Source: Cliona cf. orientalis (lineage: Eukaryota; Porifera; Demospongiae; Clionaida; Clionaidae). Taken from it: a stretch of 64,000 nucleotides of DNA. The number at the start of each line of letters is the position of its first letter. Position 1 is the stretch's first letter. The stretch covers positions 8,060,001 to 8,124,000 of the forward strand of contig OZ005696.1 of assembly GCA_963930775.1 (NCBI GenBank), given 5' to 3'. This document shows positions 1 to 64,000 of the stretch, one piece after another. The notes below the pieces were generated by a model. The model ran no database searches. It was given only the letters and a program-made list of their open reading frames with translations, and had not been told where the DNA came from. The position numbers and the translations under genes are program-made.

Positions 1-3000
1 CATGGCCACAGTTCTTCAACGACATCACCTCCTGCCAAGTCAAGTAAGTCAAAATTTAATGTTCAACACATTAAATTTTGTGTATGAGTGGGCATGTTGA
101 TTGGAATCATTAGCCTCTTCCCCAGGCTGCCCGGCCAATTTTTGCAACATTTGAAATTAAAGCTATGGCATTGCTATAATGTTATTGTGCTACCCGCGCA
201 ATGTTGAATGGCAAAGAAAGCTACATATGGATTTACTGTATGCTAAAGACCAGCTTTATCACATAAGAATTGCCTTGATACCCATTATCATGCATCACAC
301 ACATTCAAACTTTCACATATACACACACATGTGCCCAGGTTGGTGCAGCTGCCTCACTTCCCCTACCTGATAGAGCCGGAGCAGTTGGTGAAGGGTCTAT
401 GTGAGGGGGTGAAGCTGGATGTCTACTTCCCAGGGTTCCCGAGCCTCAAGCACATCCCCCACACAGGGCAGCTGGAGAAGAGAGGGGTGAGGGTGTTCCA
501 GTCGGCCAGCCGAGGGGAGAACCTGTGCCTCTCCATAACACCAAAGGAGATACCAAAGGTGCTGTGAGGCTAGTACTGTTGACCAGTTGTATATTATGGG
601 AAAACTTTCGCTGGATAAAAATTCCGCCAAGCCCAGTTACCTTTGTGTTGCGGACGGGAAAAATTCGCCAATGCAGTAAAGGTTGCCATATCCTCTGCAA
701 TCTTTAACACAGCACAAAGAATTAGCATGATTTTTTTTTCTCCAGTGAGAGCAGGTGGTGAAATTAGCGAAAATTTTATCCTGGCGATATTCCTGTGTAC
801 ATTATTTAAGAGTACAGTATGATTAATTTTATTGTGATGTACTGTGTACAGGATTTGCTCCAACTTGCTAAGGAGCTGATTGGGAAGACGATCTACGTTG
901 GCTGGCCCTACCTGAACGAGGCAATGGTCCACTCCATCTCTGATGGGGCGGTGCAGTACTACCAGGTCAGTGGAAGTAATAGCATGCCACAGGTCACAAC
1001 TTTTATGGCTAAAGTCCTTACATAATAGTGAAAATTTGCTCACACTAACGCTAACAATATTTTTCGTCTTAAGATCAAAGGAAAATGTGCACTGAGGGCT
1101 TGTTAGGTCAATGCATGTATGCTTGAGAGAATTTACTGTTAGAAAAACATGATAATTATTGCGTTTCCACAGACACAGAGTGGTGATGGGAAGCACCACA
1201 AGTCTCGCTCCTCCTCCTCTGCTGTTGTCATGGAGAGTGAGCTGAGTCCAGGGGAGGCCAAGCAGTGGAGGGAGGAAGAGACACTCATATCCAGACAGTG
1301 AGTGAAATATATGCAATATTCATGTACATAATAATATTGTAGTGTGCATGTACTGCCCACTTGACATCGACTGATTGTGAATATGCTCATTGCCCATCTC
1401 ATTGTTTGTATCATTCTAATGTCAGGTACTTGGACAGAAGGGGCATTGATGTTGGTCAAGTGGAGCTGATTGTCTATGCCCAAACTCTTCAAGGAAAACG
1501 GTAACTTAATTAAGCCTTGTGCCCTCTACCCCAGTATATGTACCTTCAACTATTAATCCAGTGACTGAGTTTCGGTTGGGAATCTGACATGTTGTAACTA
1601 GTTTGAGATACACCAACCATTGAATTTTTAATATCATGTTATCACAATGAATATTTCACCCCCTTTGATCACAGGTATGTTGTAGACAAGCGCAAGGAGA
1701 AGGGATCGGTGTGTCTTCACAAGGAGTGGGCCAACTTCCCAGAGCCTTTTGCCTACCAGACCACTGTCCAGGACATCACAGCCTTCGCCCCCGAGTTCAA
1801 GGAGAAGGTGACCACGCTGTCAGAGCTCTTCCAACCAAAGACTCGCTGCTTTATACTCTCCAATCCTCACTATGGAAGCTTGGCTGAGGTAATGTAGCTG
1901 TGATGCTGTGAATATCTAGTTATAGTGCGTTGTGTAGACCTTTTCTCCTTCATTTCTCATGATTTATGGATACCGTAGTTAATCGAATACAACACATGAC
2001 CCAATTTAACGCAATAAATTAGCATTTTACGAATTCTCATAACGTTTACATATGGAGCGACTGATGACCTTTACCAGAAAAATGCGCGTTTTTCAAAATT
2101 GAAATTAATTTTTCCATACGTTGTATTAGATTAAGTACGGTATATGTAGCAGATTTTACAAGCAACCCTTAATATCTTTTCCTGCAGGTGATCTCTGTTG
2201 AGACGTCCTCCCTCAGGGTACTGGTCAAGGTGAAGCTGCACCCAGAGCCAGAGATGGAGTCCATCATCAGCGACCGGAAGCTCTCCATCCGCTACCTCCC
2301 ATCCTACGTTGTGGTAGAGAGGGTTGGTTTCCCCGCCCTCCTCCTCTCTAGAATCACCAGCAACATTCAGGTCGAGAGGGGATCCAGAGACAAGTGAGTT
2401 GTCTGTAGTTACATGAAACTAAATTTCATAGTGGTTATAGTATGTGTGTGTTTCCAGAGAGTAATATATTATGGTGTATTTGTAGGAAATTTAGATATTT
2501 TTATTGTTTGTAGGGAGTGTTTTTACATGTATAATAATATTCTGTTTCTTCAGCAAAAAAGAGCGAGAAAAGGCAAAAATTGGACTCAATTGGAAATTTT
2601 CCAGAAGAAATCAAGAGGTAAGCATGTGACTGAAATTTTGTTGAAAATGATAAATCAATTTGTTTCTGTATGTTTACATATACAACAGATTCTCGGTTAT
2701 GCTCGTAAGATGGTGGGAGGAGGATGGTCATTCTCACCCGATGCAGTGAAGATCCTCGAGGAGTTCAAGGAGAAGTTTCCAAAGATGTTTGAATATCTTG
2801 TCAGTAACACCGGAGTGGACTCATACTATGAACAAGACCTGTTTCCTGACCCTGAAGGGTAAGAGAAATAACAGAGGGAGGGGGAGAGAGGGAGAGAGAG
2901 AGGGAGGGAGGGAGGGATGGGAGGAAGAGAGAGAGAGAGGAAGAGAGAAAGAGAAAGGGACAGGGAGATAGCATTCATTTTCTCTCATATTATTAGGCCA

Positions 3001-6000
3001 GAGACACTGTCAGCAGTGAAGGAGTGGTTGAAACAGCTTCCATCCCAAGGCCTGGAGGCAGTTGACTGCGGCAGCTACACTCTTGATGAACCACAGATTG
3101 CTGCCATTGAAAAGGCAGTGCTGGACGTCCAGGTACATGTACACACACACACTATGGATTGCAGTATTACTGTAATTCACACCAAGATAATATGTATTAT
3201 TATGTAACATGTAATACTAGTGGTATTTATGTCCATACTTTGATCTTCTAGCATCCCAGATCTGTGAGAACAGTCAAGCTAAAAGTGAAGCCTGGAGTTC
3301 TTTTCAAGGTACTACACAGATTGACAGTGTACATTGCTGAATATGTGTTGCCTTGATTTGGTAATTCTGTATTTACTTCAATCTTTTGTGTGTGTATGTG
3401 TTTGGTGGTAATTGAGGAAAGCCGTTCTTTACTGCTTTACTTTGATATGGTTTCTTGTGCAGCCATTGGATCACCAGGGTAACCTGATCCCAGACCCAGA
3501 GGCTGACTACTATCTCTTCGACAGAGTCATCAATGTTTCCACCACTAACGCTGTACCCTTTGGACTCAGGGGAACTGTCATTGGAATATATGGAGGTATG
3601 TACAAATCATAATAAACTCCTGCTGTATAGCCAGGAAATTGCCAGTTAGGTGGTCATAGATATTTGCTCAATTTCTTACGGGGGCAATTTTTCAAATTCC
3701 AGTTTCATTAACATCCTTACTTTCCCTTACTACGTGCACACACACACATAAATGTATTTAGACGGTTCCAATGAGCTACTCTATGAGATCCTATTTGACG
3801 AGGAGTTCCTCGGTGGCCTGACCCTCCGCTGCTCCCAGAACAGAGCCTACCGCCTCCCTCCCTCCTGCCTCGTCAACATCTCCTACGGCAAGCGACTCGA
3901 GATCGAGAGCAACGCCCAAAAACACACCCCTGGCCGCTCCCCTCACAACTACCACCACCAGTCTCCCGATTTCAACAGCTATGCTTCGGCTGCCGCCTCG
4001 CTACGCACCCCCAACGAAGGTCCCACCCCCCACAGTTACCCCTACTTTCGCTCGAAATTTCGATACTCCAGTTCTGCTGCATCAGCATATTCCAACACCC
4101 CGTCACCCCAGCAGCAGCAACAGGCGAGAGGGTATGATGCTGTGGATGCATACTCCCCCTACTATGACCGTCGCTATGCTAACCACACCCCTGGCTCCTC
4201 CCCCCACACGTACGGACAGAGGAGTATGGAATTTGTGACTGAAAGCACGAGGACGCCTCGTGGCGGCAGTCATCGAGGTGGAAGGGGGAGGGGAGAATTT
4301 TCGCCGAGTCCCGCAGGTAGGGGGAGGGGGAACGAATATTCACCGAGTCCTGCTAGCAGGGGGAGGAGTGAATATAATACACCTAGTCCAAGTGGAAGGG
4401 GGCGAGGGGAATTTTCACAGAATCAAGTCCCCCCCAGACTGGCGTCTAGCGGTGGTTCAGCCAGTCGTGGAAGAAGGCACCACGAGGACTCTAATAGTGC
4501 GCAGCCAACCACCCCTATACTCATGCAAAGGAGAGAAAAGGGTGGGAAGAGAGCGGCAGAAGATAAATCTACACCAAAATCATCTACCAGCACGAAGCAG
4601 CCTCGTGACCACCGTGCAGAAAAGAGCTTTCCCTCCTCTTCCTCATCGATGTCGACGGGGCCTGAGAAACTGGACGAATTCTCAGCCGCTCTTCAAGCAC
4701 TTCCAAAAATGAAGCCAGCAACAGCAGCGCATGCTAAGACTGCTTCTCCTCAAGCTGCGGCCTCTCCTGGTGATGGATCAGAGAGAGGGAGAGAGACACA
4801 TGTACGTGCACGTGATAATAAGAAACAGCCGCCACAGCATGGCAAAGCCGGTGGAGATCGAAACCGAGAGAAAGAGAAGCAGCCATCGTCGCCAGGGAAG
4901 AAGGATAAGAAGCGAGACTTGTCTCCGTCGGTGGCTGCCATGTTTGAAGCGGTCAGTGCCAGTCAGCAGTCATCGTCGGATGTGGTGTCTGATGACACAG
5001 ATACTCCACCAGAGGAGGGACCTAGTGCTGCTCTCAAGAGCATGCTCAACATACAAGGTACATAGTACTACTACTACTACTGTCTCTTATGACGTAATTA
5101 CTTATAATTATGTAGCTGTAAAGGTATAGGCACCTTTGTGGCTCTGCCTTCTTTGACTTGTGTTTCTGATATGGTACTTGGGGTGGTTTCCCCTAGGATT
5201 TGTAGAAGCAGCTTTCTATAGGGGATCACATAACTGTAGATTGAATTTTGCCAAACACACAATAATGGTACACATGACATCTGTACATAATTACACGCAT
5301 ATTCCCCACTGTTAGGTCGCGGTGTCCCCCCTCAGTCCTCCCCAGCTCAGCCGGCCAAGATGCCTGATGCCCTACAGAAGCTACTGAGAGCTCCCGTCCC
5401 TTCTTCCTCTCCTAATCAGCGTCCACCAATGATGGGGGCATCCCCGCTGCCTGGCTATCCTCCTCCCCGTGGTCCACTGCTGCCCTACCCTGCATACCAG
5501 CAGGCATCACCTCCACCACAGATACCACTAGGAGGTATGTACATGTACATGAATAAGTATAGTTTAGGAGTGCTTGTAATATGTGCAGTCAATGGATTTC
5601 AACTCGTTAAGAACGCTCAGTGAAGAAAGAAATTTCTAAATTCACATGTCCATTTCTACTTCTTTCCTTGTAGGTGTTCCTCCATACATGCGATATCCAA
5701 TGCCATACGGACCTCTCCCGGCCACAAAGTGAGCATGTTTGCATATAATTAACTTTATTGCCGTAGTATCACAAAAAGGGCCCATGGGCTATCAGTGGCA
5801 CTGTGGGCTCTCTTTCATGAGACTACTTCATATCTGATAATAATTATTTTTGTAACAGTGTGGTAGTCACTCACTGGGTACTGTTCTTACACATGTACAC
5901 ACAGTCATATTGCTCAGTTACGTCAAGTTGCACAGTCAGCGGGTCACCCCAAACCAGAGATTGCCACGGAGAATACCCCACAGGTAAATTTAAAGTGTGT

Positions 6001-7814
6001 GTGTGTGTGTGAGTATGCATAGTGTGTGTATTGAAATGAGTTGTATCCATTCATTTCTCAGGGGTGTATTGGAATAGTGAAAGTTGGAGCCTACAAGTAC
6101 AAAGGTCTTCCTTGCCCCAACCCAGAAGATGCTAAACAGAGTGCAGCTGCCATTGCCATAACAAACCTACCAGTAAGTTGGTAAAGATCGTCATACCGTG
6201 GTAAAGGTCGTCAAATGATTAATGATTATTATTGCAGGGTGCTAAGATGCCTCTCCTTCCCTACCCCATGTACCCACCTGGACCCTATGCTTATCCAATA
6301 GTGCCTCACCCAGCCATGTTTGCATCGCCTCCCCCCGGAGGCTATTCCCCCTCACCCCCGAGGGGGCCCCCAGGCCAATTTTCCCCCTATGGTACCAGAC
6401 CTTCCCCTCCACTTCAGCCTGCCAGGTTTACCAGTCCTCAATTTGTACCTCTCCAGGTAAGAGCTGTCACAGTAATATTGTGTATGTGAGTGTATATGAG
6501 TGTATGTACATGTATATACATGTGTGTATGCATATATGTGTGCATATGTATGCTGTACTCCTTAATCATACATTATAGGATTTACGTATGTGCATATGTC
6601 TTTTTGTATAGGTGCAAAGGAAGCAGCTGCATAAAATAGTCCAGGGAACAGAAACAAAACCCACCAAACCTTTAGCCAGCCTATCGCCTCCTAAGGAAGC
6701 AACAAAGCAACAAAACAAGAACAAAGAAGAACAACAACAAGCCGTCCAAGAAAAACTAGAAAAACTCTCATTAGATGACACCCAGGAAACTCTGCCAACC
6801 ACTCAGTCACCTGGGCCCAGCAGGATATCGACATCCGTAGACAACAATTTTACAGTTACGAGAGACCAAGAGCGGATACAAAGTGATGATGGTGGTGACC
6901 AGGACACTAGTAACTCTAAAGATGTTGAACAACCGACTACAACCACAGACGAAGAAGAGCAAGGAGCTGGTGGTGGAGGAGGAGAGGAGGGGGATGGTGA
7001 GGATCCAGAGGAGATAAAGACTAAAGTTGAGGCAACTGAAGAACAGCTGCTCAAGCATCTAGAGAGAATCCAGGTTGAGAGCCAAGAGACTCAAGCAACA
7101 ATTAAGAAAATGACTGGCTACCTGAGGGCATTGGATGTAGCTCCCAATGAAATTAGCCCCACAGATGAAGGGGCCACCCCTCAACCAGAAAGCCAGGGTG
7201 GTGGTGATGATATTGGTGCGACTGGGGGGAGTGGGAGTGGTGCTTCAGTAATGGTGGGAGACGTGGACCCCATCACACAGGCAGCCCTTCTGGCTAGTAT
7301 AAAGGAAAGAACGACGACTATCGATACTACCACTGCCAGCTCTTCTCAGGAGGAAGCAGGTGATATCATGGAACCAGTACAGGTGTCAGAAACTGACCCA
7401 AATAACATCGTCATCGTCGGAGAGATAGTGGGAGGAGCTCAAATTGTCCCTTCAAAGTTGACTCCGGAGGAAGACACGCACCCAGCAGCTAGTCACAAAG
7501 TTACAGAAGTAGACCCCCAGCTAGAGTGTAGCGAATCTGATAATCTGATTGGACAGATTGCTCAGGAGTCAGACGGTGAAAAAGTTGGTGATAAGCCCAC
7601 AATTACCCCTATAGCCGAGCCTTCTCAACAAGATGGTACAGTGGAGGGCCAGGGCTCTGAAGAAGAGGGTGATGGAGAGCGGCAGAGTGGTGAGGGGAGT
7701 AAGGCAGCTGCTGGAGAGGCGATTGAAGCACCACCACCTTCAATTTTTCATTCTCCCTCCAAGAAGCCAAAGAGGCAGCTAGCTGCATCCTTCATGAATA
7801 TCACTAAAGAATAA
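1..7814 (+). CDS. XRN1: XRN1 5'-3' exoribonuclease, C-terminal part (copy A)
   Basis: Cytoplasmic 5'-3' exoribonuclease of mRNA decay. The nuclease N-terminus lies upstream of the window. Nineteen exons can be placed with matching phases: 1-43, 339-558, 852-965, 1173-1297, 1426-1500, 1675-1888, 2188-2393, 2554-2617, 2689-2858, 2997-3132, 3252-3308, 3463-3595, 3762-5057, 5316-5534, 5674-5728, 5905-5983, 6062-6172, 6238-6456 and 6612-7814 (stop TAA). About 1,570 residues are visible. The first exons match the D1-type domains (FPGFPSLKHIPHTGQLEK). Exon 3762-5057 opens with the SH3-like domain (RCSQNRAYRLPP), followed by a poly-Q stretch and RGR/SPSP repeats. Exon 6062-6172 resembles the dsRNA-binding-like motif. 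The last exon is acidic, with a short coiled coil and a basic C-terminus (KPKRQLAASF). No stop or frameshift was seen. The exon-2 donor (GTGCTG) is weak but phase-consistent. Confidence 0.93.
592..800. mobile_element. MITE-like repeat in XRN1 intron 2
   Basis: Intron segment with imperfect inverted ends (GCTGGATAAAAATTC near 608 and its near-complement near 780). Related sequence containing CCAAGCCCAGCTACCTTAG occurs in ROCO-DD gene 2 (about 32440-32645) and gene 3 (about 59395-59575). No coding capacity. Boundaries are approximate. Confidence 0.4.
1973..2140. mobile_element. 168-bp TA-flanked MITE in XRN1 intron 6
   Basis: Terminal inverted repeats CCGTAGTTAATCGAATACAAC and its near-complement ending in TTAAGTACGG, flanked by TA on both sides. 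It carries the dispersed motif TGATGACCTTTACC inside. Copies lie at 49447-49595 (same intron of XRN1 copy C) and about 33061-33231 (gene 2 intron). Confidence 0.75.
2870..2970 (+). repeat. GA-rich simple repeat in XRN1 intron
   Basis: Purine tract of GAGAGG/GAGGGA units just before the exon at 2997. A shorter version lies at the same place in XRN1 copy C (about 50322-50360). It gives rise to spurious Arg/Glu-rich reading frames. Confidence 0.85.
5764..5826. mobile_element. 62-bp palindromic MITE in XRN1 intron 15
   Basis: Short inverted repeat: TAGTATCACAAAAAGGGCCC pairs with a complement ending GAGACTA. The same element is at 53064-53126 in XRN1 copy C. Its left half lies at about 27941-27981, close to the DNAJC16/XRN1 chimeric junction. 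Confidence 0.65.
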
Positions 7815-8047
7815 GATTTGCTGCACAAATACAAAGACACACATACACACTCCACAGCTGATTTGATTTGTACGCTTGCACTACACTCATGCCTGCACTC
7901 ACACAAGACAATAGCTAGCGTAGGACTTATTAATTTTGTACACCTAACATTACACTGATTTGTATGCACAACAGAACATTAAGAATAATATATAAATATT
8001 ATTATGCACATCGTATTTTGGTACACTATTCATACTGCATTTTGTCA

Positions 8048-8100
8048 TGGTGGGCATGCGCAGAATGTGCTCGTCGCTGCCTTATTTTGTGGGCGTGGTA
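8048..8100 (+). promoter_or_regulatory. Shared proximal promoter of ROCO-DD gene 1: NRF1-like site and GC/KLF box
   Basis: Only 297 bp separate the XRN1 stop from this gene's ATG. The gap holds GGGCATGCGCAGAATG (8052-8067), close to the NRF1 consensus, and TGTGGGCGTGGT (8088-8099), a GC/CACCC-type box. Both are kept at the same spacing before genes 2 (29372-29421) and 3 (55308-55352). No TATA box was identified. The factor assignments are inference. Confidence 0.5.
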
Positions 8101-8111
8101 CGATTAAAAAA

Positions 8112-11100
8112 ATGAAGGCACAGGCAGCGGACAGACCATTTCAAGGTATTTCTTACTGCATTTCTCATACGGTGACGGTCACTGAATACAAAATAAAATT
8201 TCTAGTACCAGTATGTGGTTTGTTCGTTTTGATCATAGCGATCACGACCTTCCTGCGCTAAATATTAAACTAGTTGGTCACAACAATGATGAGATTCTCT
8301 GTTTCTCCTCTCCAGCTCCACCTCTCACGTTAGCTAATGTGTTGGATGCTGTGAAGAATGTACGGAGCTGGCGTACACTGGGTCAACATATATTCTCATT
8401 TAAACTGGATGCTGTACTTGTACAGCAACGGCACGTCTCTGACAAGGCTCGCCTTAAGGATGTGGTTGAACTCTTTCTCAGTGGCAAAGGTCACTACAAG
8501 CAGCCGTCATGGAGGGCACTAATCTGGTCTCTATACAAGGCAAATGAAACCCAGCTCGCAGATAATATCAGAAGCTATGCTGAACCAGTGCAAGGTAGAT
8601 GTGGGGAGCTACATATGCATGACAGTGATTTATATATATTGGTGCTAGGCCTACATGTGTGCTATACAATAATACAATGTCATGTATGCTGAATTTACAG
8701 TATACGTAATATATTTTGATGTTTTAGAGCCCACTCTGACTGTGGTGAATGTAGTTGGAGTGATGCAGAATGTGGCAGTGGACAGTAGGAAGAAGGTGTG
8801 GTCTTTGGGGGGTATTGTTCCAGACCCACAACTAGAGGAGATTTATCAGAAGTATTCTACTGAGGAGCAGAGGATACATGCATGTGCAGACATCTATGTC
8901 AATTGCCGCCCTGACTCTTCATGGACACATCTTTGCCGAGAACTGTATGAATGGAATGGGATGACTGCAGCGAAGAAAGCAAAGACTTTCATACCACAAA
9001 CTGGTGAGTGGTATAGAGCGAGGGGTTTGAAACTACCCTGAAATCTCGTACAGCACTTCAGAAATCATTGGAAATCTTAGCTGAAATCTTGAAACCTCAC
9101 AAATCTGAAATCTTGAAAATAGATCCGAGTGTCCGTATATCCTTGTATATTTCCACTTTTGCGTTCATCGCGTGCGCGCACCACACCCCCCAGAAGGGTG
9201 TGGCTAGCAAGACTACCCCCGAACTACTAACTAGCAACCGAGTGCTCAAACGCTGGAGACTCCGAGTGTGCTAAAAGCTAGCTAGCTAGCTATACACCTC
9301 TCTGTAATAGATTAGTTTGATGATACATTGTATTTCCAGATGGTAAGCAATCAAAATATCATAGGCCTAGCTACTTGAAATCTTATGTGAAATCTTGAAA
9401 TCCCAACGAAAATCCGGAAATCTCAAGCAAAATCTCGGGATTTCGAAATCTCGTACATTTTTTGGGTGTGTTTCGAACCCCTCGGTATAGAGTCAGTAAA
9501 TGGCTTGTTCTGAGGACTGATACCATTACCGTAGATCATGAATCCTTTTTGGATGACGACCTTTACCATATGTTATTTGTGTGGGCCAACAAGTGATTAA
9601 TGAAGTAATATTGTTATTTGGTAGGCTGTCGTAGTATTGTTGCTTATGCTGTGGAGCCTGTGATGCGTCATAGATATTATAGACTACGTAAACGGGATTA
9701 AAAACTGCTCACGTGAGCAATAAAACGTGTACGCGCACTCCGTGTTATGGTTTGCATTCTTGGATAGACCTGTTGCTATGACAATTTGAGCAAAAAATGG
9801 CCAAAAATGGTGTATGTTGCTGTAATTTTATAGTATGGGCAAGTGATAAAATGGGGGGTAGGGGGGCTGAAGCCCCCCTACCCCCCTATTTCTCCGCCCC
9901 TGAAATTTGCGCTGAGGGTTTTGCCCTATTGTGCTTCATTTGTGTGTGCATCAACTACACTATGTGCACCCATCATTTTTTCTTTGCTAGTTTGTTCACT
10001 GAGACTCTCTTTCTATTCAGAACTATTGTTGCTAAGTCAGAACTGCTTGCAATGCATGTAGACTTTTAGCCAATCAGGTGGGATGTATAATAGTTATAGC
10101 ATGATTGCCAGGGATCTACGGCAACGTATTAAAACCACTCTTGTCCTTAGGCTACGTCCTCAGACTTGGGTCGATTTACTGCCTAGTCTGGCAGGCCAGC
10201 CCCTTCACAAGAAGGAGGAGGAAGGGTCTGGTATCATGCCTATACGGGAGTTGTACCTGCTGCAGCCAGGAGTGCAGCCCAATCAGATTGCTCCACGTCA
10301 TCACCAATATTATGAGGCTGTCCCAAACACCAATCAGGTGCCAGATCTTAGTCAATAATTTGTTGGGACTGTCCCTACCATTCGCTCTGACCGACCAGGT
10401 ACTAGATCTTCACAAGTGCGGTTTTGCATAACAGTAAGCGCTGGAACAACTCGCGTATAGGCATGACACCAGACCTTTCCTCCTCCCTCTTGTGAAGGGG
10501 CTGGCCCGCCAGACTATTTACTGCCCTGGTCCCGTACCATCAGAAACACTCTCAGAGAGTCGAAATTTCCAAGAGCTACACACTACTAATCTTGAAATGA
10601 AGCCATCACTGTCTCTTTCATCGATTGAGAGCTCATCAAGAAGCGAAGAAGGCCATGGTGATCAGCAAATGTCGCCAGAACTTCTGAACGAAGTGTTTTA
10701 AGGCTGCCCTTGCACCTCCTTGATACCAAGTTTTATGGCTGCTGAATCGGCACCACCAGAAGATGATGGTAGCTCTGTCGCTTCTTCTAGCCAAATCTTG
10801 CTTCTTGGACTTTGTGGGACTGTAGCGTAGACCAGAGAGACTTCGGAAATTCAACTTTGCTGGCCACATTTAGAGTAAGGACTCCTTCACTGGAATTAGC
10901 CTTATTCAAGTTCGAAACTACTGTTATTCGCTGCTATTAGTCGATAAGTGCACTGCAGTAGAGAAGGGAGAGAGGGGGTGGGGATTGCGGGATTCTACAA
11001 TAATAATAATTATGATGTCATAGTATGAATAATTACGATATACACATGTGCATGTGTGCTGATTTCAGGTGGCATGACTAGTCGTCTGCGGACAATGCCC

Positions 11101-14100
11101 ATCACCTCTCCCTCTCCCACCCCAGGCAGCACCCAGCACGTGCTTGGGACCAACAGCGGTGGATTCGTCGCAGGAGTTCGAGCAGCCTACACTGCCAACC
11201 ACCCTTACTCTGTAGTACCCATAAGCACCACGGCTCCGTACTGGGGGAGTGGAGTTGGCGTGCCATATTCCACGACTGGTGTGGCACCGACCAGCAGCTA
11301 TGGAGGAGGTGTTCCTAATCAGGGTGGATATGTTGGAGGGCGTGGCATGCAGCAGAGACCAATGTCATCTGGTCAAGGACAGTCAGGTCAGTTATCCGTA
11401 AAACTAATCTTCAAACGGACAAAGCGTGGATACAAAGTCATTATGCAAGTACATGTACTATGTACACTTCTACTCAAAAGCACTCTGTAAGGTACATGTA
11501 CATGTAATCCATCTCTCTCTCTCTCTCTGACACAGTATTTGGAGGGAACACTCAAGCTAGTCACATGTACGGCTCATCGTCTCCTCAGCTTCCGCACCAG
11601 CAGCAGTTCCAACAATTTCTTCCTTACACGAGGACTGAATCTTCATCATCTGGATATGGCTCTGGAGGTATGGGGGGAGGATTTGTGTGTGTGGAGGGTG
11701 TGTTTGAGAGAGAGAGGGAGAGAGGGAGGGAAGAGAGAGGGAGGGAGGGAGAAAGAGAGAGAAAGGGAGGGAGAGAAGTTACTGTAGAATGATTGTACAT
11801 GTGCTTTGAACTAGTAACGAATATTATATTTTTCATACGATGACAGTCAATGAATACTTTTCTAGTACCAGTATGTGATTTGATCATGGCGATCGTGACT
11901 TTCCTGTACTTATAAACTAGTTGATCAATGATACTTCTCTCCTCTCTAGCTCCACCTCTCACGTTAGCTAATGTATTGGATGTTGTGAAGAATGTACGGA
12001 GCTGGCGTACTCTGGGTGAACATATATGTTCCTATTTCTCATCTGATCTGGGTTATATAGAGCTACAGCACGTCTCTGGCGAGGCTTGCCTTAAAGCTGT
12101 GATTGAAGACTTTCTCAATGGCAAAAGTCGCTACAGGCCACCATCATGGAGGGCAGTAATCTGGTCTCTATACAAGGCAAATGAGATCCAGCTCGCAGAT
12201 AATATCAGAAGCTTTGCTAAACCAGTGCAAGGTAGATATGGGGAGCTACGTATGCATGACAGTGATTAATTGTAGAGGATACCATACTGAACATGGTGCT
12301 AACTATACTAGGCCTACAGATGTGCTATACTATAATACATGTATGCTGGATTTACAGTATGCATAACATATTTGATATTTCAGAGCCCAGTCTGACTGTG
12401 GAAAATGTAGTTGGAGTGATGGAGAAGGTGGCAGTGGAGAGAAGGAAAGGGGTGTGGTCTTTGGGGTGTATTGTTCCAGATCCACAGCTAGGGAAGATTT
12501 ATCAGATGAATTCTACTGAGGAGCAGAGGATACATGCATGTGTGGACATCTACGTCAACTGCTGCCCTGACTCTTCATGGTCAGACCTTTGCCAGAGACT
12601 GTATAAAGAGAATGAGATGACTGCAGCGAAGAAAGCAAAGACTTTTATACCACAAACTGGTGAGTGGTATAGAATCAGTAAATGCTGAGGACTGATGACA
12701 TTACCATAAAATTAATAATCTGTGGATGATGACCTTTACCATATGTGACCTCCACAACATATATATTGCGCTGGATATCAATCTAAGATACAGGCCTAGT
12801 TAGTTGTCCAAGGTTGCGTGAATTTCGCGATTTGACTTCTGATCACGAAAATTTTCCTCACAAAAATAGTTGGTGTGGCTACGTTCTGTGTGCACATACG
12901 CATCACAAGCGCGATCGTACGTACGTGTACGCATGCGATACTAGTGAACATGTGAACTATCTGAAATGAACTATTGAATTGCTGCAAACAATGTACAGAC
13001 TCTGTACGCTTACTTTCAGAAAATGAGCAAAAGTTGCCTACCAAATCTGCAAGGACCTTTGTTCAAACAATATCCTTCGTCTTGTATCAAATCTGCCAAC
13101 AACCACGTTGAAGAGATGACCAAACAGACGACAGCAGAAGGCACTAAAGGCAGAAAGAGAGGCCTGCATAAGTCTTGTCTAGTTTCGTTTCTCTTCACAC
13201 TAGCATGCATTGTACTAGCCTAACGCCGAGCCATGTGCAATTATGGGCGGAGCAACAACATGAATTGTCCGCATAGATACATAGATACCACAGTGCAGTG
13301 GTAATCACGAAAAAAATGTGGCGATCACGAAATTTTTATCACGAAAATTTTCAGTCATGGGATTTTCAGCAATTTCACGAAAATTTGGAGCTATACAGTA
13401 TTCACTGCCACTAAATAGTGCTGGTTAGTGATAGTGCTTTCGCTCTGGCAAAACTTCCAAAACTATTCTAATTGCAGATCTTAGGTGCCCTTTGATCTGC
13501 TCACGAATATTTTGGTTGTAATTGGAGGCGCCCTTGTGATCTGTACTTATTTTTTAGCGGCGCCTATATCAGAAAGTATATGGGTACCTTGGTTTTGAGT
13601 CACGAAGTCTACTCGAGTCTACTACCCAGAACAGCATGGCAGGTATGCAGCCAGTTACAGCAGTGCCAAGCACACTAATTATCAGTAGCTAGGCTCTCCT
13701 CAGTTTTGACATCCTTGAGAATAGAGTTGTTGCTATGCAAGATCACGCACAAATAAATGTAATATACATGTATATACACCGCTTCCGGTTTCTTGTGTTT
13801 TCGGGGCTTGCTCAGGCTCGTCCCAAATTTAATTTTGGTAGGGTATCATAGCATTGTTGCTTTTGCTGTGGAGCCTGCATGTGATGTTTTTAGAGTGTAT
13901 TTGCAGTGTTTTTCCTGGTGTACTTGAAAGATAGTGGTCTTTGGTATGGTTTTTTCTTTGATGTGGGAAGGGGGCAGGGCCAAGACTTGGATGTGATTGC
14001 AGGCTTCATTCAAGCCACACCCTAGCCTCCCAATATGCCTGACATTTGCCTCATACCCAGGTCCTTTCCCCTAGCTCTCGAGGGCCTGGGTATAAGGCTA

Positions 14101-17100
14101 GCCTGACACTTGTATACCGTATGACTGGAAATTTCGAAGGAGCCAATTTTCGCGGTTGACTGGCGATCCACGAAATTAAATCGAAAGCCTAAACGCATGT
14201 TCTCACGACGTCGACACACGCATGCACGCATGTTGGCGCGATAATAGGGGGTGTGGCCATCGCGGTGCATGCCGTTGCTGGATTGATCTAACAGCTGGTT
14301 TATTTCATACCAGTTCATTGTTGTTGAGGTTCAGCATACCAAATTTCCTCAATTATCTGCGACTCTCGTGCCATTCACAACTTTCGACTGGTGCTAATGA
14401 GCTTTGAGCCACGGTGCATGTGTAGTAAGAGGCAGAGTCTAATGGATATTATGGGTGGAGCAACTCTGGAACATCTATTTGCGAAAATTAGATCGCGAAA
14501 TCTTTGAAGATGGTCCGTCTGTGAAAATTGGATCCCTCGAAAATTTCCGGCCATACAGTAGTCACCAAATTTGTGAGAAGAGAGCCACAGTCAAAACATA
14601 TAATATTATAGTGCTCACAAAGCACTTCCAAATTTTTTTAAGCATGCCCACTTTGATTGGCCAGACCTACTATTTTGGCGACCATGCTCCTTTTCCTACT
14701 AACATGCCTACTAAATATCAAGATACATGTATGCAGACCAAAATGTTAATGCTTGTGCCACACCCCCATTTGTGCAATCAAGCTGTATTCTTGGACATTT
14801 CTACGAAATCAGGCAATCCAGGACACAACCAGGTCATAGGGCCAAATTCCAGTATTGTCCTGGCCATAGAATCGAGAGCTAAAAAGCTATGCACTTGTGC
14901 TTGGGGAGGACAATAATAGTGTAGGTATTGTTTTACCTGTATACTCCCTTACTCCCTCAGAGCCCACTCTGACTGTGGAGAATGTAGCTGGAGTGATGGA
15001 GAAGGTGGCAGTGGAGAGAAGGAAGGAGGTGTGGTCTGATGGGCATATTGTTCAAGACTCACAGATAAAAAAGATTTATCAGAAGTATTCTACTGGGGAG
15101 CAGAGGATACATGCATGTGCAGACATCTATGTCAGTTGCCGCCCTGACTCTTCATGGACACATCTTTGCAAGGGACTGTATTGGCAGAATGAGGTAACTG
15201 CAGCGAAGAAAGCAAAGACTTTCATACCGCAAACTGGTGAGAGAATAGTGGTACATGTATAATATATTATGCATGGTTACAGTGCAGGATGATGATAGTA
15301 ATCAAATAACAATCCATCTGCATATGGGGAGAAAGGCTAGGCATAAGATTAAGTTTTGATGTCTGTCAGGCCCGTACTCAGCCTTTCTCAGGGGGGGGGG
15401 GGGAGAAGCGTGTCTCAAATTATGGCTGCAGTTATGCTGTGGGCATTAGCCCACAGTCCATCTAGGGGTCTGGGGGCACAAAAGTTTGGAAATTTAGATT
15501 CTTTGAGGGTGATTCTGAGGCATTCTGACAGTCATGCATTATCACTGAATTTTGCCACCTTCACCTTGAGTAAATACCCTCTACAATACCTACAATACTA
15601 CCGTATCCTCCCGAAAATAAGCCCCCCCCCCTTTTTCAGCAGTAGACATGACCTAGACTGGGTAGGGGGCTTATTTTCGAATATGCACTTTCCCTCGAAT
15701 ATAAGCCCCCCTTAGCCACCATCGTTGATCACGTACCGCGGGAAATATCCAGAGTTTGCTTGTCTTTTCTCCAAAAGAGCGGCAACGAGATGACCAGTCA
15801 AGTAGACGGCAACACGAGGATCGGCGGTGGGAATGGCTCGTAAGTATCTTCGCCAAGCTAGAAGTGCCATCATAACAGAATGACTTCAAAACAGACTTTT
15901 CTAAAAGCCAGCACCATCTTTGTACTCGTAGTCAATTGAAGGGCGGGGTTATGTACGTACATGTACGTACGTGCTCGCGCGCGTGTATATGTGCAATCTA
16001 TCTACTTGGTGAGAGGGGGGCTTATAATCGAGGCAAACATACCTGTGCAAGAACTTGAAGATCAAAGAGGGGAGGGGGCTTATTTTCGGGAGGATACGGT
16101 ACTACCATAGAATCCCACAATTACGCGCCCCCCCCCCCCCCCCATCACGAATAAGCCCTCCTGCATGTTTAGCTCAAGTTCCTGCATAGGTAGTTTTGTC
16201 TCGTGTATAAGCCCCCCCCCCCCTCCCTGACTGTAAAATGTAGGTATTAGAGTCCATAAGCCAATAAAAACAGCAACTACAGCTACTAAACTAGCTATTT
16301 GTGTCATATAGTATGCCTTACTTTGTCAAGTTTTGCCCATCAAACAGCCAGAGAAACTACAGAGATCGCGTGCCCATGTGGCATTTGACAGTCGGTAATG
16401 TAACAAGATCCCGCAAATAAGCCCCCTCCCCACTTTTGCCCAATGCTAGCATGCACGAAGGCGGGGTGTAATCGCAGGATTCTATGGTACTACTAGCTAG
16501 TTCTGTACTGCATTGTATATCCAGTATGCGTTAACTATTTGGAAAGCAACAGCTTAGCTGTGCAAAGAAGCATGTAAGTTACACCTAGATTGTTCCAATA
16601 CTATGCTCAATGGTCAAAATAGAGGGGTTCGTCCGAATCCTCCCCCCCCTTCCGTGTATGGGCCTATCTATGAATGCAATTATCCCCCTCCAGACCCCAC
16701 TCTGACTGTTGAGAATTTATTTGGAGTGATGGAGAAGGTGACTGATGATAGGGCTAAGGAGGTTTGGGGGTGGCTGATCTACAGCACTGTGTTGGAGGAT
16801 ATCAGTAGCAAGTGCTCCACAGAGAGGGAGCTGGTCAATACATGTGCAGACATCTATGTCAACTGTAAACTTGACTCCAGCTGGGAGGGGGTTGCCCTTG
16901 GACTGTACCGTGAGGAGGAGACAGCTGCAGTGGAGGAAGTACGATCCTATCTCAATCCTAGAGGTAGGTTCTCTCAGTGGGTGTGGTTTGTGGTACTGTA
17001 TGGCTGGTAATTTTTGTGGGGTGCTAAGTTTTATTATTGTCGTGGTTGACTTGGCAGTCACAAAATTTCCACCTACGAAAATTAATGCCTACGGTAGATA

Positions 17101-20100
17101 CAATGTACGTGAGTACCGTATAGCCGGAAATATTAGCGGGAATTAAATTTGGCAGTTGAGCCCAAAATAGCTATTACAAGAATAATATTATTAGCAGATT
17201 TAAATTTGGCGGTTCAGTACGGGATCACCATATGTATATATATATGTGGATGGTGCACATACTCAAAACATGATTAATGTAGTCCCTTATCAATCTAACA
17301 ACTGTTGATTATGGCATTATCCATGCTTCTTGATACAGATCTCACACTCACCACTGAGCGTCTAGTGAAGCTGTTTGCATCAATGAGTAATAAGTATGTT
17401 GATCGTGTACGTTACTCCCTTGATACTCCATCATCCAAGAAAGAGGAATTTGAGATGAACTACCAGAACCCTACCCGGAGGAAAGAGGCTTATTTGGACT
17501 ACTATGCCCACAACCATCCAGCAGCATCTTGGACAAAGATTGCTGGAGCACTTCGTTGGTGTGAACTACCTAAACAGGCTGCTATGGTTGAGAACACCTA
17601 CATTCAAGGTAAATAATATTATTATACCTATCAATGTCTAGATTCAAGAATGGTTAACAATCCTCAAATTTGGTAAAGGTCATCACTGTTGACCTGCCAT
17701 GTACATGTATAGTGATGAAGTTCTGATATTATGTATGAAAACATTAGGAAGTACCACACAATAGTTAGATGTTGGTTTTGCATATTTTCGCTGCAAGTAG
17801 AATTGCACAACCTGTTTTGGTAGCAGTCACTACAGACCTGTTAATATACTAATGACCCTTTTTCACCTCTGGGTGAGGTGCTCCCCCCTCCCTGGACAGG
17901 CTACTATAATATCTTCCATGCTTTTACTTTGTCGTATTCAACAGACACTATCAGACAACTGTTACCATAATACTAGGGTGATGTAAATCATCGAGGGGGC
18001 GAGCCTTAGTATAGTCTAGAGGGGGAGGATTAGGATGCCCCCTCTACTATCTTCAATCCATAGTACATGTACAAGTAGCTATCTATCGTTCAGCTGATTT
18101 AATCTATTTTGTAACGATCAAGGAACAAGGAGTACGGTTAACAGTTGTGTACCATGGCATGTATGCTTCATTCCCAGTATGTCGGGAGCTTTCGTCCCTA
18201 TGTGGTTACTTGGACTTAGTAGTATTTAATATTGTTAGATCATAGTCCTAGCACTCAGACTATATCCCTTCAAGTTTGCTATAGATACTCAGTGGCGTTC
18301 CTAGGATTTGAGGGAGGGGGTGCTGAGACATTTGCGCGCAAAGTGCGCACGCAAAATTTTTAGCCACACCCCCAAAAGTTGACCACACCCCTAATTAAAC
18401 GCATTCTTGAAGGTAGCTGGCTGACAAAGAAGGCTGTTTTAGGCCAAATAGCGACTAGAAACTGCTGTTTTGGGAGCGAATTTTAGAGACCAGTAAGGTT
18501 ATTGTTGGTAGTAGCTGCCAGTCATCGATTATCAGTAACAATATATATTTATCACTGAGCTACTGAACTGGCTGTTGTGCCGGAGCTGATGGGGGTGCTC
18601 CAGCACCCTGAGCACCCCCGGGTATGCCACTGGATAATACATAATAGATTTTTGAGACGTAGGACACACCCAGTTAGTTGAATTATTAAGCCGACCTACC
18701 AACTCTATCCTGAGGAAAGGCCAGCCCAAGAAACAGAACAATAAATTGAAGTGGTCTTAACACGCGGTCAATGTTGACTATCTTTGCCACAATAATTATA
18801 TGCATGTGCTGCTATGATATAGCGAGCATGTGGATGATGTATCGCCACATGCATACATATATAATACATATACATAAGTACAGCGGTTTCTCATAGTACT
18901 GATTCTCACTCAGGCTCGCCCCAATTTTACATGTAGGTATTTGATCACGGTTGTTGTAGCAACAGCACAAACGGACATAAAATAAATGTTACGGTCTAAT
19001 AATTTAGCCCAACACCCATGTACCACATTAAAGGGGGCAGTGTGTCGACTTTCATCCATTCTGTGTGCATGGGGTGAAGTGATCACTTAGTTCCCTCACT
19101 TGTCCTCCATGGCATTACTATTAAAAACAGCTTAGAAGACAGTTAAAAATTCATCTTATCCCAAAATTTGGCCAAAAATCTAAGAAAGCATTCTCTATGA
19201 TAGTTTAAACTTTGACCTTTCCAGTTCATAGTGGGTTTGGCTCAAATTTGGGGCATGCTTTGCACATGCATACTTTACCTAACCTCCTTGCTATGCCACT
19301 GGCCCACTTTGCACTTATTAAAAAAATAGGCGCTTAATAAGCATGTGCACTTATTAACCAGACTTTACAGTATTCATAGCTCACTACTATGCACGTAACC
19401 CACTTCTAATCCACATCAGGATGTGGGTTACAACATACCGTACTTGCTCTAATTATCCGAACGGCCAAAAATAATTATTAATATCGCCGTTCGGTGTTAA
19501 ATAGAAAGTAAATAAATTCGGGCAATGGCTTGTTCGAGTGTAAATAGAACGGATCCAGTGCAAATGGAGAAAGCACTATTATAGCGACAAAGAAACAGCA
19601 GTCGATGTCCAACTATAGGTTTATCGTTGTCAGCTCTAGAGTTCTCAGTATCGCTGTGCTCTCAGGAGCGATCGCAAAATGATCTCCGTCTGTGTCTGTA
19701 TTACCTTTCCGCTCTTATATGCTGTCCAAGATGAACGTGGAAGAGTTGTCTCGAGCTCCTGCCATGCCGTACCACGTGGCCGTTCGGTTGATTTAGAGCG
19801 GATGAGAAAACTTGAAATTCAAGATGTTCGACGAATTAGGAAGGAAATAAATTACTTAAACTTGCTGTTTGGGCTATTAGAATGTTCGAATAATTAGAGC
19901 GAGTACGGTAGATTATAATCTATGGTTATAACACAGGTTAACTAATTCGGTTTACAAATGGATTAACACGTTTACACGTAAGCGAGTTAGTTTAATGCGG
20001 ATCCTAACTCAAGTTTAGCCCTACGTGTAAACCCAAATGGGGCTTATGTGCATGCACGTACACATGCATATGATTGTGTATGTGGATGTCTATATACCAG

Positions 20101-22666
20101 GAAAGATGCTTGGTTATAGAACAAGAGAAAGAAGGTATAGAGATGAACGTAAAGATTATTCCTTCTTAAATACAGTAGAGGATGGCTAATGTTATTATTG
20201 TAGCTAGCCTGATAGATACGAATGTTGTAGTTAATAGGTGTCATGCTGTTTATAGTGAGTGAAAGAACAAGACTCAATTTCGAGGCTGCCATGAAGGATG
20301 GAGCAGTAAGGATACGAAATGGTAGCACTTTCTTCATGGGTCCTGGCGGGTCTGGAAAGACCCACACACTTCTTGCCCTTCTTGAAGAAGATCCTCCAGC
20401 AATACGAGAAAGCACTGCATGTGCAGAGAAGCCCATTAGAGCAGTAGCCCAATTCAAGCTTGGAGTGAGGGGTACAGCTCACTTCATCAGAATAACCGAC
20501 GACCACTATTCAGAGATGCTGGCGAATTCAGCTGAAAAGTATCCCATGAGTATTGCTCCCACTGTAGCTTCCCTACCACTTGGTACTAAAGTACCTATTA
20601 CTCCACCCTCTAGTTCATCTCTTGAGATGCCAGAAGCACTTTTAAATTCTAGTTCACCAGAAACAGCACAAATAGCGGCCAAGGATACCAGTGTCGAGGG
20701 TCCACTACCTGTAGCTAAATTTGGTCTGAAACAAGAGCTACAGTGTCGGATGCAAGCCAAGTCGAAAACATCAGAGCAACTCCATGACAAGGATCTGATG
20801 GATGTCAAGGATTCAGCAGGCCAGCCGATGTTTCACGAAGTCCTCCCTGCTTTTGTCACCAATACCATGTTTGGTATACTTGTAGTGAAGCTCAATGAGT
20901 CATTAGACAGCCGTCCACTAGTGGAATACTACATCAACGGTAGCCACATAGGAGAGCCGTTCCATTCACCCTTCACACACCTGGAGACCCTTCGTCACTG
21001 TTTGAGGGTCTTGCAATCAACCTGTAAACCAGATACGTGTCCAAACATTATATTTGTTGGCACTCATAAGGATCTCAAACATGAGTGTCAGCACGAGGAT
21101 AGGAAGGAGAAAAATCGAAAGCTTCAGAGCATCATCCCTCCAGAGATGAAGGACAACATCATCTACAATGGGAAATCACTGCTATTTGCTATTAATGCCA
21201 AAGCTCCTGGAAATGGTGATCGTAAGATGATGGGTGATTTGAGGCTATTGATGATCAAAGAGCTACAGAAGCTACCAAAGATGAAGATTCCACTTCGATA
21301 CTTCTCACTTGAAAATGCCTTCCAACGACTCGCAAAGTATCAACGAAAAGCCATACTGAGTATTGATGAATGTCTGAAGGAAGCCACAGCCTACCACTTC
21401 ACAAGGGAGTCACTCGATGACGTGCTACAATACCTTCACAACCTCAAGCTCATCATGTACTACAAAGACATCCTTCCAGATGTGGTGTTTATCGATGCCC
21501 AAATTCTTCTTGACAAGATAACCGAACTTGTGGTGTACAGCATAGAGTTGCGAGCAAAAGCAGCTGAGGATGTGAAATTACAAGCAAATTCTGATAGTCA
21601 GGTAGTGGTTGGTGGGAGTCTTGAGAAGTTCAAAACCTGTGGCATTGTAACTACAGAGATTTTATCAAAGTTTAGCACTGGCTATGTCCCAGGTCTGTTT
21701 GAAGGAGAGCATCTCATTCTTCTTTTTAAGAAGCTTCTGATTGTAGCTGAAATTGGAAAAGGAAAATACCTAATGCCATGTCTTCTAGAGACAGAGGAAG
21801 TCAAACTTCTTTCTAGTTCAGTCATTCCTGCCTTTCTTTTCTACTTTGGTAAAAATGGTCCCAAGCTAGGAGTCTACTGCTTTCTCCTTGCCTCTCTCAT
21901 CACTGATGCCAAGTGGGAGCTTCTCATGGAGGACAACAGCCCTGTCCAACTCTCACGCAACAGAGTTCGGTTTGCTGTTCCTGGAAACAATCCAGGATGC
22001 ATCACCATCACTGATTCCTTCTCAACATTCTTCCATGTCAGCATTGAATTTCCAGAGGACATCACTGAAGAACAGGCACTCAAGGTCTGCAAGGAAGTTT
22101 GCCCATCGATTCGAGAAGAAATATTCGCCAGCATTCGTAAAGCATCTAGCAAGCTAAATTACAATAATTCCATTCCAGAAGCAGCTTTTCTTTGCTCAAA
22201 GCATGATGAATCTACCACTCTACATCCAGCAGTCATATCTAGGACTGGACTCTTGACCTGCACCACCCATCCTCGATCAATCTTTGGTCAACTGACTGAC
22301 AAACACAAGATTTGGCTAGGAGAAGCAGCAGAGTTACCAACTTCTGGTGGTGCCTACGCTTGTGATCCAGTGGCCGGAAAACTTAGTATCAAGGACCTTT
22401 CTAAGGTACAAAGGGCAGCTTGGGATGCAAGATCAAAGTGGTGTAATATCGGTCTGGAGCTGAATATCGATCCAGGAACATTGGACGTTATTGAACGAAA
22501 TAACATGGACATTAACGATCGATTTCGAATCATGCTCACGACTTGGCTGAGGACGGTCGACCCTAGACCAACATGGGGAGCATTAGCCGAAGCACTTCGA
22601 TCACCCACCGTTGGGTGTGAAGAACTCGCTGAACATTGTAATACTATGTTGCTTCCAAAAAAATGA
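8112..22666 (+). CDS. Death-domain-array ROCO-type GTPase, gene 1
   Basis: Multi-exon gene. Exon 1 (8112-8145) encodes an 11-residue start, MKAQAADRPFQ, ending in phase 1. Phase 1-1 death-domain exons follow at 8316-8594, 8728-9003, 11950-12231, 12384-12659, 14961-15236, 16694-16963 and 17339-17608. The terminal exon 20256-22666 encodes the Roc-like GTPase, the COR-like region and a last death domain. The predicted protein is about 1,460 residues, or about 1,610 if the two Gly/Ser-rich exons at 11069-11667 are included. The start was chosen because the same ATG exon precedes all three paralogues. Death domains make homotypic contacts in apoptosis and NF-kB signalling, and DAPK1 combines Roc-COR with a death domain. 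A run of seven N-terminal death domains on a ROCO protein is not an architecture I recognise. A signalling role is inferred. Confidence 0.82.
8316..8594 (+). CDS. Death-domain exon alpha-1 (gene 1)
   Basis: Phase 1-1 exon of 279 nt between CTCTCCAG and GTAGAT. It shows death-fold features: a leucine-rich first helix (LTLANVLDAVKNV), WRTLG, and SWRALIWSLYKAN before the last helix. The 8-residue block after the W is one residue shorter than in the other alpha copies. Confidence 0.82.
8728..9003 (+). CDS. Death-domain exon beta-1 (gene 1)
   Basis: Phase 1-1 exon of 276 nt. Features: PTLTVVNVVGVMQNV, a central EEQRIHACADIYVNC helix and SWTHLCRELYEWNGM. The helix pattern fits a death domain. A hAT-like element sits 15 bp into the following intron. 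Confidence 0.82.
9019..9484. mobile_element. hAT-like non-autonomous element with 8-bp target duplication
   Basis: A 466-bp insertion flanked by GTATAGAG at 9011-9018 and 9485-9492. The inverted ends are CGAGGGGTTTGAAAC and its near-complement. The interior is rich in GAAATCTTGAAATCT-like units. Paralogous introns after other beta exons have a single undisturbed GTATAGAG (for example after 56260), so the empty site is visible. An 8-bp duplication is typical of hAT transposons. Confidence 0.85.
9493..11068 (+). other. Intron region with hairpin and fold-back repeats, no assignable gene
   Basis: The first 200 bp match the normal downstream flank of a beta exon. A near-perfect G/C hairpin follows (9853-9886), then a fold-back element (10184-10518). 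Two open stretches (10083-10358 and 10492-10701, the latter Ser/Glu-rich) have no recognisable domain and may be remnants of inserted sequence. Confidence 0.5.
10184..10518. repeat. Fold-back inverted repeat (about 72-bp arms)
   Basis: The arm at 10184-10255 (containing GGCCAGCCCCTTCACAAGA) is complementary, with few mismatches, to 10443-10518. The spacer is about 185 bp. It is probably a MITE or fold-back transposon. No clear target duplication was found. Confidence 0.65.
11069..11386 (+). CDS. Orphan Gly/Ser/Thr/Pro-rich exon, phase 1-1
   Basis: Flanked by a good acceptor (GATTTCAG) and donor (GTCAGT). Open for 106 codons in the frame compatible with the neighbouring death-domain exons. 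The product is low-complexity (PITSPSPTPGS, GGGVPNQGGYVGGRGMQQ). I recognise no family. It has no counterpart in genes 2 or 3, so it was probably inserted with, or trapped in, the extra alpha-beta duplication of gene 1. Whether it is spliced into the gene 1 transcript is unknown. Confidence 0.5.
11536..11667 (+). CDS. Second orphan Gln/Ser-rich exon, phase 1-1
   Basis: Follows a CT-rich tract and CACAG acceptor, ends at GTATGG. 44 codons, Ser/Gln/Tyr-rich (PQLPHQQQFQQFLPY). Also phase 1-1, so it can join the previous exon and the next death-domain exon without a frame change. It probably comes from the same unidentified source gene as 11069-11386. Confidence 0.45.
11668..11785 (+). repeat. 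GA-rich simple repeat
   Basis: GAGAGAGAGG/GGGAGGGA tract downstream of the orphan exon. A CT tract also lies just upstream at 11511-11528. No gene. Confidence 0.8.
11950..12231 (+). CDS. Death-domain exon alpha-2 (gene 1)
   Basis: Phase 1-1, 282 nt. LTLANVLDVVKNVRSWRTLG near the start, SWRAVIWSLYKANEIQLADN near the end. Very similar to alpha-1, including flanking intron sequence, so the alpha-beta pair was duplicated as a block within gene 1. Confidence 0.82.
12384..12659 (+). CDS. Death-domain exon beta-2 (gene 1)
   Basis: Phase 1-1, 276 nt. PSLTVENVVGVMEKVAVERR, EEQRIHACVDIYVNC, SWSDLCQRLYKENEM. Closely related to beta-1 and open throughout. Confidence 0.82.
12660..14960 (+). other. Long intron of gene 1 with repeats
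   Basis: Holds sequences rich in TCACGAAAATTTT on both strands (12830-12860, 13320-13390), which look like ends of a degenerate MITE, and a 442-bp MITE at 14117-14558. A short CTCAGGCTCGTCCCAA stretch near 13810 matches ends of the elements at 61097-61113 and 62608-63199. The last 300 bp match the intron before the second beta exon of genes 2 and 3. No gene was found. Confidence 0.6.
14117..14558. mobile_element. 442-bp TA-flanked MITE
   Basis: Ends CCGTATGACTGGAAATTTCG and its near-complement (AATTTCCGGCCATACAG) pair as inverted repeats, with TA on both sides. Interior non-coding. Confidence 0.7.
14961..15236 (+). CDS. Death-domain exon beta-3 (gene 1)
   Basis: Phase 1-1, 276 nt, after a CCCTCAG acceptor. 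PTLTVENVAGVMEKVAVERR, GEQRIHACADIYVSC, SWTHLCKGLYWQNEV. Its upstream intron matches that of the second beta exon in genes 2 (31108) and 3 (57097), so it is the orthologous position. Confidence 0.82.
15601..16099. mobile_element. 499-bp TA-flanked MITE (CCGTATCCTCCCGAAAATAA ends)
   Basis: Near-perfect 26-bp terminal inverted repeats beginning CCGTATCCTCCCGAAAATAA, with TA flanks at 15599-15600 and 16100-16101. Additional internal copies of the GGGGGCTTATTTTCG motif lie near 15665. Non-coding. Confidence 0.85.
16105..16487. mobile_element. 383-bp TA-flanked MITE (CCATAGAATCC ends)
   Basis: Ends CCATAGAATCCCACAATTAC and its near-complement, TA flanks at 16103-16104 and 16488-16489. Inserted 5 bp from the preceding MITE. 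Another full copy, inverted, lies at 35902-36259 and a half copy at about 49010-49138. Confidence 0.85.
16694..16963 (+). CDS. Death-domain exon gamma (gene 1)
   Basis: Phase 1-1, 270 nt. PTLTVENLFGVMEKVTDDRA, a conserved CSTERELVNTCADIYVNC segment and SSWEGVALGLYREEETAA. More divergent from beta than the beta copies are from each other. Confidence 0.8.
17339..17608 (+). CDS. Death-domain exon delta (gene 1)
   Basis: Phase 1-1, 270 nt. LTLTTERLVKLFASM, EFEMNYQNPTRRKEAYLDYY, ASWTKIAGALRWCELPKQAA. This is the most divergent subtype. It ends in ATTCAAG and joins the terminal exon with a codon split after its first base. Confidence 0.8.
18290..18632. mobile_element. 343-bp hAT-like MITE (CAGTGGCGTTCC ends)
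   Basis: Starts CAGTGGCGTTCCTAGG and ends with GGTATGCCACTG, giving imperfect inverted ends of the kind seen in hAT MITEs. I could not find a clean 8-bp duplication. Confidence 0.6.
19438..19908. mobile_element. 471-bp TA-flanked MITE
   Basis: Inverted ends CCGTACTTGCTCTAATTATC and its near-complement, with TA at 19436-19437 and 19909-19910. Contains an 'ATTTAGAGCGG' region and a chance ORF. Confidence 0.75.
20256..22666 (+). CDS. Terminal exon of gene 1: Roc-like GTPase, COR-like region, death domain
   Basis: Single 2.4-kb exon entered in phase 1 (TATAG acceptor), stop TGA, about 802 residues. G1 P-loop GPGGSGKT is at residues 29-36 of the exon. A Ser/Pro-rich insertion follows, then the G3-like DSAGQ at about 186 and the G4-like THKD at about 270. 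The COR-like region has the motif YLHNLKLIMYYKD, followed by FIDAQILLDKITELV. A helical C-terminus (WDARSKWCNIGLEL, TTWLRTVDPRPTWGALAEAL) reads as a death domain. Gap G1-G3 is about 150 residues, longer than usual. A matching AATAAA lies at 22738. About nine in ten residues match the gene 2 exon by eye. Confidence 0.85.
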
Positions 22667-23170
22667 GATTTTCATAATCAAATCAAAATGCTATTTCTCT
22701 TGCAAATTCAAAAGAATTGGTGTGTAATGTTTTTTCAATAAACTTTTCATATTATAATAATTATTATTATAGCTACTGAATTAATAATTATTTTTTCTTT
22801 TTCATGAGCTTATTTAAAAAGTTTCAATTCTGATGTGCGCAGGCAACAAAATTTTCCGGTATCTGCTTTTTTAGTCAGCTGTTTTTGGTTACTATGTGAA
22901 ACTGGTGCCATGGGAAATTCCTCCCCTCGTAGTGTTTTAGTATAATTATAATTATGGTAACCTACTAATATTAAAATTGTTTGAGTTTACAATTCCAGAG
23001 TTTTGAAGGGTGACAAAAAAAGTGACCTTTTAATTTTAAACTGGTAATATAACAATACTGAAGGGGTGTATGAATAAATAAAGGACGTTTATGAATACTG
23101 AAGTGTATAAAGTTAAAAATAAGTAAAATTTCTGGTTAATTGTAAAAGTAGAAGAAATATTTGAGAAATA
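22667..23170. other. Tail-to-tail intergenic region, gene 1 / DNAJC16 copy 1
   Basis: About 500 bp of AT-rich 3' flanking sequence between convergent stops. It is conserved in outline with 38752-39278 in block 2. Nothing else was seen. Confidence 0.6.
22738..22743 (+). terminator. Poly(A) signal AATAAA of ROCO-DD gene 1
   Basis: AATAAA 72 bp after the stop codon. A second one lies near 23074. The same second site is present after gene 2 near 39165. Confidence 0.5.
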
Positions 23171-23838
23171 CTAGTGTGACACTGTGATCCAGTCCTTGAC
23201 CCTATAGCGCTGGAGAGACCCATCAAAGAATCTCTCCATCCACATTCCAAGCCGCTTGATCTGCACCAGTCGAGGGTCACTACCATCACCTCCACTAGTA
23301 CTGGAAGTAGCTGCCACCACAGTGTCCTTATGATTAGTAGGGGCACCCTCCATTTGACCAGTGCACTCTGAAATTCTATCACCTTGAGATGATGGCTGTG
23401 CTTGGTTCTGTGACTGTTCTCCATCACCCTCATTATCATCGTCAAATCCCAGGGAATTACCCAGTATTTGTCCCACGCTCCTCCCACCACCGCTCCATTT
23501 CTGTGATGACCTGCATCGAGTGTTTCTGGAAATATTGACAGCTGCTTCTTTGCCCCAATAATGGCCATAATAGTGACACCCTTTCCCGAAAGAGTCATCT
23601 TGACACGACTGTCCCTTTCTTCATCGCTCATGTCCTCGCACCGAGAGAGAATGCTGCCTAGAATCTCGGGGTAAGCTCTGTAGCAGAGAAAGCACACTTT
23701 GACATGTGAAGTGGTATAGCTCCCCATTGTTCTCCAGAAGCTCTGGGCCAGGGGCTTGTTGTGTGTAGAGTCGTGCGTATTAAGCAGCAGTATCACCGAG
23801 AGTTGACCTTTGGGGGCAGCCTGGACCAGGTTCATGTA

Positions 23839-24540
23839 CAGTGCAACCAAGCAAGAGAGCAAAACTTTTTTATTTCAGAATTTGAGCCTATTTTGGCTCA
23901 TAAAATAAGATCTATAATAGATAAGAGTTTGAACTTTGGTACCAACCTTCTTCAACATAAACTCTACATAAAATTTAAATTATGGGATGTAACTGTGATT
24001 ACATCTATTTTTATGGCTTCATAAGATAACATGGCTCTCCAAAATATGTTAGGCACATTAAATGAGTATTATTTTCGGTTAAGAGTGTGCGCTCTACCCA
24101 GTCATACACATCCATATGAAGTTAATTTGACATGAGTGTAGAGGCTGTGCAGTGCATTGCTAACCAGATATTGTCCGTAAATCCCTTTCAGAGGGCCAAA
24201 TATGTTAGGCACATTTTTTCCTATTTAGTTTCAGTTAAGAAATTCTACTTGGTGGGCTAATAGCACTTGTAATGAAGTTACTAAATCCCAAATGTGAAGT
24301 CTTAACTCCTTACCGTTTCTGAGATATAGCAACTTTTATCCAAAATCAATGAAAAATCTATGAAAACGGGCTCGCACTTGTGTGGCCTCTGTATTAGCTA
24401 TATATGGGAAATTTGCAATTTTATAAAACATAATAAATATGATTGTTGTGGCCATTTTGATATCAAATAAGTCTGTTGGTGTAGTTTTTAGCCCAATAAT
24501 ATGGTTTTAAAAAGTTTTGCTCTCTTGCTTGGTTGCACTG
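23839..24540. mobile_element. 702-bp TA-flanked element inside the last DNAJC16 exon
   Basis: About 32-bp perfect inverted ends (CAGTGCAACCAAGCAAGAGA...), TA at 23837-23838 and 24541-24542. Copy 2 has the empty site (ACGTATGTGTTGG). It is AT-rich with no transposase, so it is a Tc1/mariner-type non-autonomous element by target site. Confidence 0.9.
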
Positions 24541-25304
24541 TATGTGTTGGAGTCTAGATAATGAACAGGGGCTCTCCTCCTCTGTGGGGACCCTTGTTGT
24601 GGGGGTGGAGTGCTGCCCTGCTGTCTCTGTCTGTGGCCATGGCCAAAGTTGTGATGTCTAGAGTGATGGTGTGACCTGTAATATCATAATGTATGTGGGA
24701 ATACACAATCATGCAATTTATAATAATTATTGCTTATAACAAACTATTTTTTTGCGTCTGTTCAATGATATACCTGTTTTGGTCCTCATCTGCCAGTCCT
24801 CCAGAAATGAGTCCTAGACAACATACCAGCATGGTCCCAGCAAATAACACACCAACAGACATTAGCATTTGCCTAGATTGAAATAATAATAATTATGTTA
24901 GGCAATGGTGGTCATGCAGAGAAATACGTACATGTATTAAAAATGACATTTTTGTTAATTTCGGCTCATAACATTGTATAACTTACGGATCAAAAACGGA
25001 GATGAAGTCCAACATATCATAGTAGAACTGATATACTCTGTTCAGCTGTCGACCAAACCATCCCTATAGCACAAAAAGCTAGTCACTAGCATCATTCATA
25101 ATTCATAACTAGTCATAATTACCGGAGCTTCCTCATCCAGTAAGTGAGACATGAAGGCTGTTCTCTTCAGTTGATTTGGCATGTGATTTAGCAGTGTTTC
25201 AGTGTCACCAGCTGCCCCACAGAACTGGTCATACCAGTCAAACCTGACCTGCTGGCTGGAGAGTCTCTTGAGGATGATGACCTACATTGTATGATAATGG
25301 TGAA

Positions 25305-25380
25305 TTTGTGTCTCTCTCTTTCTCTCTCCCTCTCTCTCTTCCCTTTCTCTCTCTGCCCCCCTCCCTCTCTCTCTGTATAT
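25305..25380. repeat. CT-rich simple repeat in DNAJC16 intron
   Basis: CTCTCTCT/CCCTCTCT tract on the + strand. A second tract lies at 25690-25765. Both have counterparts in copy 2 (40700-40742 and 41040-41082), so they predate the duplication. Confidence 0.85.
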
Positions 25381-26510
25381 ATACCTCTCATTAACTTATC
25401 ATCCTCTACAAAATTAATGTCACTTACGGGTCTGGCTTTGCTTCCTTCTTCACACATTCTGAGACTGTTAGGAACTGTTCCGAACATTCTCACAAATTCC
25501 TCTTGTTTAGCAGCGTCCACATAGCCAAAACTGATGTGCTCCTTTGAATGACTGGACATACTCAGCTCCCTGAATGCCCTTGTCACTGTATCATTGTACT
25601 CGAACGCATCTTTGACCAGCATCACCACACAGAGTCTGCAGTAACAGACAAAATAAAGCTCACTCGGACATACATACACATTCATACACACCCTCTCCCT
25701 CTCCCTCCCTCTCTCTCTCCCTCTCCCTCCCTTCCTCTCCCTCTCTCTCTCTCTCTCTTTATCTAGCTCACTCACTCACTCGCACACACACACACACATA
25801 CACTCTTCACCTGTTTTTCCCATCTGGTGGGCAGACCCTATCAAACATCTCCTGTGACGAGAGCCTCGGCAGGTGGAGTCTTAGTCCTCCTATTGCTGAC
25901 CTCAGTATATCCCCTTTCAACTGAAAACCCTGCCAAGATAATCAGTACGATAAATCTTTCAAGGATTACTTGGAACACGATGCACATAAACGTTTGAAAC
26001 CTGCCACTTGTACAGTACTATTAGGTATAATAGAGATACACACAAGGGGCACTGTAAATTCTTGTGTGAGAGACTTCTAGCTACTGTTAGAGAATCCAAT
26101 ACATTCTATTTCTCACCTCTAAATGCAAAGATGGCTCTGATGTGCTGTCTTCGTTGAACACCAAAAGCTCCTTATCTCCTGGTTGGACTTTGAACCTGGA
26201 CAGCAGCTGCCTGTTCAGCCAGCTCTGGTGGGTGGATATAAATGCACAGTCAGCAGTTTTCTGATGAGCGAAGGTAGCCAGTTTGTAGCGGAGAGAGGGG
26301 TGCCGGTGAGGAGAGAAGAGGATGACCCTGGGACAATTGCGACTAATGACTTGAGAGAGGAAGGACTCCACCGTGTCCACATCAGATATCTGAATAGTCA
26401 AATTTAATGTGCAATCTACATGTAACTTTTAGCGCTTAACCTTAATATGCAGTGATACTGCACATCCATATTATTATTGTTAATGATTCAACACTTGACT
26501 GAACGTAGTA

Positions 26511-26717
26511 CCGTAGGTCGGGTTTTAATTGCGAGTATCTATTAATTGTGAATTGCGAGTTTTTGTACGTTTCGCAATTAATAGATTCACAAACATAAAC
26601 GTGCACGTATACTATAGTACGGTACGGGGTCGTCTATCGCAATTATTGGATTCGCAATTTGGCTTGACTTGACTAGAATGCAATTATTAAACTACGCAAT
26701 TAAAACCCGTCCTACGG
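26511..26717. mobile_element. 207-bp TA-flanked MITE (CCGTAGGTCGGGTTTTAATT ends)
   Basis: Inverted ends CCGTAGGTCGGGTTTTAATT and near-complement, with TA at 26509-26510 and 26718-26719. The same intron in DNAJC16 copy 2 (near 41823) has the empty site GTAGTATTACTAAATC, which proves insertion after the duplication. Another copy is at 33998-34209. Confidence 0.9.
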
Positions 26718-28385
26718 TATTACTAAATCACAAGATCTCTATGCATAAATAGAGTGCATATGAACTAACTGATGGAACCATGTTGCGTGGGAGGATATTG
26801 TTGAGGAAGTCTTGCATGGTGTCGACCCCCCTCAGGTTGCCATGGAAATGGATGACTCGGCCAGAAACCACACCCACCACGGTCGGTACCTGATTCACGC
26901 CGCAGTGGGTGGTGACTCTGGGATGATGGTTGGCATGGACACTGCCAAGCCCGACCCCCAATGCTGTCATCTCCTGTAATCACAACATTTATACTAAGAA
27001 ATTCTCAATTTCACTCGTGTTCTATATCAATAGCATGGTATATAAGCCAGTGAAGGCGCTACATGCTGGGAGGGCCTATGGATAAGGCTTAATACAACAC
27101 TGGACAGATGGCCATGCTAATATCAACTACTGTCATTTGGGCTCTAGATACCTTTCTTATATTGTTCCATAGCTGCTCCACACTGCCACACTGCATACAA
27201 AAGTCGGTATAGAAGTTGATGAGGTAGGGCTTGTGGTGGCTGTTGGGTAGTATGTTGTTGAAAAAGGCATCGGTCGATACGCTGTCCCCTCGGTGGGCGG
27301 AGCCTCCTCCTCCCGTAAAGAAACGAAACTGGAACCCGTTTCCAGTGGTGAACACAGTGAAGCTGTTGCCATGGGGATGATGGCCGGCAGGTTTAGGGGA
27401 ATCCCCCACCTCCCCCGTGACGTCATAGGTGTGTCGTTTATCTTCGTCTGAGAGAACCTGGTACCGGTGATGATAGATTAGGTAACAATACATATATTAT
27501 AGGCAAGAGGCCAAAAGATATTAGGTCTTCACATACTATTACATGTACAGTAATGTTTAGAGGAGGGGACAGCCGGACTGGTATGAATGTACATGTGCTT
27601 GCCTCATAACCCCTGTTTATCTCAATGAACTTCTCTTTGGCTTCCGGTAGATTATCTTATCAGGATGCCTGACAAAAAATAATAAAATTATACGTATCAA
27701 TAATATACATTCAGTGTCCCCAGCCCTATGTATCTGAGTCAATTCTGATGATAGACCCTACTCATGCTACTCTATCATCGTTCAATCATTGTGATATGAT
27801 GCTCAGTACAGCTATTAAGAGACAGATATATACCACTTCTTGGCTAGCCTCGTCTAGGCTGATCTTATTTCCCTGGAGCTGGCAGAGTGTGACACCCCAA
27901 GTGTATCTCCTTCCATACAATGCCGTCTCAGCCACAAGTACCATAGTCTCACGAAAAAGGGCCCATGGGCCGTCAGAGGCTTCCGGTAAGCTGGTACAAG
28001 GTCGTCAAAAGTGTTATTTTTGGTAAAGGTCATCAAATTTATTGTGCATTGTAATGTTGCAGGGTGCTGCCTCTCCTACCCCATGTACCCACCTGCAGCT
28101 GGACCCTATGCTTATCCAATAGTGCCACACCTAGCCATGCTTGCATCACCTCTCCCCAGAGACTATTATCCCAGGAGGCCCCCTGGCTCCCCTTGCTAAT
28201 TTTCCCCCTACAGTACCAGGCCTTCCCCTCCACTTCAGCCTGCCAGGTTTACTAGTCCTCAGCTTGTACCTCTCCAGGTAAGAGTTGTCACGATTAAGTT
28301 GAGTATGTGTGTACACATGACATTGTGTGTGTGTGTGTGTGTGTATGCATCCATCTGTTATATATACAATGTCATGTACAAAGTC

Positions 28386-28500
28386 ATTTGTTGGTAGTTG
28401 CTTAGCAACCAAAGTTTTTATAGGCAATTTGCCGGCTATGGGAAGGGGTTGGGTCGTCATAAAGTAGGCCAATGATGAACAAAGGTCAACTACCAACAAA
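28386..28500. mobile_element. 115-bp MITE-like inverted repeat
   Basis: TTTGTTGGTAGTTG at the left end pairs with CAACTACCAACAAA at the right end. It lies in the exon-18/19 intron of XRN1 remnant B and is absent from copies A and C. Confidence 0.55.
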
Positions 28501-28506
28501 ATCATG

Positions 28507-28581
28507 AATAGTTATCTGCCAGTAATTGGGGTGCATTCGACCATTCATCTCATGCACCCCAATTACTGGCAGATAACTATT
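28507..28581. repeat. Perfect 30-bp inverted repeat with 15-nt loop
   Basis: Arms 28507-28536 and 28552-28581 are exactly complementary (AATAGTTATCTGCCAGTAAT...). A very stable hairpin directly after the 115-bp element. It could be a young palindromic element or a replication-template-switch product. Confidence 0.85.
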
Positions 28582-29371
28582 ATGTTGTATATTTTAACCT
28601 TATACTGTAGGATGTTTAATGTCACAATCATCAGGGATAATGTGGCTAGTATACATGATCACAAAACATACTTGACTGCAAATCGTTTTCCCAGACAGAT
28701 GAAAGTTATCAACTTCCTTGCCATGCAACTTCTTTCCCAACTTATGTTGTCATTTTGTATAGGTGCAAAGGAAGCAACTGGGAGGAGCTCAAATTGTCCC
28801 TTCAAAGTCGACTACAGAGGAAGACGCACACCCAGCAGCTAGTCACAAAGTTACAGCAGTAGACCCCCAGCTGGAGTGTAGCGAATCTGATGATCTGATT
28901 GGACAGATTGCTCGGGAGTCAGACGGTGAAAAAGTTGGTGATAAGCCCACAACTGCCCCTATAGCTGAGCCTTCTCAACAAGACGGTACAGTTGAAGGCT
29001 AGGGCTCCAAAGAAGAGGGTGATGGAGAGCGGCAGAGTGGTGAGGGGAGCAAGGCAGCTGCTGGAGAGGCAGTTGAAGCACCACCACCTTCAATTTTTCA
29101 TTCTCCCTCCAAGAAGCCAAAGAGGCAACTAGCTGCATCCTTCATGAATATCACTAAAGAATAAGATTGCTGCACAAATACTAAGACACACATACACACT
29201 TGTTGCTTTTGTTCCATCTGATTTGATTTGTACACTTGCACTACACTCATGCCTGCACTCACACAAGATAGTACACTAGCTATTGAACACAGGGTTTATA
29301 ATTTGTACACTAAATATTATATAATACTACAACATTATACATACAATGTCATGTACTGTAGTTGATCATGG

Positions 29372-29421
29372 TGGGCATGCGCAGAATGTACTCGTCGCTG
29401 ACCTAATTTTGTGGGCGTGGT
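29372..29421 (+). promoter_or_regulatory. Proximal promoter of ROCO-DD gene 2
   Basis: GTGGGCATGCGCAGAATG (NRF1-like) and TGTGGGCGTGGT (GC/KLF-like box) at the same spacing upstream of the ATG as in gene 1. Immediately follows the XRN1 remnant. Confidence 0.5.
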
Positions 29422-29431
29422 ACGATTGAAA

Positions 29432-32400
29432 ATGGAGGCACAGGCAGCGGACAGACAACTTCAAGGTACATTTCTCAAACGGTGACGGTCACTGAATACA
29501 AAAGTAAATTTTCTAGTACCAGTATGTGATTTGTTCGTTTTGATCATCGCGATCATGGAGCTTCCTGCGCTAAAATTTTAATAGTAGTTGGTCAACATAT
29601 TTTTTGTCTTTCTCCTCTCCAGCTCCACCTCTCATATTAGACAACATATTTAATGTTGTGAAGAATGTACGGAGCTGGCGTACTCTGGGTAAACATATAT
29701 ATTCCTATTACTCATCTAACCTGAATGACATACAGCGACGGCATGTCTCTGATGAGGCTCGCCTTAAAGCTGTGATTGAAGACTTTCTCAGTGGTGAAGG
29801 TCGCTACAAGCAGCCATCATGGAGGGCACTAATCTGGTCTCTATACAGGGCAAATGAGACCCAGCTCGCAGATAATATCAGAAGCTATGCTGAACCAGTG
29901 CAAGGTAGATGTGGGGAGCTACTTATGCATGACAGTGATTATATATAGAGGACACATGGTGCTAGGCCTACAGATGTGCTATACTATAATACATGTATGC
30001 TAAATTTACAGTATACATAATATATTTTGATGTTTTAGAGCCCACTCTGACTGTGGAGAATGTAGTTGGAGTGATGGAGAAGGTGGCAGTGGAGAGAAGG
30101 AAGTGGGTGTGGTCTAGAGGGTATATTGTTCCAGACCCACAGCTAAAGGAGATTTATCAGAAGTATTCTACTGAGGAGCAGAGGATACATGCATGTGCAG
30201 ACACCTTTATCAACTGCCGCCCTGACTCTTCATGGACACATCTTCACGAGGGACTGTATTGGGGGAATGAGATGACTGCAGTGAGGAAAGCAAAGACTTT
30301 TATGCCACAAACTGGTAAGGGGTGTAGAGTCAGCAAATGGCTTGTTCTAAGGACTGATGCCATTACCGTAGATAATGAATTGTTTGTGGATGACGACCTT
30401 CACCACATGTTGTGTGTATGGGCCAATGAGTGATTAATGAAGTAGTAATATTTGGTAGGCTGTCATAGTATTGCTGCTTATGCTGTGGAGCCTGTGATGC
30501 GTTTAGAGTGTATTTGCCATCATAATTGGTGTTTATTTGAAGGATAGTGACTGTATATGCCTTACAGGGTTTCATTGCTACAGTCCTCGCCTCCTTAACT
30601 CCACAATTGTCATGTTTGCTCCCCCCTCGACGAAAATCCTAAATGAAACCCTGCCTTTGGTACTGTTTTTTCGAAAGCTTTGAAGTAATTGTAGGCTTTA
30701 CATAAGCCACACCTTAGCCTCCCAGTATGGCTGACACTTGCATAGTTGCCAAATTTCTGAGAAGAGAGCCCCGGACGAATAAAAATTCACATCTTGCACA
30801 TAAAATATTTGGAGCGTACCTACTTTGATTGGCCAAATCTACTGCTTTGGCGACCATGCTAATATTCCTACTAGCACACCCACTAAATGTCAAGATACAT
30901 GCATACAGACCAAAACTGGATTTGTGCAATTGAGCTGTATTCCAGGATATTCAGGCAATCCTGGACACAACTGGCCCAGGTCATAGGGCCAAATTCCAGA
31001 ATTGTCCTGGCCATAGAATTAAGAGCTAAATAGCTATGCACTTGTGCTTGTGGAGGACAATAATAGTGTAGGTATTGTTTTGCCTGTGTACTCCCTTACT
31101 CCCTCAGAGCCCACTCTGACTGTGGAGAATGTAGTTGGAGTGATGGAGAAGGTGGCAGTGGAGAGAAGGAAGGAGGCGTGGTCTAGGGGGGATATTATTC
31201 CATCCTCACAACGAGTGGAGATTTATCACACGTATTCTACTGAGGAGCAGAGGATACATGCATATGCAGACTTCTATGTCAACTGCCTCCCTCACTCTTC
31301 ATGGACACTTCTTTGCTGGGGACTGTATGGGAAGAATGAAATGACTGCAGCAAGGAAAGCAAAGACTTTCATACCACAAACTGGTGAGTGGTATAGAATC
31401 AGTAAATGGCTTGTTCTGATGACTGATTCCATTATTGTAAATCAGTCATGTAATTTTGTATGGGCTAATGAGTGATTCATGTCTCTCACATTAACTTCTA
31501 ACATAAACATAATAAGAGTAGGTATCATGGTATAATTGCTTATGCTGTGAAGCCTATAAGGGTTAGAGTGTATCGGTGTTTACTCCGGTATCACGGTACT
31601 TAAAGGATAGTGGCCATATATGCCTTTGGTACCGTTTTTTTCTTTGATGTGGGAAGGAGGCAGGGCCAAAGCTTTGTGTTATAAAATTTGTTGCATTTAT
31701 GTATGCAATTATTCCCCTCCAGAACCCACTATGACTGTTGAGAATTTACTTAGAGTGATGGAGAAGGTGACTAATGGTAGGGCTGAGGAGGTTTGGAGGA
31801 GGCTGATCGACAGGACTATATTGAAGGATATCAGTAGCAAGTGCTCCACAGAGAGGGAGCTGGTCAATACATATGCAGACATCTATGTCAACTGTGACCC
31901 TTACTCCAGCTGGGAAGGGGTTGCCCGTCTACTGTACGATGTGGAGGAGACAGCTGCAGTGGAGGAAGTACGATCCTATCTCAATCCTAGAGGTAGAGTC
32001 TCTCAGTGGGTGTGATATGTGGCTGATAATTTTCATGGGGTGATAATTTTCATTATTTTTGTGGTGGGATCGCCATATGTATACGTGCGAGTAGGAAATT
32101 TTGCCGAATTTTAATTTGGCAGTTGTAATATAGACTGCCAAACCGTCAACTTTGCCGGTTATATGTATGGTAATGATAAAGGAAATCAAGCGAGATTGAG
32201 AGCACGTATTCATTACATCACACAAACTGCACCCCTGACTTCCCATGAAAACTAACCCCCCCCCCCCCCCAAAATTACCTGCCATACGGTATAATATAGT
32301 TCCCACATTCTTTATTTTAAGAATGGAAATTAATTTTAGAACATTATCATCAGCCACAACCACCAACCATTTTTTTTGAACACATACCTTATAGAGATTC

Positions 32401-35400
32401 CAGATCTCAAGTATGATACTGATCAGAAGTTTTAAAAGGTTTTACATGAATACTGCTAGACAAAAATTTCACCAAGCCCAGCTACCTTAGTATTACAGAA
32501 ATATTTGATGGTATAATTATATTTTGCCAGTACAGTAAAGTTTAGCATGCATATATTATGTTCTAAGCAACTCACGGATAAAAATTTAGTAGTCGATGAA
32601 ATTGACAAAATTTTTCTCCTCGTGAAAATTCCTTGCCATACGATTTAAAGATTGTTGGTGCATAGCCAACCTGTACACCAACTTTTAAATTATCAGAACA
32701 TGGGTTTGACTTCAAGTTTGCAATTTGGCTCCTTATAAGCTAAGCTTCATTAAAAAATGGAAATATTGGCGGTAATTAAATTTGGCAGTTGAGCCCAAAA
32801 TCACTATTGCAAGAATATTAGCAGATTTAAATTTGGCGGTTCGGTTTGGGATCGCCATACGTATATATGCGAGTAGGAAATTTTGGTAGATTTAAATTTA
32901 GCGGTTGTAATATTGACCGCCAAATTTTCCGGCTATACGGTATTTCAGTTTTTTTGGTGGAATAGCTGTAATTTTGTGCTCTAATGTTCAATATCATATT
33001 ATAGCCATGCATGTGTAAGGTGGATTTTAAGAGTGATGGTGCACATACTCAAAATGTGATTATCGTAGTTAATCAAAATGAATACAACACATGATCCAAT
33101 TTATCGCAAGAAATTAGCATTTACGAATTCTCATAATGTTTATATGAGCAATTGACGACCTTTACCATAAAAACGTGTGTTTTTCAAAATTAATTAGTTT
33201 CTTCCATGCATTGTGGTATCATAATATTATTATATAGTTATTTTCCAAAATCAGGTTCCTTGAAAGGATATGTTGTGCTTATCAATCTAACAACTAGTAT
33301 TTAATATTCGTGCTTCCTCATACAGACCTCACACTAACCACTGAGCGTCTAGTGGAGTTGTTTGCATCAATGAGGGATAGGGATATTGATGATATGGGTG
33401 ACTACCTTGGCACTCCATCATCCAAGAGAGAGGAATTCAAGATGAACTACCAGAACCCTACCCAGAGGAAGGAGGCTTATTTGGACTACTATGTCCACAA
33501 CCATCCAGCAGCATCTTGGCCCATGATTGTTGGAGGACTTTGTTTTTGTATGCTACCCCAACAGGCTGCTATGGTTGAGAACACCTACATTCAAGGTATG
33601 CTTTTATGCTTTCGAGTCTAGGTTCAAGAATCCTCAAATTTGGTAATGGTCATCACTATTGACCTGCCATACATGTACATAGTGATGAAACATCCAAGTA
33701 CCACTGTGAATATCATGATAATTAGATGGATATTTTCACTGCGAGTAATATTGCAAAACGAATATCTACTACTTTTAGTAGCAGTCACTACTGATCAGCT
33801 CCCATACTAATGGAAGGGCGGCTCTGACAGTCCAGCCACACCGGCCATGGTCGGACCACTTTGGACCCTGCATTCGATTTTCGTACCTAACGTATTTAAT
33901 TCAAACTAAAAATATACTCACAGTTTTAGCTTTCGTGCAATTTTTTGGTAAAGGTCGTCACATTACAAGTCCAAGAACGTGAATTTATTGTGTCTTACCG
34001 TAGGTCGGGTTTTAATTGCGAGTATCTATTAATTGCGAATTGCGAGTTTTTGTACGTTTCACAATATTATTAATAGATTTGCAAACATAAACGTGCACTT
34101 ATACTACAATACGGTACGGGGTCATCTATCGCAATTATTAGATTCGCAATTTGGCCTGACTTGACTATAACGCAATTATTAAACTACACAGTTAAAACCC
34201 GTCCTATAGTATTAGATACACAGTGCATTGTATTATCATAATGTATTATATAAGTACATCTAATACTTCGATGAAATATTTAATTGGCTAGTTTACGGCC
34301 TGACCACTGAAGAAATGGCAGAGCCGCCTCAGTAATGACCTCTGTCACCTCTAGCTATCCAACAATTTGGGGTTGAAAATTATGTTACTATGGTAACTGC
34401 TACCAAAGTGCCGATAACTAATAATATTATCTCCATAGTCAGAGAGAGTCTATATAGTATGTTGTCAGGGAGTTGAGGAAGGATCTAATCCCTGCCTACT
34501 ATGATCCTATATAGTTGTAATAATAAGAGCAAAGGCATACGATGGGTGGGATACCCAGCGTTTCATCTATATAGCGACAAAAATTTGGGGTGGAAGCGTG
34601 ATAAATGAGTGGGCGTATTTAGCATGCCAAGTTCCTTGGGACGTATTTTTGGGTAATTTAAGGAAATGCTAGTGGTTTGATTTGGTGACATATTGTGATA
34701 TTATATGCCAAATTCTTAAGGGGAAAACTCCCCACAAAAAAATACCTAGGCTACTATGATACCTACCATGCTTTACTTTGTGATATTCAGCACACACTGT
34801 CAGACAACCATTACCATAATATTATACATGTAGATACTTGATCTCGGTTGTCATAGCAACATCACAAAATGAATAACATTATGGTCTAAGAGTAATTTAG
34901 CCAAACACCCATGTACTAAGTTAAAGGGGGCAGTGTATTAGCCATGCACACACAAGCAGGAATAATTATAATATTATGAGATTTTTATGGAAGGGTGAAG
35001 TGATTGCTTAGCTCCCTCACTTATCCATTGACTTAAAACTCAAACACAGTAAGTTTGTCTATCAAGGTAATCCGATCTCTTTGCATCTTAGAGATGAGCA
35101 GTAGGTTTTGACGACCTTTACCAGGTGTACACATGATCAATGAACATATAATTATGGTGATTTCGACAATGACGACTCAACCAAATTACTTACTTCTTGA
35201 AATATTTACACATATACATGCCAGTGTGTAGTGCCATGGCACTACTATTAAAAACAGCTCAGAAAACAGTTAGCTAAAAACTTATAAAATTTGGCCGAAA
35301 GCCTAGCTATGTTCAGAATATATTCTCTGTGATAGTTTGCACTTCGACCTTTCTGTTTCATAGTGCTCAAACTTTGCGTACATGCTTTGCGTGTGCATAC

Positions 35401-38400
35401 CCCAGCACCCCCTTACCTAAAATCGTGCACTGTTCGGTGACATCTACATTCTAGTTTACATATCATGATGTTCATGGCTATTCTTAAATATAAGAATTTT
35501 TCTCTCGAAGGCATCCATGTTATTAATTTCACTCTAAAAGATCCAATTGTGATTGTTTACATGTTTGTGGGTTGCTACTCACAGTATGGCTTACACACAG
35601 TACCACAAACAAACTGAGTTGAGGGGTGAACCCTAATGGCAATTAATTTAAATTATTACTGACACATAGCAAGAGCAGCTAGTTACAGTAGTTTCACAAC
35701 TGTACGGTGGTTTGTGTACAAATAACACCAGATGGGTGTAATAATGAAATCAAAACTAGATACAAGAAGTTATGTGAGTGCATGCGCGTGCATGTACATA
35801 TGGTGTGTGTGTGTGAGGGTGAGTGTGGGTTTGGGTGTGTTTACCTGGAAAGAATTATAGATGGAGAGAAAGAGGGCATAAAGACGAACCTAGAGATTGT
35901 ACCATAGAATCCCACAATTATGCCCCCTGTGCATGCTAGCATTGAGCAAAAGTGGGGAGGGGCTTATACGCAGGATCCTATCATTTCCGTGTGACAATCA
36001 TTACCGACCATCAAATGCCATGTGGGTGTGCGATCTCTGTACCGTCTCTTGCTGTTTGGTGGGCAAAACTCGACAAAGTAAGGCATAATATGACACAAAT
36101 AGCTAGTTTGTTAGTTGTGGCTACTGTCTTTACTTGGCTTATGGTCCATAATGTCTACAGTTTATAGTTAGAGAGGAGGGGGCTTATACAAGAGACAAAA
36201 CTAACTATGCAGAAAAATGCTTATGCGTGAGGGGGGGGTGTAATTATGGGATACTACGGTAATACAGTAGCATACGGCTAGCCTGGTAGCCTATTATTAC
36301 AGCTATAGCCAGATGGATACGAGTATTAGAATTAAAAAAATGTCGTGCTACTTTACAGTGAGCAAAAGAACAAGGATCAACTTTGAGGCTGCCATGAAGG
36401 ATGGAGCAGTATGGATACGAAATGGCAGCACTTTCTTCATGGGTCCTGGTGGATCTGGAAAGACCCACACACTTCTTGCTCTTCTTGAAGAAGATCCTCC
36501 AGCGATACGAGAGAGCACTGCATGTGCAAAGAAGCCCATTAGAGCAGTAGCTCAATTCAAGCTTGGAGTGAGGGGCACAGCTCACTTCATCAGAATAACC
36601 GACGACCACTATTCAGAGATGCTAGCAAATTCGGCCGAACAGTACCCCGTGAGTACTGCTCCCACTGTAGCTTCCCTACCACTTGGTACTAAAGTACCTA
36701 TCACTGCACCCTCTAGTTCATCTCTTGAGATGCCAGAAGCACCTTCAAATTCTAGTTTACCAGAAACAATACCACAAGTAGCCAAGCAGACCAGTGTTGA
36801 GGGTCCACTTCCAGTAGCTAAATTTGGTCTGAAACGAGAGCTACAGTGTCTGATGCAAGTCAAGTCGAAAACATCAGAGCAACTCCACGACAAGGATCTA
36901 ATGGATGTCAAGGATTCAGCAGGCCAGCCGATGTTTCACGAAGTCCTCCCTGCTTTTGTCACCAATACCATGTTTGGTATACTCATAGTGAAGCTTAACG
37001 AGTCCTTGGACAGCCGTCCACTAGTGGAGTACTACATCAATGGTAGCCGTATAGGAGAGCCATTCTATTCACCCTTCACAAACCTGGAGACCTTTCGCCA
37101 CTGCTTGAGGGTCTTACAGTCAACCTGCAAACCAGATACATGTCCAAAGATTATATTTGTTGGCACTCATAAGGATCTCGAACATGAGTGTCAGCACAAG
37201 GATAGGAAAGAGAAGAATCGAAAGCTTCGGGAAATCGTCCCTCCAGAGATGAAGGACAACATCATCTACAATGGGGAATCACTGCTGTTTGCTATTAATG
37301 CCAAAGCTCCTGGAAATGATGATCGTAAGATGATGGGTGATTTGAGGCTGTTGATGATCAAGGAGCTACAGAAGCTACCAAAGATGAAGATTCCACTTCG
37401 ATACTTCTCACTTGAAAATGCCTTCCAACGACTCGCAAAGTATCAACGAAAAGCTATACTGAGTATTGACGAGTGTCTGAAGGAAGCCACAGCCTACCAC
37501 TTCACAAGGGAGTCACTCGATGACGTACTACAGTACCTTCACAACCTCAAGCTCATCATGTACTACAAAGACATCCTTCCAAATGTGGTGTTTATTGATG
37601 CCCAAGTTCTCCTTGACAAGATAACCGAGCTTGTGTTGTACAGCATAGAGTTGCGAGCAAAAGCAGCTGAGGATGTGGAGTTACAAGCAAATTCTGATAG
37701 TCAGGTAGTGGTGGGTGGGAGTCTTGAGAAGTTCAAAACCTGTGGCATCGTAACTACTGAAATTTTATCAAAGTTCAGCTCCGGCTATGTCCCAGGTCTG
37801 TTTGAAGGAAAGCATCTCATTTGTCTTTTTAAGAAGCTCCTGATTGTAGCTGAAATTGGAAAAGGAAAATACCTAATGCCATGTCTTCTTGGGACAGAGA
37901 AAGTCAAGATTCTGTCTAGTTCAGTCATTCCTGCCTTTCTTTTCTACTTTGGTAAAAATGGCCCCAAGCTTGGAGTCTACTGCTTTCTCCTTACCTCTCT
38001 CATCACTGATGCCAAGTGGGAACTTCTCATGGAGGACAACAGCCCTGTCCAACTCTCACGCAACAGGGTTCGATTTGCTATTCCAGGAAACAATCCAGGA
38101 TGCATCACCATCACCGATTCCTTCTCAACATTCTTCCATATCAGCATAGAATTTCCAGAGGACATCACTGAAGAACAGGCACTCGAGGTCTGCAAGGAAG
38201 TTTGCCCATCAATTCGAGAAGAAATACTTGCTAGCATTCGTAGAGCGTCTACCAAACTAAATTACAATAATTCCATTCCAGAAGCAGCTTTTCTTTGCTC
38301 AAAGCATGATGAATCTACCGCTCTACATCCAGCAGTCATATCTAGGACTGGACTCTTGACCTGCACCACCCACCCTCGATCAATCTTCAGTGAACTGACC

Positions 38401-38751
38401 GACAAACACAAGATTTGGCTAGGAGAACCAACAGTGCTACCATCATCTTCTAGTGGTGCCTATGCTTGTGATCTTAGTATCAAGGGCCTTTCCAGGGTAC
38501 AAGAAGCAGTGTGGGATGCAAGAGCAAAGTGGTATAACATTGGTTTGAAGCTGGACATCGACCCAGGAACACTGGACACTATCAAGGGGAATAGCGATAA
38601 TATCGATGATCGATTTCGAGCCATGCTCACGACTTGGCTAAAGATGATCAACCCTAGACCAACATGGGGAGCATTAGCCAAAGCCCTTCGATCACCCACC
38701 GTTGGGTATGAACGTCTCGCTGAACGTTGTGTAATGCCTCCAAAACATTGA
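29432..38751 (+). CDS. Death-domain-array ROCO-type GTPase, gene 2
   Basis: Same plan as gene 1 but more compact. ATG exon 29432-29465 (MEAQAADRQLQ, ends phase 1), death-domain exons 29623-29904, 30039-30314, 31108-31383, 31723-31992 and 33326-33595, terminal exon 36359-38751. The predicted protein is about 1,266 residues. It lacks the extra alpha-beta pair and the orphan exons of gene 1. Every exon is open and every junction is phase 1. Convergent with DNAJC16 copy 2. Likely a cytoplasmic signalling GTPase with homotypic death-domain contacts. Function is inferred from domains only. Confidence 0.85.
29623..29904 (+). CDS. Death-domain exon alpha (gene 2)
   Basis: Phase 1-1, 282 nt, CTCTCCAG acceptor. 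NIFNVVKNVRSWRTLG and SWRALIWSLYRANETQLADN. Open. Confidence 0.82.
30039..30314 (+). CDS. Death-domain exon beta-1 (gene 2)
   Basis: Phase 1-1, 276 nt. PTLTVENVVGVMEKVAVERR, EEQRIHACADTFINC, SWTHLHEGLYWGNEM. Open. Confidence 0.82.
31108..31383 (+). CDS. Death-domain exon beta-2 (gene 2)
   Basis: Phase 1-1, 276 nt. PTLTVENVVGVMEKVAVERR, EEQRIHAYADFYVNC, SWTLLCWGLYGKNEM. Same position as beta-3 of gene 1. Confidence 0.82.
31723..31992 (+). CDS. Death-domain exon gamma (gene 2)
   Basis: Phase 1-1, 270 nt. PTMTVENLLRVMEKVTNGRA, CSTERELVNTYADIYVNC, SSWEGVARLLYDVEETAA. Open. Confidence 0.8.
31993..33325 (+). other. Repeat-rich intron of gene 2 (gamma to delta)
   Basis: Contains a TE end with a C15+ run near 32258-32273, a copy of the GCTGGATAAAA MITE family (about 32440-32645), a GGCAGTTGAGCCCAAAAT family copy (about 32750-32945, with a relative at 17115-17230 in gene 1) and a copy of the 168-bp MITE (33061-33231). 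No gene. Confidence 0.6.
33326..33595 (+). CDS. Death-domain exon delta (gene 2)
   Basis: Phase 1-1, 270 nt. LTLTTERLVELFASM, EFKMNYQNPTQRKEAYLDYY, ASWPMIVGGLCFCMLPQQAA. Open. Confidence 0.8.
33998..34209. mobile_element. 212-bp TA-flanked MITE, second copy
   Basis: Same family as 26511-26717: begins CCGTAGGTCGGGTTTTAATT, with TA at 33996-33997 and 34210-34211. The same place in gene 3 (near 61992, CTTATTAGC) is empty. Confidence 0.88.
34212..36358 (+). other. Intron before the Roc-COR exon of gene 2
   Basis: About 2.1 kb with no supported gene. The first part is shared with gene 3 (61990-62600). It also contains a GT-rich stretch near 35795-35840 and the inverted MITE 35902-36259 just before the acceptor. 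Confidence 0.6.
35902..36259. mobile_element. 358-bp TA-flanked MITE (CCATAGAATCC family, inverted copy)
   Basis: Ends CCATAGAATCCCACAATTAT and GGGATACTACGG with TA on both sides. Interior matches 16105-16487 in the opposite orientation. It ends about 100 bp before the terminal exon of gene 2. Confidence 0.82.
36359..38751 (+). CDS. Terminal exon of gene 2: Roc-like GTPase, COR-like region, death domain
   Basis: Entered in phase 1 after CTTTACAG, stop TGA, about 796 residues. P-loop GPGGSGKT, switch-like DSAGQPMFHEVL, THKD, COR-like YLHNLKLIMYYKD and C-terminal death-domain helices (TTWLKMINPRPTWGALAKAL) are all present. Compared with gene 1 it has short indels around the Ser-rich insertion and before the C-terminal death domain, all keeping frame. 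This is the pattern expected of a coding sequence under constraint. Confidence 0.86.
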
Positions 38752-39278
38752 GAAAACTAGACTTTCATAACCAAATCAAGTTGCTATTTCTCGTGCAAGT
38801 TCAAAACAATTGGTGTGTAATGTTTCGTACGTAGCTACAAAATTATTTTATATTTTCGTGAGCCTGTTTTAAATTATTAAAAAATTTCAACTCTGATGTG
38901 CGCAGGCAACAAAAATTTTCAGCTTTATGGTAGGAATCTGAAAGCTGTTTTGGTTATTATGCGAAACAGGTGCCATATGGGATAGAAAATTCCTCCCTCG
39001 AAGTTATTTAGTACTAATAAAATTTTCTTTGACATTATACCCTATGAATAAGGTGGCTACTAAAACTAGCTACATGTATATTATTATAACACAAGGGAAT
39101 TTGCGTATGACCTCTTTTAATTTTGTGGTATAAACTGGCAATATAACGTACATTGAAGGGGTGTATAAATAAAGGAACTTTATGAATACTGAAGAGTGTG
39201 AAGTTAAAAAAGGAAATAAATTTCTGGTTAATTATTGTAAAAGTAAAGAAATATTTGAGAGAATAATATAATTATACG
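38752..39278. other. Tail-to-tail intergenic region, gene 2 / DNAJC16 copy 2
   Basis: About 530 bp of AT-rich sequence homologous to 22667-23170. AATAAA near 39165 may serve gene 2. No other feature. Confidence 0.55.
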
Positions 39279-41043
39279 CTAGTGTGATGCTGTGTTCCAG
39301 TCAGGCCACTCCTTGACCCTATAGCGATGGAGAGACCCATCAAAGAATCTCTCCATCCACATTCCAAGCCGCTTGATCTGCACCAGTCGAGAGTCACTAC
39401 CATCACCTCCACTAGCACTGGAAGCAGCTGCTGCCACAGTGTCCTTATGATTAGTAGGGGCACCCTCCATTTGACCAGTACACTCTGATATTCTATCACC
39501 TTGAGATGATGGCTGTGCTTGGTTCTCTGACTGTTCTCCATCACCCTCGTTATCATCGTCAAATCCCAGGGAATTACCCAGTATCTGTCCCACGCTCCTT
39601 CTCACCCCGGCCCCCACCACAGCTCCATTTCTGTGACGACCAGCATCGAGTGTTTCTGGAAATATTGACAGCTGCTTCTTGGCCCCAATAACAGCCAGAA
39701 CAGTGACACCCTTTCCTGATAGAGTCATCTTGACACGACTGTCCCTTTCTTCATCGCTTATGTCCTCGCACCGAGAGAGAATGCTGCCCAGAATCTCGGG
39801 GTAAGCTCTGTAGCAGAGAAAGCATACTTTGATGTGTGAAGTGGTATAGCTTTCCATTGTTCTCCAGAAGCTCTGGGCCAGGGGCTTGCTGTGGGTAGAG
39901 TCATGTGTATTGAGCAGCAGTATCACTGAGAGTTGACCTTTGGGGGCAGCCAGGACCAGGTTTACGTATGTGTTGGAGTCTAGATAATGAACAGGGGCTC
40001 TCCTCCTCTGAGGGGACCCTTGCTGTGGGGGTGGAGTGCTGCGCTGCTGTCTTGGTCTGTGTCCGCCAGGGTTGTGATGTCTAGAGTGATGGTGTGACCT
40101 GTAAGATAATCATGTATGTGGGAATACACAGTCATGCAATTTATAATAATTATTGCTTATAATAATGACATACCTGTTTTGATCCTCATCTGCTGGTCCT
40201 CCAGAAATAAGTCCTAGACAACACACCAACATAGTCCCAGCAAATAGCACACCAACTGACATCAGCATTTGCCTAGATTGAAATAATATGCTAGGTAATG
40301 GTGGTCATGCAGAGCAATACGTACATGTACATAATGACATTTTTGTTAATTTCGGCTCATAACATTGTATAACTTACGGATCAAAAACAGAGATGAAGTC
40401 CATCATATCATAGTAGAACTGATACACCCTGTTCAGCTGTCGACCAAACCATCCCTATAGCAAAAAAAAACTAGTCACTAGTGTCGTTCATAACTCGTAA
40501 CTAGTCATAATTACCGGAGCTTCCTCATCCAGTAGGTGAGACACGAAGGCTGTTCTCTTCAGTTGATTTGGCATATGATTTAACAGTGTTTCAGTGTCAC
40601 CAGCTGCCCCACAGAACTGGTCATACCAGTCAAACCTGACCTGCTGGCTGGAGAGTCTCTTGAGAATGATGACCTATAATAATGGTGAATTTGTGTGTGT
40701 CTCTCACTCCCTCTCTCTTTTCCCTTTTCTCTCTCTCTCTACCTCTCATTAATTTATCATCTACAAATATCACTTACGGGTCTGGCTTTGCTTCCTTCTT
40801 CACACATTCTGAGACGGTTAGGAACTGTTCCAAACATTCTCACGAATTCCTCTTGTTTAGCAGCGTCCACATAGCCAAAACTGATGTGCTCCTTTGAATG
40901 ACTGGACATACTCAGCTCCCTGAATGCCCTTGTCACTGTATCGTTGTACTCGGTAGCAACTTTGACCAGCATCACCACACATAGTCTGCAGTAATGGACA
41001 AAACAAACCTCACTCGGACATACATACACACTCATACACACCC

Positions 41044-41083
<40 letters not shown>

Positions 41084-43745
41084 GCGCGCTCACACACACA
41101 CACATACACACTTCACCTGTTTCCCCCATCTGGTGGGCAGACCCTATCAAACATCTCCTGTGAAGAGAGCCTCGGTAGGTGGAGCCTTAGTCCTCCTATT
41201 GCTGACCTCAGCATATCCCCTTTCAACTGAAAACCCTGTCAAGATAATACGGAATGATGATGATTTTCAAGAATTACTCAGAACACGAGCACATGTTTGA
41301 AATCTGCCATGATTACAATACTATTAGGTAGACTAGAGATATGTAAAAGGTGCACTGTAAATTCTTTTGAGAGAGACTTGTTAGAGAACCCCAATACATT
41401 AGAACTATTTCTTACCTCCAAGTGCAAAGATGGCTCTGATGTGCTATCTTCGTTGAACACCAAAAGTTCTTTATCTCCTGGTTGGACTTTGAACCTGGAC
41501 AGCAGCTGCCTGTTCAGCCAGCTCTGGTGGGTGGATACAAATGCACAGTCAGCAGTTTTCTGATGAGAGAAGGCAGCCAGTCTGTAGCGGAGAGAGGGGT
41601 GCCGGTGAGGGGAGAAGAAGATGACCCTGGGACGATTGCGACTAATGGCTTTAGAGAGGAAGGACTCCACTGTGTCCACATCAGATATCTGAATAGTCAA
41701 ATTTAATGTGCAAATCTAACTTTTAGCGCTTAACCTTAATATGCAGTGATACATGTACATGTACATGCATACATTGTAAATGATTTTGTATGTTAACACT
41801 AGATTTACATATAACTGAATGTAGTATTACTAAATCACAATATCTCTATACGTAAACAGAGTGCATATGAACTAACCGATGGCACCATGTTTTGTGGGAG
41901 GATATTGTTGAGGAAGTCTTGCATGGTGTCGACCCCCCTCAGGTTGCCATGGAAATGGATGACTCGGCCAGAAACCACACCCACCACGGTCGGTACCTGA
42001 TTCACGTCGCAGTGGGTGGTGACTCTGGGATGATGGTTGGCATGGACACTGCCAAGCCCCACCCCCAACGCTGTCATCTCCTGCAAAATTCACATGTAAA
42101 GCAAAAATTAATGTACACCCTCCAGCCCATGTTTAGAAATTACACGCATTCTAGCTAGAAAGCATGTCAAATTTTTTGTCAAGCTCCTGACCCTTCAGCT
42201 CCTGCAAGACCATACTCATGGCTTGATAGCAAGGCACTACATTCACATTTTCGTGAAAGCCAATCCATATTTTTGTGAAAACTGAAATTTCGTGGCATTC
42301 AAAATATCCTATTATTATGGTCCTTCCCCATCAATCATGAAATTGTGGGCAAAACACTGAAGAATTCAACAGAACACTTCATATATTTAACACAATTTTG
42401 AGTATTAGGGCGGTGTAGACTTACCTTTCTCATATTGTTCCATAGCTGCTCCACACTGCCACACTGCATACAAAAGTCAGTATAGAAGTTGATGAGGTAG
42501 GGCTTGTGATGGCTGTTGGGTAGTACATTGTTGAAAAAGGCATCGGTCGATACGCTGTCCCCTCGGTAGGCGGAGCCTCCTCCTCCCGTAAAGAAACGAA
42601 ACTGAAACCCGTTGCCAGTAGTGAACACAGTGAAGCTGTTGCCATGGGGATGATGGCCAGCAGGTTTAGGGGAATCGTCTGAGAGAACCTGGTGAGGTAA
42701 CAATATGACATTCATAAAAAAAGAGGCCAAAAGATACAGTGTAAGGATTTCACACAATATTACATGTATAAAAGTACGTTTTGGGGGAGGGGAGTGGCAC
42801 GAATGTATTTGCCTCATAAGCCCTGTTTATCTCAATGAATTTCTCCTTGGCTTCCGGTAGATTATTCTTATAAGAATGCCTGACAAAAAAATGGATAAAA
42901 TTATACGTGTCAATATATTCAGTGTCCCCAGTCCTATGTATCTGAGTCAAATCTGATGATAGACCCAGTGTTCAATCATTGTGACGTGATGCTCAGTACA
43001 GTTATTCAGAGACATATACATACCACTTCTTGACCAGCCTCTATCTTATTTTCTAGTCTCGTGACCCAGCCCCCTAAAACGCACACGAAAAAGGGGTCTG
43101 GTAACATTACGTACAACGAGTTGACCCAAACTCTGAAATGTGGCGTGACCAATCGGATCACTTTGTTTGCAATTAACGTGCAAAGCGCACAATTTATTAT
43201 GAAAATAATTTCTACGAAGAATGCTGCTTGAATGTGCCATATGGTGGCGCTCGTGTCAACAAGAACTCTATGGCGACTTTGAGCAGGCAGAAGACATCGA
43301 GTTAGTCCAGCAATCACATCTCCGTTATATTAGAGCGATACTGCGCCATCTGTTGTCTACAGCGAAAGAACAAGGGCTATAGAAGCCTTCCCTAGACCTT
43401 GCTTGTTCGTTTGTAAACTTCAAGCGTTCATTGGAAGTATACATGTGTTGATTAGCTTACCTACTGGCTACGGGAAGTCACTTTGCTCTGCATTGTTACC
43501 ATGCCATGACGAGAAGAGTGGATAAAGCCATCAATAGTCTCTTGCGCAAAATTTATGTGACCGTTAGTTACATTCCAACGTGTCTATGTAGGCAATTATT
43601 GAACTCCGCTGCGACAATTTGTTGTACACGATGTTACCAGACCCCTTTTTCGCGTGCGTTTTAGGGGGCTGGGTCACAAGACTACTTATTTCCCTGGAGC
43701 TGGAAGTGTGTGACACCCCAAGTGTACAATAGAGGTCATCTTCTC
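39279..43745 (-). pseudogene. DNAJC16: DNAJC16 copy 2 (J domain disrupted, rest open)
   Basis: Exons, in coding order: 43685-43745 plus 43024-43053 (one J-domain exon split by a transposon), 42813-42879, 42425-42688, 41877-42080, 41416-41688, 41117-41235, 40778-40985, 40515-40673, 40378-40454, 40174-40272 and 39279-40098 (stop TAG). From exon 2 onward the frame is intact, about 760 residues, close to the roughly 780 of vertebrate DNAJC16. But the J domain has lost its catalytic HPD (the codons read HSYKN), an in-frame 42-nt deletion removes its last helix, and a 627-bp element interrupts its first exon. The thioredoxin CMQC motif, cis-Pro VPT motif and transmembrane segment remain. It cannot act as an Hsp70 co-chaperone through this J domain. 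A truncated product cannot be excluded. Confidence 0.85.
43056..43682. mobile_element. 627-bp TIR element inside the DNAJC16 J-domain exon
   Basis: About 50-bp inverted ends starting GTCTCGTGACCCAGCCCCCT, with TA on both sides (43054-43055 and 43683-43684). The same exon in copy 1 is uninterrupted (27834-27915). No transposase frame was found. Confidence 0.88.
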
Positions 43746-44821
43746 CTTCCAGACAAGTCCATACATACAATTATATCCAATGCCGCATGTATATGTGTAT
43801 CATTGATTTCTCAGGGTTAGGCCAGGAAAAAAAAATATTAGTTTCTCAGGCCCGCCCGCATCACTTTTTGGCTGCCGGGCCTTTTTTTTTTTTTTTTTTT
43901 TTTCAAGGCGACCTGAACACTAAGCAGAAAAAAAATTGTCCAAAACCACCACATAATTGAGCTGGATGCTTAGCAGAGCCATACAATGCAAGCAGGCACC
44001 CTATACTCCAATTTTGACCAAAGTGGGTAAAGGTCGTCACGTTTGTGTGCGCGCGCCTAACGGGGATTCCCCGTTTTTCACGTAGCGCGTGGGCGGAAAA
44101 CATTGCAAACGTATGGCTTCCCTATACAAACATATGGGAAACTTGAAAGGACCGTAACTTTAATTCTAAGGTGTGAATCAAAATTCCGCTTCCAAGAAAT
44201 TTCCAGGTACGATCCATTCTGCGTGCTCATATGAATAGTTTGTCGTAAATAGCTTCCCAGAGTCTCAAACATTATTTACATTAAATCTTTTTTTTTTTTT
44301 CTACAAGCTATATAAACCACACCATAAGATAAAAGAATTACAACAACCTGTAATTAAGAAATACAATGTCATGCATTTGTATGCGGGACCATAGAATGTA
44401 ACCATACAAGTTTTATGAAGCATTTAATTTATTATTCAAAAAGCCTCGGCAAATCTTACTATTGTGTGGCACACACAGCAAATGATTCATGTGGGCCATG
44501 TACCACTTGTCAGCTACCGTACGTACAAAGTCTATTTGCCAAGTCCAACAACAATGTGCACACAAGTTGCAATTACATTTTATACGGACCTGTACTATTA
44601 TATATGCAAAGCCTTGACGAATCATTGTAACAGTTGCATACCATTTCCCGCTGATGAGTATGTATGACATTGTGTGTACATACATAATAATATTATGCCA
44701 AATCTCAAGTTGCTCGCACATAATTTTAATCATAAGGCAGAGTATTACAAACATTAACTGATATGCTACATACTGCAGCTGTTGATGGCTACCTGAAATT
44801 CCAACAGCATAATAATTATAC

Positions 44822-45240
44822 TATCCAGCTGAAGCTACTGTAGCACCTTGTGAATGACCACCTGACACTCCTTTATCACTTGCAGTCGTCACAGTTGTCA
44901 TACCACCCCCAATGAGTCCACCATATCCACAGTTGCAGTGGCACCCACCTTATAATATTATTGAGCAATGGTTAAGTTAATGTCCAGGACCCACCGTATC
45001 ATCCACTGTGGAAACTAGATTGATATCCTTGATCCCTGTCAGCTGATGAAGTTGGAAGTTGTCTCTGTATACTTTTCTAATATCAAATATTATTATCATT
45101 ATAATATTATTATAGTAACAACTCAAGTTGGTATAATATAGCTATATATACCTATCAGAATTAACAACTCTTATAGACTTACCAATGAAATGTTGGCTTC
45201 GTAATAATCTGATGTCAAATGCTGATGCTGAAGATACATT
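44822..45240 (-). other. Possible small exons of an unknown minus-strand gene
   Basis: Within the composite transposon, three segments look coding with plausible splice sites. One lies near 45182-45240 with donor GTAAGT, one near 45000-45075 (NFQLHQLTGIKDINLV) and one near 44822-44951 that is Gly/Cys-rich (GCHCNCGYGG) and ends in TAG. The phases do not join cleanly in one frame. No family recognised. Could be a captured gene fragment or chance. Confidence 0.2.
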
Positions 45241-46033
45241 TTAGGTATAGCTAACTTGCAGCCGCTGAGTATAAATTGTTGATAGTACTAGCTATACCTA
45301 TAATACAAAGTACATGAACCTTAGTGGTTTGAACTTACCACAATTTGGAGTTTAATTAGCTATTACACCAAATCCAGTTTTATGTCGATATGACTGGTTG
45401 AGACTATACACTCCTTGCTGATAATATTGTGTTAGCGAAAAAAGATAAAATTAATCCAAGTTTATAATATCAGATTCTGCTAATTTTATAATAATGTGAG
45501 ACAGAGCCCCTTTGCACAATCATTAACATAATTTTATTAATAATTATGCTACAATATTATTATAAATACATTAGCTATATAATATTATCAGAAACGTACC
45601 AGTGCAAATTAATGAACTGCTATAAAACAAGCTTTAGCTACCTAGCTAGATGGGACACCTCAATATACAGCTTCAGAGTCGTCACGTTCTCTCAATCTCT
45701 GTAGAGTGTTACCGTGTGTGCGTGCGGATTAGGTGAGTATAGTAGAACAGTTTAAATAATAGACGGGTATACAAAATTTAATATAATAGCGTGGCAGAGA
45801 CTGTGGACCTAGGCTCAGCTATATAGCTAGCACGATTTCAAAGGCTACCCTTGCCCTGAAATTCATACACTAGACTGGCTTTCAGGTTTAGGGCTGGTTC
45901 ATTCGCCATCCCACAGTGTGATGGCTTGGTCATTGCCAAACGCCTGTAGCTCATGCAACAAACTGGCCGCATACACAAGTTTTATTTACCTCGTTTCGAT
46001 CAGGGTGAGTGCAGCTTCGCTGGACTCCACCAA

Positions 46034-46883
46034 GGTTAGGTTATACGAGAGTGCCTACCTGCCATCGGAATTTCGCACCTAGCAGCCTAGGCTGTACGCG
46101 TTAATTTGGTTGCAGAAATGCAGCAAATGCAGCAATCCAGGATGATAAAGGAAAATGTGTGTATAGGGATAAAATAAAAACACAACTATAGCTAGTGGGT
46201 AATTTTCTACTATGCAACCTAATTTTTACAGCCCAGGGCCAGGTCAATGACAATGTGCGTATATGTACATAACTATAGTCGGGAAGTGTTCTTAACTCCC
46301 TGTTTCCTCATCATTCTCTTTGTACATGACCAGTGACCCTCTATCGATTGAGTATGTGCTCCTGAGGTAGGATCGACGAAGTTTCGGGAATGATTAACCG
46401 TTTCATGGGAGTCGTCCAAGATGAGGCACACTTTGGGCATTGTCGTGACGAAGCAAGTAGCCCTTTAGCCATTAGCCAAGCTGTGATAGCATCCTCTCCT
46501 TGGAGGAGGAGCTGAAGCAAGGTGGTCAAGGTCCAAGCCCTCGGAGTGGCCAGAAAAGGGGTGGGAGCAGGAGCTGGAGTAGGAGCAGCAGTAGCCATGA
46601 TGGACGAAGAGTGGTGATGAAGCGTTGATTCCTGAAGAGAGCTGAAGATTTCTTGATAGTTCTTGAGTTGATTATGAATTGCAATTGCAAAATGCCTCTT
46701 TTTATACAAAAACATCCACAAAAATGTGTGAAAGAAGGACATTAGGGTGGTATGAAGGTTAATTGCTGGCATGCAGTTGCGCACCCTGGATTGCTGCATT
46801 TCTGCAACCAAATTAACGCGTACAGCCTAGGCTGCTAGGTGCGAAATTCCGATGGCAGGTAGGCACTCTCGTATAACCTAACC
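46034..46883. mobile_element. 850-bp Merlin-like element with 9-bp target duplication
   Basis: Terminal inverted repeats of about 90-100 bp, almost identical, starting GGTTAGGTTATACGAGAGTG. The 9-bp direct repeat CTCCACCAA lies at 46025-46033 and 46884-46892. Long inverted ends beginning GG, 8-9-bp duplications and a CPKC-containing reading frame together suggest the Merlin superfamily (IS1016/ISXO2 relatives). A Mutator-like element is the alternative. Confidence 0.7.
46341..46598 (-). pseudogene. N-terminal remnant of a Merlin/ISXO2-type transposase
   Basis: Starts at the ATG at 46598 (MATAAPTPAP...), about 86 codons. After an Ala/Pro linker it reads LLQLLLQGEDAITAWLMAKG, then CPKCASSW, the layout of the zinc-binding N-terminus of ISXO2/IS1016-type transposases. 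It stops before any catalytic domain, so the element is non-autonomous. A TATA-like TATAAAAAG lies upstream on the same strand near 46700. Family call is by motif only. Confidence 0.45.
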
Positions 46884-48334
46884 CTCCACCAATTGAAGAC
46901 AGGCTGTCCTCAGCGGCGAACTCTAAACGTAGTGCCAACCCTATCCTGTAGCTAGTAGCTAGTGCCGCTCTTGGACCGATCGCTTGGATGTCCTCAGTAG
47001 CTCACGTTCTGACATGCATTAGCCAAAGGCTAGCGCTAACTAAAGGTGACCTTCGTGCGACCCCGAACAAACCCGCAGGTATGCTCGTTTGTCTTTATTA
47101 ATTAGTACGCGGTATCCGCGATTGGGCGAATGCGTCATAGCCTGCGATCGAGTTTGTACAGACTATATGGACATACGTGAAATACGGGACTTTCCCCGCG
47201 CGTTAAAACCACTAAATCTAGCATTTACTCCGCATTACTCGGATATGAAAGTAAAACTAAAAATTCTGCCCACAACATTTTTGAAGATTTTTCATTCTGT
47301 CCATGTATATATAAATTTTATCTCATAAAACCCTTCCCACGGCTATATAAGTTAATTATTTACATTACATTACATTACTCATACGGAAATTCTTTTATCT
47401 TATGGTGTAACTTAGTGTTTAATTAATTAAGTGGGTGTGGTAATTAAATTAACGGCTAAAAAGTAAGCTCACCGCTCGATCTCGTTGGCTGGCTGTATTT
47501 GAGCATCAGCCTTGCCACTCTCTGGCAGATATCTGACTTCTCAAAACTGTTTCTTTGATGGCTAAGCTATAAGACACTATAGATTAACTAAGACCAGTCA
47601 CTTTTCAAAAGTTTTTTTTTTGCACGAGGTCGGCCGTAAATGGGCGTGGTTAGTGATGAACCACGCCCCAAAAAATAAAAAATAAAATAAAAAGCCGCCC
47701 GCCCGCATCATTTCTTGGCTGGAAAAGCCTGAGAAACTAAAAAATTTTTTTTCCTGGCCTTATATTGGAATAATAAAAGTCGAAACCTACAAGTATAGAG
47801 GTCTTCCGTGCCCTGACCCAGAGCTGCAGAGGGTGAGTGCTTTCATCGCCATATCCAAACTTCAGGTAGGTTGGTAAAAGGTCGTCACACAAGGCATTTT
47901 GGTAAGGGTCGTCAGATTTGATCACGTACCCACGTCCACCTGGATATTATGCCACACCCAGCTATATCATACTTGCGATTCCCCTCCACTTCAGCCTGCC
48001 AGGTTTACCAGTCCTCAGTTCGTGCCTCTTCAGGTAAGAACTATATTAAATAGTGTGTGAATGTTGTGTGTGTGTGTACATGTCTGTGTATGCATGTGTC
48101 AATGCATCATATTGTGTATTCCAGTACAGGTGCAAAGGAAGCAACTGCATAAAAGTTCAGGGAACAGAATAAAAATCCACTAAACCTTCAGCCAGCCCAT
48201 CGCCTCCTATTGAAGCAACAAAGCAACAAAAGCAGAAGCCAAATCGTACGGTTGCAAGAGATCAAGAACGGATACAAAGTGACGATGGCGGTGACCAGAA
48301 CTTCCAATTTAGGAAAAAATGTCTACATAACGCA

Positions 48335-48407
48335 GCTTGCCGGGGACTGTATGGGTGGAATGAGATGACTGCAGCGAAGAAAGCAAAGACTTTCACACCA
48401 CAAACTG
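48335..48407 (+). pseudogene. Death-domain beta exon fragment
   Basis: The last 73 nt of a beta exon (GGLYGWNEMTAAKKAKTF-like) with its normal donor, fused directly to XRN1 exon-19 debris. The downstream intron is conserved to about 48660. A deletion has removed everything between XRN1 exon 19 and the end of this beta exon. Confidence 0.8.
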
Positions 48408-48664
48408 GTGAGTGGTATAGAGTCAGTAAATGGCTTGTTCTGCCATTAGCGTAGATCAGGAATCGTTTGTGATGACGACCTTTACCACATGTTATTTGTA
48501 TGGGCCAATGAGCAACTAATGAAATAGTAGTATTTGGTAGGCTGTCGTAGTATTGTTGCTTATGCTGTGGAGCCTGTGATGTGTTTAGAGTGTATTTGCC
48601 ATCATAACTGATGTTTATCCTAGTGTACTTGAACGATAGTGGCCATATATGCTCTCAGAGTTTC

Positions 48665-48867
48665 ATTACACCGTACGCATGCACAAGGGGGTAAAGTAAT
48701 CGGTCGTGTCGTCATTGTTGTTGTCATTAGCACAAAAATTACCATATCTCGAGATGTAGGTGTCTAAGTGACAACAAATCAATCGAATTTGGCGAAAACT
48801 GGCTTTAGTGTGCGTCAAATTGAGGGATACTGTCCATGAGCGTCACAAATAGTGCCTTTTTCTTGCC
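48665..48867. mobile_element. Fragment of the CCCCGCGCGC element
   Basis: About 200 bp matching the left part of 58062-58713 (AAAGTAATCGGTCGTGTCGTC, ATCTCGAGATGTAGG). It lies exactly between death-domain intron sequence and XRN1 exon-5 sequence, so it marks a rearrangement breakpoint. Confidence 0.75.
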
Positions 48868-49009
48868 CAAACTCTTCAAGGAAAACGGTAACTTAATTAA
48901 GCCTTGTGCCCTCTACCCCAATACCATGTACCTTCAACTATTAATCTAGTGACTGAGTTTTTGGTCGGGAATCTGACATGTTGTAACTAGCTTGAGATAC
49001 ACCAACCAT

Positions 49010-49138
49010 TGCCCATCAAACAGTCAGGGAAAGTACAGAGATCATGCACCCACGTGGCATTCGACGGTCAGTAATGGTCGTCACATGGAATGCTAGCATG
49101 CACAAGGGTGGGGGCATAATTGCGGGATTGTACGGTAT
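49010..49138. mobile_element. Half copy of the CCATAGAATCC MITE in XRN1 copy C intron
   Basis: Matches about 16335-16487 (CCCATCAAACAG...TGCTAGCATGCACAAGG). It replaces most of the intron upstream of the exon at 49166. Confidence 0.7.
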
Positions 49139-49446
49139 ATACTTCACGCACGTTCATCATCACAGGTATGTTGTAGACAAGTGCAAGGAGAAGGGGTCGG
49201 TGTGTCTTCATAAGGAGTGGGCCAACTTCCCGGAGCCTTTTGCCTACCAGACCATTGTCCGGGACATCACTGCCTTTGCCCCCGAGTTCAAGGAGAAGGT
49301 GACCACTCTGTCAGAGCTCTTCCAACCAAAGACTCACTGCTTTATACTCTCCAATCCTCACTATGGAAGCTTGGCTGAGGTAATGTAGCTATGATACTTT
49401 GAATATTTAGTTCATTTTTTCCTACATTTCTCACGATTTATGGATA

Positions 49447-49595
49447 CCGTAGTTAATCGAATACAACGCATAATCCAATTTAGCATTTTACGAAATTTTA
49501 ATAACGTATATGGGGCGACTGACGACCTTTACCAGAAAAACAGCTTTTCAAAATTGAAAATTTTTTTTCCATACGTTGTATTAGATTAAGTACGG
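49447..49595. mobile_element. Copy of the 168-bp MITE in XRN1 copy C
   Basis: Same intron and same family as 1973-2140, so it was duplicated together with XRN1. It contains TGACGACCTTTACC. Confidence 0.75.
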
Positions 49596-52500
49596 CAGCA
49601 GATTTTATGAACAACCCTTAATGTCTTTTCCTGCAGGTGATCTCCGTTGAGACGTCCTCCCTCAGGGTACTGGTCAAGGTGAAGCTGCACCCAGAGCCAG
49701 AGATGGAGTCCATTATCAGCGATAGGAAGCTCTCCATCCGCTACCTCCCCTCCTACGTTGTAGCAGAGAGGGTTAGTTTCCCTGCCCTCCTCCTCTCAAG
49801 AATCACCGGCAACATTCAGGTCGAGAGGGGATCCAGGGACAAGTAAGTTGAATATAGTTACGTGTAACTAAATTTCATAGTGGCTATGTGTGTGTGTTTT
49901 TGGAGAGTAATATTTGGTATGTGCGAGATACTTGTAGGGAATTCAGATATTTTTGTCATTTGTATGGAGTGTTTTTATAATAATACAATTCTATTTCTTT
50001 AGCAAAAAAGAGCGAGAAAAGGCAAAAATTGGACTTAATTGGAAGTTTGCCAGAAGAAATCAAGAGGTAAGCATGTGACTGAAATTTTATCGAAAATCCA
50101 TTTACATATATTTCTGTATGTTTACACGTATGACAGATTCTTGGTTATGCTCGTAAGATGGTGGGAGGAGGGTGGTCGTTCTCACCCGATGCAGTGAAGA
50201 TCCTCGAGGAGTTCAAGGAGAAGTTTCCAAAGATGTTTGAATATCTCATTGGTAACACCGGAGAGGACTCATACTATGAACAAGATCTATTTCCCGACCC
50301 TGAAGGGTAAGGGAGATAACAGGGAGAGGGGGGAGGGAGAGAGAGAGAGAGAGAGAGAGCATTAATTTTCTCTCGTATTGTTAGGCCTGAGACACTGTCA
50401 GCCGTGAAGGAGTGGTTGAAACAGCTTCCATCCCAAGGCCTGGAGGCGGTTGACTGTCGATGAACCACAGATTGCTGCCATTGAAAAGGCAGTGCTGGAC
50501 GTTCAGGTACATGTACACACACGATGGAATACAGTATTACTATAATTCACACCAAGATATGTATTATTATGTAGCGTGTAATACTAGTGGTATTTACATG
50601 TATCTCCGTACTTTGATCCTCTAGCATCCCAGATCTGTGAGGACAGTCAAGCTAAAAGTGAAGCCTGGAGTTCTTTTCAAGGTACTACACAGAGACACTA
50701 GTACATACATGTACATTATACAGTACTACCAAGGGCCAGCCTTGGTACTACTACTCAGTTTGCATGTATATAGGTAAAGGTTGCTGATCCATTTTGAATA
50801 TTGTAGCCTTGATTAGATAATCCTATGTTTACTTCAATCTATTGCGTGTGTGTGTTTGAGGGGAGGTGGTAATTGGGGAAAACCGTGTCTTCTTATCTTT
50901 TTACTCTTTGCGTTGACACGTTTCCTGACAGCCATTGGATCACCAGGGGAACCTGATCCCAGACCCTGAGGCTGACTACTATCTCTTTGACAGGGTCATC
51001 AACGTCTCTACCACTAACGCTGTACCCTTTGGACTCAGGGGAACTGTCATTGGAATATATGGAGGTACGCACAAATCATTGCTGTATAGCCAGAAAATAT
51101 GGTAGTTAGGTGAATTTAAAAAATTCACTCAAATTTTTGCTGGGGTGATTTGGAATTGGCTTCAAATTCCAGTTTCATTACAGCCTCACTTTCCCTTACT
51201 ACATGCACACACACACAAATGCATTCAATATCACTCCAGACGGTTCCAATGAGCTACTCTATGAGATCCTATTCGACGAGGAGTTCCTCGGTGGCCTGAC
51301 CCTCCGCTGCTCCCAGAACAGAGCCTACCGCCTCCCTCCCTCCTGCCTCGTCAATATCTCCTACGGCAAGCGACTCGAGATCGAGAGCAACGCCCAAAAG
51401 CACACTCCTGGCCGCTCCCCTCACAACTACCACCACCAGTCTCCCGATTTCAACAGCTATGCCTCGGCTACCACCTCGCCACGCACCCCCAATGAAGGTC
51501 CCACCCCTCACAGTTATCCCTACTTTCGCTCGAAATTTTGGTACTCCAGTTCTGCCGCATCAGCATATTCCAACACTCCATCACCCCAGCAGCAGCAACA
51601 GGCGAGAGGATATGATGCAGTGGATGCATACTCCCCCTACTATGACCGTCGCTATGCTAACCACACCCCTGGCTCCTCCCCCCACACGTACGGACAGAGG
51701 AGTATGGAATTTGTGACTGAAAGCACGAGAACGCCTCGTGGTGGCAGTCATCGAGGTGGTAGGGGGAGGGGAGAATTTTCACCGAGTCCCGCAGGTAGGG
51801 GGAGGGGGAACGAATATTCACCGAGTCCCGCTAGCAGGGGGAGGAGTGAATATAATACACCTAGTCCGAGTGGAAGGGGGCGAGGGGAATTTTCACGGAA
51901 TCAAGTTCCCCCTAGACTGGCGTCTAGCGGTGGTTCAGCCAGTCGTGGAAGAAGGCACCACGAGGACTCTAATAGTGCACAGCCAACCACCCCCATACTC
52001 ATGCAGAGGAGAGAAAAGAGTGGGAAGAAATCGGCGGAAGATAAATCTACACCAAAATCATCTACCAGTACGAAGCAGCCTCGTGACCACCAAAGAGCTC
52101 TCCCTCCTCCTCTTCATCAATGTCGACGGGGCCTGAGAAACTGGACGAATTCTCTGCAGCTCTTCAAGCACTTCCAAAAATGAAACCAGCAACAGCAGCG
52201 CATGGTAAGACTGCTTCTCCTCAAGCCGTGGCCTCTCCTGGTGACGGACAAGAGAGAGGGAGAGAGACACATGTACGTGCACGTGATAATAAGAAATCGC
52301 CGCCACAGCACGGCAAAGCTAGTGGGGATCGAAACCGAGAGAAAGAGAAGCAGCCATCGTCGCCAGGGAAGAAGGATAAGAAGCGAGACTTGTCTCCATC
52401 AGTGGCTGCCATGTTTGAAGCGGTCAGTGCCAGTCAACAGTCGTCGTCGGATGTGGTGTCTGATGATACGGATACTCCACCAGAGGAGGGACCCAGTGCT

Positions 52501-55307
52501 GCACTAAAGAGCATGCTCAACATACAAGGTACATATACATGTAGTATCAACGACTTCTCTTGTGATGTAATTACCTGCATATTGTATATAATTGCACATA
52601 ATTATTATACACTTCCCCACTGTTAGGTCGCGGCGTCCCCCCTCAGTCCTCCCCAGCTCAGCCGCCCAAGATGCCCGATGCCCTACAGAAGCTACTGAGA
52701 GCTCCTACCCCTTCTTCCTCTCCTAATCAGCGTCCACCGATGATGGGGGCGTCCCCACTGCCGGGCTATCCTCCTCCCCGTGGTCCACTGCTGCCCTACC
52801 CTGCATACCAGCAGGCACCACCTCCACCACAGATACCTCTAGGAGGTATGTACATGTACATGAATAAGTATAGCTTAGGAGTGCTTATGTACAGTCAATG
52901 GATTTCAACTCGTTTGGAATACTCAGTGAGGCAAAAAAGTTTTTAATTCACATATCCATTTCTACTTTTTTCTTTGTAGGTGTTCCTCCATACATGCGAT
53001 ATCCAATGCCATATGGACCTCTCCCGGCCACAAAGTGAGCATGTTTGGATATATATGTTACCGTAGTCTCACAAAGAAGGGCCCATGGGCTGTCAATGGC
53101 ACTGTGGGCTCTCTTTCATGAGACTACTTCATATTCTGATAATGTGATAGTGTGATAGTCACTCAATAGGTACTGTTCTTACACATGTACACACAGTCAC
53201 ATTGCTCAGTTGCGTCAAGTTGCACAATCAGCAGGTCATCCCAAACCAGAGATTGCCACGGAGAACACCCCACAGGTAATTAAGTGTGAATAATATTATG
53301 CATAGTGTGTGTATTGAAATGAGCTGCATATATTCATTTCTCAGGGATGTATTGGAATAGTGAAAGTTGGAGCATACAAGTACAAAGGTCTTCCTTGCCC
53401 CAACCCAAAAGATGCTAAACAGAGTGCAGCTGCCATCGCCATAACAAATTTACCAGTAAGTTGGTAAAGATCGTCATACAGTTTTTGGTAAAGGTCGTCA
53501 ACAACTATTCTTATTTATTACAGGGTGCTAAGATGCCTCTCCTTCCCTACCCCATGTACCCACCTGGACCCTATGCTTATCCAATAGTGCCACACCCAGC
53601 CATGTTTGCATCGCCTGCCCCCGGAGGCTATTCCCCCTCACCCCTGAGGGGGCCCCCTGGCCAATTTTCCCCCTACGGTACCAGGCCTTCCCCTCCACTT
53701 CAGCCTGCCAGGTTTACCAGTCCTCAGTTTGTACCTCTCCAGGTAAGGGTTATCATAGTAATGTTGTGTATGTGTATGTACATGTACGTGTACATGAGTA
53801 TGTGTATGTGTATGCATGTGTGCATGAGTTAATTAAGAGTAAATATACATGTGTACTCTTTAATCAATGTGCATACTGTGTGTAGGTGCAAAGGAAGCAA
53901 CTGCATAAAACAGCCCAGGGAACAGAAATAAAATCCGCTAAACCCTCAGCCAGCCCATCACCTCCTAAGGAAGCAACAAAGCAACAAAACAAGAACAAAG
54001 AAGAAGAACAACAACAAGCCGTCCAAGAAAAACCAGAAAAACTCTCATTAGACGACACCCAGGAAACTCTGCCAACCACTCAGTCACCTGGGCCCACCAA
54101 TACATCGACATCCAATCTTACAGTTGCAAGAGACCAAGAGCGGATACAAAGTGACGATGGTGGTGACCAGGACACTAGTGATTCTAAAGATGTTGAGCAA
54201 CCGACTACAACCACAGGTGATGAAGAGCAAGGAGCTGGTGGTGGAGGAGGAAAGGAGGAGGACAGTGAGGATCAGGAGGAGATAAAGACTAAAGTAGAGG
54301 CAACTGAAGAACAGCTGCTCAAGCGTCTAGAGAGAATCCAGGGGGAGACCCAAGAGACTCAAGCAACAATTAAGAAAATGACTGGCTACCTGAGGGCATT
54401 GGATGTAGCTCCCAATGAAATTAGCCCCACAGATGAAGGGGCCACCCCTCAACCAGAAAGCCAGGGTGCTGGTAATGATATTGGTGCGACTGGGATGAGT
54501 GGGAGTGGTGCTTCAGTAATGGTGGGAGACGTAGACCCCATCACACAGGCAGCCCTTCTGGCTAGTATAAAGGAAAGAACGACGACTATCGATACTACCT
54601 CTGCCAGATCTTCTCAAGAGGAGGAAGCTGGTGAGATCATGGAACCAGTACAGGTGTCAGAAACTGCCCCAAATAACATTGTCATTGTCGGAGAGATAGT
54701 GGGAGGAGCTCAAGTTGTCCATTCAAAGTCGACTCCAGAAGAAGATACACACCCAGCAGCTAGTCACGAAGCTACGGCAGTAGACCCCCAGCTAGAGTGT
54801 AGTGAATCTGATGATCTGATTGGACAAACTACTCACGAGTCGGGCGATGAAAGAGTTGGTGATACGCCCACAGCTGCCCCTAAAACCGAGTCTTCTCAAC
54901 AAGACAGTTCAGTGGAGGCCCAGGGCTCAAAAGAAGAGGGTGATGGAGATCGGCAGAGTGGTGAGGGGAGTAAAGCAGCTACTGGAGAGGCAATTGAAGT
55001 GCCACCACCTTCGTCTTTTCATTCTCCCTCCAAGAAGCCAAAGAGGCAACTAGCTGCATCCTTCATGAATATCACTAAAGAATAAGAGATTGCTGCACAA
55101 AATTAATACAAAGACACACATACATGTACACACTTGTTGCTTTTGTTCTCCACAGCTGATTTGATTTGTACACTTGCACTACACTCACACAAGACAATAG
55201 CTAGCGTTGGGTTTATTTTGCACATTTAACATTACACTGATTTGTATGCACAACAGAACATTAAGACATCGTATTTTGGTACACTTTTCATGCTGTATTT
55301 TGTCGTG

Positions 55308-55352
55308 GGAATGCGCAGAATGTCGTTGCTGACCTAATTTTGTGGGCGTGGT
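55308..55352 (+). promoter_or_regulatory. Proximal promoter of ROCO-DD gene 3
   Basis: GGAATGCGCAGAATG (weaker NRF1-like site than in genes 1-2) and TGTGGGCGTGGT before the ATG at 55366. Confidence 0.45.
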
Positions 55353-55365
55353 ACAATTAAAAAAA

Positions 55366-58300
55366 ATGGAGGCACAGGCATCGGACAGACAATTTCAAGG
55401 TATTTCTTACTGCATTTTCTCTTTAATACAATGACGGTCACTGAATACAAAGTAAATTTTCTAGTATCAGTATGTGGTTGATTCGTTTTGATCATCGCGA
55501 TCATGACATTCCTGCGCTAAAATTAATTTTACTAGTTGGTCAGCATAATTTTTGTCTTTCTCCTCTCCAGCTCCACCTCTCATATTAGACAACATATTTA
55601 ATGTTGTGAAGAATTTACGGAGCTGGCGTACACTGGGTCAACGTATATATTTCTATTCCCCATCTGAACTGGATGACATACAGCGACGGCATGCCTCTGA
55701 TGAGGCTTGCCTTAAAGCTGTGATTGAACTCTTTCTCAGTGGCCAAGGTCGCTATGAGCAGCCATCGTGGAGGGCAGTAATCTGGTCTCTATACCATGTA
55801 AATGAGACCCAGCTCGCAGATAATATCAGAAGCTATGCTGAACCAGTGCAAGGTAGATAAGAGGAGCTATGTATGTATGACAGTGATTGTAAAGGACACA
55901 TGGTGCTAGGCCTACAGGTGTGCTATACAATAATATGTGTATGCTGAGAATTAACAGTATACATAATATATTTTGATGTTTTAGATCCCAGTCTGACTGT
56001 GGAGAATGTAGTTGAAGTAATGGAGAAGGTGGCAGTGGAGAGAAGGAAGGAGGTGTGGTCTTGGGTGGATATTGTTCCAGGCCCACAGCTAGAGGAGATT
56101 TATCAGAAGTATTCTACTGAGGAGCAGAGGATACATGCATGTGCAGACATCTATGTCAACTGCCACCCTGACTCTTCATGGACACATCTTTGCCAGGGAC
56201 TGTATAGGAGGAATGAGATGACCGCAGCGAGGAAAGCAAAGACTTTTATACCACAAACTGGTGAGGGGTATAGAGTCAGTAAATGGCTTATTCTGAGGAC
56301 TGATGCCATTACTGTACATGTAGATCATGAATCGGCCGTAGATGACAACCTTTACCACATAATACTTATTAGACCAATGAGTGATTAATATTAAATTTTA
56401 GTAGGCTATCGTAGCATTGCTGCTTATGCTGTAGAGCCTGTAATGTGTTTAGAGTGTATTTGCCATCATATTAATTTTAGTGTTACTCCGGTGTACTTGA
56501 AGGATAGTGGCCGTATATGCCTCTTAGGTTTCATTACTACAGTCCTTGCCCCCCTTAACTCCACAATTATCACGTTTGCTCCCCCCTTGACGGAAATCCT
56601 AAATGAAACCCTGCCTTTGGTACTGTTTTTTCTTTGATGTGGGAAGGGGGCAGGGCCGAAAGCTTTGATGTGATTATAGGCTTTACTCAAGCCACACCCT
56701 AGCCACCCAGTATGGCTGACACTTGCATAGTTGCCAAAGTTATGAAAAGAGAGTCCTGGACAAAATAAAAATGCACATCTTGTGTACAAAGCATATGCAA
56801 ATTTTTGAAGTGCACCTACTTTGATTGGCCTGATTTATACTATTTTGGCGATTATGCTAATATATTCGTACTAAGACACCCACTAAATGTCAAGATATAC
56901 GACCAAAACTGGCTAGTATACTGAATTCATGCATATGCCAATATTCAGGCAATCCAGGACACAACCGGGTCATAGGACCAAATTCCAGAATTGTCCTGGC
57001 CATAGAATTAAGAGCTAAAAAGCTATGCACTTGTGCTTGGGGAGGACAATAATAGTGTAGGTATTGTTTTACCTGTATACTCCCTCACTCCCTCAGAGCC
57101 CACTCTGACTGTGGAGAATGTAGCTGGAGTGATGGAGAAGGTGGCAGTGGAGAGAAGGGAGGAGGTGTGGTCTGAATTGGATATTATTCCAGACTCACAA
57201 CTAGAGAAGAAGTGTTCTACTGAGGAGCAGAGGATACATGCATGTGCAGACATCTATGTCAATTGCCACCCTGACTCTTCATGGACACGTCTTTGCCAGG
57301 GACTGTATTGGAGGAATGAGATGACTGCAGCGAGGAAAACAAAGACTTTCATACCACAAACTGGTATGGGGTATAGAGTCAGTAAATGGCTTGTTCTGAG
57401 GACTGATGCCATTATTGTAAATAATTTTGTATGGGCCAATTACTGATTCATGTCTCTCATGTTAACTTCTAATATAAACATAATATTATCTGATAGGGTA
57501 TCATAGTATTTGTTGCTTATGCTGCGAAGCCTGCATGCAAATGCATTTAGAATGTATCGGTGTTTACTTTGGTGTACTTAAAGGATAGTGGCCATATATG
57601 CCTTTGGTACTGTTTGATATAGGAAGGGGGCAGGGCCAAAGATTTATGATATGATTGCAGGCTTTACTGAAACATGCATAACATAAATTTTATTACGTCT
57701 ATGTATGTAATTATTCCCCTCCAGAACCCACTTTGACAATTGAGAATTTACTTAGAGTGATGGAGAAGATGACTGGTGGTAGGGCTGGGGAGGTTTGCTG
57801 GTGGCTGATTGATGAAGATATGTTGGGGGATATCAGTAGCAGGTGGTCCACAGAGAGAGAGCTGGTCAATATATGTGTAGACATCTTTGTCAACTGTAAC
57901 CCTAACTCCAGCTGGGAATGGGTTGCCAGCCTACTGTACCGTGAGGGGGAGACAGCTGCAGTGGAGGAAGTACGATCCTATCTCAGTCCTAGAGGTAGGT
58001 TCTCTTAGTGTGTGTGGTTTATGGTACTGTATGGCTAGTAATTTTTGTGGGGTGCTAATTACCCCGCGCGCATGCGCAAGGGGATAAAGTAATCGTTTGT
58101 GTCGTCGTTGTCATTGTCGTTGTTGTCGTTAGCACAAAAATCGCCAAATCTCGAGATGTAGGCGTCTAAGCGACTCGTAATCACAATGAATCAATCGAAT
58201 TCGGCGAAAAACTGGCTTCAGTATGCGTCAAATCGAGGGATACGGTCCACGAGCGTCACAAATAGTGCCTTTTTGTTGGCCACCGTAGCCACGCCTATCG

Positions 58301-61300
58301 ACAGTGCCCATCAATGCATATGCATACCAACTGTGCTTTCTGCTCATGCGCGCCTATCGACAGTGCCCATCAATGCATATGCATACCAACTGTGCTTTCT
58401 GCTCATGCGCACAACTAAGCGGCCAAGCATATGACTGGTAAAGATCGTCGATGTTCTAAATAATGCTCGTGATGTCTATAGTGACTGAAATCTGGAATCA
58501 ATCATAATGTAAGCAGCTATACTACTATTGTTACAAAAATATATAGGTAGAAATTCATATCTTCCTAGTCTGGGCTAGGTCTAGGTGCAGAGAGCGCTTT
58601 TTTAAGTGTCACCGGAATCCCCAGTAGGCTAAAGCAGCACTGATTTCTATTTCTCTGAAGTTTACAAAATGCACCGAAAGTAAATCTATAGATTGCACAA
58701 TGTGCGCGCGGGGTATGTGCTCTACAGAGCTCTAGTTTTCATTATTTTTGGTAGTAACGAAAGTTTCCAACAATGAAAATTAATGTCTATAGTCGATATA
58801 TGTATATGAGTAATAAGTATATAGAAGGGCTTGGTCAAAACATCATGAAAGTGTGGCCAACTGTTGTGAATGTTATAGCTAGCAATCACTACTGTGATCC
58901 AGCTGATGGCATCTTCATCACAAATATTCTTCTACCTTACACTGATGCTATTTGTCCAAGTTTCTTTCCAGAAATGATTTTCCGTATAGCTGTAAATATT
59001 GGCAAGAATTAAATTTGGCAGTTGAGGCCAAATTAAAGTTGGCGGTTCGGTACAGGATTGCCATACGTATCTATGTGAGTAGGCAGATTTAATTTTGGCA
59101 GCTATACGATAATTACAAAGGAAATCAAGTGAGATCGAGAGCATGTATTTATAACATCGCACAAAACTGCGTCCCTGGACTGGGTTGCTATCACAAAATT
59201 TAAAGTCACGAAAATTAATTCTGAGGGCTTTCCCTGACTTGACATGAAAACTAGCCCCCCCCCCCCCCCTCCGAAAATTACCTGCCATGAGCTATCATCA
59301 GCCACAACCACAAACCATTCTTTTTTTCAAACACTTATCCTAGCAGAGATTCCGGATTTCAAGTACGATACTGATTAGAAGTTTTGCATGTCGTTGAATA
59401 CTATCGCTGGATAAAATTTCACTAAGCCCAGCTACCTTAGTGTTACAGAAATTTGTTGGTGCAGTAAATTTTAGTATAATATGTTCTGAGCAACTGGATA
59501 AAATCCACGGATAAAAATTTAAGAGGTGAAGTTGACAAAATTTTTTCTCCTGGTTAAAATTTCCTGCCATATGATTTAAAGGTTGTTGGGTACAGCCAAC
59601 CTGTATACCAACTGCAAATTCTTTTTAAACGGTCATTTTTCATATATAGTCTGTGTCATTACATGAGGGCATGGATACGCGTCTTGGATGCACCCGGTTG
59701 CTATGAACGAGCCACACTACAAGGCTCAGGATTGGTCGACAGTCAGAACTGTAGGGCCGTGTGCACAAAGAAGAGTGGCTTTAATGCCTCGGGCCATAGC
59801 TACAGCTAGAGACGCATTGTCGAACGATCTGCGCGAAAGCGCCGCACGTTTCGAAAAGTCTGCTAAGCAGGCGCTGGCGCTAGCCACCGAGCCTCAAGTG
59901 AAGCGAGAAGCGAGGTCTGTTCATACCTATCAGTAGTCCGGTACCAATGTTCGAGCAGAGCGAGAACCTCGCTTGCTTTGAGGGGTGTGGCCCCTGCAAC
60001 CGCTTCCATCTGCGCATGCGCACGGTACTATTGGGCAATCTTGCCCAGGCGCCAATAGGTAGGATACTGTGTTGTGCATGAACTATGTCTCTATGTTTTG
60101 TGAGCATGTACTGTTAATAGATGATCATGCATGCTAGCCACATTATCCCATGATTGTGACATTAAACATACTTGTTTACTCTGAAAGATGTTTAAACATT
60201 ACACTAGCTAGTTACAATTTACTCAATGTGTCAATTTAGGTAACCAATAATTAATATTCACAGTTATCTTATTTGGGTTCAGAAATAACATTCTAGTATT
60301 GATTTGATGCTGAAAACTTACACACTGTGAGTACTTAGTTGCGCAAATATACTGAAGCTTACTTCAATTCTGCCACTATTTTCAAGTGAATGCTATAGAC
60401 ACCAAAATATTGTTATGTCAATAACACTGAGATCTCAAGTTGGTGTCCATTTGCTGCCACATAAAGAATCAAAACGTAACTACACAGTTGCATTTCATAG
60501 ATGCTACTGGAGAAAGGTCGGGCTACAATGGATGAAGCGCAAAGGAGCCATACTGGTATTGGTCTGGTTCTTGTATATATATATGGTACATCGGTCACAC
60601 GAAATATATGCCCAGCATGGCTCTATGGACATAAGCGCGAAATATTCTCTCATGCCTGGGCTACCGGCTGTATATACGCCGTTCTAATTAAATTTTAGCG
60701 AATTGCTAATTTACACTCGTGCCTGCATGTATTGATCAAGTAAGCTAGCTAGCTACCATTGGTATCAAGCTATATCGTACTGCGCCAGGCTCCAAAGGAG
60801 GAGAGAGCGAGACAGAGCTCGTCGTCAGTTCAATAGCGCAAGGACCAGCTAAGAACACAATAAAGATAGACGTATTGCTAACTGACAATAGAGGCAGCTA
60901 AAATTAAATTTCCTTTACCTGTTGGCAGACACTATGTGGAGGGAACTATCATGCAGCTGTATAGGCCTACACGGCACTATGAGACTGTCTATCATTGTCT
61001 GCTTGGATATGTGTCAGTGGTCTTCATCATCTACTGTGCTATAGCTCTGTTAAAATTTTTGAGTTTCAGCTACTGACAGAGACTTTCAGAGGCTCAGCTC
61101 AGGCTCGCCCCAAATAGGCCCTGCATGACACTAGTTTAATTTAGCGCTCTAATGTTGCCATGCATGCATAAGGTGGGTTTTAAGAGTGATGGTGCACATA
61201 CTCAAAACATGATTATCATAGCTATTTTCCAAAATCAGGTTCCTTGAAAGGATGTGTTATGCTTATCAATCTAATGACTGTTAATCATGGTACTATTCGT

Positions 61301-61584
61301 GCTTCCTGATACAGACCTCACACTAACCACTGAGCGTCTAGTGGAGCTGTTTACATCAACGAGTGATAGGAATGTTGATCTTATGGGTGCCTGCCTTGAC
61401 ACTCCATCATCCAAGAGTGTGGAATTCAAGATGAACTACCAGAACCCTGCTCAGAGGAAGGAGGCTTATTTGGACTACTATATTCACAACCATCCATTAG
61501 CATCTTGGACAAAGATTGCTCGAGCTCTTCATAGGTGTAGACTACCCCAACAGGCTGCTGTGGTTGAGAACACCTACATTCAAG
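55366..61584 (+). CDS. Death-domain-array ROCO-type GTPase, gene 3 (3' end outside window)
   Basis: ATG exon 55366-55399 (MEAQASDRQFQ, ends phase 1), then phase 1-1 death-domain exons 55571-55852, 55985-56260, 57097-57363, 57725-57994 and 61315-61584. Order alpha-beta-beta-gamma-delta as in gene 2. All are open; 57097-57363 has an in-frame 9-nt deletion. The Roc-COR exon is not in the window: in genes 1 and 2 it starts 2.65-2.76 kb after the delta exon, which predicts about 64.2-64.4 kb here. Whether the gene is complete therefore cannot be judged. Confidence 0.8.
55571..55852 (+). CDS. Death-domain exon alpha (gene 3)
   Basis: Phase 1-1, 282 nt. NIFNVVKNLRSWRTLG, SWRAVIWSLYHVNETQLADN. Open. 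Confidence 0.82.
55985..56260 (+). CDS. Death-domain exon beta-1 (gene 3)
   Basis: Phase 1-1, 276 nt. PSLTVENVVEVMEKVAVERR, EEQRIHACADIYVNC, SWTHLCQGLYRRNEM. Open. Confidence 0.82.
57097..57363 (+). CDS. Death-domain exon beta-2 (gene 3)
   Basis: Phase 1-1, 267 nt, 9 nt shorter than other beta exons (three codons lost before CSTEEQ). PTLTVENVAGVMEKVAVERR, SWTRLCQGLYWRNEM. The donor is GTATGG. Confidence 0.8.
57725..57994 (+). CDS. Death-domain exon gamma (gene 3)
   Basis: Phase 1-1, 270 nt. PTLTIENLLRVMEKMTGGRA, WSTERELVNICVDIFVNC, SSWEWVASLLYREGETAA. Open. Confidence 0.8.
58062..58713. mobile_element. 652-bp TIR element (CCCCGCGCGC ends)
   Basis: Inverted ends CCCCGCGCGCA and its complement, TA on both sides (58060-58061 and 58714-58715). 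Partial copy at 48665-48867. Non-coding. Confidence 0.75.
58292..58409 (+). repeat. 59-bp perfect tandem duplication
   Basis: The unit CGCCTATCGACAGTGCCCAT... at 58292-58350 is repeated exactly at 58351-58409, inside the TIR element. Likely recent. Confidence 0.85.
60560..61113. mobile_element. Truncated copy of the GGGGCGAGCCTGAG element
   Basis: Matches about 62680-63199 (TCGGTCACACGAAA, AGCGCGAAATATTC, CAGCTACTGACAGAGACTTT) and ends with CTCAGGCTCGCCCCAA. Its left end is missing. Confidence 0.65.
61315..61584 (+). CDS. Death-domain exon delta (gene 3)
   Basis: Phase 1-1, 270 nt. LTLTTERLVELFTST, EFKMNYQNPAQRKEAYLDYY, ASWTKIARALHRCRLPQQAA. Open. Confidence 0.8.
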
Positions 61585-64000
61585 GTATGCTTTATGCATT
61601 CATGTTTAGATTCAAGAACCCTCAAATTTGGTAATGGTCATCACTGTTGACCTGCCATACATGTACATAGTGATGAAACATCCAAGTACCACTGTGAATA
61701 TCTAGATGCATATTTTCACTGCGAGTAAAATTGCAAAACCAATATCTACTATTTTTAGTAGCAGTCACTACTGATCAGCTAACATACTAATACAAGGGCG
61801 GCTCTGACGGTCCAGCCACACCAGCCATGGCCAGACCACTTTTGGACCCTGCATTCGATTTTTATATATACCTAATGTGTTTATTCTAACAGAATTCAAA
61901 CTAAAAAATATACTCACAGTTTTAGTTTTTGTGTGATTTTCTGATTAAGTTCGTCACATTACAAGTCCAAGAACGTGAATTTACTGCATCTTATTAGCAT
62001 AAACACAATACACAGTACATTGTGTTACCATAATGTATTATGTAAGTACATCTAATACTTCAATGAAATATTTAATTGGCTAGTTCACAGCCTGACCACT
62101 GACCCTCTGTCACCTCTAGCTATCCAACAATTTGGGGTTGAAAATTATATTTCTATGGAAACCATGCACTATCCAAGTATCAATAACTAATAATAAATGT
62201 ATCTCCATAGTAAGAGAGAGTCTATCATATGTTGTCAGGGAGTTGAGGAAGGATCTAATCCCTGCCTACTATGATCCTATATACATGTAGTTGTAATAAT
62301 AAGAGCAAAGGCATATTATGGGTGGGGTGCCGAGGGTTTCATCTAATGACAAAAATTTGGGATGGAAATGCGATAAATGAGTGGGCATACTTAGCATGCC
62401 AAGTTCCTTGGACGTATTTTTAGGAGGATTCCTCCAGATTGTTTTGGGTAATTTAAATAAATGCTAGTGGTTTAATTTGGTGACGTATTGTGATATTATG
62501 CTTAATTTAAATTCTTAAGGGGAAGTCCCCCCTCACAAAAAGAAACAGGCTACTATGATACCTACAATACTTTACTTTGTCACACTGTCAGACAAGCATT
62601 ATCATAATTGGGGCGAGCCTGAGCGAGCCCCACATAAACGGTACAGCTGTGCGCGAATTTTATATTATCATATATTATTATGGTACGTCGGTCACGCGAA
62701 ACTATATATCCCAGCGATGCTCTCTATGGACATGAACGCGAAATATTCTATTGCGCATTCTCATACGATATACCTGGGACACAGGCCGTTTTAATTTAGC
62801 GAATTGCAAATTTACACTTGTGCTTGTATTGATCAAGCAAGCTACCATACCACACGCTCAAAAGGAGGATAGAGAGAGCGAGACAGATCGAGCTCGTCGT
62901 CAGCTCAACAGTGCAAGGACCAGCTAAGAACGCGATCAAGATAGACGTGCTACTCACTGACTCTGACAACAGGGGCCGAGCTAAAATTTTATTGTCTGTT
63001 GGCACTGTAGGACTCGGATAGCTAGAAACTGCGTGGAGGGGACTGTATCACGGCACTATATGAGACTGTCTCTAAGTTTCATTGTCTGCTTGAATCTATC
63101 AATGGTCTTCACGAATCTATCGTGCTATGGCTTTATTAAAGTTTTCAAGTTGCAGCTACTGACAGAGACTTTCCGAGGCTCAGCTCAGGCTCGCCCCAAA
63201 CAGGCCCTGCATGACACTAGTATCATAGAGTCGGTAGACTCTATAAGTAGGGATGGCACGGATACTCCATATATGTAATACATTATAAATATCAAAATAT
63301 CTCAAAACAGGTAAGTTTATGAGATTTCTAAGTGTTAAAATCAGAATCTACAGCAAATTATCTATCTAACAAGACCAAGATCATTCATCAATTCCATTGT
63401 GTATGCCAGAACCAGATGTTCAAAAAAATAGCCATTTCTCAATCTTTCTTTCTTTCTTTCTGTTTTCCTGGGCTAACTCAAGACTGCCTTGACCGCTCAT
63501 CTTAGTTCAAGTATAAATCCACTCCATTTTGGAGCGCGCATGTCTGTGGCACGCTCATTTTGTGTTATCAGGACAAGCGATTTAATTGTGGGTGTATCTG
63601 ATTAGCCATTTTGTCATATAGTGCGCATGCTCATACGGTGTTGCCATGGTGAAGTCGTGTGACCGATGTCAGTGGCGCGCATGCACCGGGACCTGCTCGA
63701 GCGCTCAGAGCTGATCGATCAGCTCAGATTATGGTGGCTACTACCAACAGTAAACTTACTGGCCTATAAGATACGCTCCCCGGCGAAACAGAAGAGTTTC
63801 GTCGCTACTTGGTTCTAAACGGCCTTCTTTCAAGTTCGCGGTCAGCCAGCTTCAGGATCGAGATAACGAGGGGCATGGTTTCATTCGCAGGTCAGTTTAG
63901 CTGGTTACCTCGAGAATCCCACTGATGTATGTTCAATAGTGTGTGATGCAAAAGAAGACGTCCTAGCTAGCTATCAAACGACTGCCTGAGATTTGCACTT
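61585..64000 (+). other. Intron of gene 3 running to the window end
   Basis: 61590-62600 is homologous to 33600-34760 in gene 2. It then holds the element 62608-63199, a TTTC microsatellite (63443-63461) and about 500 bp of GC-richer sequence around 63530-63900 that I cannot assign. No exon supported. Confidence 0.5.
62608..63199. mobile_element. 592-bp TIR element (TTGGGGCGAGCCTGAGC ends)
   Basis: TTGGGGCGAGCCTGAGC at 62608-62624 pairs with GCTCAGGCTCGCCCCAA at the right end. Single-end relatives lie near 13810, 18905 and 61113. Non-coding. Confidence 0.72.

Follow-up and report, generated by a model that had tools for sequence, protein, structure and literature searches.

We analyzed a 64,000-nt window of the Cliona cf. 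orientalis genome (C8:8060001-8124000; 216.8 Mb in 149 contigs), in which three neighboring genes, here called A, B, and C, lie on the forward strand. Each has a short start exon, then an array of death-fold modules of one exon each, arranged alpha-(beta)n-(gamma)-delta, and finally an exon for a Roc-COR-death core; this architecture is well supported. Exact exon ends were taken from a three-way comparison of the gene copies. The exons are listed below in window positions; array units were placed by splice-site comparison, exon 1 of genes B and C by the splice model, and the terminal exons by domain matches and the splice model.

8112 to 8145, + strand: gene A exon 1 with start codon (MKAQAADRPFQ), phase-1 donor
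8316 to 8594, + strand: gene A array unit 1, alpha (AG acceptor and GT donor, phase 1)
8728 to 9003, + strand: gene A array unit 2, beta
11950 to 12231, + strand: gene A array unit 3, alpha
12384 to 12659, + strand: gene A array unit 4, beta
14961 to 15236, + strand: gene A array unit 5, beta (the unit modeled with AlphaFold2)
16694 to 16963, + strand: gene A array unit 6, gamma
17339 to 17608, + strand: gene A array unit 7, delta
20256 to 22666, + strand: gene A terminal exon, with Roc-like GTPase, COR, and C-terminal death domain
29432 to 29465, + strand: gene B exon 1 (MEAQAADRQLQ)
29623 to 29904, + strand: gene B array unit 1, alpha
30039 to 30314, + strand: gene B array unit 2, beta
31108 to 31383, + strand: gene B array unit 3, beta
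31723 to 31992, + strand: gene B array unit 4, gamma
33326 to 33595, + strand: gene B array unit 5, delta
36359 to 38751, + strand: gene B terminal Roc-COR-death exon
55366 to 55399, + strand: gene C exon 1 (MEAQASDRQFQ)
55571 to 55852, + strand: gene C array unit 1, alpha
55985 to 56260, + strand: gene C array unit 2, beta
57097 to 57363, + strand: gene C array unit 3, beta
57725 to 57994, + strand: gene C array unit 4, gamma
61315 to 61584, + strand: gene C array unit 5, delta (last array exon of gene C)

Gene A contains seven array exons (alpha-beta-alpha-beta-beta-gamma-delta), and genes B and C contain five each in an identical order (alpha-beta-beta-gamma-delta), gene A having one additional alpha-beta pair. 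These numbers agree with the five to seven N-terminal death domains of the original prediction, and its span, 8112 to 61584, runs from the ATG of gene A to the last base of the last array exon of gene C. It had counted two complete copies because the window ends before the gene C core; genes A and B are indeed complete, but so is gene C, the core of which is an open exon at 66883-69290 in window-equivalent coordinates (locus L009), past the window end. In all three genes, exon 1 is 34 nt long, includes the ATG, and ends in phase 1. The 17 array exons are all symmetric in phase 1 and 267–282 nt long, with lengths that are multiples of three; each has an AG before its first two bases, which complete a codon, and a GT after its last base, which opens the next one. 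The core exon also has a phase-1 acceptor (TTTAYAG). As all introns of the three genes are in phase 1 without exception, a module can be added, removed, or moved and the reading frame stays intact. Exon 1, the splice sites, and the phase are common to the three copies, so their likeness goes beyond chance. The spliced proteins comprise 1457, 1266, and 1268 residues for A, B, and C, respectively, each with a terminal stop as its sole stop. Before splicing, the cores of A and B appear as long open frames (20231-22666 and 36271-38751) with many short repeated frames upstream.

Other sequences recur around the genes. Parts of an Xrn1 exoribonuclease (D2/D3 and SH3-like domains) and a following long ORF are present in two copies (2148-7814 and 49597-55085), upstream of genes A and C, and diverged stretches of that ORF region near 28050-28997 lie upstream of gene B. 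A minus-strand gene, which we take to be DNAJC16-like, follows each of the three cores (23113-27000, 39279-42826, and in L009 near 70051-70845) and includes one exon with a weak thioredoxin match; its recurrence fits a segmental duplication that took in the whole unit. The sole array match lying between genes B and C is an isolated beta-type exon fragment (48338-48445; 75–80% identical), which is a relic or stray exon copy. Farther out, NACHT genes flank the cluster on both sides (L013:350-3946 and L011:635-2962; E ~1e-22), and a weak Death match (E 0.0012) falls in an exon at L010:4771-5121; together they suggest a wider immune-type neighborhood. The NACHT neighbors and one tyrosine-kinase match are in keeping with animal DNA. 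On another contig (C2:2953036-3002340; loci L003, L004, L006, and L008), a Death domain opens frames of 869–894 aa in tandem genes; in L003, the one scanned, it is followed in the same frame by an NTPase with NPHP3_N and weaker STAND-like matches.

The array units are supported as death domains by the predicted fold of one beta unit, by alignment of the classes, and by profile–profile scores. Pfam Death matched three of 19 modules (17 array units and two core death domains) at E ≤ 10, with a best value of 3.5e-05. The AlphaFold2 model of gene A unit 5, a beta unit, had a pLDDT of 94.9 and a six-helix death-domain fold (helices at residues 5-12, 17-26, 32-41, 45-59, 65-74, and 78-85). Solved death domains were its top fold matches, with a best Foldseek E of only 0.04. 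The alpha, gamma, and delta classes were aligned to this beta unit, and profile–profile comparison of array units with death domains gave moderate probabilities of 83–86%. A sequence search of the Protein Data Bank with the array and core profiles was uninformative (best E 0.22 and 1.6).

The COR domain is established at the family level from profile matches, and a Roc-type GTPase is predicted from motifs, position, and weak profiles. In the gene A core, COR-A (1.1e-05), Death (0.0011), and Roc (0.033) were matched, all below Pfam's cut-offs. Across 19 cores, COR-A was matched in 11 (best 4.5e-07), Death in 10, and Roc in 18, the last with a best E of 0.011 and no value near the cut-off; the same cores gave weak matches to AAA_22 (11), Microtub_bd (11), and Ras (9; best 9.5e-05). 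Among the 105 core exons listed in the genome searches described below, COR-A was above the cut-off in 10, in one of them only together with frame neighbors, and it was also above the cut-off in L016, a distant relative (1.9e-10). A more distant relative lies in the flanking DNA near window-equivalent position −37622. A check against Pfam Death, Roc, and COR, proposed with the original prediction, thus came out in favor of COR, whereas Roc never passed its cut-off and Death hardly recognized the array units.

Four motifs that we take to be GTPase motifs occur in order in the gene A core (P-loop, DxxG, THKD, and a G5-like INAK), with a long insert between the first two that is more variable than the rest of the core. 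The C-terminal death domains of the cores were found at the expected place with Death E values of 0.0011 and 0.0024, below the cut-off, and the core death domain gave a profile match (probability 97%) to death domains from the same genome that do pass it. Structure prediction, also proposed as a check, gave the death-domain fold for the beta unit described above but no usable fold for the core when run from two window sequences (pLDDT 31.1). Neither a Protein Data Bank sequence search with the gene A core alone nor an NCBIfam scan of three cores returned an informative match. NACHT, NB-ARC, and LRR were absent from the families listed for the 19 cores at E ≤ 1, and the two nearby NACHT genes scored ~1e-22 against that library. 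The 10 ORFs scanned gave neither a kinase nor an ankyrin match, and the spliced proteins of A, B, and C hold array and core only. A prokaryotic origin of the core was considered on 27 matches to two peptide patterns, none of which was confirmed, and was dropped.

The family is very large and tandemly expanded, and the window genes form one small cluster of it, which is well supported. Two core searches, in each of which the best 56 candidates were scored (of 985 and of 1,249; seven shared), gave at least 105 distinct core exons spread over 13 contigs, with 73 on C8; six and two rows representing separate C-terminal parts of the same genes were left out of the count. As only the best 56 were scored per search, these counts are lower bounds that lean toward close relatives of the two queries. 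The cluster had originally been described as triplicated, which holds for the three neighboring copies but falls far short of the family. Array exons were searched with delta, beta, and alpha queries, for which the best 150 of 511, 488, and 286 candidates, respectively, were scored. Among the arrays with two or more exons found, 95 of 102 began with alpha and ended with delta when these three classes of match were combined. The number of array exons found per listed core ranged from 0 to 8, where array strings were collected over 25 kb at most, stopping at the next core, and some (e.g., adad) probably take in a neighboring gene. These strings used 127 of the 150 alpha matches; the 23 omitted (E 1.2e-8 or weaker) were 22 on C2, C3, C4, C7, and C14 and one short piece of a C8 exon already counted. 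Seven closely similar beta exons with ~560 nt spacing form one array at C8:7643981-7647687, which looks like a recent exon amplification.

That death arrays are joined to a Roc-COR-death core, as originally proposed, has to be weighed against the reading that the arrays and the Roc-COR exons are parts of different, neighboring genes: 2.6 to 5.3 kb separate delta from core in genes A, B, and C, and the joining is predicted from genomic DNA. A delta exon was found upstream on the same strand within 12 kb in 100 of the 105 listed cores (gap 245–8685 nt, median 1304), on the opposite strand upstream in none, and downstream on the same strand in 39, as tandem neighbors would give; five listed cores had no delta exon within 12 kb. 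Conversely, 48 of the 150 delta matches lay without a listed core. One of these, on C4, is followed 1.2 kb downstream by a COR-A match, which indicates that some cores are absent from the at least 105 listed. Most delta matches on C3 and all on C18 are weaker (29–52% identity across the unit or a part of it) and could come from other genes. In two compact relatives (on C15 and at C8:9.56 Mb; L096 and L097), each made up of a putative exon 1, alpha, one beta (or, in one of the genes, two), delta, and core, the array joins the core across introns of only ~250 and ~300 nt, with usable phase-1 sites at all junctions. The phase-1 donor at delta and the phase-1 acceptor at the core are both conserved, and in close relatives another 49 exons (30 beta, 12 delta, and 7 gamma) all have phase-1 AG acceptors and GT donors. 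On phase, linkage, and the compact relatives, we reject the separate-gene reading as very improbable and retain that of a single array–core gene. The nature of the joined parts is supported by the COR-A matches above the cut-off among the listed cores and by the death-domain fold of the beta unit.

To compare conservation among array exons, we aligned 37 beta, 10 gamma, and 15 delta exons; all three classes combine a conserved framework with a few variable columns. Thirteen variable columns were picked from beta (residues 26, 27, 28, 32, 36, 60, 67, 69, 70, 71, 74, 75, and 82). Amino-acid differences were concentrated at these beta-chosen columns in gamma (0 of 10,000 permutations) and in delta (p = 0.0018); in alpha the effect was marginal (n = 4, p = 0.052). 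Tree-based dN/dS at the 13 columns was 1.51 in beta (p = 0.018), a circular value given that the columns were chosen from beta; it was 2.27 in gamma (p = 0.036), 1.50 in delta (not significant alone, p = 0.12), and 1.76 in gamma and delta pooled (p = 0.026). In the other columns, dN/dS was 0.69 in beta (p < 1 at 0.006), 0.90 in gamma, and 1.10 in delta; the beta framework is thus constrained, but for gamma and delta no clear constraint is seen outside the 13 columns. In the predicted fold, most variable positions fall where helix 2 ends and helix 3 begins, in the helix 4–5 loop, in helix 5, and in the helix 5–6 loop, regions that usually form death-domain assembly interfaces.

Whole-exon dN/dS in the three array classes was 1.14, 0.98, and 1.16, with 95% intervals of dN − dS that include 0; the idea that whole array exons are under positive selection was therefore dropped, and the case for positive selection rests on site subsets. 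Tree counts are weakened by the origin of the repeats, which arose from one another by duplication and perhaps also exchanged sequence by conversion. The core, in contrast, had a dN/dS of 0.27 (11 close relatives), although a stretch of it that separates the first two GTPase motifs (columns 101-150) is variable as well (0.87). Pairwise ratios, which are noisy and secondary to the tree test, were 0.54 to 4.79 for array exons and 0.26–0.28 for cores. Synonymous divergence was ~0.13 in array exons versus 0.335 in cores, with gene pairs differing between the two sets, and the lower value in the array may reflect exon exchange. Concerted evolution of the whole array was suggested by a higher beta identity within genes (0.857) than between them (0.794; 0 of 2,000 permutations). 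The excess, however, comes from one seven-copy array (0.801 without it), so general homogenization is not supported. That array exons vary at columns common to the exon classes while the core is constrained is a new finding supported by these alignments.

ROCO proteins are best known from LRRK2 and DAPK1. DAPK1, with the order kinase-ANK-Roc-COR-death, has its C-terminal death domain after Roc-COR (PMC6320773), and had rightly been named in the original prediction as a known pairing of these parts; the window genes share this order of Roc-COR and C-terminal death domain. By core order, DAPK1 is the closest animal relative, but it has a kinase and ankyrin repeats and no array, whereas the window genes have five to seven N-terminal death-fold exons and belong to a large tandem family. 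The same design with other repeats has been described for brown-algal ROCO genes, fungal NLRs, and prokaryotic AP-GTPases. Brown-algal LRR-ROC-COR genes carry exon-shuffled, diversifying arrays and were proposed as immune receptors (PMC11378527); they likewise place one repeat per symmetric exon N-terminal to Roc-COR, but the repeat is an LRR in 72-bp phase-2 exons rather than a death domain in phase-1 exons of 267–282 nt, and LRR-ROC-COR was the sole combination reported in that study. Fungal NLRs have highly conserved WD, ANK, or TPR repeats with few positively selected positions and variation in repeat number (PMC4986451). They resemble the present arrays in strong internal conservation with few selected positions, but have an NLR-type nucleotide-binding domain and C-terminal superstructure repeats instead of Roc-COR and N-terminal globular death domains. 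Prokaryotic AP-GTPase (Roc)-COR conflict systems also set rapidly evolving N-terminal repeats on Roc-COR, although these are LRRs and the C-terminal effectors are variable (PMC8195603).

In animals, Aplysia has a handful of ROCO proteins joined to TIR or MyD88-like parts (PMC9334734), so ROCO in innate-immune combinations is not itself new; these share the invertebrate setting and the innate-immune and death-fold partners, but are few, with no death-domain array described in the excerpted text. Large lineage-specific sets pairing death-fold domains with other modules are reported for sponge NLRDs (PMC12909245), Amphimedon TRADD-N proteins with one to three death-like domains (PMC8195603), and amphioxus and sea-urchin Apaf-1-like proteins (PMC2246300). 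As far as the consulted excerpts go, these resemble the present family in having one to three death-fold domains each, but carry NACHT, NB-ARC, or TRADD-N rather than Roc-COR, and their death-fold runs are short at most. The array-on-Roc-COR architecture had been called unfamiliar at the outset, and we found no description of it in the open-access literature searched.

On balance, we regard the genes as probably an intracellular receptor or sensor (or scaffold) family, in which a diversifying array sits on a conserved Roc-COR switch; this function is suggested by sequence features. The family consists of ROCO proteins that appear NLR-like in logic, and we infer by analogy that variable array, conserved switch, and death-fold output, as in NOD-like receptors, may here be built on Roc-COR. 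The variable array would contact a ligand, an effector from a pathogen, or the death domain of a partner; Roc-COR would change state with nucleotide, as other ROCO proteins do, and the C-terminal death domain could then nucleate a death-domain assembly that would drive cell death or inflammatory signaling. A role as a scaffold or sensor in death or immune signaling, as first proposed, is plausible. In a more specific form, which we offer tentatively, the death domain, otherwise known as a signaling adaptor, would itself have become the repeat that does the recognizing in a large receptor family built by exon shuffling. Each unit would be a framework with some twelve hypervariable positions, and the units would be arranged serially and coupled to the Roc-COR switch; such genes might provide an invertebrate with a germline repertoire of pathogen sensors, decoys for effectors directed against death domains, or self/non-self labels.

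The same variation could be read in other ways. Were the array a signaling scaffold that only raises avidity for death-domain adaptors, its variation would reflect relaxed constraint, and the whole-exon dN/dS near 1 in all three classes tested and the differing number of array exons found among genes would fit. Relaxation, however, predicts no hot spots shared among classes, whereas the columns defined in beta also vary in gamma and delta, the framework of beta is conserved, and splice sites and phase are kept throughout the further exons; we therefore consider this scaffold unlikely, and a variable array on a constrained core favors a sensor or a specificity code over it. Under a homotypic code, the death domains of each paralog would bind only matching ones, in their own protein or a dedicated adaptor, so as to avoid cross-talk among parallel assemblies or to mark self and non-self between individuals. 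Many similar paralogs would need such insulation, and the variable positions fall at the helix 2–3 junction, helix 5, and the helix 5–6 loop of the predicted death fold, which are regions of death-domain assembly interfaces; we judge the code, for either purpose, to be rather improbable. The receptor or sensor reading is the one we prefer.

Beyond the death-array family, the genome has a very large ROCO repertoire: in a genome-wide search, 147 of the best 150 of 290 COR-A candidates were above Pfam's cut-off (a few only with neighbors), often in open frames of 1,400–3,100 aa (e.g., C16:872726-952429 and C14:7556943-7652989). If the receptor or sensor reading is true, the Roc-COR switch would have been recruited as an animal receptor platform on the scale of NLRs (at least 105 genes), and the death domain itself could serve as a diversifying module. 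The family would then make it testable how Roc-COR reads an N-terminal array and whether homotypic death-domain codes separate parallel assemblies.
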